Source of the DNA: Paraburkholderia sp. FT54
Lineage (GTDB): Bacteria; Pseudomonadota; Gammaproteobacteria; Burkholderiales; Burkholderiaceae
Reading direction: 5' to 3'
DNA: 64,000 bases
Assembly (NCBI RefSeq): GCF_031585635.1
Contig: NZ_CP134196.1
Span: 558,001 to 622,000 of the forward strand
The notes under the pieces were generated by a model. That model saw nothing but the letters and a program-made list of their open reading frames with translations, was not told the origin of the DNA and did not search any database. This document shows, in pieces, positions 1 to 64,000 of this stretch (position 1 is its first letter; the number at the start of each line of letters is the position of its first letter). A program made the position numbers and the translations under genes.

Positions 1-1
1 T

Positions 2-286
2 TCGATCCAGGCGGTCTACAGCGCCGTGCAGATGAAGCTGCCGATCACCTTCGTGATCCTGAACAATTCACGCTACGCCGCGCTGCAGGACTTCGCGCCT
101 GAGTTCGGCTTCGGTCCCGCCGATCCGGTGCAGGGTACCGATCTGCCTGGACTCGATTTCGTCGCGCTGGCCGCCGGCATGGGCTGCCAGGGCGTGCGCG
201 TGACCGAAGCGGAACGCCTGCACGACGTGTTGCGCGATGCGTTGGCTTCATCGACACCGAGGCTGGTTGAAATCGTGGTGGCGTGA
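2..286 (+). CDS. mdlC: benzoylformate decarboxylase, C-terminal part (cut by window edge)
   Basis: Only the last 94 codons are present. The segment beginning SIQAVYSAVQMKLPITFVIL, followed by NNSRYAAL, is the ThDP/Mg-binding end of a thiamine diphosphate-dependent decarboxylase, and the residues match benzoylformate decarboxylases better than acetolactate synthases. The enzyme decarboxylates benzoylformate to benzaldehyde in the mandelate pathway. The next gene, an aldehyde dehydrogenase starting 53 bases downstream, fits the following step (benzaldehyde to benzoate), so the two probably form an operon. The ThDP-binding start of the domain and the whole N-terminal half lie outside the window, so another 2-oxo-acid decarboxylase cannot be fully excluded. 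Confidence 0.8.
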   Translation, partial: SIQAVYSAVQMKLPITFVILNNSRYAALQDFAPEFGFGPADPVQGTDLPGLDFVALAAGMGCQGVRVTEAERLHDVLRDALASSTPRLVEIVVA

Positions 287-339
287 GCTTCAGCGCGAAC
301 CACGTACGCACTGATAAAACTTTCCGCAGGAGACAAACG

Positions 340-1791
340 ATGCAAAGCATTTCAATGCTGATCAACGGCGCGTCCGTGCAAGCCAGCAACGGCGCGACCT
401 TCGAACGCCGCAATCCGCTCGATGGCGAAGTGGCGACGCGCGCGCCGGCAGCGACCGTCGCCGATGCGGTGGCGGCCGCCGACGCCGCAGCCGCCGCGTT
501 TCCTGCATGGTCGGCCATGGGGCCGAGCGAGCGCCGTGCGTTGTTGATGAAGGCCGCGCACGCCCTGGAAACTCGCAGCGAGGCATTCGCCAAGATGATG
601 GCGGCGGAGACTGGCGCGTCGGCAATGTGGGCGGCCTTCAACGTCCATCTCGCCGCGGGCGGCTTGATCGAGGCGGCGGCGTTGACCACGCAGATCGGCG
701 GCGAACTGATTCCGTCCGACGTCCCCGGCAGTCTCGCGATGGGCGTGCGCCAGCCGGCCGGCGTCGTTCTCGGCATCGCGCCGTGGAATGCGCCGGTGAT
801 CCTCGCGGTGCGCGCGATTGCGTTGCCGCTCGCGTGCGGCAATACCGTGGTGCTGAAGGGCTCGGAAGTCTGCCCAGGCACGCACGGCCTGATCATCGAA
901 GTCCTGCAGGAAGCAGGCTTGCCGAAGGGCGTCGTGAACTTCGTCACCAATGCGCCGGCCGACGCGGGTGTGGTGGTCGAAGCGTTGATCGCGCATCCGA
1001 AAGTGCGGCGCGTCAACTTCACCGGCTCCACACATGTCGGCAAGATCATCGCGTCGACGTGCGCGCGTTATCTGAAGCCGTCGGTGCTGGAGTTGGGTGG
1101 CAAGGCGCCGTTGATCGTGCTCGACGACGCCGACCTGGACGCAGCGGTCGACGCCGCCGCGTTCGGCGCATTCGCCAACTCGGGGCAGATCTGCATGTCG
1201 ACGGAACGCATCATCATCGATGAGCGGATTGCCGATCGGTTCGTCGCCCAGCTTGCGCAGAAAGCGCGTGGACTGCCGCTCGGGGATCCGCGCAAGGGAC
1301 CGGTGGTGCTGGGTTCGGTCGTCGATATGAGTACCGTGGAGCGCTGCAATGCGCTGATCGACGACGCACTCGCCAAAGGTGCGACCCTCGTCTGCGGCGG
1401 CAAGGCCGACAGCACGCTGATGCCCGCCACGCTACTCGATCACGTGACGCCGGCCATGCGCATCTATGCCGATGAATCGTTCGGGCCGGTGAAGGGCATC
1501 GTGCGCGTGCAGGGCGAAGACGAAGCCGTGGCCTGCGCGAACGACAACGAATATGGGCTGTCGTCGGCGGTGTTCAGCCGCGATGTGGCGCGCGCGATGA
1601 ACGTCGCGAGGCGCATTGAAGCGGGGATCTGCCACGTCAACGGGCCGACCGTTCACGACGAAGCGCAGATGCCTTTCGGTGGGGTGAAAGGCAGCGGCTT
1701 CGGGCGCTTCGGCGGCCAGGCGGGGATCGCCGAATTCACCGATCTGCGCTGGATGACGGTGCAGACCACGCCGCGGCATTACCCGTTCTGA
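340..1791 (+). CDS. NAD(P)-dependent aldehyde dehydrogenase, probably benzaldehyde dehydrogenase
   Basis: A 483-residue protein of normal length for the ALDH superfamily. It has the PWNAPV substrate-entry motif, the GSTHVGK cofactor loop, the general-base Glu at residue 251 (LELGGK) and the catalytic Cys at residue 285 (NSGQICMSTER). It is closest in feel to the vanillin/salicylaldehyde/benzaldehyde dehydrogenase branch. The ATG at 340 is preceded by the Shine-Dalgarno sequence AGGAGA; the reading frame is open further upstream but without a ribosome site. Position directly after benzoylformate decarboxylase argues for oxidation of benzaldehyde to benzoate in mandelate catabolism. The aromatic aldehyde preference is inferred from context, not from specificity residues. 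Confidence 0.88.
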   Translation: MQSISMLINGASVQASNGATFERRNPLDGEVATRAPAATVADAVAAADAAAAAFPAWSAMGPSERRALLMKAAHALETRSEAFAKMMAAETGASAMWAAFNVHLAAGGLIEAAALTTQIGGELIPSDVPGSLAMGVRQPAGVVLGIAPWNAPVILAVRAIALPLACGNTVVLKGSEVCPGTHGLIIEVLQEAGLPKGVVNFVTNAPADAGVVVEALIAHPKVRRVNFTGSTHVGKIIASTCARYLKPSVLELGGKAPLIVLDDADLDAAVDAAAFGAFANSGQICMSTERIIIDERIADRFVAQLAQKARGLPLGDPRKGPVVLGSVVDMSTVERCNALIDDALAKGATLVCGGKADSTLMPATLLDHVTPAMRIYADESFGPVKGIVRVQGEDEAVACANDNEYGLSSAVFSRDVARAMNVARRIEAGICHVNGPTVHDEAQMPFGGVKGSGFGRFGGQAGIAEFTDLRWMTVQTTPRHYPF

Positions 1792-2046
1792 AGCGCCGGG
1801 CGAAGTAGCTGTAGTTGCGGCTACGGCTACGGCTTTAGCGGAAGCCGCGAGCCCCTAGTGCTTGCAGCGAATCCTCGCATCGAAAAGCCATGCATGCACG
1901 TCATGAGTTTTGCGCGAAACGGCAATGTCGAAAGCCGCTTGCGTGCTCGCATACTGACGATGCAGCGTGACCACGACAACATGACGACAACGACGCGTCG
2001 AGAAAAGTGCGGCGGCCAGACCGCAGACAAAACAGGAGACAGCTGA

Positions 2047-3462
2047 ATGACAAGTTATGTACCACCAGCCGGCGCGGCGAGCGCGGCAGGCGCCGCCGAC
2101 GTGCCCCTCGCCGGCCATCAGGCAGGTATCGAAGAGGGCGGTCATACAGTCGATATTGGCCGCACGCTTGACGAAGGTCCCTACACCACGATGCAGAAAA
2201 TCGTGGTGTTGCTCGCCGCGTTGTCGATCGTGCTCGACGGCTTCGATAGCCAGTTGATCGGTTTCGCGATTCCAGTGTTGATCAAGGAGTGGGGTGTCAC
2301 GCGTGCCGCGTTCGCGCCGGTGGTGGCGGCCGGTCTGATCGGCATGGGTATCGGCAGCGCCTGCGCCGGTCTGCTGGCGGATCGTTTCGGCCGCCGCTGG
2401 GCAGTGATCGGCAGCGTGCTGGTGTTCGGCGCCGCGACCTGCGGCATCTGCTTCGCGCCGGACATCGTGACGATCGCGGTGCTGCGCTTTATCGCCGGTC
2501 TCGGCATCGGCGGGGCGTTGCCCAGTTCGACGACCATGACCGCCGAATTCACGCCGGCTCGTCGCCGTACGCTGGCGGTCACCGCGACGATCGTTTGCGT
2601 GCCGCTCGGCGGCATGGTCGCGGGGCTGTTCGCGCATGAGATTCTGCCCGCCTACGGCTGGCGTGGCTTGTTCCTGGTCGGCGGCGTGTTGCCGCTGGTG
2701 CTTGGCGTCCTGCTGATGTTCACGTTGCCCGAGTCGCCGCGTTTTCTCGCGCGGCGCCCACAGCGGTGGCCTGAACTCAAACGCCTGCTCGGCCGGATGT
2801 CGCGGCCGGTGGCGAGCGGCTGCGTATTCGCCGACGCGCGCGAGCAGGCCGCCGAAAAACATACCGGTTTCACCGCATTGTTCCGTGAAGGCCTCGCTCT
2901 CGACACGGTGGCGATCTGGGTCGCGTTCTGCCTGTGCCTGCTGGCCGTCTACAGCGCCTTCAGCTGGCTGCCGACGATGCTCAGCACGCAAGGCCTGTCC
3001 GTCTCGATCGCGGGGGCAGGACTCACCGCGTACAACCTGGGCGGCGTCGTGGGCGCCTTGCTGTGTGCGGTAGTGATCGCTCGCGGCGGTTCGCGACGGC
3101 CGCTGATTCTCTGCAGCGCGGGCGGCGCGGCGAGTGCCTTACTGCTGCTCGGCGTGAATATTTCCGAGCACACCGGCTTGCTGATCTTTGGTCTTGGCGT
3201 GCACGGCCTGTTCGTCAATGCGGTCCAGTCGACGATGTTTGCGCTGTGCGCCTATGTTTATCCGACCCGCGTGCGGGCAACCGGCACCGCATCGGCGCTC
3301 GCATTCGGCCGGCTCGGTGCGATTGCGAGCGCGTTCGCCGGCGCGGTGGTGATCACGGCCGGGGGCGCATCGTCGTACCTGTGGATGCTCGGCATCGCAA
3401 TGGCGATCGTGATGATCGCGTTGATGGTAGTGAAGCGTCATATTCCCAAGCCCGGCGTTTGA
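2047..3462 (+). CDS. MFS transporter, aromatic acid:H+ symporter (AAHS) family
   Basis: A 471-residue, twelve-helix major facilitator. The helix-1 signature LDGFDSQLIGFAIP (Asp64, Asp67) and the loop 2-3 motif ADRFGRR (111-117) are those of the AAHS family (PcaK, BenK, MhpT-like), which import aromatic acids with protons. The central loop (about 250-285) is hydrophilic, as usual. The N-terminal 50 residues are Ala/Gly-rich and probably cytoplasmic. The start has a good AGGAG site (gcAGGAGACAGCTGA-ATG type spacing). It lies between the benzaldehyde dehydrogenase and a porin, so uptake of mandelate, benzoylformate or benzoate is the likely job; the actual substrate is inferred. Confidence 0.88.
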   Translation: MTSYVPPAGAASAAGAADVPLAGHQAGIEEGGHTVDIGRTLDEGPYTTMQKIVVLLAALSIVLDGFDSQLIGFAIPVLIKEWGVTRAAFAPVVAAGLIGMGIGSACAGLLADRFGRRWAVIGSVLVFGAATCGICFAPDIVTIAVLRFIAGLGIGGALPSSTTMTAEFTPARRRTLAVTATIVCVPLGGMVAGLFAHEILPAYGWRGLFLVGGVLPLVLGVLLMFTLPESPRFLARRPQRWPELKRLLGRMSRPVASGCVFADAREQAAEKHTGFTALFREGLALDTVAIWVAFCLCLLAVYSAFSWLPTMLSTQGLSVSIAGAGLTAYNLGGVVGALLCAVVIARGGSRRPLILCSAGGAASALLLLGVNISEHTGLLIFGLGVHGLFVNAVQSTMFALCAYVYPTRVRATGTASALAFGRLGAIASAFAGAVVITAGGASSYLWMLGIAMAIVMIALMVVKRHIPKPGV

Positions 3463-3687
3463 CGAAGCCGGTGTCCCCGGAGGCGGCGAGCGGACGCGGC
3501 GTGCCGTTCTCCGCGATCTGAAGCAATCAAACTTGCACCGTTGATGGGTGGCTCGCACAGCGCCGGGGATCGTCATGCCTGTAATTAGTATCGCTACATA
3601 AGAAACGCCTCGTATGACGTGCGCGTGGCGCGCTGCGCGCCAACGCATGGATTCATACGAGGTACTCATCAAGGAGAAGCGGAGAAC

Positions 3688-4824
3688 ATGAAAAACAAAC
3701 TCGCATTGGGCGGTGTGCTGCTCGGGATCAGCGCTACATCGTTCGCGCAGAGCAGCGTGACGTTGTATGGGATCATCGATACGGGCATTGAGCTGGTGAC
3801 GCATGCGAACGCGGCGGGCGATCGCGTTGTGCGCATGCCGGGCATTACCGGCGAATTGCCGTCGCGTTGGGGCATTCGAGGCAAAGAGGGATTGGGCGGC
3901 GGCCTGTCAGCGGTATTCGTGCTGGAGAGCGGCTTCAATACGAAGGGCGGCACGCTCAATCAGGGCGGACGGATGTTCGGACGGCAGGCCTATGTCGGAT
4001 TGGAGAGTCCATATGGCACGCTGACTTTCGGCCGGCAGTACACCATGACTTACTGGGCAATACTGGATTCCGATCTGCTCGGTCCAGACATCTACGGCGG
4101 AACTGGATCATTCGATCAGTACATGCCGAGCGCCCGCAGCGACAACACGATTGTGTATAAAGGCACCTTTTCGGGCTTCACGTTCGGCGCGACTTATTCG
4201 TTCGGTCGCGATTCGGCGGGCACCGGTAATTCGCCGGGGCAGGGCACGTGCGCCGGGTCGATTCCGGGCAGTTCGCAAAGCTGCCGCGAATGGTCGGCCA
4301 TGCTGCGTTACGACATGAACGGCTATGGCGTTGCGGGCGCCTACGACGAACAACGCGGGGGCCCGGGCGCGGCTGCAAACCTGTATGACGGCACGGCACC
4401 CTTCGCGTTGACCGACTCGGGCGACAAGGACGTGCGGATGCAACTCAACGGCTACGGGCACATCGGCCCGGTAAAGCTAGGTGCGGGCTGGCTCGGACGT
4501 CACGTCGAAACCGTGTCCCCGGCGTTGCCGGACGTGCGCTCGAATCTGTACTACCTGACGGCGGCATATGACCTGATGTCCGACCTTATCGTCGACGGTG
4601 GCGTGTACCGCATCGTCAATCGGGCCGACGACACGCGAGGCACGATCACCGCGCTACGCACCACCTATCTGCTGTCGAAGCGCTCCGCGGTCTACCTGCA
4701 GGGCGCGTATCTGTTCAACAGTCCTCATGCCGCGTACACCGTGAGTCAGGGCGGCGGGGGCACAACGCCGGCGCCGGGGATCGGGCAGCTTGGTGTCATG
4801 GCAGGTATCCGCCACTCGTTCTGA
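3688..4824 (+). CDS. outer-membrane porin, Gram-negative type (OmpC-like trimeric)
   Basis: A 378-residue porin of the Burkholderia Gram-negative porin family. A signal peptide (residues 1-20, cleavage after SFA) is followed by the standard mature start QSSVTLYGIID. The family landmarks WGIRGKEGLGGG, FGRQAYVGL and a final aromatic residue (RHSF, ending in Phe) for outer-membrane insertion are present. The ATG at 3688 is preceded by GGAGAA; an in-frame start at 3619 would add 23 residues in front of the signal peptide and is unlikely. It follows the AAHS transporter and may supply the same aromatic acid across the outer membrane. It shares the unusual 'HANAAGD-V-RMP' loop with the broken porin at 18399. 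Confidence 0.9.
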   Translation: MKNKLALGGVLLGISATSFAQSSVTLYGIIDTGIELVTHANAAGDRVVRMPGITGELPSRWGIRGKEGLGGGLSAVFVLESGFNTKGGTLNQGGRMFGRQAYVGLESPYGTLTFGRQYTMTYWAILDSDLLGPDIYGGTGSFDQYMPSARSDNTIVYKGTFSGFTFGATYSFGRDSAGTGNSPGQGTCAGSIPGSSQSCREWSAMLRYDMNGYGVAGAYDEQRGGPGAAANLYDGTAPFALTDSGDKDVRMQLNGYGHIGPVKLGAGWLGRHVETVSPALPDVRSNLYYLTAAYDLMSDLIVDGGVYRIVNRADDTRGTITALRTTYLLSKRSAVYLQGAYLFNSPHAAYTVSQGGGGTTPAPGIGQLGVMAGIRHSF

Positions 4825-4860
4825 GATACCGGTTCGCGGACCTCATAGAGGGGAGCGGCG

Positions 4861-5608
4861 CTAACAGATCCAGAGGTCGGTCATCAACGGCGGGATGCGC
4901 GGTCGCAGCGTGGATAGTGCCGGGCTTGGCGCGCGCGGAATGACAAGTTGTCCATCGCAAAGCCGGTCGGACGTGAAGAGGGGTCTTTCACCCTTAGTTA
5001 CGCGGGCGACCGGCATACGGCCCGCTGTCCTGATGCTGTCCACTGCCGACGATCCTTGCACACGCTCCACGCGGTTGCCCACCAGTCCATATCCGGCACC
5101 GGTCTGGCCTTGATAGTAAATCCACCAGCGACCCTCCTCGAATTTCATGAAAAGCAATGCGCGAGGCGACTCGGGCGTCCCGTAGCCCTCATGTGTCAAG
5201 GCGCCGGCCAGCTCGGATTGACTGGAGCGCTTGCCGTTATATTCCGATTGAAAGTAGCCGCCGCCGCCCGTCACGTGATAAACGCGGTAAGTCCTGTCGT
5301 CTATCTGATCAACGAGTAGCGAACAACCGGAGAAATCGGGTGTAAAGACAAATTTTTTTTGCGCTGGCGAGTACCGGTATGTCGCAAGAACTGCCTTGTG
5401 GCAGCCAGTAAGCGGGAATCGGGTCGTCGTCAGACGCGGCGTTCGTCGGTTCGATCCTGACCACTCCGAGTTGCCCGCCTTCCATTCGATGCAAATCGAT
5501 GGCATTGACCTGATCACGAACCGTAAATACGCCTGCGGTGGTCATGTAGTTTTGCGTTACGAACGCTCTTGTGTCTTGCAGAAAAAAGCGATTTATCCCG
5601 TTGGCCAT
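4861..5608 (-). pseudogene. frameshifted CNF1/BLF1-like (Cys-His) deamidase candidate
   Basis: Two adjoining minus-strand frames form one gene. The start codon at 5608 has a clear AGGAGC ribosome site and reads MANGINRFFLQDTRAF...YWLPQGSS. The frame is lost and recovered near an A8 tract (T8 at 5353-5360 on the plus strand). With seven A instead of eight, one 248-residue ORF results, running through SAKKFVFTPDFSGCSLLVD and YRVYHVTGGGG to a TGA/TAA-type stop at 4861. In that repaired frame Cys95 lies in an SGC motif and His111 follows 16 residues later. BLF1 of B. pseudomallei (Cys94/His106, LSGC) and CNF1 (Cys866/His881) use the same order and similar spacing. The homology is inferred from motif pattern only. 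No signal peptide or membrane segment is seen. It could be a decayed gene, a phase-variable gene or a sequencing error. Confidence 0.55.
5353..5360 (-). repeat. A8 homopolymer tract at the frame break
   Basis: Eight consecutive T on the plus strand, read as A8 on the coding strand. Removing one A joins the two halves of the deamidase-like gene into a single frame (747 bases, 249 codons). Such tracts are prone to replication, transcriptional and base-calling slippage. Confidence 0.7.
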
Positions 5609-6022
5609 GAAAGCTCCTGTCGTCCTGTCGTCCTGTCGGCTTGGAGTGACGCGTTGTCCGACGTCGGCCAAAGCTCGCTGGCTATCGGCCCTGGACCACG
5701 TGCGCCTACTTGAAAGCAGAACAACTCGGCGCACCGGTTTATTCCAGCAGTGCGAGCCTCAACGCGGAAGTCGACGCTAACTCTCCATCCATCACGGACA
5801 TGCGAGTAGTTCCGGCGAGCAAAGAGAATTCCTGCGCGCCGGCGGACGACGAGAAATGATTACCCGCAGATCAGAAGCAGTGCCGGCAAGGAGGCGAAGA
5901 TCGAAAGAGTGTCCCTGGCAAGACTGCTTCTGTTTCGGACCATCGCACGGAGACGCGATTTGTTCGAGAGACGGCCGTCAATTAACTCGAGGTCGTCGTT
6001 GGGTGCTGCTTTGCATCGTCAG
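5609..6022. other. 414 bases without a supported gene
   Basis: Contains the ribosome site of the deamidase-like gene (around 5612-5617) and a short tandem GTCCTGTC repeat just upstream of it (about 5616-5634). The ORFs here have no recognisable product or ribosome site. Confidence 0.5.
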
Positions 6023-6289
6023 TTATTTCGCTGGATCACTTGAGGTTGAGGTACCAGCGAACGGGGAGCGAGGCATCGGTGTGCCGTCCACAAAAGCAGT
6101 CGCGCAGCGCACGGCAAACTCATAAGCACAGTTCTGACTTGCGAACTGCCCAAGATCACCCAATGAGGTGGATTCGCCGTCTTCCTTCAAGATGCAGGCG
6201 CGGGCGACGAACGTGTTGCCGTATCTTATGCTCGACGGCTGAATCGCCGCGCCACGGTGATATAGAACCACAGGTGCCCCCTTCGACAC
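6023..6289 (-). CDS. small conserved-looking hypothetical protein (88 aa)
   Basis: Reads MSKGAPVVLYHRGAAIQPSS and continues with IRYGNTFVARACILKEDG, then GDLGQFASQNCAYEFAVRCA. The amino-acid composition is that of a real folded protein, and the layout resembles short Burkholderia hypotheticals with an 'IQPSSIRYGN-FVARA' core; this similarity is from memory and unverified. The first codon would be GTG at 6289 with no strong Shine-Dalgarno sequence. No signal peptide, membrane segment or catalytic motif is visible. Function unknown. Confidence 0.5.
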   Translation of the reverse strand: MSKGAPVVLYHRGAAIQPSSIRYGNTFVARACILKEDGESTSLGDLGQFASQNCAYEFAVRCATAFVDGTPMPRSPFAGTSTSSDPAK

Positions 6290-6599
6290 GTCAACAATGG
6301 AAAGGGTAGTGTAATGTTGTCAATTCCGAAGCTGTTGACCGTTACCTTTCTCCACGGAACGCTTAAATGTGACGAAAGATGGGGAATGGCGCTTGAAATA
6401 TTTGCTTCACATGGACTGGTGAGCGTTCCGCGCAACGTTTTTATGGGTTACCCACGTAGGTCTCACGAAGGCTTCAACGTGCTTTCGATGCTCTGGTTCG
6501 AGTCAGCGCAGCCAAAAAGGAAACTAAGATAATGAGGGCCTCACAGCGCAACTTTCGGGGCTAGTCTCCAAGGTGCCGGCGGCGAACCGGAGATGAGTT
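6290..6599. other. 310-base intergenic region
   Basis: Separates the small minus-strand hypothetical from the AraC gene. A weak GGAG site precedes the AraC start. A 72-codon plus-strand ORF (6314-6532) is present but has no support. Nothing else is seen. Confidence 0.5.
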
Positions 6600-7409
6600 A
6601 TGCCCGAAGAAGTCCAGTACAGTCACTCGACCGACATCCCTGGTTTGATCCTTAGCACGGCCCGGTTTGCCGAGTTTCGCTTCGAACCGCACTATCATCT
6701 CGACTGCCATATCGCACTCATTGCCGACGGAGTGCAGCGTCAATCATTCCGTGGGGAATCCCTGTTGCTTACGCGTGGCGCAATTCAGCTTATGCCTGCA
6801 GGCGAGGTTCATGACGGTATTGCGGATGCCGACGAGTCGTACACGCTGCAAACGTTTCGACTGTCGGCCGCGTTGCTGAATGGATTCGGGGAGGAAATCA
6901 CGGGCAAGCACTATTTCCCCTCTCAGGCCGCAGTGGTGCTGCAAGATAGCCGCCTCGCGGATCACTTGCTCAAAATGCACTCAAGCCTTCAGCAGGGCAT
7001 GAACGATCCAATCATGAACGAAACGCACGTTCTGGAATTGCTGGAGTCACTGTTTGCCCGCTTGAAGCAACCCTCCCCGCAAGCTATCTCCGGTGCCTTG
7101 TCGTCTCAGCAACTGCGACTTGTTCGGGAATTCGTCGAGGCGCATATTGCCGACAAGATCGTTCTGGAAGATCTGTCTCTTCTTGTCGGCCTCGATCGAT
7201 TCCGGTTCTTGAAACTGTTTAAACGCACTATCGGCATGACGCCTCACGCCTGGTTACTGCGCATGCGGCTGGAAAAGGCGGTGGCGTTGCTCAACGCGAA
7301 CAGGAACATGCCGATCACTGAAATTGCACACGCCGTTGGCTTCTTTGATCAAAGCCATTTCACGCGCGCGTTTCGCGAGGCGTACGGCGTGACTCCCGCT
7401 CGCTTCTGA
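6600..7409 (+). CDS. AraC-family transcriptional regulator
   Basis: A 269-residue regulator. The N-terminal half (about 20-150) is a cupin-type sensor domain (FEPHYHLDCHIALIADG, then MPAGEVHDG), and the C-terminal 100 residues carry the double helix-turn-helix of AraC proteins, with LEDLSLLVGLDRFRFLKLFK and the second-helix signature ITEIAHAVGFFDQSHFTRAF. The start has a GGAG site eight bases upstream. It is followed by a threonine aldolase gene on the same strand 108 bases later, a plausible target. The ligand is unknown; this cupin-AraC type often controls amino-acid export or catabolism. Confidence 0.88.
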   Translation: MPEEVQYSHSTDIPGLILSTARFAEFRFEPHYHLDCHIALIADGVQRQSFRGESLLLTRGAIQLMPAGEVHDGIADADESYTLQTFRLSAALLNGFGEEITGKHYFPSQAAVVLQDSRLADHLLKMHSSLQQGMNDPIMNETHVLELLESLFARLKQPSPQAISGALSSQQLRLVREFVEAHIADKIVLEDLSLLVGLDRFRFLKLFKRTIGMTPHAWLLRMRLEKAVALLNANRNMPITEIAHAVGFFDQSHFTRAFREAYGVTPARF

Positions 7410-7517
7410 CGGTGGCGCAGCAATTTTTTACAAGGCGGTTTGGTGACAGATTGGTAGCCTTCGGTTTCTGGCCTCGCGCCCATCCGGCGCGGCCTCCATC
7501 TAAGGCAGAAGCACCGA

Positions 7518-8555
7518 ATGACTACTTTCAGCTTTCTCGACGACTACAGCGAAGGCGCACATCCTGACATCCTCCACGCGCTGACGGACTCCAACTACAT
7601 CCAACAGGCAGCTTACGGAGAAGACTCGTACTCCGCCGAGGCAACGACCCGGATCAAGGCCTGCTTGGGCGACACGTTCGACGGAGCGATCCACTACGTC
7701 GCAAGCGGGACCATGGCCAATATCGTTTCGATATCCAGCTGCCTGCGTCCGCACGAAGCCGTCATTGCAGTGGACTCCGGACATATCGTAGTTAGAGAGG
7801 CTGGTGCTATTGAGGCCACTGGGCACAAACTCATCGTCGTTCCCGCTGTAGACGGGAAGCTCACGGCCGCCACTATTGAGGCCGCGCTTGCCAGCAATGC
7901 TCATTTTCCGCATATGGCAAAGCCTCGACTTATCTATCTGTCGAATGCAACCGAAATTGGCACCGTCTACTCCCTTGCGGAGTTGCGGGAGATATCGGCG
8001 CTCGCAAAGGAACGAGGCCTCATTCTATTTCTCGATGGCGCGCGACTGGGCGCGGCATTGGCGTCGAGCAAGAGCGACGTGACATTGGCCGATATTGCGT
8101 GCCTCGTTGACATTTTCTGGATCGGCGGAACCAAGGTAGGTGCGCTTCTGGGTGAAGCAATTGTGGTTTGCAATGCTGCGTTGACGGAGGATTTTGCCTT
8201 TCATGTCAAGCAACGCGGCGGCATGTTAGCCAAAGGGCGGCTACTGGGTATCCAGTTTCAGGAACTATTTGGCGGCAAAAATCTCTTCCTCGAAAATGCA
8301 AAGCACGCCAATGCCATGGCGGCAAAGCTCGCCTCTGGGATCGTGTCTGGCGGTTACGCTCTCGAGGCGGAAACGGCTACGAATCAAGTATTTGCAATGT
8401 TGCCCGATTCTGTCATTTCCGCTTTGAAGCGGCGCTTTGCTTTCTACGTTTGGCGAAAGTCGGATAACGATCATTCTGTGATTCGCCTGGTCACGTCCTG
8501 GGCCACACAAGAACACCAGGTCGACGCGTTTTTGGCTCGGCTCGCGCAACTTTGA
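7518..8555 (+). CDS. low-specificity threonine aldolase / beta-eliminating lyase family
   Basis: A 345-residue fold-type I PLP enzyme of the threonine aldolase family. Visible elements are the N-terminal YSEGAHPDIL, the LDGARLGAAL segment with the PLP-interacting Asp, and the Schiff-base lysine at residue 206 in FWIGGTKVGALLGEAIV. These enzymes split L-threonine or L-allo-threonine into glycine and acetaldehyde, or act on other beta-hydroxy amino acids. It follows an AraC regulator and is ended by a good intrinsic terminator. The canonical bacterial LtaE order is kept but several positions differ, so the preferred substrate may be a different beta-hydroxy amino acid. Confidence 0.85.
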   Translation: MTTFSFLDDYSEGAHPDILHALTDSNYIQQAAYGEDSYSAEATTRIKACLGDTFDGAIHYVASGTMANIVSISSCLRPHEAVIAVDSGHIVVREAGAIEATGHKLIVVPAVDGKLTAATIEAALASNAHFPHMAKPRLIYLSNATEIGTVYSLAELREISALAKERGLILFLDGARLGAALASSKSDVTLADIACLVDIFWIGGTKVGALLGEAIVVCNAALTEDFAFHVKQRGGMLAKGRLLGIQFQELFGGKNLFLENAKHANAMAAKLASGIVSGGYALEAETATNQVFAMLPDSVISALKRRFAFYVWRKSDNDHSVIRLVTSWATQEHQVDAFLARLAQL

Positions 8556-8583
8556 AGGCAGGCCGATGGCTGCCTTTTCGTTT
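8555..8583 (+). terminator. intrinsic terminator after threonine aldolase
   Basis: Seven-base stem AAGGCAG/CTGCCTT with an eight-base loop followed by TTCGTTT, starting at the stop codon. Confidence 0.7.
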
Positions 8584-8653
8584 ACCCCCAGCCCCTGGTT
8601 TATTCCGCGAGGTACGCTATGGGTAGATTGTGACCGGTATCTGGAGGCACTCC

Positions 8654-9037
8654 ATGCAGGAACAGAACATACGTGAAGCCCTGAATGCGCACTGGCGCGC
8701 GTCGGCAGTCGGCGATCTCGACGCGGAACACGCCATTTACGATGACGATGCCATCTGTGACTATCCCCAATCAGGTGAACGGATCCTCGGGCGAACTAAT
8801 TTGCAGGCACTGCGGAGCCATCATCCAGATAAGCCGTCAGGTTTCGATGTCAGGCGAATTCAAGGGGAAGGTAATCTCTGGATCACGGAATACACCATCG
8901 CCTACAAGGGGCGAGCGGCTTGCACGGTAAGCATTATGGAGTTCCGCAATGGCAAGGTCGTTCACGAGACCCAGTATTTTTCTGATCCCTTTGAGGCACC
9001 GGGTTGGCGGAGCCGATGGGTTCAGCAGATCGCGTGA
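8654..9037 (+). CDS. SnoaL/NTF2-like protein
   Basis: A 127-residue protein with the NTF2-like cone fold pattern: an N-terminal helix (REALNAHWRASAVGDLDAEHAIY), the DDDAICDYPQSGERILG strand-turn and a final EFRNGKVVHETQYF strand with the sheet-edge motif of SnoaL-like polyketide-cyclase relatives. The ATG at 8654 has TGGAGG eight bases upstream; the frame is open to 8630 without a ribosome site. Members of this group are mostly uncharacterised isomerase/hydrolase-like or ligand-binding proteins. It stands alone between two terminated genes, so context adds nothing to function. Confidence 0.8.
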   Translation: MQEQNIREALNAHWRASAVGDLDAEHAIYDDDAICDYPQSGERILGRTNLQALRSHHPDKPSGFDVRRIQGEGNLWITEYTIAYKGRAACTVSIMEFRNGKVVHETQYFSDPFEAPGWRSRWVQQIA

Positions 9038-9082
9038 CGTCGCCTTGCGCGGTTCGCTAACAGGACCTCGCGGCGAAACTGA

Positions 9083-9110
9083 TTGACTTTGCGGCATTCC
9101 CCCGTACAAT
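9083..9110 (+). promoter_or_regulatory. sigma70 promoter of the phasin gene
   Basis: TTGACT (9083-9088), 16-base spacer, TACAAT (9105-9110), 105 bases upstream of the phasin start codon. Confidence 0.65.
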
Positions 9111-9115
9111 GAATT

Positions 9116-9132
9116 TTGTTGCAGCGCAGCAA
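9116..9132. promoter_or_regulatory. inverted repeat, candidate PhaR operator
   Basis: TTGTTGC-AGC-GCAGCAA, six of seven arm bases paired, lies just downstream of the -10 box at the predicted transcription start. TGC/GCA inverted repeats at phasin promoters are the expected target of the PHA repressor PhaR; the assignment is inference. Confidence 0.5.
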
Positions 9133-9215
9133 TCTACCTTTCGCCCCCGTCGCGCGCGGTTTTGTTTTCACTCAGAGCCCTCGCACTCTTGCCGCCTTAC
9201 CCTTACGGAGCAGTG

Positions 9216-9710
9216 ATGAGCACTCTTATTCCCCAACAATTGGTAGCCGCCCAGCAGTCCGGCCTGGACACATTTTTTGGCTTGGCGAACAAGGCATTTG
9301 AAGGCTTCGAAAAGCTGGTCGCATTGAATTTGCAAGTCAGCAAGGCCGTTCTCGCCGAAAACCAGGCAATCCTCGCCAAAGCCCTTTCATCCAGCAACCC
9401 GGGTGAGCTGTTCGCACTGCAAGCGAGCCTTTCCCAGCCTGCCGCGGAAAAGCTGGTCGCATACGGCCGCCATGTTCACGAAATCGTGTCCGGCGTTCAG
9501 AGCGAAATCTCAGCCGTCGCGACAGCACAGGGCCAGCAGTTCCAACGGGACGCACAAGGGTTCGTCGAGAACCTCCAGAAGAACGCGCCGGCAGGAAGCG
9601 AGTCAGCTGTTGCCGCGTGGAACTCGGTTTTGTCGGCAGCCAATGCGACCTACGAATCGGCCAACAAGGCTGCAAAACAGTTCGTGTCGACAGTGTCCAC
9701 GGTTGAGTAA
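9216..9710 (+). CDS. phaP: phasin (PHA granule-associated protein)
   Basis: A 164-residue, almost entirely helical protein. The N-terminus has the phasin pattern QQLVAAQQSGLDTFFGLANKAFEGFEKLVALNLQ, and the remainder is Ala/Gln/Ser-rich amphipathic helix with no Cys or Trp-rich core, as in PhaP1 of Cupriavidus and Burkholderia (180-190 residues). Phasins coat polyhydroxyalkanoate granules and control their number and size. The ATG at 9216 has GGAG nearby; an upstream frame extension to 9162 lacks one. It is a single-gene unit with its own promoter, operator-like repeat and terminator. Confidence 0.93.
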   Translation: MSTLIPQQLVAAQQSGLDTFFGLANKAFEGFEKLVALNLQVSKAVLAENQAILAKALSSSNPGELFALQASLSQPAAEKLVAYGRHVHEIVSGVQSEISAVATAQGQQFQRDAQGFVENLQKNAPAGSESAVAAWNSVLSAANATYESANKAAKQFVSTVSTVE

Positions 9711-9745
9711 AACTCATCGTCTCACTTAGATCTTCTGCGTCAGCG

Positions 9746-9777
9746 AATGCGAACTTCGGTTCGCATTTCTTCTTTCT
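9746..9777 (+). terminator. intrinsic terminator of the phasin gene
   Basis: Perfect nine-base stem AATGCGAAC/GTTCGCATT with a TTCG tetraloop, followed by TCTTCTTTCT. Confidence 0.85.
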
Positions 9778-9852
9778 GAACTGGATCTGTCCAGAAGCGA
9801 AGAATGCTGCGAATGGTTGCGCTGGAGGAGTCCCCGCTCTGGCCAGGACGAA

Positions 9853-10386
9853 ATGAACGGACACATTGCAATGGACGACCGATTTGATAGACGAGAACTG
9901 CTCCTTCATCTTGGTGACATTCTCGACGCTTTGAACTGTTTAGCGAGGACGAATGAACCGGGCGCATTGGTGGCGCATCTTATGCAGGGAAACGATTCAT
10001 TGCAGGACTTCGAGTTCCTTCGGACGCTTGCGCCAGAAATGACGGTGGCCGAGTTCATCAAAGGCGCTGCAAGCGCATTCTTCCCATGGCCAGCAGAGTT
10101 GCTCGAGGCAGAACTCAATCGGGACGGACTCGCGTCGACGGTTCAGCACAACCTCTTTGGCGGCAATCCCGATGGCTGGAACGCGTATATCAGCGGTGTC
10201 CAGAAGAAAGTGAAGTGGTTTGGCGCCGGACTTGCGAATATGAACAAGAACGCTCCGGCTGAAGCGTCGCGCGATGTCACTGACGCGGCGACTCTAGTCG
10301 AGGCGCCGGTTATGGGCGTGGCGACAGTGGATGTGCTTAACGAAAAGAGAGGTTGGCCTTGGCCCGAACCGAGGTCAACGTCGTGA
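9853..10386 (+). CDS. hypothetical protein (177 aa)
   Basis: A soluble protein of 177 residues if begun at the ATG at 9853; a second ATG at 9871 is also possible. The first 110 residues look folded and helical (RRELLLHLGDILDALNCLAR, then EMTVAEFIKGAASAFFPWP), while the last 45 are less regular and Pro-rich. No motif, signal peptide or membrane segment is recognised. It follows the phasin after a terminator, so it is probably separately transcribed. I do not recognise the family. Confidence 0.6.
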   Translation: MNGHIAMDDRFDRRELLLHLGDILDALNCLARTNEPGALVAHLMQGNDSLQDFEFLRTLAPEMTVAEFIKGAASAFFPWPAELLEAELNRDGLASTVQHNLFGGNPDGWNAYISGVQKKVKWFGAGLANMNKNAPAEASRDVTDAATLVEAPVMGVATVDVLNEKRGWPWPEPRSTS

Positions 10387-10539
10387 AGCGTTCAGTTCGT
10401 GGCCTACCCCGCCTGGTCAAGGTTCTCGAGCGCTCAAACCCGGATTGCAACGTTTATTCCGCCCGCTCCTGAAGCAGGCGGAAGTTTCGCATTTCAAAAG
10501 AACTCCGCTAACGGGACATACCCGGACCTTAAAGGATGA

Positions 10540-10578
10540 AAGGGACCCGGCCAGCCCGGCCAGGGACACCGGTCCCTT
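10540..10578. terminator. hairpin between two convergent genes
   Basis: Arms AAGGGACC and GGTCCCTT around a GC-rich loop that contains a CGGCCAG direct repeat. No T-run follows on either strand, so its action as a terminator is uncertain. Confidence 0.35.
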
Positions 10579-10634
10579 CCCGATGCGAGCGAGCAGTACC
10601 GTCAGTTATTGACTCGCGCGCCGTCAGCTGGCTT

Positions 10635-10889
10635 CTAGCTGCCCCCGAAAAAAACGTTGCATTGTGGGTCCACCCTACACGGCCTGGCATGTTTCGCGCC
10701 GCTTTGGACTCTTGTATCAGGTGTGCCGCCGTAGGACTCCATGCCCGTACTGGGCGAAGAAGAATCGGCCTGAGCCGCGGCGTTCTGCTGTGAGGTGGGT
10801 TGCGCAGCGTCGGGCGTGCTTTGCGCATATGCAAACCCGGCCATGACAAACAACCCGAAAGCAGAAGCAACCATCAGTCGTAATTTCAT
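10635..10889 (-). CDS. small secreted protein (84 aa)
   Basis: The first 22 residues are a typical Sec signal peptide (MKLRLMVASAFGLFVMAGFAYA) with cleavage after AYA. The mature part is Gln/Ser/Ala-rich and ends with PCRVDPQCNVFFGGS, in which two Cys could form a disulfide. The start has a good AAGGAG site. Short secreted proteins with this low-complexity middle and a Cys-x6-Cys tail are common in Burkholderia and have no known function; that family statement is from memory. Confidence 0.75.
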   Translation of the reverse strand: MKLRLMVASAFGLFVMAGFAYAQSTPDAAQPTSQQNAAAQADSSSPSTGMESYGGTPDTRVQSGAKHARPCRVDPQCNVFFGGS

Positions 10890-11590
10890 GTTGGCTCCTT
10901 AATCTAGGTTGAATTTTTCATCCACGTCATTCGTTGTTCGCGTGTCCCGCTGTCGAAATCCATACAGGATGTGCGGATGCGAAGCCGTCTTCGGGTCCGC
11001 GGGCCAATCGCCCGAGGCCAAAGTTTTAGGTAATTGGGAAGATATGAAGCGCAGTACGCCGAGCGAAAGTCTATGGACGCAAGATGGCGTGCGGACAGCT
11101 AATGCCAATGGATTTTATGGACCCATCGACACGAATAGTCGCCCCTGCAATTACGTTATAGGGCGCAGGAAGACGAAACGGAAGTGAATGTTTAAATCGA
11201 GCGCATCCACACGACACGGAAGCAACTGTCCGTTTCGGTTTGAAAGAGAAGGGCGCTTCGTCGGATAGCTGCCCTACGCCCCGCGTTGGTTGTCGTTCGG
11301 AGAGCGTCTCCGGCAAGTCGTGATACGCATCTTTTTTGATGCTCTGCCATTAAAGCGAGCCGGCGTTCAGCGAGGCATATCACACAACCGTCTGCAACTC
11401 GCACATGAGTACATGTCCGGCGAGTTAGCCGGTTTTGCCACGCGGCCTGCAACAGTGTTTTCAGGAATCGCACATCGACGCAAGTCTTGCTCGACATGAT
11501 ACTTGCCACATCCGAATTGTTGGGTGGCGGGGCGCGTCGGCGAGACGACAGGAGACCGCTACGAGACTATCGAGTCGAAGGGGAAACGAC
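10890..11590. other. 700-base region without a supported gene
   Basis: Carries the ribosome site and probable promoter of the small secreted protein at its left end and the H-NS-like gene's leader (AAGGGGA) at its right end. ORFs of 80-105 codons on both strands have no family resemblance or ribosome sites. Confidence 0.5.
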
Positions 11591-11917
11591 ATGGATGAGC
11601 AAAAGCGCCAAAGCATGATTGCATACCTGCGTCGCAAGATGGCAACGGTTGGCATCAAGTTGGGCGATCTCGCGGCGGCAATCGCCGAGGACAAGGCGCG
11701 CCAGAAGTCGGCACGATACCGCAGCGCTTTCGGCGACACCTGGGATGGTAAGGGTGAACTGCCGCAGTGGCTGAGACAAGCCACGAGCGCCGGACAGTCG
11801 CTGGCGCACTTTGCTGTTGAGAAGTCGTCGAGGTCGGCTAGCGCCGGACGTCCGGCCATTGACTGGAGTCGCGACCCGTTCGCTGGCACGCGACTGGCGA
11901 CAGTTCGGCCATCGTAA
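11591..11917 (+). CDS. H-NS-family DNA-binding protein
   Basis: A 108-residue protein. The C-terminal half holds the H-NS-type DNA-binding fold RYRSAFGDTWDGKGELPQWLRQA, where classical Burkholderia H-NS proteins read TW-GRGR-P-WL. The AT-hook-like GRGR/QGR loop is changed to GKGE, so minor-groove binding may differ. The N-terminal 45 residues form a short helical dimerisation segment. A tail of about 35 residues after the domain (SRSASAGRPAIDWSRDPFAG) is unusual. Start ATG at 11591 has AAGGGGA upstream. Confidence 0.75.
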   Translation: MDEQKRQSMIAYLRRKMATVGIKLGDLAAAIAEDKARQKSARYRSAFGDTWDGKGELPQWLRQATSAGQSLAHFAVEKSSRSASAGRPAIDWSRDPFAGTRLATVRPS

Positions 11918-11964
11918 GCTGACGGCTAACAGCCTGTAGAACACGGGTGCATCGCTATTGGCGT

Positions 11965-12468
11965 TCAATGCGAATGGCCGTGGCCTCCTCCGCCGCCGCC
12001 CCTGTAATAGCCGCCGCCCATACCGTGCCCTGGGTATCCGTGGCCACCCCAGCCGCCATGACCGCCCCAACCGCCTCCATATCCGTGCCCCCAGTAGCCG
12101 TGGTGTCCCCAGTAGCCATATCTGCCGCCTCCATAACAGCAGCCGCCCCAATAGCCGAAACTCAGTGACACCGATGGTCCCCACCACGCGGGCCACCCGT
12201 AGTACGGATACGCGACCGGATAATACGCCGGCGCGACGAAGACGGGCACGGCTGGTGCGATATAGGCGTTCGTCGATGCAGTCGCATCTGACGCTGCCGC
12301 TGCGTCGGCCGTTGAGAAAGGATATTGCTGCGGCGCGCCCGCGGTTGGCACGTCGCCATACGGAACATAACCATAGGGCACGTAGTAGTAGCAACCGGAC
12401 AAAGCGGCGGACAGGACCACCAACACAACGGCGCCGCCCGCGCGCGACGTTGCGTCCACCGTTTTCAT
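11965..12468 (-). CDS. Gly/His/Tyr-rich lipoprotein
   Basis: A 167-residue lipoprotein. The signal peptide ends in the lipobox LSAALSGC. After the Cys there are Tyr/Pro-rich repeats (YYYVPYGYVPYG), an Ala/Ser linker, a Trp/Tyr-rich segment and a long tail dominated by Gly, His, Trp and Tyr, ending GGGGGGHGHSH. The start at 12468 has a GGAG site. The His-rich tail could bind metal ions, and the composition resembles other low-complexity surface lipoproteins in proteobacteria. The function is unknown. It faces the H-NS-like gene convergently. Confidence 0.78.
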   Translation of the reverse strand: MKTVDATSRAGGAVVLVVLSAALSGCYYYVPYGYVPYGDVPTAGAPQQYPFSTADAAAASDATASTNAYIAPAVPVFVAPAYYPVAYPYYGWPAWWGPSVSLSFGYWGGCCYGGGRYGYWGHHGYWGHGYGGGWGGHGGWGGHGYPGHGMGGGYYRGGGGGGHGHSH

Positions 12469-12701
12469 GAGGTGCTCCAGTGTCTGACGCGACGCAGCAT
12501 GCGCCGCGGCCTCAAGCTTCAATACAGTTAGCTTACTCCAGCAAACAGGATGCCGATGCACCTCGTAGCTCAAGGACATTTCGCATTGGGTTGCTGCCGC
12601 CGGAAACGGCGACGAAAGATCGGCTATTCACCGGTAGGGGCCACGAGGCTAAAACGCCGCTTCATGATTGCTCCCTTTCGAACGGAAACATCAGGCTGGT
12701 G

Positions 12702-13097
12702 ATGGATAAGGCGAAACAGGCCGTACTTCCTTGGAGACACCATTCTCGGCGCTTTGTCGTACAAATCTCTTCCGGCGGCAACCGACTCCTCGTCATCGAA
12801 CCTTCACACATAGACGGGACAATCGCACCACTGAGAGAACGGGGTGTTGCCACCCCAAAAAATGATATGCAAATCCAGCCGAGCACACCGGCCACCAGAA
12901 TCAGCTTTCATCGAGGGTATGGTCTTCGCGCAAGTACGACGCCGACCGGCGATGGCTTGCATTCCGCGGACCTCGTTATCGAACCACCAGGACGGCCGCC
13001 GCAAGCGTTCAACTCGCTGGATCTGTTCTATGACCACGAACAGGCGATAAGCTACGCCACTGTCTGGGGGCGTATTTGGGTCGACTCGAGGGCTTAA
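12702..13097 (+). CDS. hypothetical protein (131 aa)
   Basis: The best supported part is the last 65 residues: ISFHRGYGLRASTTPTGDGL, then SADLVIEPPG and LFYDHEQAISYATVWGRIWVD, which reads like a short beta-rich domain found in Burkholderia hypotheticals (from memory). The ATG at 12702 has only a weak ribosome site; an ATG at 12867 would leave 76 residues covering the conserved-looking part. No signal peptide or motif of known function. Confidence 0.5.
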   Translation: MDKAKQAVLPWRHHSRRFVVQISSGGNRLLVIEPSHIDGTIAPLRERGVATPKNDMQIQPSTPATRISFHRGYGLRASTTPTGDGLHSADLVIEPPGRPPQAFNSLDLFYDHEQAISYATVWGRIWVDSRA

Positions 13098-13279
13098 ACC
13101 CCATTTCTTTCTGAGCGTGCTTGTCGCGCTTGCCCAACGTCGAGTCTTTCAGGAGACGAAGCGCAGTGCCGACATCGCCTTGCCGGAAGAAACAAGCCGG
13201 TAAGCCGAGGCCGGACGAATCGCGCCATCGCGCTCGACGGGTAGCGCCGGATATCCCGCGGAAAAACCAGGGCAGGCCG

Positions 13280-13519
13280 CTAGTGTCGTGTGCTGTCTGG
13301 CAAGGACCGAAGCATTGCGGTAATGCTCATCTCTTCGTGCAGATCTGGCCAGTACAACTGCTGGCGATCCAAAGAGATTGCAAAATTCCCGCGCTCCGCT
13401 GTTGTAGCTGCCTGCAGGATAGGAAACCAGCCAAGCGGAAATTCAACGGCTTGGCCGTCGGACAGGTCGACAAACAGGTGCCCACTGTCGAAATGCACAC
13501 TTACCGCTCCAGAGTCCAT
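13280..13519 (-). CDS. DUF2442 domain protein
   Basis: A 79-residue protein that is a single DUF2442 domain: VHFDSGHLFVDLSDGQAVEF, PLGWFPILQAATTAER, and the ending YWPDLHEEMSITAML, matching the family pattern of 'dG-(x)-vPL-wfP-L--A---eR' and 'WP-lDEDISV--LL'. The ATG at 13519 has a strong AGGAGG site. Relatives often sit beside DUF4160 proteins in toxin-antitoxin-like pairs, but no DUF4160 gene is visible here. Confidence 0.82.
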   Translation of the reverse strand: MDSGAVSVHFDSGHLFVDLSDGQAVEFPLGWFPILQAATTAERGNFAISLDRQQLYWPDLHEEMSITAMLRSLPDSTRH

Positions 13520-13791
13520 GGCCGCCTCCTGAATGACAAGCAACTTAAAGATAGGCCCGTGCAAGACGCCATACAAGAAAGAATGCTGGAATGCAGGCGT
13601 GCGCCGAGGTTGGGACTGAAGTGATGCGACGCTATCGGGTCCTGCCTTTCCTCTCACGGCGATTGGCAAGATATAGAAATCCGCGCTGGTTCAAAGGGAA
13701 ATCAGGCGGCCAATTCTTGTAGTTTTCCAAAGGTTCATCCTGCCTGTTCTGGCCAGCACGACTTAGCTCCGGCGCAATTGCAGCCGCGAAC

Positions 13792-14247
13792 TCAATCCGG
13801 TTGGACTCGGCTTACACTGCTCGGCAATTCGACAAAATCCTCCGTCTTGTCCAATGCATTCATCGCGTCGATCAGGGCGGGAGGCGGGCAAATCAGTTTG
13901 CGCTTTTCCAGATCGAGCCAACCGCCCGCCGATGTTACGCGGGCCACCAGCTTGCCCTCGCGTAGAAATTCATTGCGCAGCAACATACGGCTTCCATCGG
14001 CCGATAGGCCAGCGAGCGCAAAGCTCACCATGACCCGATCAAGCAGATGGATCTCGCGAAAATATTCAATCTCGTCCTTCATCACGACCGGTCCGATGCG
14101 CAGCTTCACGAACTCCGACATCGAAAAACCCTGTTTCGAGAAGTACAGCATCCGCGCATCGACGGACTTGTCGAGATAGGCGGTGTTGCGCATATGCGAG
14201 TTGAAATCCATATCGCCCCAGCCGGCGAAGAGTTCGGTCTCAAACAT
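13792..14247 (-). CDS. acyl-CoA thioesterase, 4HBT/YbgC-like hotdog
   Basis: A 151-residue single hotdog domain. The N-terminal FAGWGDMDFNSHMRNTAYLDK has the Asp and His-Met-Asn arrangement of 4-hydroxybenzoyl-CoA thioesterase-type enzymes (D-D-x-N-H-(V/M)). The helix, long strand and C-terminal strands are all present. It would hydrolyse an acyl- or aroyl-CoA. It is divergent from the LysR gene at 14492, sharing a 240-base promoter region. The substrate cannot be told. Confidence 0.82.
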   Translation of the reverse strand: MFETELFAGWGDMDFNSHMRNTAYLDKSVDARMLYFSKQGFSMSEFVKLRIGPVVMKDEIEYFREIHLLDRVMVSFALAGLSADGSRMLLRNEFLREGKLVARVTSAGGWLDLEKRKLICPPPALIDAMNALDKTEDFVELPSSVSRVQPD

Positions 14248-14491
14248 AGTGTGGCCTTACGATAGGGGTTGCGTGATAACTTCCTGCCAGTGTTGCCAGC
14301 ACGGTTCAACGCAGAATATCAGGGATGGGCCGCAAGGATGCGCGCGCCTGCCAGTTGGCGATGGGCGGTACTTACGCTGAAGCTCTCGAGCCGTCACCGT
14401 TAAATCGAGCGCTATGACTGGGTGTCGTTCAGATGACGTGGTCGTTAGCGCGGGTAAAATGCTTCGACCGCAACGCTGACCTATTGATAAT

Positions 14492-15463
14492 ATGAACCTC
14501 GGACGGATCGACCTTAATCTATTGCGAGTATTCGACGCGGTGTTTGAGGATCGCAATTTGGTCCTTGCTGGAAAGCGGTTGAATTTGAGTCAGTCTGCCA
14601 TCAGTCATGCACTCGGGCGGTTGCGGGACGCACTCGAGGATGACCTGTTCGTGCGTACGTCCAAAGGCATGGAGCCGACAGCCCGCACAGTCGCGATCGC
14701 GGCCCCGGTGCGCAATGCACTCCAACAGATTCAGGTAGCGCTCGGCGACGAGCCGTTCCGGCCCGAGGTTGCCGAGCGCGAGTTTGTCGTCGCGGCGAAC
14801 GACTACATCACGATGCTTCTTCTCGGCCGCCTCAGTCAGAGGCTCGCCGCTGAAGCGCCAATGGTGAACCTTGTCATACGACCGTCCACCCGCTTGGACC
14901 TGGCCGGGCAGATCGACATCGGTCGGATCGACATCGCCGTTGGAGTCTTTGCGGAGGTGCCGTCGCGTTTTCAGTCGGCGCTGATATGGCAACAGAGAGA
15001 CGTGCTGGTGATGCGCCTGGATCATCCCATCGGCGAGCGGGCCGTGACTCACGACGATCTGTTGATTTATCCACTTCTCGCTGTCTCGCTCGGCGGCCCG
15101 GAAGAGGGCGCCGTTGGCGGCTTCATCGTTGAACGAGGTCTGGCGCGACAATCGGAAATGTTCGATCGGCAAGCATTGGAAGATGCATTTGCAGAGGGGC
15201 CGGCGCGACCCCGGCTGAGGGTGGCTGTGGCGCATTCGTTGGCAATCCCCGCGTTGCTCCGTCACAGCGAAATGTTCGCCATCGTACCTTCTCCGTTGGG
15301 ACGCGAGCTCGAACGCTACGGCGAGCTGAAGACGCGGGCGACGCCTTACTCGTGTCCGGAGTCTTCGGTCAGAGCGGTGTGGCATGCGCGAAATGCGCAC
15401 GATCCGGCCCTACAGTGGCTGCGGTCCCAGATACTTGACGTCGGCAGACAGGTGCGAAGCTAG
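14492..15463 (+). CDS. LysR-family regulator (NodD/PnbR-like)
   Basis: A 323-residue LysR regulator. The first 65 residues hold the winged helix (LNLLRVFDAVFEDRNLVLAG, LSQSAISHALGRLRDALEDDLFVR), typical of the NodD/NbzR/PnbR subgroup, and the rest is the type-2 periplasmic-binding-like effector domain. The divergent thioesterase and the downstream nitroreductase are candidate targets. Because nitroreductase and a broken hydroxylaminobenzoate lyase follow, this may be the regulator of a former nitrobenzoate operon; that link is inferred. Confidence 0.88.
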   Translation: MNLGRIDLNLLRVFDAVFEDRNLVLAGKRLNLSQSAISHALGRLRDALEDDLFVRTSKGMEPTARTVAIAAPVRNALQQIQVALGDEPFRPEVAEREFVVAANDYITMLLLGRLSQRLAAEAPMVNLVIRPSTRLDLAGQIDIGRIDIAVGVFAEVPSRFQSALIWQQRDVLVMRLDHPIGERAVTHDDLLIYPLLAVSLGGPEEGAVGGFIVERGLARQSEMFDRQALEDAFAEGPARPRLRVAVAHSLAIPALLRHSEMFAIVPSPLGRELERYGELKTRATPYSCPESSVRAVWHARNAHDPALQWLRSQILDVGRQVRS

Positions 15464-15542
15464 GTAATCCCGTTTTATTCAAGACCGTCTTGAAGACTCT
15501 TCACCGCGCGTGGGATTCGGGCTGTGCCATCATGCAGACACT

Positions 15543-16274
15543 ATGCATACAGACATCCTTGAAGCCGCGGAGACCGGTCATCAAATGCATTCGGACGCCC
15601 ACGTTTTTGATTCGGTTATTCGATCTCGGAAAGCCGTTCGCGTTTTTCGTCCAGATGCAGTCTCCCAGAAAGACATCGCTGACATTCTTGATGTCGCTCG
15701 CACGGCGCCTAGCAACTCGAACATGCAACCATGGCGGGTGCATGTCTTTAGCGGAAACCCGAAGGAGTCGCTGAGTGAAGCGCTTTTGTGCGCTCACCTG
15801 GCGGATTTGCATCCACCGCTCCAGCATATCCCCGATCCCATGCCGGAGGAGTATCGCCCCATGCAGGAGGCGTTCGGTGCCCGATACTATGGTGCGCTTG
15901 GGATCGACAAGGCGGACGTCGCTGCCCGAGCACTGGCCACTGGCCGTAATTTTGGTTTTTTTGGGGCGCCAGTTGGTCTGATCTTCAGCGTCGACGCGAG
16001 ACTGACGAAGTACAGCTGGCTCGACTACGGCCTTTTTCTACAGACGATCATGCTCGCCGCACGCGCGCGAGGTCTGGATACATGCCCGCAAGTGTCGTTC
16101 GCCCGCTATCAGGCAATCATTGCGGAACATCTCTCACTCGATCCCGGTTTTGACGTCGTGTGCGCCATGTCGCTGGGTTACGCAGATCAGGATTCAGTGG
16201 TCAACAGACTCGCTATTCCACGCGAGAAGGTCGAAAGCTTTACAACGTTTGTCGGATTCGATGAAGCGTTGTAG
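15543..16274 (+). CDS. nitroreductase family protein (PnbA-like)
   Basis: A 243-residue FMN-dependent nitroreductase. The core has VIRSRKAVRVFRPDAVSQ (FMN phosphate-binding Arg-Ser-(R)), APSNSNMQPWRVHVF, and SLGYADQDSVVN at the C-terminus. Such enzymes reduce aromatic nitro groups to hydroxylamines with NAD(P)H; PnbA converts 4-nitrobenzoate to 4-hydroxylaminobenzoate. The ATG at 15543 gives the conventional length; an in-frame earlier start at 15510 is less likely. It lies in line with the LysR gene, an FMN reductase and a broken PnbB-like gene. Confidence 0.87.
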   Translation: MHTDILEAAETGHQMHSDAHVFDSVIRSRKAVRVFRPDAVSQKDIADILDVARTAPSNSNMQPWRVHVFSGNPKESLSEALLCAHLADLHPPLQHIPDPMPEEYRPMQEAFGARYYGALGIDKADVAARALATGRNFGFFGAPVGLIFSVDARLTKYSWLDYGLFLQTIMLAARARGLDTCPQVSFARYQAIIAEHLSLDPGFDVVCAMSLGYADQDSVVNRLAIPREKVESFTTFVGFDEAL

Positions 16275-16503
16275 TCAAGATCGCAGTTATTGTTCGAATG
16301 ACTAACTAGTTATGAATTTCGGAATGCACGTTCGTCGCCGTCGCGATACGAGCATTAGCGTTGCCGTAGAACTCGCGAGACGCGACCGGCGGCCGAAAGT
16401 GTTTATGCGCGCGATCGCAGCTCATCTGAATACGCGGATCGGATCAGCTAGCGCCTGTTCGGTTAACTTTACCTCAACCTTCTGACTTGGCTACGTACAG
16501 AAT

Positions 16504-17085
16504 ATGACTGTGAAAATACTCGCTTTTTGTGGGAGTTCCCGCAGCGCGTCCCTTAATCGAAAACTGTTGGAAATAGCCGCATCTGGGGCGACAGCGGATG
16601 GAGCAGAGGTGACTTTTATCGCTCTGGCGGACTATCGCCTGCCAATTTACGACGCTGACATCGAGCTTGAGCATGGCGTACCTGAGCAAGTTCGAGCGCT
16701 CCAAGAATTGTTCGCCACACATGACGCGCTGCTGGTCGCTTCGCCCGAGCATAACGGCGGCTACACTGCGTTGCTCAAGAACGTGCTTGACTGGGTAAGC
16801 AGACCGACCGCGGCTGGAAAACCTGGCCTGACGCTCTTTGCGGGTAAGGTGGCAGCGGTCGTCTCGGCGTCACCGGGACCAATGGGCGGCGTTCGGGCAA
16901 CGCTTGGGATGCGCGGTGTTCTTGAGAAGCTGGGCGCGATCCTGATCCCGCAGGGGTTTTCGCTGGGTTCTGCTCATCAGGCATTTGCCGAACATGGTGG
17001 CCTTGCCGATGAGAACACGGACGCCGAAGTTCGACGCGTGGGTTTTAGTCTCGTTCGCGTGACGAAGCAACTGGTCACAATCTGA
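16504..17085 (+). CDS. NADPH-dependent FMN reductase
   Basis: A 193-residue flavodoxin-like reductase. The FMN phosphate loop FCGSSRSASLNRKLLE is at residues 7-22 and the second signature SPEHNGGYTALLKNVLDWVSR at about 80-100. Proteins of this family (azoreductase/ChrR/NQO type) reduce FMN, quinones or azo compounds. Placed after the nitroreductase, it may support the same nitroaromatic pathway. No convincing ribosome site precedes the ATG. Confidence 0.88.
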   Translation: MTVKILAFCGSSRSASLNRKLLEIAASGATADGAEVTFIALADYRLPIYDADIELEHGVPEQVRALQELFATHDALLVASPEHNGGYTALLKNVLDWVSRPTAAGKPGLTLFAGKVAAVVSASPGPMGGVRATLGMRGVLEKLGAILIPQGFSLGSAHQAFAEHGGLADENTDAEVRRVGFSLVRVTKQLVTI

Positions 17086-17287
17086 TCGTCGATGCCCGGG
17101 CGCAGCGCTACGCACCCGGTACATGCTGTTCATGACGTCGCGAAGCCTTATGGCGGCAATTGGAACCCCCAAGCAAAGCGAACCGTGGATTCCGAAGCAG
17201 TGAGGTTCGGTAATATTGCGTGTTATTCGCGCCTATGACACTACGACTTCTGGATTGAAGAGAGGTCGGTGTCGACGGGGCGAGAAC

Positions 17288-17317
17288 GCGGGACGCGCCG
17301 TTACCAGCGCGTCCCGC
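17288..17317. terminator. strong hairpin downstream of the broken lyase gene
   Basis: Ten-base perfect stem GCGGGACGCG/CGCGTCCCGC with a ten-base loop, just after the end of the minus-strand gene at 17324. No T-run follows, so it may slow rather than release polymerase. Confidence 0.4.
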
Positions 17318-17323
17318 ACCTGA

Positions 17324-17926
17324 TCAGTTTGCGTCGGGCGCCTTGACGTTGTACGCGATGCGCCCTGCAGGCAGAAAAAACAGAGCGATAATTGCACCGC
17401 CCTTTGTTTCTGGATAATGATGACTGCCCGGTGCCGGCGCAGTCCAGCCGCCATAACACCAGCCATTCGGGCCGGCGAGGGCCGCACCTTCGTTCAGCGA
17501 CACCACCATGTTGAATTCGCCGTACGGGTGGGCGTGGTAGTCACCTCGGAAGCTTCCCTCAGGGTTGTTCTGATCATTGCCGGTGCTGTCCATATAGACA
17601 GCTGTAATGCTGAATCAAAAGGTCTCTTCGGAGGGCTCGACAAGACGTGCGCGCCGGTACTTGCGCCCGGATATCTCGACGTTTGCTGCCCAGCCTTCCT
17701 CCACCACGCCAATCGTGATCAGCCGTTTCAGATCCTGATAGAACTCGCTCGACGTGCCGTATTTGTCGTTGAGCCACTGTTCGACCTCGTTACCGGTAGT
17801 CAGGTCCTTCACCTCTTCAAGAAAGGGCAGACATTTGCCTATCAGTTCGTCTCTACTGCTCGGAATGTTAGCTGGTGACAAATTGGTCCTCACTAGTTTC
17901 AAGAGTTGCCTGTGCGACCCGCATCT
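17324..17926 (-). pseudogene. 4-hydroxylaminobenzoate lyase-like (DUF4863) gene with an internal stop
   Basis: One minus-strand frame runs from about 17930 to 17324, interrupted by a single TGA at 17617-17615. Upstream of it lies LPFLEEVKDLTTGNEVEQWL and GVVEEGWAANVEISGRKYRRA; downstream lies FSITAVYMDS, GDYHAHPYGEFNMVV and HHYPETKGGAIIALFFLPAG. This matches the DUF4863 family (PnbB, which converts 4-hydroxylaminobenzoate to protocatechuate and ammonia). Relatives read 'ET-GFS' here, so the TGA replaces a conserved Gly codon (GGA to TGA, one base). The start is not certain; GTG or TTG codons near 17900-17930 are candidates. The His residues in HAHP and HHYP remain. Confidence 0.75.
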
Positions 17927-17938
17927 ATGTCGCCGCAA

Positions 17939-18398
17939 CGGAAATGGCCGATATCGTCTGTCGGCGTATCACAAAAGCGCTACGGTCACGATGCCACATC
18001 GTTGATCGAGGACGAAGGGGAGAGTTTTCAATACCACATTGCATGGCGTTCAAGTAGCACGCACTGGACGAATGCCGGCCAAGACGCAGGAGACGACACG
18101 GCTTACTTCGTTCAATAGGGATATGAATACAATTCAGTTCGAAGTTCGAGGCGACCCGCGATTCTCTTTTGAATGCGATAGTGCAAAAAAGTAGCCGTGC
18201 AGCATCCCGCAGGAAGAAAAGTATGTGAGTCTGTGCGGCGGCAGAATTTAAATTCTTATACATGACTGAAGAGCCAGCTCGGATTTGCGTCGCCCCGTGT
18301 TGTTGCTTTTTATTTTCGACCATAACCTCAAAACCAATGATCCGTACCACAGAAAGTACTTGGTACGACGAAACGAATAAACATTCATTGGGAAGAGT
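17939..18398. other. 460-base region, nothing recognised
   Basis: AT-richer than its surroundings around 18120-18390. It contains no supported gene; it ends at the broken porin start. A GGAAGAG site precedes the porin start. Confidence 0.5.
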
Positions 18399-18555
18399 AT
18401 GAGGCGTGGACTGGCAGCGGTGTTTGGTTTCGGAATGGTGAGTGCATCGGCTTTCGCACAAAGCAGCGTCACACTGTATGGCTTGATGGATACCGGTATC
18501 GAGTACGTGTCTCATGCAAACGCTGCGGGGGACCACGTCATCCGCATGCCTTCCA
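18399..18555 (+). pseudogene. porin, N-terminal remnant
   Basis: A complete porin signal peptide and mature start (SASAFAQSSVTLYGLMDTGI) and the loop HANAAGDHVIRMPS, after which porin similarity ends abruptly at about 18552-18556. In the intact porin at 3688 the same point reads RMPGITGELPSRWG. The sequence then passes into an MFS gene in another frame. This is the left half of a deletion or recombination scar. Confidence 0.8.
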
Positions 18556-19053
18556 TGCGGCTGGTTGATGGATCGCTTTAATCCCTGACGAGTAGTCGCC
18601 CTGGCGTTTCTGTTGCTGGGTGCGGCTGTCTGTGCAATGGGGCAAGGGGCAGTCGATGTTCAGTTGCTTGGGATCGCGACTTTCGTCGCGGGTGTCTGCA
18701 TGACGGGCGCGCAGATGTCGATGCTCGCCCTCGCGGCGCTGTTCTATCCCACACACGGTCGGGCGTCAGGGGTAGCGTGGATGCTGGGCATCGGGCGCTT
18801 GGGCGGAATTCTCGGTGCGCTTGGTGGTGGAGCGCTCTCGGCGGCGGGCTTCAGCATGATCACCATTTTGACGTCGATGGCCGCGCCCGCAGTTATTGCG
18901 GCCATGGCATTGCTGGTCGCGGTATCGGCCAGTAAGAAGCAACGAAACTTGCCGGCCGCGATTGTGGATTCGCGTCTGGGAGGTTCCGCGATAGCCGAAC
19001 GCCGGACCGCTACACGCTCCGGACACCCGGTGACCTCGTCGAACATCTTCTGA
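18556..19053 (+). pseudogene. AAHS-type MFS transporter, C-terminal remnant
   Basis: From about 18556 the frame reads GWLMDRFNP, a TGA stop at 18586, then RVVALAFLLLGAAVCAMG and on through helices 8-12 with FYPTHGRASGVAWMLGIGRLGG, ending at 19053. 'GWLMDRFNP-(K/R)V' is the usual loop entering helix 8-9 in AAHS transporters. Helices 1-7 are absent. The fragment is not a copy of either intact AAHS transporter in the window. It cannot encode a working transporter. Confidence 0.75.
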
Positions 19054-19227
19054 ACAAACGTCATGCGCGAGCTGTGTTGAACGGCGCACAATGATTGAAC
19101 CCACGGGTGCCTGCACCGCAGGTGTGAAGGTGCGCATCACTCGCCAGCGTACGGTCGGAAAATCGCCCGACACAGTGGCGCGGACATAGCAGCCGAAGTA
19201 ACGCCCGGCCGCCCGTGGCATTTCACG

Positions 19228-20175
19228 CTACGCCGCGCCCGCCCCGCGCCCTGCGTGTGCCAACGCCAGCGCCAGCCTTGCCCCCACCTCGGCATTGTGT
19301 TTCACGAGCGCGATGTTCGTTGCGAGGCTGCGGCCACTTGTCAGTGCCTTGATGCGAGCCAGCAGAAAGGGTGTCACGGCCTTACCCGTGATTCCTTGCG
19401 CCGTGGCCTCGGCGAGCGCCTGTTGGGTCAGCGCATCGATCTCTTCGAACCTCATCGCTGCCGCTTCCGGCACCGGCGTGCTCAGTACCACGCCGCCCAC
19501 GAGGCCCAGGTCCCACTTGGCGCGGATGAAGCGTGCCTGCTGCGCCGCGTCGTCCAGCCTGAAGTCCGAGCGAAAGCCGCTGTCGCGCGTGTAAAAGGCG
19601 GCGAAATTGTCTTGCTCGCAACTGAGTACCGGCACGCCGTGGGTTTCCAGGTATTCCAACGTGAGCCCGATGTCCAGGATGGATTTCGCGCCGGCGCAGA
19701 CCACCGCCACCGAGGTCTTCGCCAGTTCCTGCAGGTCGGCCGAGATGTCGAAGGTTTCCGGCGCGCCCCGGTGCACGCCGCCAATGCCTCCGGTAACGAA
19801 GACCTCGATCCCGGCCAGGGCGGCGCATATCATCGTGCCTGCCACTGTCGTGGCGCCAGGCTCGCCGCTGGCCAGCACGGCTGGCAGATCGCGGCGGCTG
19901 ACCTTGTGTACCCGGTCCGAGCGGCCGAGCAGTTCCAACTCCTCGTCCGCAAGGCCGATGCGGATTCGCCCGCCGATCAATGCGATGGTCGCGGGCTCGG
20001 CGCCCAGCTCACGGATCAAGGCCTCTACTTCGCGCGCGGTGCGAACGTTCTCTGGATAGGGCATGCCGTGAGCGATGATGGTCGATTCCAGCGCCACGAG
20101 CGGCCGGCCGGCGGCCTGTGCCGCGGCCACAGGTGCGCTGCGGGTCAACCACGAGTGTGCGAGATTCGCAGCCAT
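19228..20175 (-). CDS. psuG: pseudouridine-5'-phosphate glycosidase
   Basis: A 315-residue protein of the IndA/PsuG family, of full length. The N-terminal [17 protein letters not shown] carries the conserved catalytic Glu (residue 30), followed by the HKVSRRDLP lysine region, [12 protein letters not shown] and, near the end, the conserved T-N-x-A-L-V-x-x-N block ([18 protein letters not shown]). It splits pseudouridine 5'-phosphate to uracil and ribose 5-phosphate. A PfkB-type pseudouridine kinase normally lies alongside; none is visible here. It is divergent from the glucosidase gene at 20405. Confidence 0.92.
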
Positions 20176-20404
20176 ATGGATGTTTCCGTCAGGGCGATTC
20201 GCTCAAGTATGCAACACGGGGCGCGTCCGTGGTTCACGCGCTGCAGCGCGATGGCGCCTATCATTGAGGTTCAGTCTGGCCGCCGTTGCCGGGACCGGTC
20301 GCCGAAGCGGGATTGTGCACGTGGCGCACGGTGTTCCTGATGAAACAGGACAGACTTTCATCTGCAGAACATGTTGGATGGTCGATGTCGAGTCGGGAGG
20401 TTCC

Positions 20405-23158
20405 ATGCCACCGCTACGCGCAATCAGTCTTCTCCAGTCGAAGGAAGGTGCCCGGCTCCATGGTCCGGAGATCGATCGCTGGCGCCGCTGGGGACCCTAT
20501 CTGAGCGAGCGGCAATGGGGCACGGTTCGCGAAGACTACAGCGAATACGGCACCGCCTGGGACTACTTTCCGCACGATCATGCGCGCAGCCGCATGTACC
20601 GCTGGGGTGAGGACGGCATTGCCGGATTCGGCAACGACCCGCTCGACTGGTGCGTATCGCTCGCGCTCTGGAACGGGCGCGATTCGATCATCAAGGAACG
20701 GCTCTTCGGCTTGACGAATGAGGAAGGCAATCACGGCGAGGACGTAAAGGAGCTTTACTTCTATCTCGACGGCACACCGACGCATTCGTACATGAAGATG
20801 CTGTACAAGTATCCTCACGATGCGTATCCGTATCAGGATCTGATCGACGAAAACCTGCGGCGCGGAACCGATCAGCCGGAATATGAAATCCTCGATACGG
20901 GCGTGTTCGACGATAGCCGCTACTTCGACGTCTGCGTCGAGTACGCGAAGCACACACCCGACGATATCGTGATGCGCGTTAGCGTCGAAAACCGCGCGGA
21001 CCAGCGCGCGGCGCTGCATGTGTTGCCGCAATTCTGGGCGCGCAACAGATGGGCATGGTCGGGCAAGCCCGGCAAGCCGTCGCTCACATTGGAGTCGAAT
21101 GGCGAGGAAGGCGTGCGCGTCGTCGCGCGCAACCCCACGCTCGGAACGATGATCGTGACGGCCTCGGCGCAACAGCCGTTCGAGTGGATCTTCTGCGAAA
21201 ACGAAACAAATGTGCGCCGCATTTTTGGCTCCGAGGGTGCCGGGCCGTTCAAGGACGGCTTCAATGACTACCTCGTTGACGGTGACGAGCAGGCAATCCG
21301 GCGCGACAAGGGCACTCGCGCCGCAGCGCATGTGTGCCTGCAGTTCGCGCCTCATGAGCGCTCGGTGCTGTATCTGCGCTGGCGTCCCGACTCGGCTTCG
21401 AACGCCGTGCCTCTCGACATGGAAGCACTCTTCACGCGCCGGCAGGCGGAAGCCGACGAATTCTATGCGGCGCTTCAGCACGACATCCCCGACGCGGATG
21501 CGCGGCTCGTGCAGCGTCAGGCGCTCGCCGGCATGCTGTGGACGAAGCAGTACTACCAGTTCGACGTGACGCGCTGGCACGACGGCGACCCCGGGCAACC
21601 GAAGCCGCCGAGAGCACGCAGGCATGGTCGCAACGCGGACTGGCGGCACATGTGCAATGGCGACATCGTGTCGATGCCCGACAAGTGGGAATACCCGTGG
21701 TACGCGTCGTGGGACCTCGCGTTTCATGCGGTCGCGTTCGCCATGATCGATCCCGACTTCGCGAAGAAGCAATTGCTGCTGCTCGTGAAGGAGCGCTATA
21801 TGCATCCGAACGGACAATTGCCCGCCTACGAGTGGGCGTTCGGCGATGCGAATCCGCCCGTTCATGCGTGGGCAACATGGCGCGTGTATGAACTCGACCG
21901 CGAGGTGACGGGCGTCGGCGATCACGAGTTTCTTGAAGTCATGTTCCACAAGCTGCTGCTCAATTTCTCGTGGTGGGTCAACCGCAAGGACGCCGATGAC
22001 CGCAACATCTTTCAGGGCGGCTTTCTTGGACTCGACAATGTCGGCATCTTCGACCGGTCTTCGCCGCTGCCGACCGGCGGTCGCATCGATCAGGCCGATG
22101 GCACGGCATGGATGGCCTCGTACGCGCTCGACCTGATGCAGATCGGCCTTGAACTGGCGATGACGAACAATGCCTACGTCGAAATCGCGGTGAAGTTCTT
22201 CGAGCACTTTCTGTATATCTCGGAAGCGGTCAGTTGCAGCGAAGGCTGCAGCACGGGGTTATGGGACGGACACGACGAATTCTTCTACGACGTACTCCAC
22301 CTTCCGGACGGTACGCCTGTGCCGATGCGCATTCGTTCGATCGTCGGGCTGATTCCGCTTTTCGCCGTTCATGTGCTCGAGGAGGGGGTGTACGGCCATC
22401 TGCCGGGTTTGCGTGAACGGCTGGCGTGGTTTCTCGATCATCGGCCGAATCTGGCGAAGCTGGTGTCTCGCTGGACGGAGCCCGGCAAGGGTAGGACCAC
22501 GCTGCTGTCGTTGTTGCGCGGACATCGGATGAAAGCGCTGCTGCACCGCGTGCTCGATGAAAACGAGTTTCTCTCCGGGCATGGCGTGCGCGCGCTCTCC
22601 CTTGTGCATCGCGATGCACCGTACGTGTACGACCATGACGGCGTGAGCTTCCGTATCCAATATCTGCCCGCGGAATCGGACTCGCGTGTTTTCGGCGGCA
22701 ACTCGAACTGGCGCGGCCCGGTCTGGATACCGGTCAACTACCTGCTGATCGAATCGCTGTATGAGTTCTATCGCTACTACGGCGACGAGTTTCGCGTCGA
22801 CTATCCGACGGGGTCGGGGAAGCTTTTTTCGCTGAGCCAGATTGCCGACGATCTTGCGCGGCGCGTCACCACGCTCTTTCTCAAAGATGCACAAGGCGTG
22901 CGGCCCGTGATGGCGGCCTATCCGATCCTGCAAGCCGACCCGCGGTCGCAGGATCTCGTACTGTTTCATGAGTACTTTCACGGCGATAATGGGCGCGGCG
23001 TCGGCGCTTCGCATCAGACTGGCTGGAGCGGGCTCGTCGCGCTGCTGCTCCAGCCACGCGTGATGAAGCTGTCGCATGTTGCGCCTGATGTTGCGCCGGT
23101 TGATGCGTCGGTTGATGAGTCGACGAGAAGATCCTTGAAGCGCTCAATGGCGCAGTGA
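20405..23158 (+). CDS. GH63-type glucosidase-like protein
   Basis: A 917-residue, six-hairpin (alpha/alpha)6 glycosidase relative of the MGH1/GH63 glucosidases found in many Burkholderia. Typical are the opening WGPYLSERQWGTVREDYS, WDYFPHDHARSRMYRWGEDG, WEYPWYASWDLAFHAVAF (the conserved aromatic/acid cluster of the catalytic domain) and, near the end, FGGNSNWRGPVWIPVNYL. The ATG at 20405 has a clear GGGAGG site; the frame is open another 110 codons upstream without one. No signal peptide, so it is probably cytoplasmic and may act on trehalose, glycogen-derived or glucosylglycerate-type sugars. The exact substrate is unknown. Confidence 0.88.
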   Translation: MPPLRAISLLQSKEGARLHGPEIDRWRRWGPYLSERQWGTVREDYSEYGTAWDYFPHDHARSRMYRWGEDGIAGFGNDPLDWCVSLALWNGRDSIIKERLFGLTNEEGNHGEDVKELYFYLDGTPTHSYMKMLYKYPHDAYPYQDLIDENLRRGTDQPEYEILDTGVFDDSRYFDVCVEYAKHTPDDIVMRVSVENRADQRAALHVLPQFWARNRWAWSGKPGKPSLTLESNGEEGVRVVARNPTLGTMIVTASAQQPFEWIFCENETNVRRIFGSEGAGPFKDGFNDYLVDGDEQAIRRDKGTRAAAHVCLQFAPHERSVLYLRWRPDSASNAVPLDMEALFTRRQAEADEFYAALQHDIPDADARLVQRQALAGMLWTKQYYQFDVTRWHDGDPGQPKPPRARRHGRNADWRHMCNGDIVSMPDKWEYPWYASWDLAFHAVAFAMIDPDFAKKQLLLLVKERYMHPNGQLPAYEWAFGDANPPVHAWATWRVYELDREVTGVGDHEFLEVMFHKLLLNFSWWVNRKDADDRNIFQGGFLGLDNVGIFDRSSPLPTGGRIDQADGTAWMASYALDLMQIGLELAMTNNAYVEIAVKFFEHFLYISEAVSCSEGCSTGLWDGHDEFFYDVLHLPDGTPVPMRIRSIVGLIPLFAVHVLEEGVYGHLPGLRERLAWFLDHRPNLAKLVSRWTEPGKGRTTLLSLLRGHRMKALLHRVLDENEFLSGHGVRALSLVHRDAPYVYDHDGVSFRIQYLPAESDSRVFGGNSNWRGPVWIPVNYLLIESLYEFYRYYGDEFRVDYPTGSGKLFSLSQIADDLARRVTTLFLKDAQGVRPVMAAYPILQADPRSQDLVLFHEYFHGDNGRGVGASHQTGWSGLVALLLQPRVMKLSHVAPDVAPVDASVDESTRRSLKRSMAQ

Positions 23159-23325
23159 CGGTGTTCGAATAGTCGCACGTGAACGCGGCGGGCGACCTCT
23201 TTCCGTGTGAGGTCCGGCTCGTGCGGTTGCCCGATGCCGCGCGCCGTCTGGCTCGAGGCAACGTGATAGACATTAACGACCGCAAGTGTGCCGAGGCGGC
23301 GACGGGCCGAGCACTCCCGGTGTTG

Positions 23326-24216
23326 TTAGTGGGCGGCGCGCGGTTCGCTACCCGTCGCCATTTGCCCGAACCGTCCGCTATTGAAATCACTTACCGCCTG
23401 TTGGATTTCCTCAGTGGTGTTCATGACAAACGGCCCATACGCGACAACCGGTTCATCGATCGGCTCGCCGCTCAGCAGCAGGAGCGTTGCGTCGCTGATC
23501 GCTTCGAGCTGCACCCCTGTCCCTTGGCGCCCGAGCAACGCCGTCTGCGCTTCGCTGACCGTCTCCTTGCCGTTGACCAGCACCTCGCCGTGCAGGACGA
23601 CGAGGGCCAGTGAATGGTCGGCGGGCAGCGTAAAGTGGGTCGGCCGTCTCTTGTTCAGCCGCACGTCCCACACGTCCATCGGCGTGAAGGTCAATGCCGG
23701 ACCCCTGTGTTCCTCGTAATCGCCCGCGATCACGCGGATGCGGCCCGCATCTCCCGGCAACTCAACCGACGGAATATCCGCGGCGAGTACCGTCTGATAG
23801 CGCGGGGGCGTCATCTTGTCCTTTGCCGGCAGGTTCACCCAGAGCTGCACCATTTCCAGCGTGCCGCCTTGCTGCGCGAACGTGCCGGAATGGAACTCCT
23901 CGTGCAGGATGCCGGCGCCGGCCGTCATCCACTGCACGTCGCCGGGACCGATCTTGCCGCCTCCGCCGGACGAATCGCGATGCTCCAGTTCACCGTCGTA
24001 GACGATCGTGACGGTCTCGAAGCCCCGATGTGGATGCTGACCGACACCGCGCTTCCGGGAAGTCGGCGTAAAGTGAGCCGGACCCGCATAGTCGAGCATC
24101 AGGAACGGACTCAGGTGGCCACCCATCATGCTGTCCGAAAACAGCGTGCGCACGGGAAAGCCGTCGCCGACCCAGTGCGATCTGGTATTACGGTACATGC
24201 CGAGAATCTTTTTCAT
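23326..24216 (-). CDS. pirin family protein
   Basis: A 296-residue two-cupin protein. The N-terminal cupin has the metal-binding signature GQHPHRGFETVTIV (His61, His63), and ILHEEFHSG supplies further ligands. The C-terminal pirin domain is complete. Bacterial pirins include quercetinase-like enzymes and redox-linked regulators. The ATG at 24216 has an AGGAA site. It is divergently oriented to the LysR gene at 24345 with a 128-base shared promoter region, the usual LysR-target arrangement. Confidence 0.92.
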   Translation of the reverse strand: MKKILGMYRNTRSHWVGDGFPVRTLFSDSMMGGHLSPFLMLDYAGPAHFTPTSRKRGVGQHPHRGFETVTIVYDGELEHRDSSGGGGKIGPGDVQWMTAGAGILHEEFHSGTFAQQGGTLEMVQLWVNLPAKDKMTPPRYQTVLAADIPSVELPGDAGRIRVIAGDYEEHRGPALTFTPMDVWDVRLNKRRPTHFTLPADHSLALVVLHGEVLVNGKETVSEAQTALLGRQGTGVQLEAISDATLLLLSGEPIDEPVVAYGPFVMNTTEEIQQAVSDFNSGRFGQMATGSEPRAAH

Positions 24217-24344
24217 GGTTTCAATTCCTGGTGAAGGTCGCGTCGACCTCGTTTGCATGGCAGTAAGATAGGCGCGCGGCGCGCCGTTCGGTAGACGTCC
24301 TGGGCTATCCTCTGTGTCTCACGAATGGAACGACGGGTCATCCG

Positions 24345-25247
24345 ATGCAGGATCTCAACGATCTTTATTTCTTTGCGCAGGTCGTCGAATATCAGGGGTT
24401 TGCGCCGGCCGGGCGCGCGCTGGGCATCCCGAAGTCCACTCTCAGCAGGCGAATCGCCTTGCTCGAGGAACACCTCGGCGTGCGGCTCATTCAGCGCTCT
24501 ACACGGCGTTTCACGATCACAGAAATCGGGCAGAGCTACTACAGCCACTGCAAGGCCATGTTGATCGAGGCGGAGGCGGCGCAACAGGCGATCGAACTCA
24601 ACCGTTCCGAGCCGCAGGGCATTGTCCGGTTGACCTGCCCCGTAGCGCTGCTGCACGCACGCGTGGGGGCGATGCTGGCAGCTTTCATGGCGGAGACCCC
24701 GCGCGTCACGGTACATCTCGAAGCGACCAATCGCACGGTCGACGTGATCGGCGAGGGTATCGACGTGGCGATACGGGTGCGGCCGCCGCCTTTGAAAGAC
24801 AGCGATCTCGTCATGAAAGTGCTCAGCGAGCGCCATTGGTGTCTGGTGGCGTGCCCTTCGCTGCTGGATCGGTATGGGGTGCCGGCCGCGCCGGCCGATC
24901 TGGCCACGCTGCCCAGTCTCGATTTCGGTCCGCCGCACGGCGAGCACGTATGGCACCTCGAAGGGCCGGCCGGCTCGGCGGCGGTTCGCCATACGCCCCG
25001 CTTTGTCACCGACGACATGATCGCCCTGAGGCAGGCGGCGGTGGCCGGCGCAGGCGTCGCCCAGTTGCCGGTGATGATGGTGTGCGACGAGCTGGCGAGT
25101 GGCGCACTCATCAAGGTCATTCCAGCGTGGTCACCTAAACGCGGAATCATTCATGCCGTATTCCCTTCGAGGCGCGGCTTGCTGCCTTCCGTGCGAAAGC
25201 TGATCGACTTTCTGGCGGCGCAATTCGGACAAATCGAAGAGATGTAG
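24345..25247 (+). CDS. LysR-family regulator of the pirin gene
   Basis: A 300-residue regulator with the winged helix at residues 1-60 (LYFFAQVVEYQGFAPAGRAL, STLSRRIALLEEHLGVRLIQR) and an effector domain of the CrgA/DsdC-like group beginning near 90. Divergent from pirin, which it probably controls. The inducer is unknown. Confidence 0.9.
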   Translation: MQDLNDLYFFAQVVEYQGFAPAGRALGIPKSTLSRRIALLEEHLGVRLIQRSTRRFTITEIGQSYYSHCKAMLIEAEAAQQAIELNRSEPQGIVRLTCPVALLHARVGAMLAAFMAETPRVTVHLEATNRTVDVIGEGIDVAIRVRPPPLKDSDLVMKVLSERHWCLVACPSLLDRYGVPAAPADLATLPSLDFGPPHGEHVWHLEGPAGSAAVRHTPRFVTDDMIALRQAAVAGAGVAQLPVMMVCDELASGALIKVIPAWSPKRGIIHAVFPSRRGLLPSVRKLIDFLAAQFGQIEEM

Positions 25248-25257
25248 TGAATGCAGC

Positions 25258-25932
25258 TCAGCGTGAGTCCTTACCTCGGACGTGTTTTGTGGGGTCGCCG
25301 TTGCGTCGAACGCTTTTGGTTCGGCGGATGACGAATGCGCCGCATGCAATCGCGAGGAGGACCACAGCCATCAGGCCGGCGCTCATGCCGGTCGTGTTAC
25401 GGGATTCACTTGCGCTGGAAGGTGCGGAAGCGACCGCGGATGAAGAGGCTTGAGTCTCGACAGGCTGCGGAAGCGCCACGCCGGCGGCACTCCCCTGACG
25501 CACAAGCGATGCTTCTGATGTCGACAAGGCTTGGGATGCGGGAAGGGCGATTGCGTCCGAAGCAGGTCCGACAGGGGCCGTGGCGGTGGCCGAGGCCATG
25601 ACCGGAGCCGCCGCGGCGCGAGAAGTGGTTTCGACAGACCTGGCTATCGCCGCCCACCGTGCAAATACGCCGTCGATGCAGTGAACATCAGTGCACGCGT
25701 TGCGCGATTGCCTCCATTGGGCGATTTGCTCACGTGAGAGCTTTCCCTTGCTGAGCTGAGCCTGCTGTTGAGCAAAAATGTTGTCGTATTCATTGTTCAG
25801 GATGGCGTGGTCGCATATAACGCGCTCGGCCGGTTGCCGCGTGGTCGAACATTGAATATCGCTCGCCCATGCTCCGGCCGAACCAAAAGCTGTCATTGAC
25901 AGCAGTAATGCAGCATGTCGTTTCAGATGCAC
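25258..25932 (-). CDS. LprI-like protein with a C-terminal membrane segment
   Basis: A 224-residue protein starting at GTG (25932) with an AGGAGG site. A signal peptide (1-23, cleaved after AWA) precedes an LprI-like Cys-rich domain (IQCSTTRQPAERVICDHAIL, then LSREQIAQWRQSRNAC and DVHCIDGVF; six Cys). Residues 95-180 are Ala/Ser/Pro low complexity, followed by one transmembrane helix (GLMAVVLLAIACGAFVI) and a basic tail. Lysozyme-inhibitor LprI relatives are the closest family; the tether to the membrane is an addition. Function unknown. Confidence 0.75.
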   Translation of the reverse strand: MHLKRHAALLLSMTAFGSAGAWASDIQCSTTRQPAERVICDHAILNNEYDNIFAQQQAQLSKGKLSREQIAQWRQSRNACTDVHCIDGVFARWAAIARSVETTSRAAAAPVMASATATAPVGPASDAIALPASQALSTSEASLVRQGSAAGVALPQPVETQASSSAVASAPSSASESRNTTGMSAGLMAVVLLAIACGAFVIRRTKSVRRNGDPTKHVRGKDSR

Positions 25933-26280
25933 CGTGCCTCCTCGAAGATGATTGTCGTGATTTGAACCGCGATCATATGTGAACGAACTCGAAATTTGTG
26001 CCGGACCTACTCAAGGCCCGGCAGTGCCACCCTCCCGACACTGACAAGAGCGGTTTAGTGGACGCCCGATTTTCGCGGTCCATGTTGCCCGGCTGTCTGC
26101 CTAAAACACGAATTCTGCCGGGCGAGGCTATGCCGATCAATGCTGTCTTCACCGACTGCGACAGTCGTGGTGTCCGGCGCTGCAGGATTTTTCGTTGTGT
26201 GCAAGAATCGCCGCGCGCGGCTTACCGCCCATAACAATGACAGTAGGTCGATTCCATCTTTGGTGACGAGGAGTAGATAG
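25933..26280. other. 348-base intergenic region
   Basis: Upstream region of the fatty-acid permease. A small inverted repeat CGACTG-CGA-CAGTCG lies at 26153-26167, and a GAGGAG site precedes the TTG start at 26281. The ORFs here are not convincing. Confidence 0.5.
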
Positions 26281-27603
26281 TTGATTCAGCGAATTTCCGC
26301 CTTTTTTACTCAGGTGGTGCATCGGGTTTTGCCCGACCCCTTGATTTTTGCCATCCTTCTGACCGTCGTGACCTTCGCGCTCGCGCTTGGTTTGACGCCG
26401 AAGCCTCCAGCCGACCTCGTGATGCTGTGGGGCGCTGGCTTCTGGAATCTGCTCGCATTCTCGATGCAGATGGCGATGATTCTTGTGACCGGTCACGCAT
26501 TGGCGAGTTCGGGCCCGGTCAAGCGAATGCTGGTTGCTCTGGCGAGCTCCGCGCGTACACCTGGCCAAGGCGTAATGCTGGTGGCGTTCGTAGGCGGGGT
26601 TGCCTGCGCCATCAACTGGGGATTCGGTCTGGTCCTTGGTGCGATGCTTGCTCGTGAGGTCGCCCGGCGCGTTCCGGGAACGGACTACCGCCTGCTCGTC
26701 GCAAGCGCCTACATGGGGTTTCTGACGTGGCACGGTGGCTTGTCCGGGTCGGTCCCGCTCGTGGCAGCTACCAAGGGCAATCCCATGGAGAAGACAGTTG
26801 GGCTGATTCCGGTTTCCCACACGATTTTCACTGGCTACAACGCGTTTATTACCTTCGGCCTCATCATTCTCTTGCCGATTCTGGCGAGACTCATGATGCC
26901 GAAACCTGAGGACGTCGTCACAGTTGACCCAGCCCTTTTGCAGGACCCACCGAGCGTTGAGCGCAAACTTTCTCCTAACGCAACGATGGCCGAGCGGATG
27001 GAGGAAAGCCGTATATTAGCGGTCCTCGTGGCCGCACTGTGCGCCCTGTTTCTGGTAATCCGATTCGTCAAGAAAGGCTTCGTACTTGATATCGATACCG
27101 TCAACCTCGCGTTTCTCGCAGCCGGTATCGTGCTTCACAAGACGCCAATGGCATACGCGCGCGCGGTGGCCGGGGCAGCGAAGGGCGCGTCAGCCATCAT
27201 GATTCAGTTCCCCTTCTACGCGGGTATTCAGGCTCTCATGGACCATTCGGGGCTGGCCGGCGTAATCACGAAGTGGTTTGTCGACATAGCGAACGTCCAC
27301 ACATTTCCGCTTCTGGCGTTCCTGAGCTCGGCACTGATCAATTTCGCGGTGCCATCGGGCGGTGGTCATTGGGTAGTGCAGGGACCTTTCGTCATGCCGG
27401 CGGCGCAAGCGCTCGGCGCGGATCTCGGCAAGTCCGCGATGGCAATTGCTTATGGCGAAGCATGGACGAATATGGCGCAGCCGTTCTGGGCACTGCCTGC
27501 GCTTGCTATCGCCGGTTTGGGCGTTCGAGACATCATGGGTTACTGCGTGACGGCGCTTTTGTTCTCGGGCGTAATTTTCGTAGCTGGTATGTACCTGTTC
27601 TGA
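26281..27603 (+). CDS. atoE: short-chain fatty acid permease, AtoE family
   Basis: A 440-residue polytopic membrane protein of the AtoE/short-chain fatty acid transporter family, of normal length. VHRVLPDPLIFAILLTVVTF at the start, CAINWGFGLVLGAMLAREVA and the highly conserved VPSGGGHWVVQGPFVMPAA region are diagnostic. It imports acetoacetate or butyrate-like acids. The start is TTG with a GAGGAG site eight bases upstream. The CoA-transferase gene follows on the same strand 332 bases later, which would activate the imported acid. Confidence 0.9.
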   Translation: MIQRISAFFTQVVHRVLPDPLIFAILLTVVTFALALGLTPKPPADLVMLWGAGFWNLLAFSMQMAMILVTGHALASSGPVKRMLVALASSARTPGQGVMLVAFVGGVACAINWGFGLVLGAMLAREVARRVPGTDYRLLVASAYMGFLTWHGGLSGSVPLVAATKGNPMEKTVGLIPVSHTIFTGYNAFITFGLIILLPILARLMMPKPEDVVTVDPALLQDPPSVERKLSPNATMAERMEESRILAVLVAALCALFLVIRFVKKGFVLDIDTVNLAFLAAGIVLHKTPMAYARAVAGAAKGASAIMIQFPFYAGIQALMDHSGLAGVITKWFVDIANVHTFPLLAFLSSALINFAVPSGGGHWVVQGPFVMPAAQALGADLGKSAMAIAYGEAWTNMAQPFWALPALAIAGLGVRDIMGYCVTALLFSGVIFVAGMYLF

Positions 27604-27935
27604 GAAGGTTGGCGGTCCGCCTCGGACGAGGTTGGGCCGCCCAGGAAGGCAGGAATTCATCCGGTCCATGGCACTTCCTTCATAAGATACCGTCGCCGCT
27701 TGTTCGAGGCGATTGACGCTTGCCTCCTGAAGTACTCACCGTCAATTTTCGAAGAGACGGTGCGAGGCGTGTACTCTTACGACTGAGCCGCAAATTCATT
27801 CGTCAAGCCGGCTCCCGCGCCGGTGATGAATGGTCTACATACTTTTCAACGCATAGAAATGGTGGTCGAGTTGCAGCAGGTCCGAACAACTATATAGCGC
27901 CGGAGCGCGGCTCCATGGTGCGGTTTGGAGACATC
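27604..27935. other. 332-base gap between permease and CoA-transferase
   Basis: The frame of the CoA-transferase is open back to 27720 but lacks a ribosome site until the GGAG before 27936. A TATATA-rich stretch near 27890 could be a promoter. Nothing else is seen. Confidence 0.45.
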
Positions 27936-29927
27936 ATGAGCGCAGGCTTTCAACACCCGTTTCTGGCCACCGCAAGCAGCGTTGGGCGAGGCAAAATCGT
28001 CAGTGCCCAGCAGGCCGTCAGACTGATTCGTCCGGGCAATACGGTGGCAACGGGCGGCTTCGTCGGCATTGGCTTTGCGGAAGAAATCGCCGTCGCACTG
28101 GAACAGCTGTTCCTCGACTCAGCCGCTGGCGATAGCGAGGCGCCTCGAAATCTGACGCTAGTCTACGCGGGCGGTCAGGGCGACGGCGCCCGCAAGGGCC
28201 TGAATCACTTTGCCCACCAAGGTCTGGTCCGGCGGGTCATCGGTGGTCACTGGGGGCTCGTTCCGGGGCTTCAACGCCTGGCCGTCGAAGGCCACATCGA
28301 AGCGTATAACCTTCCCCAAGGCGTCATCTCCCAGCTGTTTCGCGATATCGCGGCGCATCGGCCAGGGCATTTGTCCACGGTCGGACTCGATACGTTCGTC
28401 GATCCGCGCAACGGTGGCGGCAAGCTCAACGCCCGCACAACCGAGGACCTGGTTAGCCTGATATCGGTCAACGGCGCTGACTGCCTGCTGTATAAGACAT
28501 TTCCGGTCGATGTCGCCATTGTGCGCGGCACCACTGCCGATGCAAACGGCAATGTGACCATGGAAAAAGAAGCGCTGACTCTTGAGTCCCTTGCTATTGC
28601 AATGGCCGCACGCAACTCGGGTGGCATCGTGATAGTGCAGGTCGAGCGCATTGCCGAGTCAGGGACATTGAACCCACGTCAGGTGAAAATACCTGGCATT
28701 CTGGTCGATTGCGTTGTGGTCGCAAAACAGGAAAACCACTGGCAAACCTTCGCTGAGCCGTACAGCCCCGGTTTTTCGAGCGAGCTTCGCATGGCGACCG
28801 GTTCGATTCCAAACATGGCGCTGACTGAGCGGAAAGTCATCGCGCGGCGCGCTTCGTTCGAGTTGATGGCCAATAGCGTCGTCAACCTCGGGATCGGCAT
28901 GCCGGAAGGGATTGCCAGCGTCGCGAACGAAGAGAAGGTGTGCGACCTTTTTACCATGACAACCGAGCCGGGCGTCATCGGGGGGATCCCGGCCGGGGGC
29001 TTGAATTTCGGTGCGGCAACCAATACCGACGCCATCATCGACCAGCCCTACCAGTTCGATTTCTATGACGGCGGTGGCCTCGACATTGCATTTCTCGGAC
29101 TCGCGCAAGTCGACCGGGAAGGCAACCTCAACGTGAGCAAGTTCGGGCCAAAGCTTGCGGGTGCAGGTGGATTTATAAACATCTCGCAGGCGGCGAAGAA
29201 GGTCGTGTTTGTCGGAACGTTCAACGCCGGCAAACTGGAAGTCAATATCAAGGATGGGCGCCTGCAAATTCTTCAGGACGGCGTCTGTCAAAAGTTCGTG
29301 GACGCTGTGGAACATCGAACCTTCGGCGGTCGTTACGCCAATGAACGGCAGCAGCCCGTGCTCTACATTACGGAGCGCTGCGTCTTTACCCTGACGCCTG
29401 ACGGACTCGAACTCATCGAAATTGCACCGGGGGTCGACCTGCAGCGAGACATCGTTTCGCAGATGGGGTTCGCTCCCATCATTAAATCGCCGCCGCACCT
29501 GATGGACGCCCGCATTTTCGACAATAAGCCGATGGGTTTGCGAGCAATGCTGTTGAGGCTGACTCTCAGTGAGCGGTTTAGCTACGACGCCGACAAAAAC
29601 ATGTTGTTCATCAACTTCGAAGGGCACAAGGTCACAACTGTTGACGACGTTGAAGCAGTCAGAGCCGAGGTTGACCGGGCCCTGTCCGGCCTCGAGGTCC
29701 GGCCCCACGCAATCGTCAATTACGACAATTTCTCGATAGCGCCCGAAGTCATCGATGCTTATTCTGAAATGGTGACTGGCCTGGTCGCCCGATATTACTC
29801 AGACGTGACGCGTTACACGACAAGCAGCTTCCTTCGAATGAAACTGGGGGACGCGCTGCAACGGCGCAGTGTCGCTACGTACATTTACGAGAGCCCCGAG
29901 GAGGCCTCGTCTCACGAGGCACGTTAG
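27936..29927 (+). CDS. propionate CoA-transferase family protein with extra C-terminal domain
   Basis: A 663-residue family I CoA-transferase in which the alpha and beta halves are fused. The alpha half contains [15 protein letters not shown] and [14 protein letters not shown]; the beta half has [11 protein letters not shown] and the catalytic Glu344 in [15 protein letters not shown]. The enzyme transfers CoA between short-chain acids, matching the upstream AtoE permease. Classical propionate CoA-transferases have about 520 residues; here about 130 more follow ([20 protein letters not shown] and onward, then [12 protein letters not shown]). The ATG at 27936 with GGAG is preferred over upstream in-frame starts. 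Confidence 0.85.
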
Positions 29928-30008
29928 CCTTCAGTCCGAACACCCATACCAACGGCTCGGGAACGCCTCTTGCGCGCCACCTGGTTACCTTTTTCAAGGA
30001 GGTGAACC

Positions 30009-30482
30009 ATGGGCTCAATCAACCCGCAAGGTGGCACCCAGGGTGGGGCCAATATTGTAGGTGGCGGTATGGGCGAAGGGCCGGGGCCGGACATCATGGC
30101 CGCGGCAACGCTGGATGGAAATAAGGTGATGTCTTCCGACGGCGAACATGTGGGGAAAATTTCAGACATCATGCTGGACGTCCGGGGCGGACGCATTGCG
30201 TATGCGGTGCTGGCTGAGGGAGGTTTTCTCGGAATGGGGGCCAATCTGCACGCCATCCCATGGAGCGCACTGACACTCGACACCGACGAAAAGTGCTTCT
30301 TCGTCGACATTACCGCGCAGCGCCTCAAGGACGACCCGGGTTTTGACAAGGACCACTGGCCCGTCATGGCGGACACAAAGTGGGGCATGTCGATGCACAC
30401 CTACTACAACCGGGAACCGTACTGGATGGCAACCCACGAAGTGATCGAACGCGACCCGAGCATCAGGCCGAGCGAGCATTAA
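30009..30482 (+). CDS. PRC-barrel domain protein
   Basis: A 157-residue protein. The N-terminal 35 residues are Gly-rich and flexible; from about 38 a PRC-barrel (SSDGEHVGKISDIMLDVRGG, RIAYAVLAEGGFLGMG, AIPWSALTLD) is seen, as in stress-induced photosystem-PRC-like proteins. The last 40 residues (MHTYYNREPYWMATHEVIER) follow the common Burkholderia ending. The ribosome site AAGGAGGTGAACC is an almost perfect anti-SD match, suggesting high expression, and a very strong hairpin follows the gene. Confidence 0.88.
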   Translation: MGSINPQGGTQGGANIVGGGMGEGPGPDIMAAATLDGNKVMSSDGEHVGKISDIMLDVRGGRIAYAVLAEGGFLGMGANLHAIPWSALTLDTDEKCFFVDITAQRLKDDPGFDKDHWPVMADTKWGMSMHTYYNREPYWMATHEVIERDPSIRPSEH

Positions 30483-30531
30483 ATACATAACGGTAAGCCG
30501 CGCCATGCGGACAGCCAGTCTGTCGCTCCGG

Positions 30532-30571
30532 TGCCTACGCCACCGCGATCCGTTGCGGTGGCGTAGGCACA
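30532..30571 (+). terminator. long perfect hairpin after the PRC-barrel gene
   Basis: A 16-base perfect stem (arms begin GTGCCTACGCCACC and end in the reverse complement) around an eight-base loop. The following bases ATTCTTAGC are only moderately T-rich, so it may serve as a bidirectional terminator or an RNA-protecting structure. Confidence 0.6.
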
Positions 30572-30714
30572 TTCTTAGCAACAAGCCGCCCGAATAGCCC
30601 TTGCCCGTCTTCTTCGAGCTTTAAACGGCCGTGAGTCGCACTGGCGAATCCACCGCGGCCCGGTTGACCCAAGCCGATGCTTTGGCGCGCCCACGAGCCG
30701 TGCCGCGCGTAGAT

Positions 30715-32085
30715 TTACGCTTTCGGTTTAATGTTCTGGTTGACCTGGAACAGGTTGTTGGGATCGTACTTCGCCTTGATCGAGGCAAGACGCTTGTAGT
30801 TTTCACCGTAACTTAGTTCGACGCGGTTCGCGGCCTCGTCGGCGTCCAGGAAGTTGACGTAGGCGCCTTCCAGATTGAACGGGTGGACGGCCTCCCAGTA
30901 GGCACGGCCCCAGGACTTAAGCGCCTCGGCGTCCTTTGGATCGGGGCTGATCGCGGCAATCACCATCGAAAAAGACGCGTCCCGCGCGCTCCACGGCGTG
31001 GCGTCCTTGGAGACCCGTCGAACGGCGCCGTCAATGGGGTAAAGGTGCATCAGGCAGAAAGGGGTCGGCGCCTTGAGCGCGTTAGCGATGTGCACCTCAA
31101 TCGCCTCGTCAGGCAGCGCCTTGACGAAGTCGCCCTTCCAGTACCACTGCAAGCCTTTAGGGAAGAACGGGTCGAACAGACTGTTGATGGCGGTCCATGG
31201 CATCTCGCCCATCCAGTTGAACAGTGGGGCGGGCAGTTTCTCGAGCAGCGAGGCCATGAGCTTCTGCCCCTCTGCGATCGGCCCATTAAAAGCACCGATC
31301 AGAGCGCAGGCGCGTTTGTTCCAGTGCTCCTTAGGGAAGGGATCGGTCGGAGGGACGGTTTTGAGGCCGACAAACAGGCCAAGCTCTTCGGGGGCGTCCG
31401 GGATGAAATCGCGGTACGTCGCCATGATCTGCCTGGCGTCCTTGGCGTCCCAGAAGATCGGACCAGCGAACACCATTTTGGCTTGGTGGGCCTGGAACAG
31501 AAAGCTCGTGACCACGCCGAAGTTACCGCCGCCACCGCGTACCGCCCAGAAGAGGTCAACGTTATTGTCCTTGCTGGCGGTGACGAAAGAGCCGTCGGCC
31601 AGCACGACATCCACCTCGAGCAGATTGTCGACCGTGAGGCCGTGCTTGCGCGTGAGATAGCCGGTTCCTCCGCCCAAGGTCAGACCTGCGACGCCCGTGC
31701 TGCCGACGATGCCGAGCGGCACGGCCAGGCCAAAGGCGTGGGTTGCGTGATCGAGATCCGCTGCAGTGCAGCCTGGATCGACACGCACGGTGCGGCTCGC
31801 GGGATCGACGCGCACGCTGCGCATCTGCGACAGGTCGATGACCAGCCCACCGTCGCAACTGCCCAAACCGGGGCCGTTGTGTCCGCCTCCGCGGATTGCG
31901 ACAAGCAGCTTGTTCTCCCGCGCGTAATTGACCGCCGCTATGACGTCGGCGGCGTCGGTGCAACGGGCGATCGCCTTGGGCCGCTTATCGATCATCCCGT
32001 TGTATAGCGCTCGCGCCTCGTCGTAGTCCTTGTCTGACGGATCGATCACCCTTCCGCGAAATTCTTGAATCGCAAACTCGCCCAT
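30715..32085 (-). CDS. FAD-linked oxidase (BBE-like, PCMH-type)
   Basis: A 456-residue oxidoreductase. The FAD-binding domain holds RGGGHNGPGLGSCDGG, with His69 as the likely 8-alpha covalent FAD ligand, and GLTLGGGTGYLTRKHGLTVDN; the second (Cys) link of bicovalent enzymes is missing because the G-x-C position reads LGIVG. The C-terminal BBE motif YGENYKRLASIKAKYDPNNLF is intact. Related enzymes oxidise sugars, berberine-type alkaloids or phenolics. The start at 32085 has AAAGGAGG. It is divergent from the MarR-GNAT regulator, which may control it. Confidence 0.88.
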   Translation of the reverse strand: MGEFAIQEFRGRVIDPSDKDYDEARALYNGMIDKRPKAIARCTDAADVIAAVNYARENKLLVAIRGGGHNGPGLGSCDGGLVIDLSQMRSVRVDPASRTVRVDPGCTAADLDHATHAFGLAVPLGIVGSTGVAGLTLGGGTGYLTRKHGLTVDNLLEVDVVLADGSFVTASKDNNVDLFWAVRGGGGNFGVVTSFLFQAHQAKMVFAGPIFWDAKDARQIMATYRDFIPDAPEELGLFVGLKTVPPTDPFPKEHWNKRACALIGAFNGPIAEGQKLMASLLEKLPAPLFNWMGEMPWTAINSLFDPFFPKGLQWYWKGDFVKALPDEAIEVHIANALKAPTPFCLMHLYPIDGAVRRVSKDATPWSARDASFSMVIAAISPDPKDAEALKSWGRAYWEAVHPFNLEGAYVNFLDADEAANRVELSYGENYKRLASIKAKYDPNNLFQVNQNIKPKA

Positions 32086-32454
32086 GACGCTGCCTCCTTT
32101 AAGTGTAAATCCATCGCGCGCACACGCGATGAGATGCCGTCCCAGAAGCCTCGCGCCGAACAGTCGACAAGAACGATATCGGGCGCGCGGGATCAATCGG
32201 CACTTACGCACCTATCTGATAGCCGTGCGCGAGCCTTAGCCTTGTAACCCACTTGATGAAAAGCATAGTGCTCCGACGCAATTGCCGAAAGGAACTTCCG
32301 ATTGACGGCACTGACAGCAAGACGAGCGAGCAACGAGTCGAATGAAACCCGACCAGTCCTCGGCCGCTCTTTGCGACAAGAGAAAAAAAGGGGCGCGGCC
32401 AATGGGCGGCTTGCGATGTTGACCGATTTTATATCTCTGACTATAGTCAGAGAT
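32086..32454. other. 369-base divergent promoter region
   Basis: Lies between the FAD oxidase and the MarR-GNAT gene and holds the promoter and palindrome listed separately. The upstream in-frame extension of the regulator (32302-32454) has no ribosome site and is not counted as coding. Confidence 0.55.
32419..32447 (+). promoter_or_regulatory. sigma70 promoter of the MarR-GNAT gene, probably leaderless
   Basis: TTGACC (32419-32424), 17-base spacer, TATAGT (32442-32447). The expected start of transcription, about seven bases on, falls on the ATG at 32455. Confidence 0.6.
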
Positions 32455-32456
32455 AT
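32431..32456. repeat. 26-bp perfect palindrome, candidate MarR operator
   Basis: Centre ...GACTA-TAGTC...; each arm is 13 bases, starting ATATCTCTGACTA and followed by its exact reverse complement. It covers the -10 box and the first bases of the start codon. A bound dimer would block both polymerase and any start at 32455. Confidence 0.75.
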
Positions 32457-33339
32457 GAGCGCATCCGACATTCTCCAGATCCGCAGCTTTAACCGCATAG
32501 TCGCCGAAAGCATTGGCGCTATCGATGACCATTTCCTCGGACGGGGCCGCCCGATGGGCGAATCACGCCTGCTATGGGAGATCGGTGTCGAAGGTGCGGA
32601 TATTCGTACTCTTCGCGCGCGGCTGAATCTTGATTCAGGCTATGTCAGCCGTACGTTGGCATCTCTTGAACGGCAAAAACTTGTCGCTGTCCTCGCTCAT
32701 TCGGGCGACCGCCGGGTACGCCGGGCTTGCCTGACTCAGGAGGGCCTCGTGGAAAGGGCTGAACTCGAACGGCTCTCCGACGCGGTCGCTTTACGCGTGC
32801 TCGAACCGCTCGGCGCTGAGCAGCGTCGGAGACTGGTTGCAGCCATGTCTGAGGTTCAGCGTTTGCTGCAGGCATCGCTCGTGCATTTTGCGCTTGAGGA
32901 ACCGGATAGCGATGACGTGCGGTGGTGCTTTGAACAGTATTTTGGCGAACTCGATGAGCGCTTTGACGCGGGATTCGACCCGTCCATGAGCCTGTCGGCG
33001 GATGCCCATGAACTGACGGCGCCGGAAGGCGCGTTGATCGTCGCGAGACTTCATGGAAGCCCGATCGGCTGCGTCGCGCTGAAGTTTCACAAGAAGTCCC
33101 CGGCCGAACTCAAAAGAATGTGGGTGAGCCCTTCCGTTCGCGGTATGGGTGTAGGCCGCCGGTTGATTGCCGAGGCGGAGAAGCGTGCCCGGCAGGCCAA
33201 AGTGCGCATTATTCGCCTGGAGACAAACCGAACTCTAGGCGAGGCGATTTCGCTATACCGGCAATCTGGATACGTCGAAGTCGATGCATTCAGCGCGGAA
33301 CCGTATGCCCATCACTGGTTTGAAAAGCGACTGGTCTGA
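32455..33339 (+). CDS. MarR-GNAT fusion regulator/acetyltransferase
   Basis: A 294-residue protein. Residues 1-140 form a MarR winged helix (LLWEIGVEGADIRTLRARLN, SGYVSRTLASLERQKLV); residues about 150-290 form a GNAT N-acetyltransferase fold with the acetyl-CoA loop RMWVSPSVRGMGVGRRLIAE. Such fusions are common in actinobacteria and betaproteobacteria. The start codon lies inside the operator palindrome, suggesting autorepression. No ribosome site is visible before it. The function of the GNAT half is not known. Confidence 0.88.
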   Translation: MSASDILQIRSFNRIVAESIGAIDDHFLGRGRPMGESRLLWEIGVEGADIRTLRARLNLDSGYVSRTLASLERQKLVAVLAHSGDRRVRRACLTQEGLVERAELERLSDAVALRVLEPLGAEQRRRLVAAMSEVQRLLQASLVHFALEEPDSDDVRWCFEQYFGELDERFDAGFDPSMSLSADAHELTAPEGALIVARLHGSPIGCVALKFHKKSPAELKRMWVSPSVRGMGVGRRLIAEAEKRARQAKVRIIRLETNRTLGEAISLYRQSGYVEVDAFSAEPYAHHWFEKRLV

Positions 33340-33464
33340 ACGGTCGTAGCGCTTTGCTCTGCGGACTTTCGACTGTGGCCGATGATCATCTCATGCGGGG
33401 CGAGATGGCATGGGCACCGCCTTCCCGCCGGTCGGCAGCGGCCCAGTCGTACGGTCAGGCTACC

Positions 33465-34223
33465 TCAATCGATCTTTGCGCGTCCCGATGTGCGGGGGCG
33501 GTTACCGGACTTACCCGAGCGTGGTTCGGTCTTGTCCGAATGTTGCGTCACCGGTTGTTTGCTGAAGACGAGTGCCTCGACCATCTGCCAATACGCCTCA
33601 ACGACGGCGGGATCGGACGCGGAAACATTGCTGGTCGCGAGCATTTCCGGGCCAAATCCTGACAGCGTCGATGTCAGGCTGATCATCAGATAGTGCAAGA
33701 GGATCGGTTCGACTCGTGGCAGAGTCTGTTCGTCCTGCGCCGCACGAATCTGCGGAATGAGCCAGTTGATCAGTGGCTTGAGTATCGTATCCGCGAGCCA
33801 CTGCAAGCGGGGACTGTATACGAGGAACTCCTGAAGCATGAAGCGATGGAACTGTGGGAAATCCACCGTGAACCGGAACAAAGCTCGATACACAAGTTTC
33901 ACCCGGTCCGTCGCCAGGTCAGGCGGAGTATCGGTCAGATAGGCGTCCCACTCGTTGCGGATGCGTTCGAACACATACTGCGCTACCGCGTGCCAGAGAT
34001 CGTCCTTGGATCGGTAATGGTATGTGATCAGCGGATGTTGCAATCCGATGCGATCCGCAATGCTGCGAATACTCGCAGCCTCAAAGCCCTTTGTGGCGAA
34101 TTCGGCAAGTGCCGCGTTCAGGATCGCGGAGCGGGTTTCCTGCGCCCGCTGCTGCTCTGCGCGCCTGAGTTCGGTTGGCCTGCTTTTGTTGCTAACGCTC
34201 TTGGTACCTGTGCTATCCGCCAT
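33465..34223 (-). CDS. TetR-family regulator (paralog 1)
   Basis: A 252-residue TetR protein. The helix-turn-helix is at about residues 35-75 (ILNAALAEFATKGFEAASIR, then DRIGLQHPLITYHYRSKDDL) and the ligand domain follows with FRFTVDFPQFHRFMLQEF. It is very similar to the second TetR gene at 45016, including the recognition helix (only Leu/Met, Tyr/Phe and the end of the helix differ), so both probably bind the same operator. It carries about 20 extra basic C-terminal residues. It faces away from the enoyl-CoA hydratase gene at 34596; a shared operator site lies between. Confidence 0.9.
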   Translation of the reverse strand: MADSTGTKSVSNKSRPTELRRAEQQRAQETRSAILNAALAEFATKGFEAASIRSIADRIGLQHPLITYHYRSKDDLWHAVAQYVFERIRNEWDAYLTDTPPDLATDRVKLVYRALFRFTVDFPQFHRFMLQEFLVYSPRLQWLADTILKPLINWLIPQIRAAQDEQTLPRVEPILLHYLMISLTSTLSGFGPEMLATSNVSASDPAVVEAYWQMVEALVFSKQPVTQHSDKTEPRSGKSGNRPRTSGRAKID

Positions 34224-34595
34224 TTCGTTTCTCGATTGGGAATGTCGTTGCTTCCGTGCTCTCGTGCCCTCCGCTTTCTGGCAGGCCGCCAGCATATGAG
34301 GGTGGCCGCATGCGCGAGCGTCCGGGAAGACAGGATTCGCAAAGGTATCACACCCTCGACACGCACCTTGACCGCCAACTGACCTCGTTGTGCACAGTCG
34401 ATCCAGCATTTCGTCAGATAAAAGTGAAGCCGCCCATGACACATGCCCGGGCGACCCGCGGTCCCATTGTGTCTAGTGTCCTTTTAAATTAACACATCGT
34501 AAAGTATAATAAAAATAAGCTGGCAGGTCCATACATTCCACCGCCGACGGCGGAACGGCATCCAATGACAGATTTGATTCACGGATCAAGGACAG
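34224..34595. other. 372-base divergent promoter region
   Basis: Between TetR paralog 1 and the first hydratase. It is AT-rich near 34480-34520 and holds a perfect TATAAT box (34505-34510) overlapped by the operator listed at 34490. No other gene is seen. Confidence 0.6.
34490..34511 (+). promoter_or_regulatory. operator site 1 of the island, over a TATAAT box
   Basis: Aligns with the other three sites through ATCGTAAAGTATA (right arm strong, left arm weak). It overlaps the TATAAT at 34505-34510, 100 bases before the hydratase start. Confidence 0.55.
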
Positions 34596-35384
34596 ATGGA
34601 AAGCAAAATTACGCTGACGTCGAGCGACGACATCGCCTTCGTGACGCTGGTGGACGAAGCACGCGCGAACTCGATCGACACGGTGTTCTGCAATGAACTG
34701 CTGGGCGCCGTCCATGATATTGAAGAGTCGTCGAAGTATCGCGTCGTGATACTTCAAGCCAGAGGGAAGATATTTTCCGCCGGCGGGGATCTTCGGCAGA
34801 TTTCCGACGGACTGAAGAGATCCGATTCCTTCCTTGACTCGCTAATTAGCGCACTGAACGCCACCATCGTGGCGATGCGGCGCTTGCCGATACCCGTGAT
34901 TGCGTGCGTTCAAGGGGCGGCAGCCGGCGCAGGCTTTTCGCTGGCAATGGCGTGCGATCTCGTGGTGGCGTCGAACGCTGCCCGTTTTGTCGTCGGCTAC
35001 GCCAAGCTGGGGACGTCTAGCGATGGCGGTTTATCTTTTCACCTGGCGCGTCGACTGGGGTCCGCGAGGGCGTTGGAGATTTTGTTGACGCGGAATTTGC
35101 TGAGTGCGGACGAGGCCAGACAGTTAGGGCTCGTTCAAAGTGTTGTCGATCCAGCTTCCTTGCAGGACGCCAGCCTGGCGCTCGCGCGAAAACTCATGGA
35201 CGTACCCGCGGCAGCGGTCAGAGAAATGAAATCGCTCGTCGGAATGGCGGCCGAGGATCACCTTGAACGCCATCTCGAAGAGGAAAAACGCGCGTTCCTG
35301 CGATGCGCGTCGACGGACGCGTTTGCCCAACGAGTCGCGCAATTCGTCACGAACTCTGACTCGCCCAGAAGCACATCGACCTGA
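34596..35384 (+). CDS. enoyl-CoA hydratase/isomerase family protein 1
   Basis: A 262-residue crotonase-fold protein. The oxyanion-hole sequence VQGAAAGAGFSLAMACDLV is intact. Where hydratases carry the first catalytic Glu (P-x-(E/D)-G-G) it has SSDGGLSF, with Asp in place of Glu, as in PaaG-type isomerases. It is the first gene of the catabolic island and would act on a CoA thioester made by the ligase at 41325. Reaction uncertain: hydration, isomerisation or C-C cleavage. Confidence 0.87.
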   Translation: MESKITLTSSDDIAFVTLVDEARANSIDTVFCNELLGAVHDIEESSKYRVVILQARGKIFSAGGDLRQISDGLKRSDSFLDSLISALNATIVAMRRLPIPVIACVQGAAAGAGFSLAMACDLVVASNAARFVVGYAKLGTSSDGGLSFHLARRLGSARALEILLTRNLLSADEARQLGLVQSVVDPASLQDASLALARKLMDVPAAAVREMKSLVGMAAEDHLERHLEEEKRAFLRCASTDAFAQRVAQFVTNSDSPRSTST

Positions 35385-35794
35385 TGTCGTAAATCTGGTC
35401 TCACGGAAGGGCTGCAAAAATCCTGAATTGATGACGCCTTTCATCTGACGCCGGTTCACCGGCGTTGACGTCGCGCACACTGCAAGTGCGAGGTCAGTTG
35501 ACCTTCCGTCATTTCGCTGCATCCACATCTCCTTTCTCAATCGGCGTTCTCGCCCAGTCGCCCCGCGCGACGTCACGATCGATTCCCGATCTGATGGGCT
35601 GCCAGATTCACCTTCCCTTTTAAGCCATTGCGGGTGTCGAACGCCCGTCCCAATTCAATCGTCAGGCGAGACATACCTGGGGATTCTCCTATCCAAATTA
35701 AACTGTACGACCGGAAAATTTAGACATATCCTTCTTTCACAAACTCTGATGTACCGGTTGGTAGCGAATTCAAAAATGACAGAGGAGGTTGGAG
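35385..35794. other. 410-base intergenic region with operator site 2
   Basis: The site at 35704-35725 is listed separately. A 33-codon minus-strand ORF with a fair ribosome site (35573-35674) is noted but has no recognisable family. The region is otherwise empty. Confidence 0.5.
35704..35725 (+). promoter_or_regulatory. operator site 2 of the island, upstream of porin
   Basis: TGTACGACCGGAAAATTTAG aligns to the sites at 38497 and 49202 in 14-16 of 22 positions. It lies 91 bases before the porin start. Confidence 0.55.
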
Positions 35795-36895
35795 ATGAAG
35801 AGACTGTCCTGGGCAGCGGCGCTTTTGTGCGTCATGCCTGCCATGGTGTACGCGCAAAGCTCCGTAACGCTTTACGGTCTGCTGGATGAGGGCTTGACCT
35901 ACACGAGCAATCAGAACGGACACTCTGCCTGGTTGCTTCAGAGTGGAGGTGGATCACTGTCCAGATGGGGGCTGCGCGGTGCCGAAGACCTGGGTGGAGG
36001 TTACAAGGCGGTCTTCACATTGGAAAACGGCTTTGACCCATCTAGCGGAAACCTCTCGAATAATGGGCGTCTGTTCGGAAGACAGGCGTACGTCGGCGTT
36101 TCAAGCCCATACGGAACGATCACGCTCGGTCGTCAGTATGAGGAAGTGGCTGAAATGCTCTCCACCGTCGCTGCCGGGTTGAACTGGGCGGTCTACTTCG
36201 CTCATGCTGGTGACGTCGACAACGCTGGCGGCAGCATACGGATTAACAATTCGGTTAAATATGCCAGTCCGAAAATAGCGGGGTTCACATTTGGCGCGCT
36301 CTATAGTTTTGGTGGACAGCCAGGACAATTCTCCACGAATAGCGTGACATCGGTGGGATTGAGCTATACGGGAATAAGCCTTCCACTGTATGTTGCGGCT
36401 GCCTATACGGTCATCAAGAATCCGTATGCCGCCGCCTTCGATAGCGTCGCACCGCGAAACATCATTTACGCGCCGTACGTGCAGAACGCCGAAAGCGAAA
36501 CCATCGCAGGGATAGGGGCATCGTACAAGATCGGTAGCGCTTCAGTTGCCTTCGAGTACACGACGACGCGATTCAAAAAAGGCTTCCTCGGCTCTGACGT
36601 CCGGTTAGACAACTACGAGGCAAACGTCGGTTATTTCATTACGCCTTTTCTCTTCGCGGGTGCGGCGTACATCTACACGCACGGCAAAGTGGATGCGACT
36701 TCCGCGACGCCCATCTATCGGGCAATCGATCTTTACACCAACTATTTCCTCTCGAAGCGGACGGACGTCTACTTTGCGGCCGAACTGCTTAAAGCGGGCG
36801 GTTCGGCGACTCAGGCGCAGATCACGTTGATTCCTTCGCCGTCGAGCGGACAAACTCAGGGCCTGCTACGAGTTGGAATTCGTCACCGGTTTTAA
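35795..36895 (+). CDS. outer-membrane porin of the catabolic island
   Basis: A 366-residue porin. The signal peptide (1-20, cleaved after VYA) precedes QSSVTLYGLLDEGL; FGRQAYVGVSSPYGT and the terminal GIRHRF (aromatic last residue) are family landmarks. The ATG at 35795 has AGAGGAGG 10 bases upstream; TTG at 35789 is not needed. It has an operator site in its promoter, so the island probably induces its own outer-membrane channel. Confidence 0.92.
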   Translation: MKRLSWAAALLCVMPAMVYAQSSVTLYGLLDEGLTYTSNQNGHSAWLLQSGGGSLSRWGLRGAEDLGGGYKAVFTLENGFDPSSGNLSNNGRLFGRQAYVGVSSPYGTITLGRQYEEVAEMLSTVAAGLNWAVYFAHAGDVDNAGGSIRINNSVKYASPKIAGFTFGALYSFGGQPGQFSTNSVTSVGLSYTGISLPLYVAAAYTVIKNPYAAAFDSVAPRNIIYAPYVQNAESETIAGIGASYKIGSASVAFEYTTTRFKKGFLGSDVRLDNYEANVGYFITPFLFAGAAYIYTHGKVDATSATPIYRAIDLYTNYFLSKRTDVYFAAELLKAGGSATQAQITLIPSPSSGQTQGLLRVGIRHRF

Positions 36896-36980
36896 CGAAC
36901 ACGTGATGTCGATGCCGTCGAGAGACGGGTGAAACCAAATTGATACTGGACCTTGGCGGTCGATCATCAAGGAAAATGCC

Positions 36981-38384
36981 ATGGAAAACGCAGGCTATGT
37001 GAACCGGGATGTACGCAATATTTTCAACGATATGCCTATGGGCCGAAGGCAGTGGATGGTGTTCATCATCTGCTTCGCCGCTACGGCAATCGAGGGTTTC
37101 GACACGATCGTCATCAGTTTTATCGCACCTGCAATAAGCCAGCATTGGCAACTTTCCAGCATGGCGCTTTCGCCTCTGGTGGCCGTTGGATTAACCGGCT
37201 TACTGATCGGCTCGATCGTAGGAGGAACACTGGCTGACCGTGTCGGCCGCCGAACGGTGAGCATAGTGGCGATCGCCTGGTTTGGAATCGCGGGGGTGCT
37301 GTCGAGCGAAGCGCAGTCGATAGTTCAGCTTATCGGCTGGCGTTTCATCACCGGCCTCGGCATCGGAGCGGCAATGCCGGCTACGTCAGCGATCGTCGCG
37401 GAATATAGCCCCGATCGTTCCCGTTCATGGGTGCTCGCAACGACTTACTGTGGATTTCTTTTCGGTGCCGCCGCCGCCGGTTTCGTGACGTCATCGGCAA
37501 TCGGCACGTTGGGTTGGCGAGGCATGCTGGTACTGAGTGGTCTATTGCCGCTCGGGGTTGTTGTCCTGTTCGCATGGCAAGTACCGGAGTCACCGCTCTA
37601 CGTAGTGGCCAGCCGAAAGTCCAACGAGGTAGCACAACGAATCCTTGCCAAGGTATTTCCGAGCCTGGACTGCTCCCGAATGCATCTGTTCATTGCCGAA
37701 ACGCGTGAATCGATAAGCGGAAGCGGGGCGTTATTGAGCAAGCAGTACCGGCTCGGCACCATATTGACGTGGCTTACAGAATTTGCAGGCTATCTGGTGT
37801 TCTTTCTTATCGGAAGCTGGTTGCCGACGCACCTGAAACAGACGGGTTTGTCGATGCACGATGCTTCACAGGTGTCGTCAATGTTCCAGTTCGGTGCGCT
37901 TGGCGGTGCGGTCCTTTTCGCTGTCCTTGTGCGTCGTTTCAACGTGGCATCGGTCATTTCCGGGGCGTTCGGCGCAGGCTCATTGCTGGTCGTCGCTTTG
38001 GGCATGTCTGAAACCACTCAGTGGCATGTCGGCGTGGTGTTCCTGGCCGGGTTGGCAGTTGGAGGCCCGCTGATCTGTGTCAACACCATCCCCGGAATCT
38101 TCTATCCAACTGCGCTTCGCGCGTCTGGTGGTGGCTGGAACGTTGCGATCGGCCGGCTGGGTTCAATCGTAGGTTCGTCGTTGATCGGCCTGATAGTCAT
38201 GTCGGGCTTCCCTTATCTGTTCACGTGCGCGTTGTTGTCGATACCGCTCCTGATGGCTTGCGTATGCATGATCGTCATGGCGCGAGTTCTCTCCGCGCAA
38301 CGACGAATTCTGAACGAATACGCGGCGAACAACAGTGCGGTATCGGCTGTTGATTCACCGTTGCCGAACAGCACCACGCAATGA
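36981..38384 (+). CDS. MFS transporter, AAHS family (island importer)
   Basis: A 467-residue, twelve-helix AAHS transporter. It has the helix-1 signature IEGFDTIVISFIAPAI, the loop 2-3 motif LADRVGRR and the typical PESPLYV after helix 6. It presumably imports the aromatic (or acylated aromatic) acid metabolised by the island, working with the porin 86 bases upstream. Start ATG has AAGGAA at about ten bases. Confidence 0.9.
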   Translation: MENAGYVNRDVRNIFNDMPMGRRQWMVFIICFAATAIEGFDTIVISFIAPAISQHWQLSSMALSPLVAVGLTGLLIGSIVGGTLADRVGRRTVSIVAIAWFGIAGVLSSEAQSIVQLIGWRFITGLGIGAAMPATSAIVAEYSPDRSRSWVLATTYCGFLFGAAAAGFVTSSAIGTLGWRGMLVLSGLLPLGVVVLFAWQVPESPLYVVASRKSNEVAQRILAKVFPSLDCSRMHLFIAETRESISGSGALLSKQYRLGTILTWLTEFAGYLVFFLIGSWLPTHLKQTGLSMHDASQVSSMFQFGALGGAVLFAVLVRRFNVASVISGAFGAGSLLVVALGMSETTQWHVGVVFLAGLAVGGPLICVNTIPGIFYPTALRASGGGWNVAIGRLGSIVGSSLIGLIVMSGFPYLFTCALLSIPLLMACVCMIVMARVLSAQRRILNEYAANNSAVSAVDSPLPNSTTQ

Positions 38385-38488
38385 GCGTAGTGCAATAGCA
38401 AGCGAAAGTGTTTCAGACGAAGTTGAAGTTGAGTGTACGAAGAAGCGCCGTCGCCGGATTCTGACTGGCATGTAGCAGTTGGTTCGCC

Positions 38489-38517
38489 TTGCATACTTTA
38501 CGATCGTGAAGTATAGT
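38489..38517 (+). promoter_or_regulatory. sigma70 promoter of the CocE-like gene
   Basis: TTGCAT (38489-38494), 17-base spacer, TATAGT (38512-38517), with operator site 3 filling the spacer. Confidence 0.6.
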
Positions 38518-38518
38518 G
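38493..38518. promoter_or_regulatory. operator site 3 of the island, near-perfect palindrome
   Basis: ATACTTTACGA-TCGTGAAGTAT (38493-38514), a 22-bp inverted repeat with one mismatch, between -35 and -10. It is the best copy of the shared operator. Confidence 0.65.
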
Positions 38519-38652
38519 ATTTACGAAAGCTGCTCGATCGTGCGACCTTCCGAAAGAACGAACGCGAGGCGCAGGTCGAGGGTTAAGGGATAGTTTCAAA
38601 CCGAACACGGCTATCTGTTGGGGCCATACGTGCCAACGAAACAGGAGGAGAC

Positions 38653-40392
38653 ATGATTGAGGAACGCGACATTGTCGTAACGATGCGAGACGGGACTCGT
38701 CTGGCAGTAGACGTTTATCGGCCGGATGCGGATGGCAAGTATCCCGTGCTGTACGCATCGGCACTGCACAACAAGGATCTTCAAGGTCCGGACATTGCAG
38801 ATGTCCTGCCGCCGCAACCCGCGCACGCTCCGCTCTGGTTCGGACCGGTCGAGGCCGGAGACACCCGGCGCTTCGTTGCCAATGGTTATGTGCACGTTAT
38901 CGCGCAACCGCGCGGTTCCGCCAAATCGGAAGGCCACTACGGCGAGGAGAATACTGACCATTACGACATGATCGAATGGATCACGCAGCAACCGTGGTCC
39001 GACGGCAAGGTCGGCATGGTGGGCATCTCGGGATTTGCAGGCGAGCAATGGCGCGCGGCGGGGCAGGGACACCCCGCGCTCAAGGCAATCTTTCCGTACG
39101 ACGCCTGCGGTGCATACGGAGGGATGTTCGGGTTTCGGGACTTCAACCCCGGTGGTGTCATTCACACTTTCCCGTACTTGCTTGACGTATTCAGCACTGT
39201 GCACGAGCCCCGTGGTGTGCCGGGCGCATTACCCGATGCACAGGAGGAACTCTGGCGCGCAGCCATGCGCAATCCCGACTACAAGATGTATATCAACTTG
39301 TACAACATCCTGACGCAGAAGGGGCAGCGCACCGGCGTGATGTACCACATCATGACGAACCCTTGGGAGCCGGACGGAACCGTCGAGCGAGCCGAAGAAA
39401 ACTTCAAGTCGATCAAGGTGCCGTTCTATACGGGTTCCGGTGCCTATGCCTATACATACAAATTGCACTGGCTCGGCGCGCAGCACTACTTCCAGAAAGT
39501 CAAGCAGCCACGCAAGCTGATTTTTACCGGTCCGGCACATCTGGAGCGACCGTTCCACCAGTACCACGACGAGGTCATCCGCTGGTACGACTACTGGCTG
39601 AAGGGTATCGACACCGGCATCATGAACGAGCCCCCGGTTCGTTATTGGGTCATGGGCGCGAACGAATGGCGTACGGGCAGTGACTGGCCATTGCCTGAAA
39701 CGCAGTGGGCGAAGTACTACCTCGCGGGTTGGGAAGGGCTTTCGACAGAAGCTCCTCGGCCCTCGGCGGAGGTCGGCAACGCACTGCGGGAGCCTGATGT
39801 CTTTACGCAGATGCCGTTAAAAAAGACCTCCAGGGTGGAGCGCCTGCGCTACATGACTGAGCCGCTTGCGCAAGACGTGCTGGTGGCCGGTCCCATTTCG
39901 TTGACGCTCTACGCGGAAATCGACCAGACGGACACGAACTGGATTGTCGTACTCAAAGACGTGGGTCCGGATGTATCGGTCGTCACTGCGCGCGTCGGTG
40001 AACGAACGGTTCCGGACACGTTGGCGGAGCGTGAACTGACGCGCGGCTGGCTGAAAGCGTCTTATCGCGCAACCGATCCTGACCGGTCTACGCCTGCGGA
40101 ACCGTTCTACAAGCTGACGAAGGATTCGATCAGGCCGGTTACACCGGGCGAGATCGTCAAGTATGAAATCCAGATCATCGCGACGGCCAACCAGTTCAAG
40201 GCCGGCCATCGAATCTGCATCGAGATCTGCAGCCTCGACGTGCCGACTGGAACCGGCGCGATGACCGACGTCGAGTACATCCCGTATCACGTGACCAGTA
40301 GTAATACGGTCACTCACCGGGTTTACCGGGATGCCGATCGCCCCTCACATCTGCTGCTTCCATTGATCCCATTGAATAGACACGGATCCTGA
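38653..40392 (+). CDS. CocE/NonD-family hydrolase
   Basis: A 579-residue alpha/beta hydrolase of the CocE/NonD (X-Pro dipeptidyl peptidase S15) family. The nucleophile elbow is VGISGFAG (Ser126); the C-terminal half is the jelly-roll beta domain of the family (RYMTEPLAQDVLVAGPISLT). Members hydrolyse esters and glutaryl or acyl-ester bonds such as cocaine's benzoyl ester. In this island it may hydrolyse an aromatic ester or lactone before CoA activation. The ribosome site is AGGAGGAG. Confidence 0.88.
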   Translation: MIEERDIVVTMRDGTRLAVDVYRPDADGKYPVLYASALHNKDLQGPDIADVLPPQPAHAPLWFGPVEAGDTRRFVANGYVHVIAQPRGSAKSEGHYGEENTDHYDMIEWITQQPWSDGKVGMVGISGFAGEQWRAAGQGHPALKAIFPYDACGAYGGMFGFRDFNPGGVIHTFPYLLDVFSTVHEPRGVPGALPDAQEELWRAAMRNPDYKMYINLYNILTQKGQRTGVMYHIMTNPWEPDGTVERAEENFKSIKVPFYTGSGAYAYTYKLHWLGAQHYFQKVKQPRKLIFTGPAHLERPFHQYHDEVIRWYDYWLKGIDTGIMNEPPVRYWVMGANEWRTGSDWPLPETQWAKYYLAGWEGLSTEAPRPSAEVGNALREPDVFTQMPLKKTSRVERLRYMTEPLAQDVLVAGPISLTLYAEIDQTDTNWIVVLKDVGPDVSVVTARVGERTVPDTLAERELTRGWLKASYRATDPDRSTPAEPFYKLTKDSIRPVTPGEIVKYEIQIIATANQFKAGHRICIEICSLDVPTGTGAMTDVEYIPYHVTSSNTVTHRVYRDADRPSHLLLPLIPLNRHGS

Positions 40393-40456
40393 ATTGCAAG
40401 GCATTCCTGAGTGTCACCAACGCGTGGCCACTTTGACTGAAAAATGAGGTTGGGCG

Positions 40457-41245
40457 ATGAAAAGTATCCGTTTTGAGCGCGATGGAAAGGTTGGGAACAT
40501 CGTTCTGGCAAATCCCCCTTACAACCGGCTCGATGCACGGTTTGCACAGTGTCTCCGGGAGGCCGTTCACGAAGCTAGCGAAAGCGACATCCGGGTGCTG
40601 GTCGTCCGGGCTGAGGGGCCGCACTTCAGTCTCGGTGGAGAGGTCCGTGAATGGCCAGGCAAAGACCTGAACTGGTTTCGCACATTCGTTGCGGAAGTCA
40701 ACAGTTCGTATCGCGCAATCGAAGCGCTCCGCGTCCCGACGGTGGCGGTGGTACAGGGCCTGGCTCTCGGCGGCGGGTTCGAACTCGCGTTGAACTGTGA
40801 CTTCATTGTGACTAGCACCGACGCGGTGTTTCGATGTGTCGAAGTGACGACGGCGATGCTTCCCATTGCGGGAGCGCTTCAGCGGCTGGCTGAGCGAGTG
40901 GGGCGTAGTCGCGCATCGCGCTTTGCCATGCTGGGCGAGCCGATTCTGGGTAGCCAGGCCGTGGAACTCGGCATAGCCACGCACGTTGCCGAACCGGGTG
41001 AACTCGATCGCGTCGCCGCGGAACTGGTCGCGCGACTTGCGGACGGTCCCACGCTTTCTTATGCGGCGACGCGCACCTTGCTCAAGACGTGGTCAGGCGG
41101 TGGTGTAGCGAGTGCCGACGTTGCAATGCTGGATGTGTGCATGGACTTGTACACCACGGAAGACGCTACGCGGGGTTTTACCAACACGGCCGAAGCGTTC
41201 GACCGTGACGAGGAGCCTGGCGAAATGGCCTTTTACGGCAAATAG
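40457..41245 (+). CDS. enoyl-CoA hydratase/isomerase family protein 2
   Basis: A 262-residue crotonase-fold protein. The oxyanion hole is intact (VQGLALGGGFELALNCDFI), but both catalytic carboxylate positions look altered: the loop reads TTAMLPIAGALQRLAERVG where hydratases have a P-(G/E)-(A/G)-G-G-T-Q-R pattern with a Glu. It may therefore perform another crotonase reaction, for example a retro-Claisen or hydratase/lyase type cleavage. It follows the CocE-like gene by 64 bases and precedes the CoA ligase, so they are likely one operon. Confidence 0.85.
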   Translation: MKSIRFERDGKVGNIVLANPPYNRLDARFAQCLREAVHEASESDIRVLVVRAEGPHFSLGGEVREWPGKDLNWFRTFVAEVNSSYRAIEALRVPTVAVVQGLALGGGFELALNCDFIVTSTDAVFRCVEVTTAMLPIAGALQRLAERVGRSRASRFAMLGEPILGSQAVELGIATHVAEPGELDRVAAELVARLADGPTLSYAATRTLLKTWSGGGVASADVAMLDVCMDLYTTEDATRGFTNTAEAFDRDEEPGEMAFYGK

Positions 41246-41324
41246 CCTGACGCTCCTCAACGCTACATAGCCGGTTCGACTGACTTTTTGGCAGAAACGC
41301 GCAGCAACGATGGAGGATGGTTTC

Positions 41325-43061
41325 ATGCACACTTTACCCGGTTCCCTTGCGCTCGATGCGCCCGCCGATGGCATTGCCTACGTACGGGGCGCGACGGACG
41401 TTCCGTTGAGCGAATCCACGGTCGGCCAGTTTCTAAGGGAAACCGCACGCCGGATGCCCGATCAGCAAGCCGTGGTATTCCGTGAGCAACTCGTACGGTG
41501 GACATGGAGGGAATTTGACGACCATGTTGACCAGCTCGCCGCAGGTTTCCTGTCGCTGGGAATAGAAAAAGGGGATCGGGTTGGCATCTGGTCTCCCAAC
41601 CGGTTCGAATGGCTGCTCACGCAGTTCGCGACGGCTCGCATCGGCGCGGTGTTGGTCAACATCAACCCCGCTTTTCGTGTGGCGGAACTCGAGTACGCGC
41701 TACGGAAAGTGGCATGTAAAGCGATTGTCACTGCCGAGAGCTTTAAAACCTCGAACTACATTTCGATGCTGATCGACATAGTGCCCGAGCTTACTTCACA
41801 GCAGCCGGGCGAGGTGAGGGCGGCACGTCTGCCGGACCTTCGTACGGTGATTTCCATGGGGGATTGGCGCATACCGGGCGTCATGTCATTTCACTCGGTC
41901 ATGCAGCGCGGAGAGGCGACGCTTCGAGACAAAGGGCGCGAGGCAATTGAAAGCGTCGAGCAGACACTTTCTGCCCATGACCCGATCAATATCCAGTTCA
42001 CGAGCGGCACCACCGGCAGCCCGAAGGGCGCAACGCTGACACACCGGAACATTGTGAACAACGGGCGTTTCGTGGCGATGGGGATGAAGCTGTCCGACAC
42101 CGACTCACTCTGCATTCCTGTCCCGCTGTACCACTGTTTCGGCATGGTGATCGGCGTACTTGCGTGCGTGTCGGTAGGCGCGAAGATGGTCTTCCCGGGC
42201 GAAGGCTTCGACGCAGGTGCGACCCTCGCGGCCGTCTCGGAAGAGCGTTGCACCGCGCTTCACGGTGTGCCGACCATGTTCATTGCCGAGCTGGGACACC
42301 CGGACTTTTCGTCGTTCGACCTGAGTAGTCTCAGGACCGGCATCATGGCGGGCTCGCCTTGTCCTATCGAGACAATGAATGAGGTGGTGGCCAGAATGCA
42401 CATGCAGGAGGTCACCATTGCGTATGGAATGACAGAGACCAGTCCCGTGTCGTTTCAAAGCGCAACCACGGATCCACTAGATAGGCGCACAACAACGGTC
42501 GGCCGGATTCAGCCTCATCTCGAGGTGAAGATCGTTGACTTTGAGGGCAAGACGGTATCTGTCGGTGAGACGGGAGAACTCTGTACACGAGGATACTCGG
42601 TCATGCAGGGGTACTGGGACGACGAGGCGAAAACGCGCGAAAGCATCGTCGACGGATGGATGCATACGGGCGATCTTGCAACCATCGACGCCGACGGATA
42701 CTGCAATATCGTCGGAAGGTTGAAGGACATGGTGATTCGTGGCGGCGAGAACATCTATCCCCGCGAAATCGAGGAATTCCTCTTCAGACATCCAAAAATA
42801 CAAAACGTACAGGTATTCGGCGTGCCGGATGAGAAGAACGGCGAGGAATTGTGCGCCTGGATCGTGCTTCGAAAAGGTGAAGGTACGACTGAGGAAGACA
42901 TCAGAGACTTTTGCCGAGGGCAGATCGCTTACTACAAGGTGCCGAAATATATTCGCTTCGTGAGTGAATTGCCGATGACGGTTACGGGAAAGGTACAGAA
43001 ATTCGCAATGCGTGCCGAGATGATCAACTATCTTAAGCTGGCTGAACACAAAACCGCCTGA
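41325..43061 (+). CDS. acyl-CoA ligase (AMP-forming)
   Basis: A 578-residue ANL-superfamily ligase. The AMP-binding loop [17 protein letters not shown] is at about residue 226, with [22 protein letters not shown] and the C-terminal catalytic-lysine region [14 protein letters not shown], all in the usual places. The ATG at 41325 has GGAGG eight bases upstream, better than the ATG at 41310. It would activate an aromatic or fatty acid to its CoA thioester for the two crotonase-fold proteins. Closest by feel to FadD3/4-coumarate-type ligases; the acid is unknown. Confidence 0.9.
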
Positions 43062-43178
43062 CCGGTCCATAAAACCCGACCGGATCGTATGAATATAGCG
43101 TCGTAATCCAACTTTTAATTAGTTATCCGAAGGCGTGCAATAGACGGAATACTAAGGTTTGACAATTGGAGGTGTCGA

Positions 43179-44933
43179 ATGTATGAAATAACCACAGATG
43201 TACTCATCGTCGGAACGGGGCCGGCCGGATCAGCGTGTGCCGCGCTGCTTTCGACGTACGGTATCGACAACATGGTGGTCAACCAGTATCGTTGGCTGGC
43301 CAACACGCCTCGAGCGCACATCACAAACTTGCGCACTATGGAGGTCCTTCGCGACCTCGGTCAACAAGTGGAGCAGGAGGCTTACCTGCACGCGACCGAT
43401 CAGGATCTGATGGGCGGGACGGTTTTCTGCGAAAGTCTGACGGGTGAAGAGATCGGCCGGGTGCCGAGTTGGGGACTGCATCCGCTCTCGAGAGCGGAAC
43501 GCCAATTGTCGAGTCCGGCAAAGATGAACGACTTGCCGCAGACGTTCATGGAACCGTTGCTTTTCAAGACGGCTTGCGCGCGAGGTACTGAGGCACGGAT
43601 GAGCACGGAATATGTGAATCATACGCAGACTGACGAGGGTGTTCTGACGCGTTGCCGTGATCGGTTGTCGGGGGAAGAGTTCACGGTCAAATCAAGGTAC
43701 CTTATCGGCGCAGACGGAGGGAATTCCAAGGTCGCAAAGGATCTGGGCCTGCCTTTCGAAGGGCAGATGGGCGTGCGCGGGTCGATGAACATCTGGTTCC
43801 GCGCGGATTTGTCTGAATTCGTTGCACACCGCCCGGCAGTGTTGTACCCAATCATGCAGCCCGGCGCAGAGGTAGGCGGTATTGGCATGGGCCTGATCCG
43901 GATGGTTCGGCCTTGGAACGAGTGGTTGATTGTCTGGGGCTATGACATCAATGAGCCTGCCCCTGTCGTGGACAAGGAGAAGGCCACAACGATCGCACGC
44001 CAACTGGTGGGCAAGCCGGATCTCGAGATCGAACTGTTGGGTGCGAATACCTGGACAGTCAACAACATGTACGCCACTCGCATGCATGATGGAAGAGTGT
44101 TTTGCATGGGCGACGCGGCCCACCGGCACCCGCCGTCTGGTGGGTTGGGCTCCAACACTTCGATTCAGGACGCGTTCAACCTGGCGTGGAAGCTCGCGTC
44201 AGTCATCAAGGGGTACGCCGGCGAAGCGCTTCTGGACACCTATTCGGATGAGCGCGCGCCGATCGCCAAGCAGATCGTCACCCGTGCAAACCAATCGATC
44301 GCAGAATTCGCCCCGCTCTATAGCGCGCTTGGCATTGACAAATCCAACGACGCGGAAGTCTTGCAAGCGAACATGCATGCTCGAAGCGGAACCACCGAGG
44401 CCGCGGAAAAACAGCGGGCCGCAATTCGGGAGGCGTTGGCGTTCAAGCGATACGAACTGGACGCCCATGGCGTGGAGATGAATCAACGATATCAATCGAG
44501 CGCCGCATTGACGGATGGGCAGGCGGAGCCAGCGTTCGCGCGTGACCGTGAATTGTATTACCAGGCGACGACATGGCCTGGCGCACGCCTGCCGCATGCC
44601 TGGGTTTTCGATTCCCGTGGACGGCCACACTCCACACTTGACCTCGCCGGACATGGGCGATTCGTGTTGTTCACCGGCCTCGGTGGTGAAGCATGGGTTG
44701 AAGCTGCCGCACGAGTCGGCGAGGAACTCGGGTTGAAGCTTGACGTACACGTTATCGGTCCGCGGCAGGCGTACGCGGATCATACTGGCGACTGGGCTCG
44801 CGTGCGCGAAATCGGCGACAGCGGTTGCGTATTGACCCGTCCGGACCATCATGTGGCGTGGCGTAGTCTCGCCTTGCCGAGTGATCCGGCCGCCGAGCTT
44901 CGTCGTGTATTGCAGCATGTGCTTTCGAAATAA
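43179..44933 (+). CDS. FAD-dependent phenol hydroxylase, TfdB family
   Basis: A 584-residue group A flavoprotein monooxygenase. It has the GTGPAGSACAALL dinucleotide fold at 11-26, PRAHITNLRTMEVLRDLG, YLIGADGGNSKV (DG motif) and GDAAHRHPPSGGLGSNTSI (FAD ribityl motif, about residue 310). The match in order and spacing to 2,4-dichlorophenol 6-monooxygenase is close. With hydroxyquinol dioxygenase in the same island it may hydroxylate a resorcinol-type phenol to hydroxyquinol. The ribosome site is GGAGG. Confidence 0.88.
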   Translation: MYEITTDVLIVGTGPAGSACAALLSTYGIDNMVVNQYRWLANTPRAHITNLRTMEVLRDLGQQVEQEAYLHATDQDLMGGTVFCESLTGEEIGRVPSWGLHPLSRAERQLSSPAKMNDLPQTFMEPLLFKTACARGTEARMSTEYVNHTQTDEGVLTRCRDRLSGEEFTVKSRYLIGADGGNSKVAKDLGLPFEGQMGVRGSMNIWFRADLSEFVAHRPAVLYPIMQPGAEVGGIGMGLIRMVRPWNEWLIVWGYDINEPAPVVDKEKATTIARQLVGKPDLEIELLGANTWTVNNMYATRMHDGRVFCMGDAAHRHPPSGGLGSNTSIQDAFNLAWKLASVIKGYAGEALLDTYSDERAPIAKQIVTRANQSIAEFAPLYSALGIDKSNDAEVLQANMHARSGTTEAAEKQRAAIREALAFKRYELDAHGVEMNQRYQSSAALTDGQAEPAFARDRELYYQATTWPGARLPHAWVFDSRGRPHSTLDLAGHGRFVLFTGLGGEAWVEAAARVGEELGLKLDVHVIGPRQAYADHTGDWARVREIGDSGCVLTRPDHHVAWRSLALPSDPAAELRRVLQHVLSK

Positions 44934-45015
44934 TGTCTGAAGGCAAGCGTCTTGCCCGCACTCGCGTGATTACGCTTTCAACGGCGAGACGCTTACACAA
45001 TTCGAGCTTGGTTAG

Positions 45016-45705
45016 TTATCGGCTGGAGCGTCGCAATGTTCCAAACACGACTCGTTCTACAGTGCACCAATACTCCTCGACCAGCACCGGATCAGACGGC
45101 GATAGATTACTGGTCGCCGAAAATTCCGGCCCGAAGCCTGACAGCGTCGACGTCAGGCTGATCATCATGTAGTGGAAAACAATAGGCTCCACGTTGGGTA
45201 CGGCATGTTCCGTTTGGGCAGCGCGGATTTGCGGCAGCAGCCAACCGATCAGCGGCTTTAAGATAGAGTCCGCGAGCCATTGCAACCGCGCGCTGTGACC
45301 TAGCGACTCCTGAAGGATGAAGCGGTGAAACTCTGGAAAGTTTACCGTGAAGCGAAACAGCGCCCTATATGCCAGCTTGAGTCGGTCGGTTGCACTAGCC
45401 GGACCGAAGCTGGACAGACTCGCATCATGTTCCTGCCGGACACGTTCGAATACATACTCAGCTACCGCCTGCCACAGAATCTCTTTGGAGCGAAAGTGAT
45501 AGGTAATGAGCGGATGCTGCATCCCGATCCGGTCTGCAATGCTACGAATACTCGCGGCCTCAAAACCTTTTGATGAGAATTCGGCGAGAGCCGCATTTAG
45601 AATGGCCGAACGGGTTTCCTGCGCACGCTGCTGTTCAGAACGCCTCAGTTCCGCGGGTCGACGTGGCCCGATATTTCCTGTGTCAGGTGGTGTTAGTGAT
45701 GCCAT
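45016..45705 (-). CDS. TetR-family regulator (paralog 2)
   Basis: A 229-residue TetR protein and a close relative of the one at 33465: nearly every residue in the DNA-binding helices and much of the ligand-binding half are shared (ELRRSEQQRAQETRSAILNA, IGMQHPLITYHFRSKEIL, FRFTVNFPEFHRFILQES). The start at 45705 is preferred by alignment with paralog 1; no strong ribosome site is seen. It lies between the monooxygenase and the maleylacetate reductase, both ends of the island being marked by a TetR copy. A recent duplication seems likely. Confidence 0.9.
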   Translation of the reverse strand: MASLTPPDTGNIGPRRPAELRRSEQQRAQETRSAILNAALAEFSSKGFEAASIRSIADRIGMQHPLITYHFRSKEILWQAVAEYVFERVRQEHDASLSSFGPASATDRLKLAYRALFRFTVNFPEFHRFILQESLGHSARLQWLADSILKPLIGWLLPQIRAAQTEHAVPNVEPIVFHYMMISLTSTLSGFGPEFSATSNLSPSDPVLVEEYWCTVERVVFGTLRRSSR

Positions 45706-45877
45706 GTACGAATGCGTTGCGGCACGTTGAAATGAACGTCTGCCAATCACACTAGTAGGCGATCTGCCAACTTCAATGCGAGGGTCGACTCCATGACTGT
45801 CGATTGTGTCGAGCTTGCGTCATATAGGTGCGAATATTTTGCTGCCGCTTGTTTTTCGACATCTGAGCGAGGCGGCC

Positions 45878-46951
45878 CTACAACCCATCGTTCGGCGCGC
45901 TACCGTCAAATGCCCGCTGCAGCAACGCTCGAATTGCTCCGCGTTCCAGTGGACGGGGATTCCAGTAGGCGTTGTTGCACGCGGTGTCGGCGGCCTGGTC
46001 GAGTTGTTCCTCCAGCAGGCCAATCTCTTTCAGCGCGACGGGCGCACCGTTTGCGCGCGCGAGTTCGTATAGACCCTGTGCGGCGTTGTCATGCCCGAGC
46101 GCCCGCGCAATACGTTGCATCGCATCGGGCACAGCGTTGGCGTTGTACGCCAACGCGTGTGGAAGCACAATGGTATGAGTGGGCGCGTGCGGCAGATTGA
46201 AACTGCCGCCGAGCGTATGGCATAGCTTATGGTGCAAAGCCATACCGACGCTTCCGAGCACTGCACCGCAGAGCCAGGCGCCATAGAGTGCATCGGCGCG
46301 TGCGGCCGGGTCGTTGGGCTGTGCGACGATTCGAGGCAAACTGCGCGCTAGCGCCGCGATGCCCTCTTCGGCCATCAGGCTGGTAAGAGGATTGGCATCA
46401 CGTGAATACAGGCCTTCTGCAGCATGTGCAATTGCATTGATGCCGCTCGTTACCGACATCCCTGCCGGCAAGGTCAGTGTCAGGTCTGGATCGTAGACTA
46501 CCGTTTTCGGCAGCACGCGTAAATCAGTACCTGTTCGCTTCAGGCCCGATTCGGTCAACCCGAATATGGGCGTCATCTCACTGCCGGCATAGGTTGTCGG
46601 CACGGCGAGAATCGGCAGGTTCGTCTCAAGGGCGAGGCCCTTCGCGAGGCCGATTGCGGAGCCGCCGCCCACGGCGATGATACAGTCGGCATTCAACGAC
46701 GCGGCAACCGTGCGTACTTCAGCGACCAGCTCAACCGGCACGTGCATGGCAGCGCGATCGAAGATGCCCGCTGCGCGCGCACCTAACTGATCGGCCACCG
46801 ATACACCCAATGTGCGCTGCTCCTGACTACACAGCACCAGAGCACGTTGAACCTGCAGCGTGTGCAATTCACGTTCGATATGGGCGCGCGAGCCGGCCCC
46901 AAAGACGACACGTGTGCCGCGTCCGTTATAGACGAATTCAGATGCTGACAT
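45878..46951 (-). CDS. maleylacetate reductase
   Basis: A 357-residue iron-type alcohol dehydrogenase fold. The NADH-binding GGGSAIGLAKGLAL and the segment AVPTTYAGSEMTPIFG are diagnostic of maleylacetate reductase (the family lacks the metal of true iron ADHs). HHKLCHTLGGSFNLPHAPTH follows the helical domain. It reduces maleylacetate to 3-oxoadipate, the last step before the central beta-ketoadipate route. It is the last gene of a minus-strand operon with the dioxygenase and amidohydrolase. Confidence 0.9.
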   Translation of the reverse strand: MSASEFVYNGRGTRVVFGAGSRAHIERELHTLQVQRALVLCSQEQRTLGVSVADQLGARAAGIFDRAAMHVPVELVAEVRTVAASLNADCIIAVGGGSAIGLAKGLALETNLPILAVPTTYAGSEMTPIFGLTESGLKRTGTDLRVLPKTVVYDPDLTLTLPAGMSVTSGINAIAHAAEGLYSRDANPLTSLMAEEGIAALARSLPRIVAQPNDPAARADALYGAWLCGAVLGSVGMALHHKLCHTLGGSFNLPHAPTHTIVLPHALAYNANAVPDAMQRIARALGHDNAAQGLYELARANGAPVALKEIGLLEEQLDQAADTACNNAYWNPRPLERGAIRALLQRAFDGSAPNDGL

Positions 46952-47158
46952 GGCGGATCCCGGCGAGTCGATGCTGGAGCGGTACATTGCATGGCCAACC
47001 GGCTAGCGGCAAATCATTGCGCTGGCGTCGCGGCTGAAGATGCGGCGCACGGAAAATTGCGCTAATTCTCGCCGCGGATATGGGTCTCATAGATAAACTG
47101 GCGGTCACTTCGTCAGCGTGCCCGTTCTTTGGCGCTCGCTGTATATCGACGCGCACGT

Positions 47159-48043
47159 TCATGACCCGTGCTCCGATGGGTTGAGAACGAAGTCATAGTC
47201 GAGCGTATAGAACGGAGTATCCATGGCAGTACCATCCGGCGCGATACCCGGCGGATGTTGGACCCAGTCAACGATCAAGGTTGAGCGCACGCCGAATACG
47301 GCATCCGAGTCGAGGTACTTGTCCCCGTTGCGGAATACGTGTGTGATCAAGGGTTCGTAGCCTGACGCCTTGATCCAGAAGTGCAAGTGGGCTGGGCGCC
47401 ACGGGTGGCGTCCGAGCGCATCGAGCATGCGACCGACGGGGCCATCGTGTGGGATCGGATAGGCTTCGGCGAGAATCGAACGGAAATGAAAGGCTCCGTC
47501 CGGCAGCGTCTGCAAACGACCACGGGCTTGATACTCCACATGGGTATCCTGAGGATCCCCGTACTGCACATCGTAGTATCCGTCTTCATCGGATTGCCAG
47601 ACCTCGATCGACGCCCCGGCTACGGGTTCTCCCGAAAGACCCCGAACGCTGCCGGTAACAAAGCAGGGAAGGCCTGCCGCGCCGTTGGAGATATCGTCAC
47701 CGTTACTGTATTCGGGGGCGCCGGTAACAAAGAAGGGGCCAAGAACAGTTGCTTCCGTGCATTCGACTGGTTTGCGGTTGTTCTGGGTGGTAACCAGCAT
47801 CGACAAGCCGAGCGTATCCGACAGAAGTACAAACTCCTGGCGTTTTTCGTCAGTGATGTGGCCAACCTCAGTGAGGAAGTCGACTGCGTAGCGCCATTCG
47901 CTTTCGGTCAACTTGACCTCTCGGGCGAACGAATGCAAATGCTGGACAAGGCTGGTCATCACAGTGCGCAGCCTCTCGTGGGTACAACCGGCCATCGCCT
48001 CCAGCACCGCTTGAGTGATGGTGTCTTCGTTGATATTGCGCAT
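47159..48043 (-). CDS. hydroxyquinol 1,2-dioxygenase
   Basis: A 294-residue intradiol dioxygenase. An N-terminal helical linker domain (TITQAVLEAMAGCTHERLRT) precedes the catalytic beta sandwich with the Fe(III) ligands of the family: Tyr in DEDGYYDVQY, Tyr in AEAYPIPHDGPVG, and the HLH pair in RPAHLHFWIKA. EATVLGPFFV is typical of the hydroxyquinol/chlorocatechol group. It opens hydroxyquinol (benzene-1,2,4-triol) to maleylacetate, the substrate of the neighbouring reductase. The ATG at 48043 has AAGGGA upstream. Confidence 0.93.
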   Translation of the reverse strand: MRNINEDTITQAVLEAMAGCTHERLRTVMTSLVQHLHSFAREVKLTESEWRYAVDFLTEVGHITDEKRQEFVLLSDTLGLSMLVTTQNNRKPVECTEATVLGPFFVTGAPEYSNGDDISNGAAGLPCFVTGSVRGLSGEPVAGASIEVWQSDEDGYYDVQYGDPQDTHVEYQARGRLQTLPDGAFHFRSILAEAYPIPHDGPVGRMLDALGRHPWRPAHLHFWIKASGYEPLITHVFRNGDKYLDSDAVFGVRSTLIVDWVQHPPGIAPDGTAMDTPFYTLDYDFVLNPSEHGS

Positions 48044-48199
48044 TGTCTTCCCTTGCACTCCGCATTTCCGACCCCACCGGTTAGATGGGAGCCTTGCCGT
48101 CCAGCGCCGAGCCGCTTACATCCTCACTGTCCCTGCACGCCCAAAGAGCGTTTTCATCTGTTGCCCGGCAAAGCAGGGAGCCGCCGATTGCCTGTACCG

Positions 48200-49123
48200 T
48201 CAGCGCGCAAGCAAGCGGGCAGCATTTTCCCCATACACCTTGTCCATCTCGATGCCGGGAATCTGGATGTCGTCGAGCACCTTGCCGAATTGTCGAATTG
48301 CGCTTGTCGGTGCGAACGGGAAGTCCGTTCCGAAGAGAATGTGATCGGGGTCTGCCACGTGCGCCAGCGCACTGAGGGGCGCATAGCCGCCGGCGAGTGC
48401 CGTGTCGAAGTAGAAGGACCTAACCGCCGCCAACGTGTCACCCACGCGCTCGGCCACCTCGGGCATCATGGAAATCGAAAGAGCGATGCGAGGTACGAGA
48501 AACGGCAACGTCCCCCCGGCATGCGAAAGGATGAAGCGAATGTTCCTGAAACGGCTCATTGCACCCGACATGATCAAGCTCGTGGCTGTACGGGTCGTTT
48601 CGAACGGATACTCGATCACGGACGCCGGCGCCACCGGCGGCGCTTCGTGAGGCGGCTGGTTAGGGTGAATGAAAACCACGCTCCCGCGCCGGTCCAGTTC
48701 TTCCCACAGCGGCGTGAAATGGTCGTCTCCCAGATACAGCCCGTTGTAGTTCGTAAAGGCAATGAAACCATCTACCTTCAAATCGTCAAAACAATAGCGG
48801 ACTTCCTTCAGTGCTGCGTCGACGTCCGGCAGCGGCAGGCTCGCGAAGGAGCCGAACCGTCCGGTATGCCGGGACCTGAGCTCCGCTGCGTGGTCGTTGC
48901 ATTTTCTCAGCAGCGTGGCCGCATCCGGCAGTCTGGGACCGGAAGAAATCGACAGAATACCCTCGTCGATTCCGTTTTCATCCATCATCGCGATGGCTGC
49001 CTCGACGGACCAGGTCGGGGCCTTGCCGCCCGGCATCGCCGCATTTAGCAGATCCAGTCCAACTGCGTCCACGTAAAGCTTCGGCAGAAAATGCTGGTGT
49101 GTATCAATTTTTCGCTTGGACAT
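48200..49123 (-). CDS. amidohydrolase-type metal enzyme, probable aromatic acid decarboxylase
   Basis: A 307-residue TIM-barrel amidohydrolase of the ACMSD/gamma-resorcylate decarboxylase group. The metal-binding elements are visible: IDTHQHFLP (His9, His11), VFIHPNQPP, ILSHAGGTLPFL and the catalytic Asp in FGTDFPF. Members remove CO2 from dihydroxybenzoates, or open 2-amino-3-carboxymuconate semialdehyde. As first gene of the minus-strand operon with hydroxyquinol dioxygenase, a dihydroxybenzoate (for example a resorcylate) decarboxylase is the likely role. An operator site lies about 80 bases upstream. Confidence 0.82.
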   Translation of the reverse strand: MSKRKIDTHQHFLPKLYVDAVGLDLLNAAMPGGKAPTWSVEAAIAMMDENGIDEGILSISSGPRLPDAATLLRKCNDHAAELRSRHTGRFGSFASLPLPDVDAALKEVRYCFDDLKVDGFIAFTNYNGLYLGDDHFTPLWEELDRRGSVVFIHPNQPPHEAPPVAPASVIEYPFETTRTATSLIMSGAMSRFRNIRFILSHAGGTLPFLVPRIALSISMMPEVAERVGDTLAAVRSFYFDTALAGGYAPLSALAHVADPDHILFGTDFPFAPTSAIRQFGKVLDDIQIPGIEMDKVYGENAARLLAR

Positions 49124-49600
49124 GGCTGTCGTCTCCTGAACTAGCCTCTCGCATGGGATGAGGTGGTGCCCCTCGGCTTGAACTCATCTTATACGTTATT
49201 TTTTACGATTGCAAAGTTTAGTGTGACGAGCGGCTTTCTGCATGCTGCTCGTCGAATTGATGCGAAGTTTCCGGCGTACGGCTCAAAGCGGGAGCTCTTT
49301 TGCAGGACCATGGGGCCGCTGAAACCGCCTGAACTTTGAGCCGTAGCGTTCTACGAAGCGCAATGATGCTTTGCAATCTGGAGATGCATGCGTGAGCGTC
49401 GAGACCATGCCATCGACTTGCGAACCAGCCCGTCGCGGGTTTCGTTGGGCCGTTGCTCCGGCGGTCGATCTCCACCCTGCACCCCATCTCCGATCGCGAT
49501 GGCCCCATCTCCAAAGATCAATTTCCCGCTTGTGGCATCCCTCCTAGTATTGACGGCAGAAACAAACCCCAAAGGCGCTTGAACGCCGCGGAGGAGACAG
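49124..49600. other. 477-base divergent promoter region with operator site 4
   Basis: Serves the minus-strand amidohydrolase operon (site 4 at 49202-49223) and the plus-strand TRAP operon. Apart from the operator, and a GGAGGAG ribosome site for DctP, no gene or structure is evident. ORFs here overlap in conflicting frames without support. Confidence 0.55.
49202..49223 (-). promoter_or_regulatory. operator site 4 of the island, upstream of the amidohydrolase
   Basis: TTTACGATTGCAAAGTTTAG matches site 3 in 18 of 22 positions on the plus strand. On the minus strand a TTGCAA/TATAAG pair flanks it, about 80 bases before the amidohydrolase start at 49123. Confidence 0.6.
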
Positions 49601-50602
49601 ATGAAAACGACTGTGCGCGCACTGTGGTTGGCGCTGCTCGCGTTTGGCCCGTGGTTTATGACGACACCGACGCCGGCGGCGGAATTCAACTGGCGCTGCT
49701 ACACCTATCTTCCATCGTCGACCGATCCGGCCTACCAGGCGCTCGTCGCGCTAGCCCGTGACATCGGTACCGCGACTAACGGCGCGGTGCAGATCACCTG
49801 TAACGTCGGCGGCTCGCTGCCGATCAAATCGAGCACGATTCCGTCGGCGATTCGCGACAACGTGCTGCAGTTCGGCCTGACGGACTCGGGTTCTTATACG
49901 GGTTTCGTGCCGATCGCGGGTCTTTTGTCCCTGCCGGGCCTCTATCAGAACGACGCGGCGCTCGACACAGGCATCAAACTACTGACGCCGATACTGGAAC
50001 AGCAACTGGCCTCGAAAAACGTGAAGCTGCTCGGCGTCTCGTACTACCCGCCACAGGTGCTGTGGAGCACGCAGAAGCTCACGTCGCTCGCAGATCTGAA
50101 GGGCCAGAAGATTCGCGTGACGACCGCCGAACAAGCCGAGTTCGCGAAACGGGCTGGGGCAATTCCCGTCAGCATCGACACGCCGGAGGTGTCGGCGGCC
50201 TTGCAACGCGGCATCGTCAGCGCGGTGCTGACATCGAGTTCGGGCGGCGGGCGTATCTGGCACGACCTGCTCAAGTACAACTTGCGCATCGGCGCGAACT
50301 ACGTCGCGGTGATCTTCACCGCCAATCTGGTCGACTTCAACAAACTGCCGCCGCCCATGCAGCAGAAGATTTCCGCGCTCGGCGCGAGTGCGGCCACCCA
50401 CCTCACACAGCTGCTGCGCAGCAATGAGACGACCTTGACCGACGGTTTCGCGAAAGCGGGCATGACCGTCACGTCCGGCGCTGACGCTGATGCGAAATCG
50501 ATCACTGCAATGATGCGCCCGTACTGGAGCGACTGGGCCAAATCACGCGGCCCCGACGCCGAAGCGCAACTGACGAAGCTGCGCGCCGCACTCGGCCAAT
50601 GA
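49601..50602 (+). CDS. TRAP transporter substrate-binding protein, DctP family
   Basis: A 333-residue periplasmic protein. A Sec signal peptide (1-27, cleaved after PAA) precedes the DctP fold. The LADLKGQKIRVTT-like hinge and substrate Arg region (KIRV, then PVSIDTPEVSAALQRGIVSAVL) is typical. Its TRAP membrane subunits lie at the far end of the same operon (DctQ 53342, DctM 53956), with three enzyme-like genes in between, which would act on the imported carboxylate. GGAGGAG ribosome site. Confidence 0.9.
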   Translation: MKTTVRALWLALLAFGPWFMTTPTPAAEFNWRCYTYLPSSTDPAYQALVALARDIGTATNGAVQITCNVGGSLPIKSSTIPSAIRDNVLQFGLTDSGSYTGFVPIAGLLSLPGLYQNDAALDTGIKLLTPILEQQLASKNVKLLGVSYYPPQVLWSTQKLTSLADLKGQKIRVTTAEQAEFAKRAGAIPVSIDTPEVSAALQRGIVSAVLTSSSGGGRIWHDLLKYNLRIGANYVAVIFTANLVDFNKLPPPMQQKISALGASAATHLTQLLRSNETTLTDGFAKAGMTVTSGADADAKSITAMMRPYWSDWAKSRGPDAEAQLTKLRAALGQ

Positions 50603-50632
50603 ACTGGATTCCCTCGCCTCGGAGACACGCCC

Positions 50633-51544
50633 ATGTACGCTGCCCCACCGCTTCTGGATACCCACGTATTCGCCAAGGTTCCCGTCGAACTGGAAATCCG
50701 CAACCGTTCGACCGACTGGCTTGAAGGACGTCATCACGGCCGGCCCACGTCGTTTCTCGAGGGTCCGTCCTTTGACCGCGAGGGCAACCTGTACTGCACC
50801 GACATTCCGTACGGTCGCGTATTGCGCATTGCGCCCGATGGCAAGTTCAAGGTGATCGCCGAATACGACGGAGAACCTAACGGTTTGAAGATCCACAAGG
50901 ATGGCCGCATTTTCATCGCGGACCAGAAGAACGGCATTCTCGTGCTCGAACCGGGCAGCAGCGAACTGAAGCCGTTTCTGGTGCGCGCGAATCTGGAACG
51001 CCTCAAAGGTCCGAACGACCTCGTGTTCGCGAGCAACGGTGACCTGTACTTCACGGATCAGGGCCAGTCCGGCCACCAGGATCCGACCGGGCGTCTCGTG
51101 CGCGTGCGTGCGAACGGCGGCATCGACATCCTGCTCGATAACGTGCCGAGCCCGAACGGTCTCGTGCTCAACGCCGACGAAACCATGGTGTTCCTTGCCG
51201 TGACGCGCGCTAACGCAATCTGGCGTGTGCCGATGACGCGCGGCGGCGTCAGCAAAGTGGGCACCTTCATCCAGATGTCGGGCGGCGGCGGCCCGGACGG
51301 CATGGCAATCGACGAGCAGGGCAACATCGCCGTCGCCCATGCGGGCCTCGGTAGCGTGTGGCTATTCAGCGCGCTCGGCGAGCCGCTCTACCGGATCGCA
51401 TCGTGTACCGGCGGACGCATGACGACCAATCTCGCGTATGGCGGCCCGGAACACAAGACCCTGTTCATCACCGAGTCCTCGACGGGGACCGTCATCACGG
51501 CACAGATGGACGTGCCGGGCCGGGCCATGTACTCGCACCAATGA
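50633..51544 (+). CDS. SMP-30/gluconolactonase-like lactonase
   Basis: A 303-residue six-bladed beta-propeller of the SMP-30/gluconolactonase/LRE family. The metal-binding residues are in place: Glu in FLEGPSFD, Asn in LKGPNDLVF and SPNGLVL, and Asp in GPDGMAID. Members open sugar or other lactones. As the second gene of the TRAP operon it may hydrolyse a lactone linked to the imported acid. Ribosome site GGAGACACG. Confidence 0.87.
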   Translation: MYAAPPLLDTHVFAKVPVELEIRNRSTDWLEGRHHGRPTSFLEGPSFDREGNLYCTDIPYGRVLRIAPDGKFKVIAEYDGEPNGLKIHKDGRIFIADQKNGILVLEPGSSELKPFLVRANLERLKGPNDLVFASNGDLYFTDQGQSGHQDPTGRLVRVRANGGIDILLDNVPSPNGLVLNADETMVFLAVTRANAIWRVPMTRGGVSKVGTFIQMSGGGGPDGMAIDEQGNIAVAHAGLGSVWLFSALGEPLYRIASCTGGRMTTNLAYGGPEHKTLFITESSTGTVITAQMDVPGRAMYSHQ

Positions 51545-51595
51545 CTCTCGTAGCGCATGGTGTTTATCGCGATCTTTTTGGAAAAGGTACTTTAG

Positions 51596-52960
51596 ATGAC
51601 CAAAATCTTTAAGCTGGTAGCGGCAACGGGCATGCTCGGCTCGGGTTTCCGGGCGGAGTCGATCGACAAGGCTATCGAAATGGGCGCCGAGATGATCGGC
51701 TGCGATGCCGGCTCGACAGACTCCGGTCCGAACGGTCTCGCGCAGGGCAAAAGCCATTTCTCGGTGGCGGCCGTCAGGCGCGACGTGAGCAATATTCTCG
51801 GGCGCGCGGTGAAGGCGGGCATTCCGCTCATCATCGGTTCGGCGGGCACGTCGGGATCAGACAAGTCGCTGGCCTCGCTGGTGGAGATCGTGCACGACCT
51901 TGCCCGCGAGCAGGACCTGCACTTCAAGCTGGCCGTGATCCATTCCGAGCAGACCAAAGAGGTGGTGCTCAAGCACGTTCGCGCCGGCCGTTCGCGTCCG
52001 CTGAAGCCGTCGAAGCCGCTGACGGAAGAGGAAGTGAGCGAGTCGATGCATATCGTTGCGATGATGGGTGTCGAGCCGATCCAGGAAGCGCTCAAGGCGG
52101 GTGCGCAGGTGGTGCTGGCGGGCCGCAGCAGCGACACGTCGATCTACGCGGCGCTGCCGCTGATGAAGGGTTTCGATCCCGCCGTGGTCTGGCATATGGC
52201 GAAGATCCTTGAGTGCGGCGCGGCCGCCGTGGCGGTGCGGCTTGCGCCTGACAGCATGATGGCGGTGCTGCATGACGATTCCTTCGACGTCTTCCCGATG
52301 CGTGAGGACTATCGCTGCACGCCGCAAAGCGTCGCTTCGCACACGCTCTACGAGAACGCTGATCCGTTCGATCTGAAAGAGCCGTCTGGCACGCTGATCA
52401 CGCGAGAGTCGCAATACAAGGCGATTTCGGATCGCGCGGTCAACGTGTCGGGCTCGCGCTTCGAACCGGCATCCGAATACACGATCAAGATCGAAGGCGT
52501 GCGGCAGCGCGGCTGGTCGACGATCATTCCGGGCGCGGTGCGCGATCCGTACATCATCGCAAATCTCGATTCGTGGCTCGCGCAGCTGAACGACAACATC
52601 GGCATCCGGCTGTCAAACACCATCGGCGACAAGAAATACGAGATCGTGACGCGCGTCTACGGCCGCAACGGCGTGATGGGCGAGCTCGAGCCGGAGCCGG
52701 TCATCAAGGGCCACGAGATCATGATCCTGTGGGACATCATCAGCGAATCGCAGGAACTGTCGCACACCATTGCGAGCAGTGTGTCGCATCTGGCCGTGCA
52801 CAACCCGATTCCGAAATGGAACGGCCTGATTTCCGGTGTCGCGTATCCGTACTCGCCGAACGAAATCAATCGCGGCCCCGTGTACGAGTTTCACCTTAAT
52901 CACGTGCTCGTACCCGACTCGCCGACCAGTCTCTTTTCCACCGAATTCGAGGAGCTTTGA
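51596..52960 (+). CDS. AtuA/DUF1446 family protein
   Basis: A 454-residue protein of the AtuA-like (DUF1446, acyclic terpene utilisation) family. AATGMLGSGFRAESIDKAIE and the Gly/Asp-rich GCDAGSTDSGPNGLAQGK at the N-terminus, VLAGRSSDTSIYAALPL in the centre and ARRHxx-free C-terminal segment are in the expected order. The biochemical role is unsettled; AtuA takes part in geranyl/citronellyl-type carboxylic acid catabolism. It is followed closely by the DUF4387 gene, the usual partner. Confidence 0.87.
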   Translation: MTKIFKLVAATGMLGSGFRAESIDKAIEMGAEMIGCDAGSTDSGPNGLAQGKSHFSVAAVRRDVSNILGRAVKAGIPLIIGSAGTSGSDKSLASLVEIVHDLAREQDLHFKLAVIHSEQTKEVVLKHVRAGRSRPLKPSKPLTEEEVSESMHIVAMMGVEPIQEALKAGAQVVLAGRSSDTSIYAALPLMKGFDPAVVWHMAKILECGAAAVAVRLAPDSMMAVLHDDSFDVFPMREDYRCTPQSVASHTLYENADPFDLKEPSGTLITRESQYKAISDRAVNVSGSRFEPASEYTIKIEGVRQRGWSTIIPGAVRDPYIIANLDSWLAQLNDNIGIRLSNTIGDKKYEIVTRVYGRNGVMGELEPEPVIKGHEIMILWDIISESQELSHTIASSVSHLAVHNPIPKWNGLISGVAYPYSPNEINRGPVYEFHLNHVLVPDSPTSLFSTEFEEL

Positions 52961-52962
52961 TC

Positions 52963-53277
52963 ATGGCAAAGACCATCGGCGACCTGGCCGTTCTGGTGCG
53001 TTCAAAAAATGCGGGCCCGTTCTGGCTGACTTTCGACGTGATGTTCAGCGACGAGGCCGTCTATCGGCGCGTGCGCGACAGCAATGTGATCAACGCGAAG
53101 GACATTGCTCGCACATTCCGGCGCGACATCGAGGACGTGATCGTCGTCAATCATGACGCGGCGCTCGCGGTGAAGGTAAGCTTCCCGCGTCCGCAAAGCT
53201 CCGGCTCGAAACTCGACAACGACGTGTACGGCGGCCAGCAATATGCACCGTTGCTCGGCCTGGAGATTCCCGACTAG
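52963..53277 (+). CDS. DUF4387 protein (AtuA partner)
   Basis: A 104-residue protein matching DUF4387: IGDLAVLVRSKNAGPFWLTF, FRRDIEDVIVVNHDAALAVK and the C-terminal DVYGGQQYAPLLGLEIPD. In other genomes it is fused or adjacent to AtuA, and the two probably form one enzyme. The ATG at 52963 follows the AtuA stop by two bases, with GGAG inside the AtuA gene. Confidence 0.87.
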   Translation: MAKTIGDLAVLVRSKNAGPFWLTFDVMFSDEAVYRRVRDSNVINAKDIARTFRRDIEDVIVVNHDAALAVKVSFPRPQSSGSKLDNDVYGGQQYAPLLGLEIPD

Positions 53278-53341
53278 CCGCGATGCAGTATGACGGTGAA
53301 CCGGTCACGCACGATGACGGAATCGAAGGAGGGGACGTTTC

Positions 53342-53959
53342 ATGGCGCAAAACAATGACCCGGCAGCGTCTGGGCCGGAAACGCAGCCCGGCACGGACGC
53401 CGAACGGATCGCGCTGCAGCAGACGCTGCATCACGGGCATAGTCCGTTCGCGCCGGTGTCGCACCCGGGCCGGCTCGAATGGGTGTTTCTGTGGGCGTGC
53501 AAGCTGATCATCCTGGCGATGATCGGCATCATCGGCACCGAGCTGGTCACGCGCAATCTCTTTGGCTTCTCGTTCCAGCTCTCCGACGAATTCGGCGGTT
53601 ATCTGCTGGCGGCGCTGGCGTTCTTCAGCCTGTCCGTGTGCCAGTCGCACGGCTATTTTCATCGCGTCGATTTCGTGCAGGCGCGCTTGTCCGAACTGGG
53701 ACAGGCGGTGTCGATGGTGATCTTCGACCTGCTGTCGCTCGCATTCAGCGTCATTCTGTTCTGGCAGATGTTCCTGCTCGAACATGGCTCGTGGCAATCC
53801 GGCGAACTCGCATCGACCATTCTGATGACGCCGCTGTGGATTCCGCAGATAGCCTTGCCGATCGGCGCGGCCGCGCTGTGCATCGCGGTGGCGAAGAGCC
53901 TTGCTATGAATCTCGTCTGGCTTGCCGGTGCGATCGGCCGGCGCTGGGGAGCCAGATGA
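53342..53959 (+). CDS. TRAP transporter small permease, DctQ family
   Basis: A 205-residue protein with a 35-40 residue cytoplasmic start and four transmembrane helices, the DctQ pattern (LEWVFLWACKLIILAMIGII, then FGFSFQLSDEFGGYLLAALA with the conserved E-x-x-(x)-Y-L). It overlaps the DctM start by four bases, indicating coupled translation. It belongs with DctP at 49601. Confidence 0.9.
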   Translation: MAQNNDPAASGPETQPGTDAERIALQQTLHHGHSPFAPVSHPGRLEWVFLWACKLIILAMIGIIGTELVTRNLFGFSFQLSDEFGGYLLAALAFFSLSVCQSHGYFHRVDFVQARLSELGQAVSMVIFDLLSLAFSVILFWQMFLLEHGSWQSGELASTILMTPLWIPQIALPIGAAALCIAVAKSLAMNLVWLAGAIGRRWGAR

Positions 53960-55254
53960 TGTCACCGGAACTTCAGATCGCATTTTCGTTCGGCGCGTTC
54001 CTAAGCCTGCTTGCCTGCGGCATGTCGGTGCCCTTCGCGATCGCCGTCCCAGGCACGCTCTATCTGATCCTGCAGAACGGCTTGGATGCGCTGCGCGGTC
54101 TCGGCCTCGTCACGTGGGGCAGCATGGACAGTTTCACGCTGACAGCCGTGCCGCTCTTCGTGCTGATGGCGGAGATCATGCAGTTCAGCGGGCTCAGTTC
54201 GCGCATCTACCGCGGGCTGTCGCGGCTCGTGTGCCGCGTGCCGGGCGGGCTCGTGCAAACCAATATAGTCGGCTGCGCGCTGTTCGCGGCGATTACCGGG
54301 TCGAGCGTGGCGACGGCAGCATCTATCGGCGGAGTGGCGCTGCCGCAGTTGCTGCGACGAGGCTATGAGCCGCGTTTGTCGGCGGGTTCGCTCGCCGCGG
54401 GCGGCACGCTCGGCATCCTGTTTCCGCCCAGCGTCGCGCTGATCATCTACGGCAGCCTGACGGATACGTCGATTGCAAGGCTCTTCATGGCGGGCGTGAT
54501 TCCCGGCCTGATGCTGACGGCGATGTTCATGATCTACGTGGCCATCTATGCGCTGGTCCGTCCACATTCCACGCCCGCCGAACCGCCGCTGGTGTCGTTG
54601 GCGGAACTGGGCCGCGCGCTCGCCGACGTCGTGCCGTTCGTGTTGCTGATCGGCGGCACCATGGGCAGCATGTACTTCGGGCTGGTGACGCCCGTCGAAG
54701 CGGCAACGGCCGGCTGCATTTTCGCGACGATACTGGCGATCCTCATGGGAGAGCTGACACTCGACAAGTTCCGCCAGGCGCTGCGCCGCACGGTGCTGAT
54801 CGTCGGCAATCTGCTTTTCATCATCTACGCGGCGTTCATCTTCGCGTATGCGATCGACACCTCTGGCCTCGGCGAAGAGCTGACCGGCTGGATCGTCGGC
54901 CTGCAGCTTTCGCGGCTCGAGTTCTTTTTTGCGCTGTTCCTGCTGTACAGCGTGCTGGGCTGTCTCGTCGAAAGCATCGGCATGATGGTGGTCACCGTGC
55001 CGCTGCTGCACCCTGTGCTGCTGCAATACGGCATCAGTCCCATCTGGTTCGGCGTGATTCTCGTGATGTATATCGAACTCGGCCAGATCTCGCCGCCGAT
55101 CGGCATCAATCTCTTCGTGATTCAGAGCATCTGGACGGGCGTATTGCGCGACGTGGTATTAGGCACGATGCCTTTTCACGTGATCATGTTCGTCCTTCTG
55201 CTGATCCTCTCCGTGTGGCCCGATCTGGTGCTGTGGCTGCCGGGAAGAATGTAG
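53956..55254 (+). CDS. TRAP transporter large permease, DctM family
   Basis: A 432-residue polytopic protein with the DctM landmarks FTLTAVPLFVLMAEIMQFSG, AAITGSSVATAASIGGVALP and GILFPPSVALIIYG, plus LEFFFALFLLYSVLGCLVES near the C-terminus. With DctQ and DctP it forms a sodium-driven high-affinity uptake system for a carboxylate. The ATG at 53956 overlaps the DctQ stop; GGGGAG serves as ribosome site. Last gene of the operon before the porin. Confidence 0.93.
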   Translation: MMSPELQIAFSFGAFLSLLACGMSVPFAIAVPGTLYLILQNGLDALRGLGLVTWGSMDSFTLTAVPLFVLMAEIMQFSGLSSRIYRGLSRLVCRVPGGLVQTNIVGCALFAAITGSSVATAASIGGVALPQLLRRGYEPRLSAGSLAAGGTLGILFPPSVALIIYGSLTDTSIARLFMAGVIPGLMLTAMFMIYVAIYALVRPHSTPAEPPLVSLAELGRALADVVPFVLLIGGTMGSMYFGLVTPVEAATAGCIFATILAILMGELTLDKFRQALRRTVLIVGNLLFIIYAAFIFAYAIDTSGLGEELTGWIVGLQLSRLEFFFALFLLYSVLGCLVESIGMMVVTVPLLHPVLLQYGISPIWFGVILVMYIELGQISPPIGINLFVIQSIWTGVLRDVVLGTMPFHVIMFVLLLILSVWPDLVLWLPGRM

Positions 55255-55520
55255 CGGCCTTGACGAAGTACGCGCGCGGCGCACCACGCCCGATCCGCGG
55301 ATCCTGAAACGCTTGCATCCGATCATCCGACGGCGCTCGTTCGAGCAGTGCCACGGGCCAGTTCACGCTTCGAAAGCGAGACGCCGTGCGCAATACGCGC
55401 AAGGAAATCCAGACCGCGGCGGACAACAACCAGCAAGGAAAATCAGAGCCATGCATAACACGGCCGAACAGAGGCGTATGTCTTATTGTTCGGCATACTA
55501 ATGAAATTAAGGAGACGAGC

Positions 55521-56696
55521 ATGAAGCGCAGAATTTCATATGTATTGACGACCCTGGCGATGGGCGCCGCGGTGCCCGCTTTCGCGCAATCGAGCGTGAC
55601 GCTGTACGGGTTGATCGACGAAGGTCTCGAATACAACACCAACGCGGGCGGACACCAGCAGTACAGCATGGTGAGCGGCGTGCACGGCGGCAGCCGCTTC
55701 GGGCTACGCGGCACGGAAGACCTTGGCGGCGGCCTGAAGGCCATTTTCCGGCTCGAAAACGGATCCGACGTGAACAGCGGCAAGCTCGGGCAGGGCGGCC
55801 TGATGTTCGGCCGCCAGGCATACGTGGGCCTGACGACGCCGTACGGCACGGTGACGATGGGCCGCCAGTACGACTCCGTTGTCGACTATGTCGGGCCCGT
55901 CACGGTCGGCGATCAGTGGGGCGGCACGATCGGCTCGCACCCCGGCGATCTCGACAATTTCGACAACACGCAGCGCGTGAACAATACGGTCAAGTACACG
56001 AGCGCCACCTACGACGGCGTGACGTTCGGCGGCATGTACAGCTTCGGCGGCATTGCAGGCAACACCGGGCGCAACCAGGTATGGTCGCTGGGCGCCGGCT
56101 ACACGAACGGGCCGCTGCTGCTGGGTATCGCGTACCTGAATGCGCGCAATCCGAACGTCAGTTTCTTCGGCACCAGTTCATCATCGACGTTGACGGCTGC
56201 GACCAACAACATCACCAGCCCGGTGTATAGCGGCTACGCGTCGGCGAGCACTTACGAGGTGGCCGGCGCGGGCGGCAATTACACGTTCGGTGCGTCAACG
56301 TTCGGCGCGACTTATTCGTACACGCGCTTCAGCGGGCTCGGCAACGCGGCGACGAGCGGCCCGAACGTGCTGCACTACACGGGCAGCGCCTTTTTCAACA
56401 ACGTCGAAGTGAGCTACAAATACCAGTTGACGCCGGCATTGGTGCTGGGGGCCGAGTACGATTACACACACGGCTCGTCGGTTCAGGGGCGCGACGCTGC
56501 GCAGTACCATCAGGGCACTGTCGGCGCCGATTACTTCCTGTCGAAGCGCACCGACATCTACGTGATCGGTGTCTACCAGAAGGCGCTCGGTTTCGATTCG
56601 ACGGGCAAGTCGGCGGTGGCGGCGATCAACCAGGTGACGGCGGCCTCGACCAATCATCAGGCAGTCGTGCGGCTCGGTTTCCGGCATACGTTCTGA
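55521..56696 (+). CDS. outer-membrane porin
   Basis: A 391-residue porin. The signal peptide (1-22, cleaved after AFA) leads to QSSVTLYGLIDEGLEYNTNA; FGRQAYVGLTTPYGTVTMGRQ and the terminal LGFRHTF are present. The ATG at 55521 has AAGGAGA. It follows the TRAP operon after 266 bases and may be co-regulated with it by the convergent LysR gene. Confidence 0.93.
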   Translation: MKRRISYVLTTLAMGAAVPAFAQSSVTLYGLIDEGLEYNTNAGGHQQYSMVSGVHGGSRFGLRGTEDLGGGLKAIFRLENGSDVNSGKLGQGGLMFGRQAYVGLTTPYGTVTMGRQYDSVVDYVGPVTVGDQWGGTIGSHPGDLDNFDNTQRVNNTVKYTSATYDGVTFGGMYSFGGIAGNTGRNQVWSLGAGYTNGPLLLGIAYLNARNPNVSFFGTSSSSTLTAATNNITSPVYSGYASASTYEVAGAGGNYTFGASTFGATYSYTRFSGLGNAATSGPNVLHYTGSAFFNNVEVSYKYQLTPALVLGAEYDYTHGSSVQGRDAAQYHQGTVGADYFLSKRTDIYVIGVYQKALGFDSTGKSAVAAINQVTAASTNHQAVVRLGFRHTF

Positions 56697-56720
56697 CGCT
56701 ACGATATGTGCAGGCGGAGT

Positions 56721-57641
56721 TCAAAACAGTGTATCGGCCGCATGGTCCTGCTTGCCGAGAATATGGGCGAGCATCAGGCGCGCGGCGGTGGATAATTCGT
56801 CCGGCTGCCGCACGCATACGCGGTGCTCGCGCCGTGCCCACGGTTCGAGCAGCGGCCGCGCGACGAGCCCCATCGCTTCGGCAAGCAGCAGCAACGACGT
56901 GCTTTCCGCGACGATGCCGACGCCGAGCCCTTCCTGTGCGAGGCGGCACGCAAGGTCGAAGCCCCGCGCGCGCACGCGGGTGCGCATCGTGCAGCCGTAG
57001 GCGGCCGCCTGGCGATTGAGCAGACCGCTCAATGCGCCGCGTTCGTCGTCGCCGATGATTTCGTGATCGAGGAGCTGAATGAGCGTGACGCCCGGCTGCG
57101 CCGCGAGCGCATGTTCTTCACGCATCACCGCTATGATCTGATCGCGAAAACAAGGCCGCACCCACAAGCCGCCGGGTGGCGTGTCGCCGGCGTAGATGCC
57201 GAGATCCGCGCCGTGCCTCTCGATCGCCGCAGCGACATCGGCGTTCGCGCGCTCTTCGAGATCGACATGAACAGCGGGATGACGCTGCAGGAACTGTCCA
57301 AGAATTTCGGGCAGGTAACCAACCAGCGTGGTTTCGCTCGCGACGATGCGCACGTGGCCCTCGACACCTGCGCTCAGTTGCGCAAGCTCCACATCGAGCT
57401 GACCGGCTTCATGAATCAGGTTACGCGCACGGCGCAGCACAATCGCGCCGGTCGGCGTCATCTCGACACCGCCCGCGTGACGCGTCAACAGACGATGACC
57501 TAGCCGCTGTTCGAGTTCGCTGACACGCTTGCTGACCGCCGACGGCACGATGTTTTCGCGGCGCGCCGCGCCGGCGATGCTGCCTTCCTCGATGACGGCG
57601 ACGAAAAGACGCGCGGTAGTAGTGTCGAGCAGATAGGCCAT
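56721..57641 (-). CDS. LysR-family regulator
   Basis: A 306-residue LysR regulator with winged helix at 1-65 (ARLFVAVIEEGSIAGAARRE, SAVSKRVSELEQRLGHRLLTR) and an effector domain from about 90. It is transcribed towards the porin and is the nearest regulator for the TRAP operon. The target genes and effector are not determined. Confidence 0.9.
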   Translation of the reverse strand: MAYLLDTTTARLFVAVIEEGSIAGAARRENIVPSAVSKRVSELEQRLGHRLLTRHAGGVEMTPTGAIVLRRARNLIHEAGQLDVELAQLSAGVEGHVRIVASETTLVGYLPEILGQFLQRHPAVHVDLEERANADVAAAIERHGADLGIYAGDTPPGGLWVRPCFRDQIIAVMREEHALAAQPGVTLIQLLDHEIIGDDERGALSGLLNRQAAAYGCTMRTRVRARGFDLACRLAQEGLGVGIVAESTSLLLLAEAMGLVARPLLEPWARREHRVCVRQPDELSTAARLMLAHILGKQDHAADTLF

Positions 57642-57897
57642 CCGGAACGTTTCCTTGTAGAGTGCCGCGCTCTTCGCGCGCCGGTCTCTTTTTCGTGGCG
57701 CGTCTCAACAGATGAATAGACGTGCTGCGCGTGAACGCAGTACATACAGAATAGGTGAGGCGCAATTGTGGTGCAAGCTGCTGGTGCGTGCGCAGTCGTG
57801 GAGTTCCGCGCCGAAACTACGCTGATCTCCGTTCAATCGCTCGACGGGAAGATGGCCGCGAACGACGCGGGGTTCGCAGCAGCCTCTAAAGTTCGAC

Positions 57898-57950
57898 CGG
57901 TTCGAACCGATAAACATTAAATAACTGTTTACAAGTTGTCGAACCGATAA
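57898..57950. repeat. direct repeat CGAACCGATAA with overlapping palindrome
   Basis: Two exact copies of CGAACCGATAA, 37 bases start to start, in an AT-rich patch. The 12-bp palindrome CGGTTCGAACCG overlaps the first. A possible binding region for a regulator of the chemotaxis block. Confidence 0.4.
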
Positions 57951-58207
57951 CGCGAGCTTTCTGTTCGCTTTCGCGAAACGCGCGAATGCTGCTTGAAAAG
58001 GTACGCAGTCCGGGCTGCTTGCAACCGCCCGTGGTGCCTTCTGACCGACACCTGACCTTCCGGCTTCAAATCGGCCGCCGAATTGCGATGAATTGCCGCG
58101 ATTGATCTGGAAAACCGCAGTGCCATCGTCATTGGAGAATGAGTCCATGTACTTCAGAAACCTGAAGCCTGGCGCCAACTGCTCAGCGTCTTTGTGAGAG
58201 CAGGAGC

Positions 58208-58297
58208 ATGTTGAAGAACCTGTCGATTCGCGCCGGCCTTAATACGATGATCGCTTTGTTTGGGATCGTACTGGTGGCGGGCACCGGCGTACTTTGA
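58208..58297 (+). pseudogene. chemoreceptor N-terminal remnant (29 codons)
   Basis: ATG with an AGGAG site starts a peptide beginning [20 protein letters not shown], ending in a hydrophobic helix and a TGA at 58295. This is the typical first-helix start of membrane chemoreceptors (MLKNLSIRAGL in Tsr/Tar-like Burkholderia receptors). No periplasmic domain follows. Confidence 0.65.
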
Positions 58298-58328
58298 TTT
58301 TTCACGTCCGTTCAATGAAGGAAACGAA

Positions 58329-60026
58329 GTGGAGCATTCATCGCCCGAGCGGCACCTGGAACTGCATGAACTCAGCGCGGTCAGCGCGGCGCTGAACCGC
58401 GTTCAGGCTGTCATTGAATTCGATCTGCACGGCATTGTCCTGCACGCCAATGACAATTTCCTCAAGACGCTCGGCTACACGCTCGATGAAGTGCGTGGCC
58501 AACATCATCGGATGTTCTGCGACCCCGCCCACGCCGATAGTCACGCCTACCGCCAGTTCTGGGAAAAGCTGGGCCGCGGCGAATTCGATCACGGCGAATA
58601 TCAACGAGTGGGACGCGGCGGGCGCGAGGTCTGGATCAATGCGTCGTATAACCCGGTATTCGATGCGCACGGCAAGCCCTACAAGGTCGTCAAGTTCGCG
58701 ACCGACATCACCGCCGCGCGCCAGCAGACCGCCGAATACGAAGGTAAGGTGCGCGCCATCGACCGCGCTCAGGCCGTGATTGAATTCGATCTGTCCGGCA
58801 ACGTGCTGTTTGCCAACCAGAATTTCCTCGACACGCTCGGCTACCGGCTCGACGAAATCCAGGGCAGACATCACCGCCTGTTCTGTGAGGACGCCTACAC
58901 CGTCACTGCCGAATATCGTGATTTCTGGGCCAAGCTCAATCGCGGCGAGTTCGACGCCGGCCGCTACAAGCGCCTTGGCAAAGGCGGTCGCACAGTGTGG
59001 ATTCAGGCCAGCTACAACCCGATTTTCGACGTCGCAGGACGCCTCTCCAAGGTCATCAAATTCGCCACTGACGTGACGGCTCAGGTCGCGCTGGAAGACC
59101 AGGTGCGCGTGCGCGCCGAAGACGATCAGCGCAAGGTCGCGGCGCTGCTGGATGTGGTCAACCAGGCCGCTGCGGGCAATCTGACCGGCACGGTCGAGCT
59201 TGCCGGCGACGAGCCGATCGATCAGCTCGCCGCCGGCATCCAACGCATGATGGACGACCTGCGCGGCGTGATCGGCAAGGTGGTCGAATCGGCCGGTGGC
59301 TTTACGGCTTCATCGCAGGACATCGCCGGACGCGCGAATACGGTCGCGAGCGGCGCGCAGTTGCTGGGTGCAACTGTCGAGGAAATGAACGCATCCATCG
59401 AAGAGCTGACGGCGTCGATCAATTCGATCGCCGACAATTCGCGCAGCGCCGACAACCTCGCCAAAGATACGCAACAGGAAGCCGAGCGCGGCGCGAAGGC
59501 GATTGCCCGCTCGATCGAAGCGATGGACCTGATCAACAAGTCGTCCGAAGACATCAGCGAGATCATCAAGGTGATCGGCGAGATTGCCAGCCAGACCAAT
59601 CTGCTCGCGTTCAATGCGGCCATCGAAGCGGCCCGCGCCGGCGAACATGGTCTGGGCTTTTCCGTGGTGGCCGACGAAGTGCGCAAGCTCGCCGAGCGTT
59701 CGTCGCAGGCGACCAAGGAAATCTCCAAGCTGATCAACGAATCGGTCAAGCGCGTCGCGCAGGGTAGCGAAATCTCGAAGCAGGCCGGCGAAGCCTTCGA
59801 CAAGATCGTGGCAGGCGTGAGCCGTACCACGCATGCAATCTCGGAGATTTCCTGCGGCGCCGACGAGCAGCTGATCGCCGCCCGCGAGGTCAGCGCCGCG
59901 ATCCAGCAAGTCGCCGAGGAGACCGAGAAGTCCGCCGGTGCCTGCGACACGATTGCGCGCGCCAGCGCCACGCTGATGCAAGGCGCACAAACGCTCGATC
60001 AAATGGTCACGCGCTTCGTCGTCTAA
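58329..60026 (+). CDS. soluble chemoreceptor with two PAS domains (BdlA/Aer-like)
   Basis: A 565-residue methyl-accepting protein without a transmembrane segment. Two consecutive PAS domains (about 15-130 and 140-255) are near-duplicates: both contain [13 protein letters not shown] openings, HH-RMFC/HHRLFC and a [18 protein letters not shown] end. The signalling domain starts at about 290 and has the hairpin tip [28 protein letters not shown] start at 58329 with AAGGAA is preferred; the frame is open to 58260. BdlA of Pseudomonas is organised the same way. It precedes cheR and cheD. Confidence 0.85.
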
Positions 60027-60039
60027 AGCAGGAGGCGTC

Positions 60040-60873
60040 GTGGATATGGATCGTGAGGTCGATCAGGCGACCCGTCGCGCCTTCTTCGATCAGGTGCGGA
60101 GGCATACCGGAATCGCGATGAGCGAGCGCAAGTGGACTCTGCTGGAGGGCCGTTTGCGCCGGCGCCTGCGGGAACTGGCGTTACCGGATTATCGCGATTA
60201 TCTGCAGGTGCTCGAAGCGAAGCCGGAGGAGGTGAACGATTTCATCGATCTCGTCACCACCAACGAGACGTCGTTCTTCCGTACGCCGCGCATCTGGGAG
60301 TACTTCGCGCAGCAATTCCTGCCGCGCTGGTTCGACGCGCGTCCCGACACGCCGCTGCGGGTGTGGTCGGCGGCGGCGTCGAGCGGCGAAGAGGCGTACA
60401 CGGTGGCAATGCTGTGCGAGGAGTTTCGCCTCGCGCATCCGGCATTCCGTTATCGCATCGTGGCAACGGACATCGCGGACGGCATCCTGCGCAAGGCGGC
60501 CGCTGCGCAGTATCACGGCCGCAGTATTGATGGACTCTCACAGACGCATCCCGAGTTGTTGAAGAAATACTTCAGCGCGCACGAGGAGCTTTTTTGCGCG
60601 GGTCCAGCATTGCGCGCCAACGTCACGTTTCGCAAACACAACCTGCACCAGCGGCCACGCGACCTCGGCTCGTTCGACGTCACGTTCTTGCGCAATGTGC
60701 TGATCTATTTCGACGCCGACGGCCAGCAAGCCGTGCTCGAAAACGTACGTCGCGCGATGGCCCCCGGGGGCGTGCTGATCGTCGGGGAATCCGAGTCGCT
60801 GAGCCGCTTCGATATGGGCTTCGCATTCGAGCAGCCGCTGATCTACCGCAATGGGGAGGGCGCACGTGACTGA
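60040..60873 (+). CDS. cheR: chemotaxis protein methyltransferase CheR
   Basis: A 277-residue CheR. The N-terminal all-helical domain (RRHTGIAMSERKWTLLEGRL) and the SAM-binding domain (RVWSAAASSGEEAYTVAMLC and later FDVTFLRNVLIYFDADGQQ) are complete. It methylates glutamates of chemoreceptors, in this case presumably the neighbouring one. The start is GTG at 60040 or ATG at 60046 with AGGAGG. It overlaps cheD. Confidence 0.95.
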   Translation: MDMDREVDQATRRAFFDQVRRHTGIAMSERKWTLLEGRLRRRLRELALPDYRDYLQVLEAKPEEVNDFIDLVTTNETSFFRTPRIWEYFAQQFLPRWFDARPDTPLRVWSAAASSGEEAYTVAMLCEEFRLAHPAFRYRIVATDIADGILRKAAAAQYHGRSIDGLSQTHPELLKKYFSAHEELFCAGPALRANVTFRKHNLHQRPRDLGSFDVTFLRNVLIYFDADGQQAVLENVRRAMAPGGVLIVGESESLSRFDMGFAFEQPLIYRNGEGARD

Positions 60874-61348
60874 CCCGCGTGAAATTCAGGTGCATATGTG
60901 CGCGATCGGCATTGGCAGTGGCAGCGATCGCGACGTGTTGCGCGCCACGCTCGGCTCCTGCGTGGGGATCGCCCTGATGTGGCGCGAGCGCGGCATCTAC
61001 GGACTCGCCCATTGTCTGCTGCCCGATGCGCAAGACCGGCCTGAGAGGGTCGGCGCCAAATATGTGACGCAGGCCATTCCCTCGCTGCTTACCTTGATGC
61101 AGGTACAGCGTGCCTCGCACCATGCACTCGAGGCGGTGCTAGCCGGTGGCGCAAATATGGTGCATTACGTGCGCGGTCCGACCCATCCGCCGATTGGCGA
61201 GCAGAACGTGCGCACCGCGCAGCAGTTGCTCGAAAGGCTGGGTGTGCGCGTGGTGCATACGGATGTCGGCGGCGAATGCGGCAGGCAACTGCTGATCGAT
61301 TGCCATGAGCATGCGTTCGTTGTGAAAAAGATTGCCCGCACCTTCTGA
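60866..61348 (+). CDS. cheD: chemoreceptor glutamine deamidase CheD
   Basis: A 160-residue CheD with the catalytic Cys32 in LGSCVGIALMW and His49 in YGLAHCLLPD; the third triad-like Thr/Ser region (NVRTAQQLL) is also present. It deamidates receptor glutamines. A GTG start at 60866 (GGAGG six bases upstream, overlapping the CheR stop by eight bases) is preferred to the ATG at 60851. Confidence 0.93.
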   Translation: MTDPREIQVHMCAIGIGSGSDRDVLRATLGSCVGIALMWRERGIYGLAHCLLPDAQDRPERVGAKYVTQAIPSLLTLMQVQRASHHALEAVLAGGANMVHYVRGPTHPPIGEQNVRTAQQLLERLGVRVVHTDVGGECGRQLLIDCHEHAFVVKKIARTF

Positions 61349-61362
61349 ACGGGATTTCCATC

Positions 61363-62859
61363 ATGGACCTCACCCGCGCCTGTGCCGCAACGACCGGCAC
61401 GCCCGCCGTCGAATGGTTCGGCTCGTTTCATCTCGGCGAGACCGAACTTGCGCTGCCGGTGGCGGCCTTGCAGGAAGTGGTCAATTATCCGGCGGCAGTC
61501 ACGCCGGTGCCGCTCGCGCCGGGTCATCTGCTCGGCCTCTTCAATCTGCGCGGCACGCTGATTCCCATTGTCGACCTGCGCCAGCTGCTGCATCTGCCGG
61601 AGCGCGGCGAGCGCTCGTCGAGCAAGATCGCCATCATCGAACTGGGCGATGCGCGCGCGGGACTGCTGTTCGATTCGACCGGCGAAATTCAGCGCGTGCC
61701 GGCGGCGCAAAAAATCGTGTTCGACCGTCCGGACAATACGCCGCTTGTGATTTGCGGCGCGCTCAAGCTGAACGACGGTGAACGGATCGTGCAGATTCTC
61801 TCGGCGGCGACGCTGCTCGGGCTGCCGGATGTGCCGCAATTGCATCACCGTGCCGCCGCCTCAGGGCGGCGCGTGCAGCAGCGGCGCCAGACCGTGTCGT
61901 TTCGGGTCGCCAGCGCGCATCTGGCGCTGCCGATAGCCGCCATCCAGGAGATCATCCGTGTGCCGGCGATGCACCCGTCGCCGCTCGCCGATGCTATCTG
62001 TATCGGCATGCTGAATCTGCGCGGCACGACCCTGCCGGTGATCGATTTCACGCGTTTCATGGGCCTGACTCGCGACGACGCAGCAGCGCCAGATGAGGCC
62101 GCGAATGTCGACGAACGGCGCATCGTCGTGCTCAACCAGAATGACGTTCACGTCGGGCTGATGGTCGACGAAGTGCGCAGCATCGTCAGCTACCGTGACG
62201 ACGAATTGATGACGATGCCGGCCTACAGCCGCCGGCACGTCGCACTGTTCGCCGGATGCCTCGGCAACGCAGGGCGCGGCAGCATCATCCTGTTGAATCC
62301 GGACGCACTGTGCGCACACGAGCAGATCGCGGCGGTCGCGCGCGGCCATCACGATCTGTACCGCAACCGGCCGCGGACGGGCGACGCCGCCCGCGAACCC
62401 GGCAGCGCGCGCGAGACCTACGTGACGTTCCGCCTCGTACACTTGCTGGGCGTGCGCATCGGTCAGTTGCGCGAGGTGATCGACTACTCGGATGACGTTG
62501 CCGTCACACCAGGCGCGCCGGATTTCGTTCGCGGCGTGCTGCAGCTGCGCCGCGAACTGGTGACGGTAATCGACGTGCGCGCGATGTACCGTATGCCGCC
62601 ATACGAAGACCTGACGCACGCGAAGATCCTGATTGTCGAGCATCGCGGCGAAAAGTTCGGGCTCGTCGTGGATGCGGTCGACAACATCGTGACTATCGAA
62701 GCGGCCAGCCGTATCCCAGTGCCCGCCATGCTGACGCGGCAGCTCGGCAATGGCTTCGGCAACGGCATGAAGGAGGCGGTGGAGCTGCCCGGACGCGGCA
62801 CGTTACTGCTGATCGATCTGGCGACGCTGTGCGAGCAGGCAGTGGTAGAGGCTGGCTAA
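61363..62859 (+). CDS. tandem triple CheW-domain protein
   Basis: A 498-residue protein consisting of three CheW domains. Domain 1 (about 15-150) has ELALPVAALQEVVNYPAAVT, GLFNLRGTLIPIVDLRQLL; domain 2 (about 172-325) has LALPIAAIQEIIRVPAMH, GMLNLRGTTLPVIDFTRFM; domain 3 (about 346-495) has GVRIGQLREVIDYSDDVAV, GVLQLRRELVTVIDVRAMY. In each the LNLRG-type signature of CheW (N-L-R-G, here R-R-E in the third) aligns. It would bridge several CheA/receptor units at once. No CheA is seen in the window. Confidence 0.9.
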   Translation: MDLTRACAATTGTPAVEWFGSFHLGETELALPVAALQEVVNYPAAVTPVPLAPGHLLGLFNLRGTLIPIVDLRQLLHLPERGERSSSKIAIIELGDARAGLLFDSTGEIQRVPAAQKIVFDRPDNTPLVICGALKLNDGERIVQILSAATLLGLPDVPQLHHRAAASGRRVQQRRQTVSFRVASAHLALPIAAIQEIIRVPAMHPSPLADAICIGMLNLRGTTLPVIDFTRFMGLTRDDAAAPDEAANVDERRIVVLNQNDVHVGLMVDEVRSIVSYRDDELMTMPAYSRRHVALFAGCLGNAGRGSIILLNPDALCAHEQIAAVARGHHDLYRNRPRTGDAAREPGSARETYVTFRLVHLLGVRIGQLREVIDYSDDVAVTPGAPDFVRGVLQLRRELVTVIDVRAMYRMPPYEDLTHAKILIVEHRGEKFGLVVDAVDNIVTIEAASRIPVPAMLTRQLGNGFGNGMKEAVELPGRGTLLLIDLATLCEQAVVEAG

Positions 62860-63446
62860 ACGGAGGAAGGCTGAGCATCAACCTCAGACACCGACGTCTG
62901 CGTCGACAACGGGACTTCGGCCGATCGAAAGGAAAACGAAGGGCACCCTACAGTTTCTTCAAGTTCTTTGTTCTCCATTGATGCGTTCGCACTCAAAGGA
63001 CAGCAGCCGACCCTTCGCCCGCTTTCGCAAGATGATGGCCAGTGACGGTTGACCCGTCACAAACAGGATCTCTCCAGCCAGAACGGAATGATTGGTTGCA
63101 TGGCAGTACGCGTGGCAACTCGCGTGCTGCCTGAGCATTTCTGCGCTGAGGTTTTAAAGCCAGGCTGCGACAAACCGCCGCGAATGCCGCTTTTCACTCA
63201 AGGTGGGCCGAATGCGAGCCGATATTTTGTACGATGAATTCATGAAATGAAATTTACCATCATGGCGTAGCGGTTGCGCCTGAACGGGAAGGCTTTGCGT
63301 TTGAGAACCCTCCCCCGAGTGTTTCGATGCGGCACGGCAGCTCGGTGTGCAGGCTGCCCACGTCGCGGAACAGGGTGGCAGCAGCTCGCCCGGCCCGGCA
63401 TTGAAGGTTCGCCGCTCAACATACAGAACTCCTGGGGACAGCGCTC
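62860..63446. other. 587-base region without a supported gene
   Basis: The sequence between the CheW gene and the EAL remnant shows no RNA gene, strong hairpin or convincing ORF; a 62-codon ORF at 63049-63237 has no recognisable features. Confidence 0.5.
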
Positions 63447-63645
63447 ATCGGGTGTCAAGCTTGCCGTCGACGATTTCGACACTGAAAACGGCAACCTTGT
63501 CCCGACGCGGCGATTTCACTTCGACTACATCAAGATCGACCGGCAATCCGTCCGGGTGTAGAGCGCGACGATTGCGCGCTGGTGAAAGCGATCATGTTCC
63601 TCGCGAAGCAAGTCGGGGCACTAGTGGTTGTTCGATCCACCTGAG
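63447..63645 (+). pseudogene. EAL-domain phosphodiesterase remnant
   Basis: A short plus-strand stretch reads SSGVKLAVDDFDTENGNL and YIKIDRQSV, then after a frame change at 63559-63564 DDCALVKAIMFLAKQVGALVV. These are the 'LDDFGTG...LKIDRSFV...' and 'AIVRAII-LA--LGL-VVAEG' blocks of EAL domains, but the conserved GTGYSSL is degraded, frames differ and the rest is missing. It cannot be active. Confidence 0.55.
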
Positions 63646-63666
63646 ATCAAGACAAAGACCTTTCAA

Positions 63667-64000
63667 ATGAAAAAGACGGCCATTTTCTACACACTGCTAT
63701 TCATCGCTGCAACCCTCCTGGCCGGATGCGGAAGAGAGAAGACCAAAGACGACCGGATCGAGGAAAAGGCGCTTCGTCTTTACAACGCGGAGATGAAAAG
63801 CGGTGACTTCTGCAAGGCCGCTCAGGTGGTCGCAGGACGCTTCGAATATCCCGACGATTACCAAACGTCAAACGATGTTTTGACGGAGCGAATGCTCAAG
63901 TGGGAGGTCCGCCGGCGAGAGGTCACGCTGGATTGCAAAAGGCAGAAGTGGCCAGCCTACAAGGCCGCCATCGAAAACAGGCTCAACGATCTGCGACAGA
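63667..64000 (+). CDS. lipoprotein, N-terminal part (runs off window)
   Basis: At least 111 codons from ATG at 63667 continue past the end of the window. The signal sequence ends with a lipobox LLAGC (Cys at residue 19), followed by a charged helical region (EEKALRLYNAEMKSGDFCKA) with no recognised domain so far. No clear ribosome site precedes the ATG. A membrane-anchored hypothetical lipoprotein. Confidence 0.7.
   Translation, partial: MKKTAIFYTLLFIAATLLAGCGREKTKDDRIEEKALRLYNAEMKSGDFCKAAQVVAGRFEYPDDYQTSNDVLTERMLKWEVRRREVTLDCKRQKWPAYKAAIENRLNDLRQ

Follow-up and report, generated by a model that had tools for sequence, protein, structure and literature searches.

A catabolic gene set on two strands

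Within the window, i.e. the entire 64-kb stretch of a soil bacterium's chromosome that was analysed, a catabolic set of 12 genes is present at positions 33465-49123, all of which are open frames of the families given in Table 1. An earlier reading of this DNA by eye (the sequence-only reading) had listed these genes, and its list and positions were borne out in full by the open frames and family matches.

Table 1. Genes and putative operator sites of the locus
Feature	Position	Strand	Evidence and remarks
TetR1 regulator	33465-34442	-	TetR_N 46.9 bits; listed frame over-long, start probably ~34226 (MADS...), by frame reading
Putative operator, TetR1/ECH1 intergenic	34486-34507		15/22 to symmetric near-palindrome; fourth best window position
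ECH1, crotonase fold, optional member	34596-35384	+	ECH_1 169 bits; alternatively oxepin-CoA hydrolase, 201 bits, under cut-off 300
Putative operator before porin	35700-35721		16/22
Porin	35789-36895	+	Porin_4 163 bits
MFS importer, aromatic acid/H+ symporter family	36981-38384	+	TIGR00895 297 bits, PcaK 280 bits, each below own cut-off
Putative operator before CocE	38493-38514		ATACTTTACGATCGTGAAGTAT; best site, source of consensus
CocE/NonD-family hydrolase	38653-40392	+	TIGR00976 250 bits, cut-off 66
ECH2, second crotonase	40457-41245	+	ECH_1 106 bits
Acyl-CoA ligase (PRK12583 group)	41310-43061	+	880 bits, cut-off 832
Group A FAD monooxygenase	43179-44933	+	HbpA 594 bits, TfdB 467 bits
TetR2 regulator, end of minus operon	45016-45750	-	TetR_N 48.2 bits
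Maleylacetate reductase (Fe-ADH)	45878-46987	-	PDB maleylacetate reductases 378 and 365 bits
Hydroxyquinol 1,2-dioxygenase (intradiol)	47159-48058	-	1tmx 297 bits
Amidohydro_2 protein, putative dihydroxybenzoate decarboxylase	48200-49123	-	PF04909 117 bits
Putative operator before minus operon (amidohydrolase)	49198-49219		17/22, second best window position

We compared the locus with 20 Burkholderiaceae and 60 alphaproteobacterial loci that were recruited by the monooxygenase and represent the best 80 of at least 592 confirmed stretches. Among the 20 Burkholderiaceae loci, some of which are cut by contig ends, CocE and ECH2 were detected in 18, the dioxygenase and TetR in 16 each, the ligase, the amidohydrolase and the MFS importer in 15 each, the reductase in 13, and ECH1 in 12. 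Because its members recur across these 20 loci, we conclude that the gene set is not a chance assembly. CocE was not found nearby in L019, which has the monooxygenase, the amidohydrolase and the ligase without CocE and ECH2 beside them, and in L026, in which the stretch begins 190 bases before the monooxygenase. The TRAP, SGL and AtuA genes at 49601-55254 were rejected as cluster members; by tblastn, DctP, SGL and AtuA were found within the stretches examined in 0/80 monooxygenase relatives (best 80 of at least 592).

A putative operator on both strands

A 22-bp near-palindrome, for which the consensus was taken from the CocE site and the motif was built on the upstream regions of the window and of loci L008-L027, is present upstream of ECH1, the porin, CocE and the amidohydrolase, and these four sites outscore every other position in the window. 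In the relatives examined, a 14-17/22 site was found upstream of ECH1 in 11/11, at varying distance, and a 15-17/22 site before the porin in 12/12. Before the minus operon, nine of the 15 relatives examined have a 14-17/22 site; in the other six, the amidohydrolase is inside the plus operon or elsewhere. Simulated windows contained a mean of 0.44 positions of the quality seen at the three other promoters, and 2/200 reached three. At no more than three mismatches, the pattern occurs at five places in the 8.65-Mb genome, three of which are in this cluster, and the reversed control at none. The two extra places were considered as further promoters and rejected: one (C2:770988) falls within a reading frame of 635 aa, the other is on contig 4, and around them no cluster query had a match except for a 28% match of the alkene-reductase query.

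TetR1 and TetR2 are 75% identical over 207 aa, confirming that they are a closely related pair as first noticed, and TetR1 is 72-74% identical to the TetR proteins of the related loci L141 and L142. Both proteins probably control the 22-bp putative operator. Since the same site precedes both operons, both strands would be one regulon, and the shared operator thus supports the earlier idea of one functional unit across both strands.

CocE and ECH2 look like a portable entry cassette

The putative operator was detected before CocE in 42/42 loci with CocE and ECH2, of which 23 were unused for the motif and 19 are not independent of it, and in 0/3 loci without ECH2. L143 was left out of both groups; there, the contig ends within CocE, which leaves no sequence in which to look for ECH2, and no site is present. 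In three of the 42 loci (L023, which is cut by the end of the stretch, L025 and L140), the surroundings of CocE yielded no TetR gene. Moreover, in a survey of 398 genomes of the Burkholderiaceae family, all 17 with a monooxygenase match of at least 84% fall among the 19 with CocE. A monooxygenase of this type is absent from 21 of the 42 loci, and none of the 60 alphaproteobacterial monooxygenase loci (among the best 80 of at least 592) has CocE or ECH2 within the stretch examined. In total, TetR, operator, CocE and ECH2 look like a portable entry cassette of Burkholderiaceae and a Bradyrhizobium-like group. The CocE/ECH2 pair is a little-known unit, and the same control site recurs with it in another bacterial class.

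Of 7995 candidates scored against the CocE-like protein, 1851 are relatives at E <= 1e-60. Ser126 and His296 are present, and Ala266 is at the presumed canonical Asp position, which was placed by hand. At this cocaine-esterase position, likewise hand-placed since the alignment by phmmer leaves out this region, Asp was found in 0/14 aligned CocE proteins (Ala in 13, Gly in one). CocE, thus, seems to be without the canonical triad Asp, and the ester or lactone cleavage assigned to it by the sequence-only reading was not borne out. Both hydratase-type Glu residues are present in 6/6 aligned ECH2 proteins and neither crotonase Glu in 5/5 aligned ECH1 proteins. Neither of them carries the signature of hydroxycinnamoyl-CoA hydratase-lyase (HCHL/Ech), in which the first crotonase position is Ser and the second is Glu.

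The predicted lower pathway

The monooxygenase, the hydroxyquinol dioxygenase and the maleylacetate reductase make up the lower half of the predicted pathway and are its firm part. The best PDB match of the dioxygenase is hydroxyquinol 1,2-dioxygenase (1tmx, 297 bits), and the chlorocatechol and catechol models stay below cut-off. The reductase matches an unnamed Fe-ADH first (466 bits), followed by the maleylacetate reductases 3w5s (378 bits) and 3hl0 (365 bits). The monooxygenase had been described as TfdB-type; the assignment to the FAD monooxygenases stands, but the closest solved relative is 2-hydroxybiphenyl 3-monooxygenase HbpA (594 bits) rather than the 2,4-dichlorophenol enzyme TfdB (467 bits). 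That it would convert resorcinol to hydroxyquinol is predicted from gene company only. In the 60 alphaproteobacterial loci (among the best 80 of at least 592), the monooxygenase occurs together with both the hydroxyquinol dioxygenase and the maleylacetate reductase in 50 and with at least one of them in 56; these loci and the PDB relatives support the proposed funnel to hydroxyquinol. Finally, the cassette meets a hydroxyquinol dioxygenase, in a version ~44% identical, again in another class. L141 contains the cassette with the hydroxyquinol dioxygenase and the maleylacetate reductase; neither the monooxygenase nor the amidohydrolase is present in the 17 kb up to the contig end there.

A probable dihydroxybenzoate node

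Among PDB proteins, the amidohydrolase is closest to a metal-dependent hydrolase without a name (125 bits), followed by 5-carboxyvanillate decarboxylase (84 bits), ACMSD (77 bits) and gamma-resorcylate decarboxylase (2dvt, 64 bits). Of its earlier description as ACMSD/resorcylate-decarboxylase-like, the kinship to ACMSD was upheld, whereas gamma-resorcylate decarboxylase is more distant. ACMSD 4ign has aligned counterparts of three His and one Asp of a metal site, of a catalytic His and of the Arg after it; the N-terminal His pair aligns as a weak separate segment with 4ign and plainly with 2f6k. We take the first four residues to hold the metal, the other His to act in catalysis and the Arg to bind the substrate. 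The amidohydrolase is, thus, a candidate dihydroxybenzoate decarboxylase. No orthologue of gamma-resorcylate decarboxylase was found in the genome; the only match of the L142 gamma-resorcylate decarboxylase query at E <= 1e-10 is the window amidohydrolase, at 30% identity. In a separate comparison, the amidohydrolase and the gamma-resorcylate decarboxylase relative were 26% identical.

The amidohydrolase is missing from the stretch examined in 5/20 Burkholderiaceae loci (among the best 80 of at least 592). Eight loci, L008, L009, L023, L027, L140, L142, L143 (416 bits) and L186, combine the cassette or cluster with a gamma-resorcylate decarboxylase relative. Among the 16 Bradyrhizobium-like loci L174-L189, six have a salicylate-hydroxylase-like enzyme and four a hydroxyquinol dioxygenase; in eight, no hydroxyquinol dioxygenase, maleylacetate reductase, salicylate-type enzyme or gamma-resorcylate decarboxylase was found in 20 kb. 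The salicylate-hydroxylase-like gene is inside the CocE operon in L175, L183 and L185 and has its own operator in two of four such loci scanned (L187, L188). The enzyme is far under the models' cut-offs, with 232 bits for 3-hydroxybenzoate 6-monooxygenase vs 230 bits for salicylate hydroxylase.

The cassette is, therefore, joined to three routes, i.e. the amidohydrolase with the monooxygenase described here, a gamma-resorcylate decarboxylase relative, and a salicylate-hydroxylase-like enzyme with hydroxyquinol dioxygenase. 2,4-Dihydroxybenzoate is the isomer that would be turned into hydroxyquinol both by a decarboxylase with resorcinol hydroxylase and by a salicylate-type hydroxylase. The three routes point to a dihydroxybenzoate node, which would best be the 2,4-isomer because both types of route would bring it to hydroxyquinol. 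The dihydroxybenzoate step of the sequence-only reading gains support from the relatives in which the CocE cassette is beside a gamma-resorcylate decarboxylase relative or a salicylate-hydroxylase-like enzyme with hydroxyquinol dioxygenase.

Proposed pathway and alternatives

Computation yielded the gene set, the shared operator, their conservation and the swapping of modules; from these, we infer the reactions, the dihydroxybenzoate node and the pairing of TetR with operator as follows. On balance, we favour one TetR-controlled catabolic regulon that would funnel a resorcinol-type aromatic compound via dihydroxybenzoate to hydroxyquinol. An aromatic acid, or its ester or lactone, would enter via the porin and the MFS importer; umbelliferone or umbellic acid is one candidate start compound. 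CocE, ECH2 and the acyl-CoA ligase, together with ECH1 and, in some relatives, an HMG-CoA-lyase-like enzyme, would remove or shorten the side group, giving a dihydroxybenzoate, of which the 2,4-isomer is the likeliest. The amidohydrolase would decarboxylate this to resorcinol, to which the HbpA-like monooxygenase would add the third hydroxyl to form hydroxyquinol. Ring opening by the dioxygenase would then yield maleylacetate, which the reductase would convert to 3-oxoadipate. TetR1 and TetR2 would bind the near-palindromic operator before the four promoters and be released by the compound or its CoA ester.

How the side group is removed can be read in several ways. In a hydroxycinnamate or coumarin type of route, CocE opens umbelliferone or an umbellic acid ester, the ligase forms the CoA ester, 2,4-dihydroxybenzaldehyde is released by ECH2 (in loci that have it, together with the HMG-CoA-lyase-like enzyme), and an aldehyde enzyme forms 2,4-dihydroxybenzoate. 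We regard this route as possible but doubtful. The combination of ligase, crotonase, porin and MFS importer is akin to hydroxycinnamate clusters, and an HMG-CoA-lyase-like gene is present in 9/20 Burkholderiaceae loci (among the best 80 of at least 592). Moreover, five loci have an aldehyde dehydrogenase (L008, L009, L027, L142, L143) and five a Mo-hydroxylase (L119, L140, L185, L186, L187) with the cassette or cluster. Three of these place such genes alongside the cassette: gamma-resorcylate decarboxylase and aldehyde dehydrogenase follow it on the same strand in L142 and are directly ahead of CocE in L143, and in L187 the operator lies between CocE and divergently oriented Mo-hydroxylase genes. 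By contrast, no separate operator was found for the gamma-resorcylate decarboxylase, aldehyde dehydrogenase and MFS genes that adjoin the cluster in L008, L009 and L027 or before the Mo-hydroxylase in L119, L140, L185 and L186, and aldehyde oxidation by the Mo-hydroxylase is a guess, all models being below cut-off. In this genome, no aldehyde gene was found in the window cluster or, by tblastn with two aldehyde dehydrogenase queries, at the two other operator places; the expected need for an aldehyde dehydrogenase encoded elsewhere gains mixed support from the relatives and none from this genome's operator places. The Glu/Glu pair of ECH2 also differs from the Ser/Glu of the hydratase-lyase, and Pseudomonas mandelii 7HK4 uses other genes for umbelliferone in the accessible part of its description (PMC7913881).

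The lack of an aldehyde gene under the operator and the hydratase-like ECH2 would both be explained by beta-oxidative shortening, in which the ligase and ECH2 start on a 2,4-dihydroxyphenyl-propanoid, the next steps fall to a housekeeping dehydrogenase and thiolase, and the CoA ester of 2,4-dihydroxybenzoate is finally cleaved by CocE to give the free acid. However, the window cluster has no dehydrogenase or thiolase, the ligase is missing near CocE/ECH2 in several loci, and we know of no CocE-family thioesterase, which makes this route unlikely. CoA activation as such, a part of the sequence-only reading, is weakened by the absence of the ligase from the stretch examined in 5/20 Burkholderiaceae loci (among the best 80 of at least 592).

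An aliphatic side part appears similarly improbable. Here, CocE splits a resorcinol or resorcylate ester of a short branched acid, and the acid is then broken down by the HMG-CoA-lyase-like enzyme together with the ligase and ECH1/ECH2. The best model of the ligase is a fatty-acid ligase group, a 75-76% identical ligase paralogue, with a frame read as atpG nearby, has no such cluster around it, and the extra gene of the relatives scores 463 bits with the HMG-CoA lyase model (cut-off 246). On the other hand, the window cluster lacks this gene, as do 11/20 Burkholderiaceae stretches (among the best 80 of at least 592), and no natural ester of such a sort was identified. An origin of the ligase and the HMG-CoA lyase from a leucine operon was rejected; the ligase paralogue stands apart and a 67% lyase paralogue sits elsewhere.

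That two unrelated pathways, for resorcinol and with CocE/ECH2/ligase, are neighbours by accident is very unlikely, although the 60/60 alphaproteobacterial loci without CocE/ECH2 and the 21/42 CocE loci without the monooxygenase would fit, because the same operator precedes both operons, CocE is in 17/17 monooxygenase genomes vs 19/398 overall, and the cassette is again beside the ~44% identical hydroxyquinol dioxygenase in another class.

Implications

The end of the favoured pathway, the hydroxyquinol route, is known; the putative operator, the proposed single regulon and the CocE/ECH2 entry cassette appear to be new. Resorcinol-type rings are frequent in plant root exudates. A long shot is that the cassette is a transferable two-enzyme entry device for plant resorcinol-type compounds, either coumarins or the resorcinol ring from C-ring fission of 5-deoxyflavonoids, in Burkholderiaceae and the Bradyrhizobium-like group with at least three ways to hydroxyquinol; because the triad Asp is seemingly missing, the CocE-like protein might then be a C-C hydrolase or acyl transferase paired with the crotonase. 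If true, the device would account for some of the genes that are still lacking for flavonoid breakdown of the C-ring type, or for coumarin breakdown, in the rhizosphere. One operator ties the entry enzymes to known hydroxyquinol genes in two bacterial classes, and therefore the substrate should be reachable by a simple route, via the TetR ligand. Solving the substrate would give a function to the widespread uncharacterised CocE group of 1851 proteins.

Comparison with known systems

In the literature on hydroxyquinol/resorcylate, HbpA, Paraburkholderia, coumarin and flavonoid routes, in which subscription journals were thinly covered, we found, among the titles and abstracts listed, no described cluster with this gene set and no CocE together with hydroxyquinol. 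The gra genes of Rhizobium MTP-10005 and the tsd genes of Rhodococcus jostii RHA1 encode gamma-resorcylate/resorcinol pathways and, like the window cluster, combine a decarboxylase, a resorcinol hydroxylase, hydroxyquinol 1,2-dioxygenase and maleylacetate reductase in one locus. Unlike gra and tsd, the window cluster has as decarboxylase candidate a remote relative within the family (64 bits with gamma-resorcylate decarboxylase), adds CocE, two crotonases, the ligase and TetR/operator, and is suspected to act on 2,4- rather than 2,6-dihydroxybenzoate. The HbpA-like monooxygenase sits with an intradiol hydroxyquinol dioxygenase, whereas hbp has extradiol enzymes. The hca and fcs-ech hydroxycinnamate clusters share an importer, a porin, an esterase-like protein, a CoA ligase and a crotonase with the window cluster; in contrast to them, the window cluster has no aldehyde dehydrogenase, its crotonase is hydratase-like, and it would end in hydroxyquinol instead of protocatechuate.

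The hcd cluster of Pseudomonas mandelii 7HK4 comprises an alcohol-dehydrogenase-type coumarin reductase, a hydroxylase, a trihydroxyphenylpropionate dioxygenase and a hydrolase and, in the accessible part of its description, no CoA ligase, crotonase or hydroxyquinol step (PMC7913881). The likeness is in the dihydroxyphenyl-propanoid substrate class, the hydroxylase and the plant origin of the compound; unlike hcd as described there, the 12 genes of the window cluster include no alcohol-dehydrogenase-type reductase beside the maleylacetate reductase and no second dioxygenase (PMC7913881). According to the accessible part of the 2024 paper on ifc of Variovorax V35, the genes of soil microorganisms for isoflavone catabolism were not known before (PMC11069340). 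That system resembles ours in the rhizosphere bacteria, the resorcinol-type A-ring and the FAD monooxygenase but, as far as described there, opens the A-ring after 8-hydroxylation (PMC11069340); an older C-ring route in rhizobia that is cited in the same part leads to resorcinol and p-coumaric acid (PMC11069340).

Gene organization of the cluster

The genome measures 8.65 Mb, and the window is part of its second contig; the nearest named relatives for the cluster locus among the matches listed are from Paraburkholderia. Every gene named by the sequence-only reading was recovered, at the coordinates that it had reported. The genes form two convergent sets, with the regulator gene TetR1 divergent from ECH1, one of the two crotonase-fold proteins ECH1 and ECH2; TetR1 and TetR2 share 75% identity. 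The TRAP solute-binding, SMP-30-like and AtuA-domain genes adjoining the cluster were not found in the examined stretches of the best 80 of at least 592 monooxygenase relatives.

Gene sets, predicted operators and neighbouring frames in the window
Feature	Position	Strand	Remarks
Plus-strand set		+	ECH1 - porin - MFS - CocE - ECH2 - ligase - monooxygenase
Minus-strand set		-	amidohydrolase - hydroxyquinol dioxygenase (HQDO) - maleylacetate reductase (MAR) - TetR2
Operator before CocE	38493		21/22 matches; source of consensus
Operator before amidohydrolase operon	49198		17/22 matches
Operator before porin	35700		16/22 matches
Operator between TetR1 and ECH1	34486		15/22 matches
Genes adjoining cluster	49601-55254	+	TRAP solute-binding protein, SMP-30/gluconolactonase-like, AtuA-domain protein, TRAP large permease
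Regulator/acetyltransferase frame	32302-33339		single frame with MarR-type regulator and GNAT acetyltransferase portions
FAD oxidase	30715-32211		berberine-bridge-type
CoA-transferase frame	27720-29927		FadX-like (score below cut-off), N-terminal overhang

In the alignment, the amidohydrolase, a putative decarboxylase, retains the metal site and the Arg of decarboxylases. The hydrolase-family protein CocE retains Ser126 and His296, and at the position of the cocaine-esterase Asp, which is our own placement, Asp is present in 0 of 14 aligned sequences. Both hydratase Glu residues are found in ECH2 and neither in ECH1.

A predicted operator precedes genes on both strands

The region upstream of CocE contains ATACTTTACGATCGTGAAGTAT. 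Scanning the window for the symmetric form of this 22-bp near-palindrome yielded four positions that agree at 15 or more of the 22 bases. Simulated windows (first-order Markov) contained on average 0.44 such positions, with three or more in 2 of 200; of 2000 simulated sequences matching the nearby intergenic regions in base composition (1518 bases), 43 contained at least one position and none contained three. Allowing up to three mismatches, a degenerate operator pattern was found at five places genome-wide, three of them inside the cluster, while the reversed pattern, used as a control on the whole genome, gave 0 matches; the ECH1 site is not among the five. In relatives, a site precedes the same gene for ECH1 (11/11), porin (12/12), CocE (18/18) and the amidohydrolase (9/15). 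The sequence-only reading had staked its case in part on genes of the two strands responding to the same compound; at the sequence level a single control is supported, as the same predicted site lies before plus- and minus-strand genes.

Because a TetR relative lies near CocE in 39 of the 42 loci with CocE and ECH2, we infer that TetR1 and TetR2 would be the proteins binding the 22-bp site. The six TetR relatives that were compared are 55-75% identical to TetR1.

A proposed entry cassette recurs across genomes

The cassette, which looks portable, comprises TetR, operator, CocE and ECH2. In 398 genomes of the family, a monooxygenase of at least 84% was present in 17 and CocE in 19, and all 17 also contained CocE; G013 and G342 contain CocE without this monooxygenase, and in G347 and G375 the two are on different contigs. 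With limits stricter than or different from those of the family scan, CocE was detected in the FT54 genome alone among 369 from the class, in 2 among 397 from the order around G769, and in 18 among 213 from the genus around G986, which is probably Bradyrhizobium because of its resemblance to a named plasmid of Bradyrhizobium sp. CB82.

We scored the operator over 300 bases upstream of CocE in 48 loci, 46 of which have CocE. The best score before CocE was 20-34 bits in all 42 loci with CocE and ECH2, including 23 independent of motif building (L118, L119, L140-L142, L145, L169, L174-L189). In the three loci with CocE and without ECH2 (L170, L190, L191) the score was -6 to -11, and in L143, where CocE is broken by the contig end, an operator before CocE was not found. 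The cassette is often followed by the ligase; ECH1 occurs in some loci, as does a gene resembling HMG-CoA lyase (463 bits).

CocE in L170, L190 and L191 is at 69-76% and lacks ECH2, TetR and operator; L170 and L190 are second CocE copies in genomes that also carry the cassette. One stop lies within the CocE frame in two relatives, L129 (G213) and G1192. Recurrent genes upstream of Bradyrhizobium-like cassettes (L119, L180, L185, L186) encode an alpha/beta hydrolase, an additional crotonase, LysR, pirin and DoxX, the last being frequently divergent from CocE with the operator in between.

The lower pathway as a separate module

The nearest match of HQDO is hydroxyquinol 1,2-dioxygenase (1tmx, 297 bits). 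The top match of MAR is an unnamed Fe-ADH (466 bits), followed by maleylacetate reductases (378 and 365 bits), and that of the monooxygenase is 2-hydroxybiphenyl 3-monooxygenase (594 bits), followed by 2,4-dichlorophenol 6-monooxygenase (467 bits). Among the best 80 of at least 592 monooxygenase relatives, 60 loci are alphaproteobacterial (69-73% identical); HQDO is present in 53, MAR in 53, both in 50 and at least one in 56. Within the examined stretches of these 60 loci, CocE, ligase and amidohydrolase (each at least 50%) and ECH2 and gamma-resorcylate decarboxylase (gamma-RDC; each at least 60%) were found in none. One common order is LysR, MAR, branched-chain-type ABC importer, monooxygenase, HQDO. 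This co-occurrence without entry genes therefore argues that monooxygenase, HQDO and MAR form a self-contained module, predicted to lead from a dihydroxybenzene to 3-oxoadipate. Resorcinol is the natural reading of its substrate; hydroquinone may be an alternative.

The cassette is joined to different routes

In route a, the window type, the cassette occurs with amidohydrolase, monooxygenase, HQDO and MAR. In route b it occurs with a gamma-RDC relative (416 bits to 2dvt, versus 293 for 2,3-dihydroxybenzoate decarboxylase and 218 for salicylate decarboxylase), mostly together with MFS; L023 has gamma-RDC and MFS. An aldehyde dehydrogenase (ALDH) accompanies the gamma-RDC relative in L142 and L143 and also adjoins the window-type cluster in L008, L009 and L027, and a Mo-hydroxylase accompanies the gamma-RDC relative in L140 and L186. 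In a CocE-bearing relative (L157:13563-14666, L143:63-1019), the region upstream of gamma-RDC and ALDH encodes a second MAR, 57% to that of the window, and a protein resembling by eye a hydroquinone-type dioxygenase of the glyoxalase fold.

In route c, which is Bradyrhizobium-like, HQDO is flanked by ligase (or MAR) and TetR in L181, L182, L187 and L188; L187 has MAR, and its HQDO is split into two overlapping frames. A salicylate-hydroxylase-like monooxygenase is present in L175, L181, L183, L185, L187 and L188, flanked by ligase and TetR in L175, L183 and L185. Its best PDB matches are tropone 2-monooxygenase (224 bits), 6-hydroxynicotinate 3-monooxygenase (203), decarboxylative vanillate 1-hydroxylase (199) and salicylate hydroxylase (186); the best NCBIfam scores, both far below cut-off, are 232 for 3-hydroxybenzoate 6-monooxygenase and 230 for salicylate 1-monooxygenase. 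With the Burkholderiaceae-trained motif, the operator (26 bits) precedes this gene in L187 and L188 and was not found before it in L181. In 8 of the 16 loci L174-L189, HQDO, MAR, salicylate-type enzyme and gamma-RDC were all absent from the 20 kb examined.

The three routes would share the conversion of a hydroxylated benzoate to a phenol or straight to hydroxyquinol. 2,4-Dihydroxybenzoate suits route a, by decarboxylation to resorcinol and then hydroxylation, and route c, by salicylate-type oxidative decarboxylation to hydroxyquinol in one step; 2,6-dihydroxybenzoate suits the gamma-RDC of route b and not route c. Because it fits routes a and c, 2,4-dihydroxybenzoate or its aldehyde is most likely the product of CocE, ECH2 and ligase.

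The evidence for an aldehyde intermediate is mixed. In L142, gamma-RDC and ALDH are oriented like the cassette; in L143 they lie immediately before CocE, and in L187 Mo-hydroxylase and CocE are divergent with the operator in between. The search around the operator places in the FT54 genome turned up no aldehyde gene, and aldehyde-type genes were not found to have an operator of their own in L008, L009, L027, L119, L140, L185 and L186.

Comparison with known systems

The single parts of the cluster are already known, and its lower pathway belongs to textbook biochemistry. In the mostly open-access literature searched, we found no description of the cassette, its operator or its re-use in two classes, and the chemistry of the cassette may be new.
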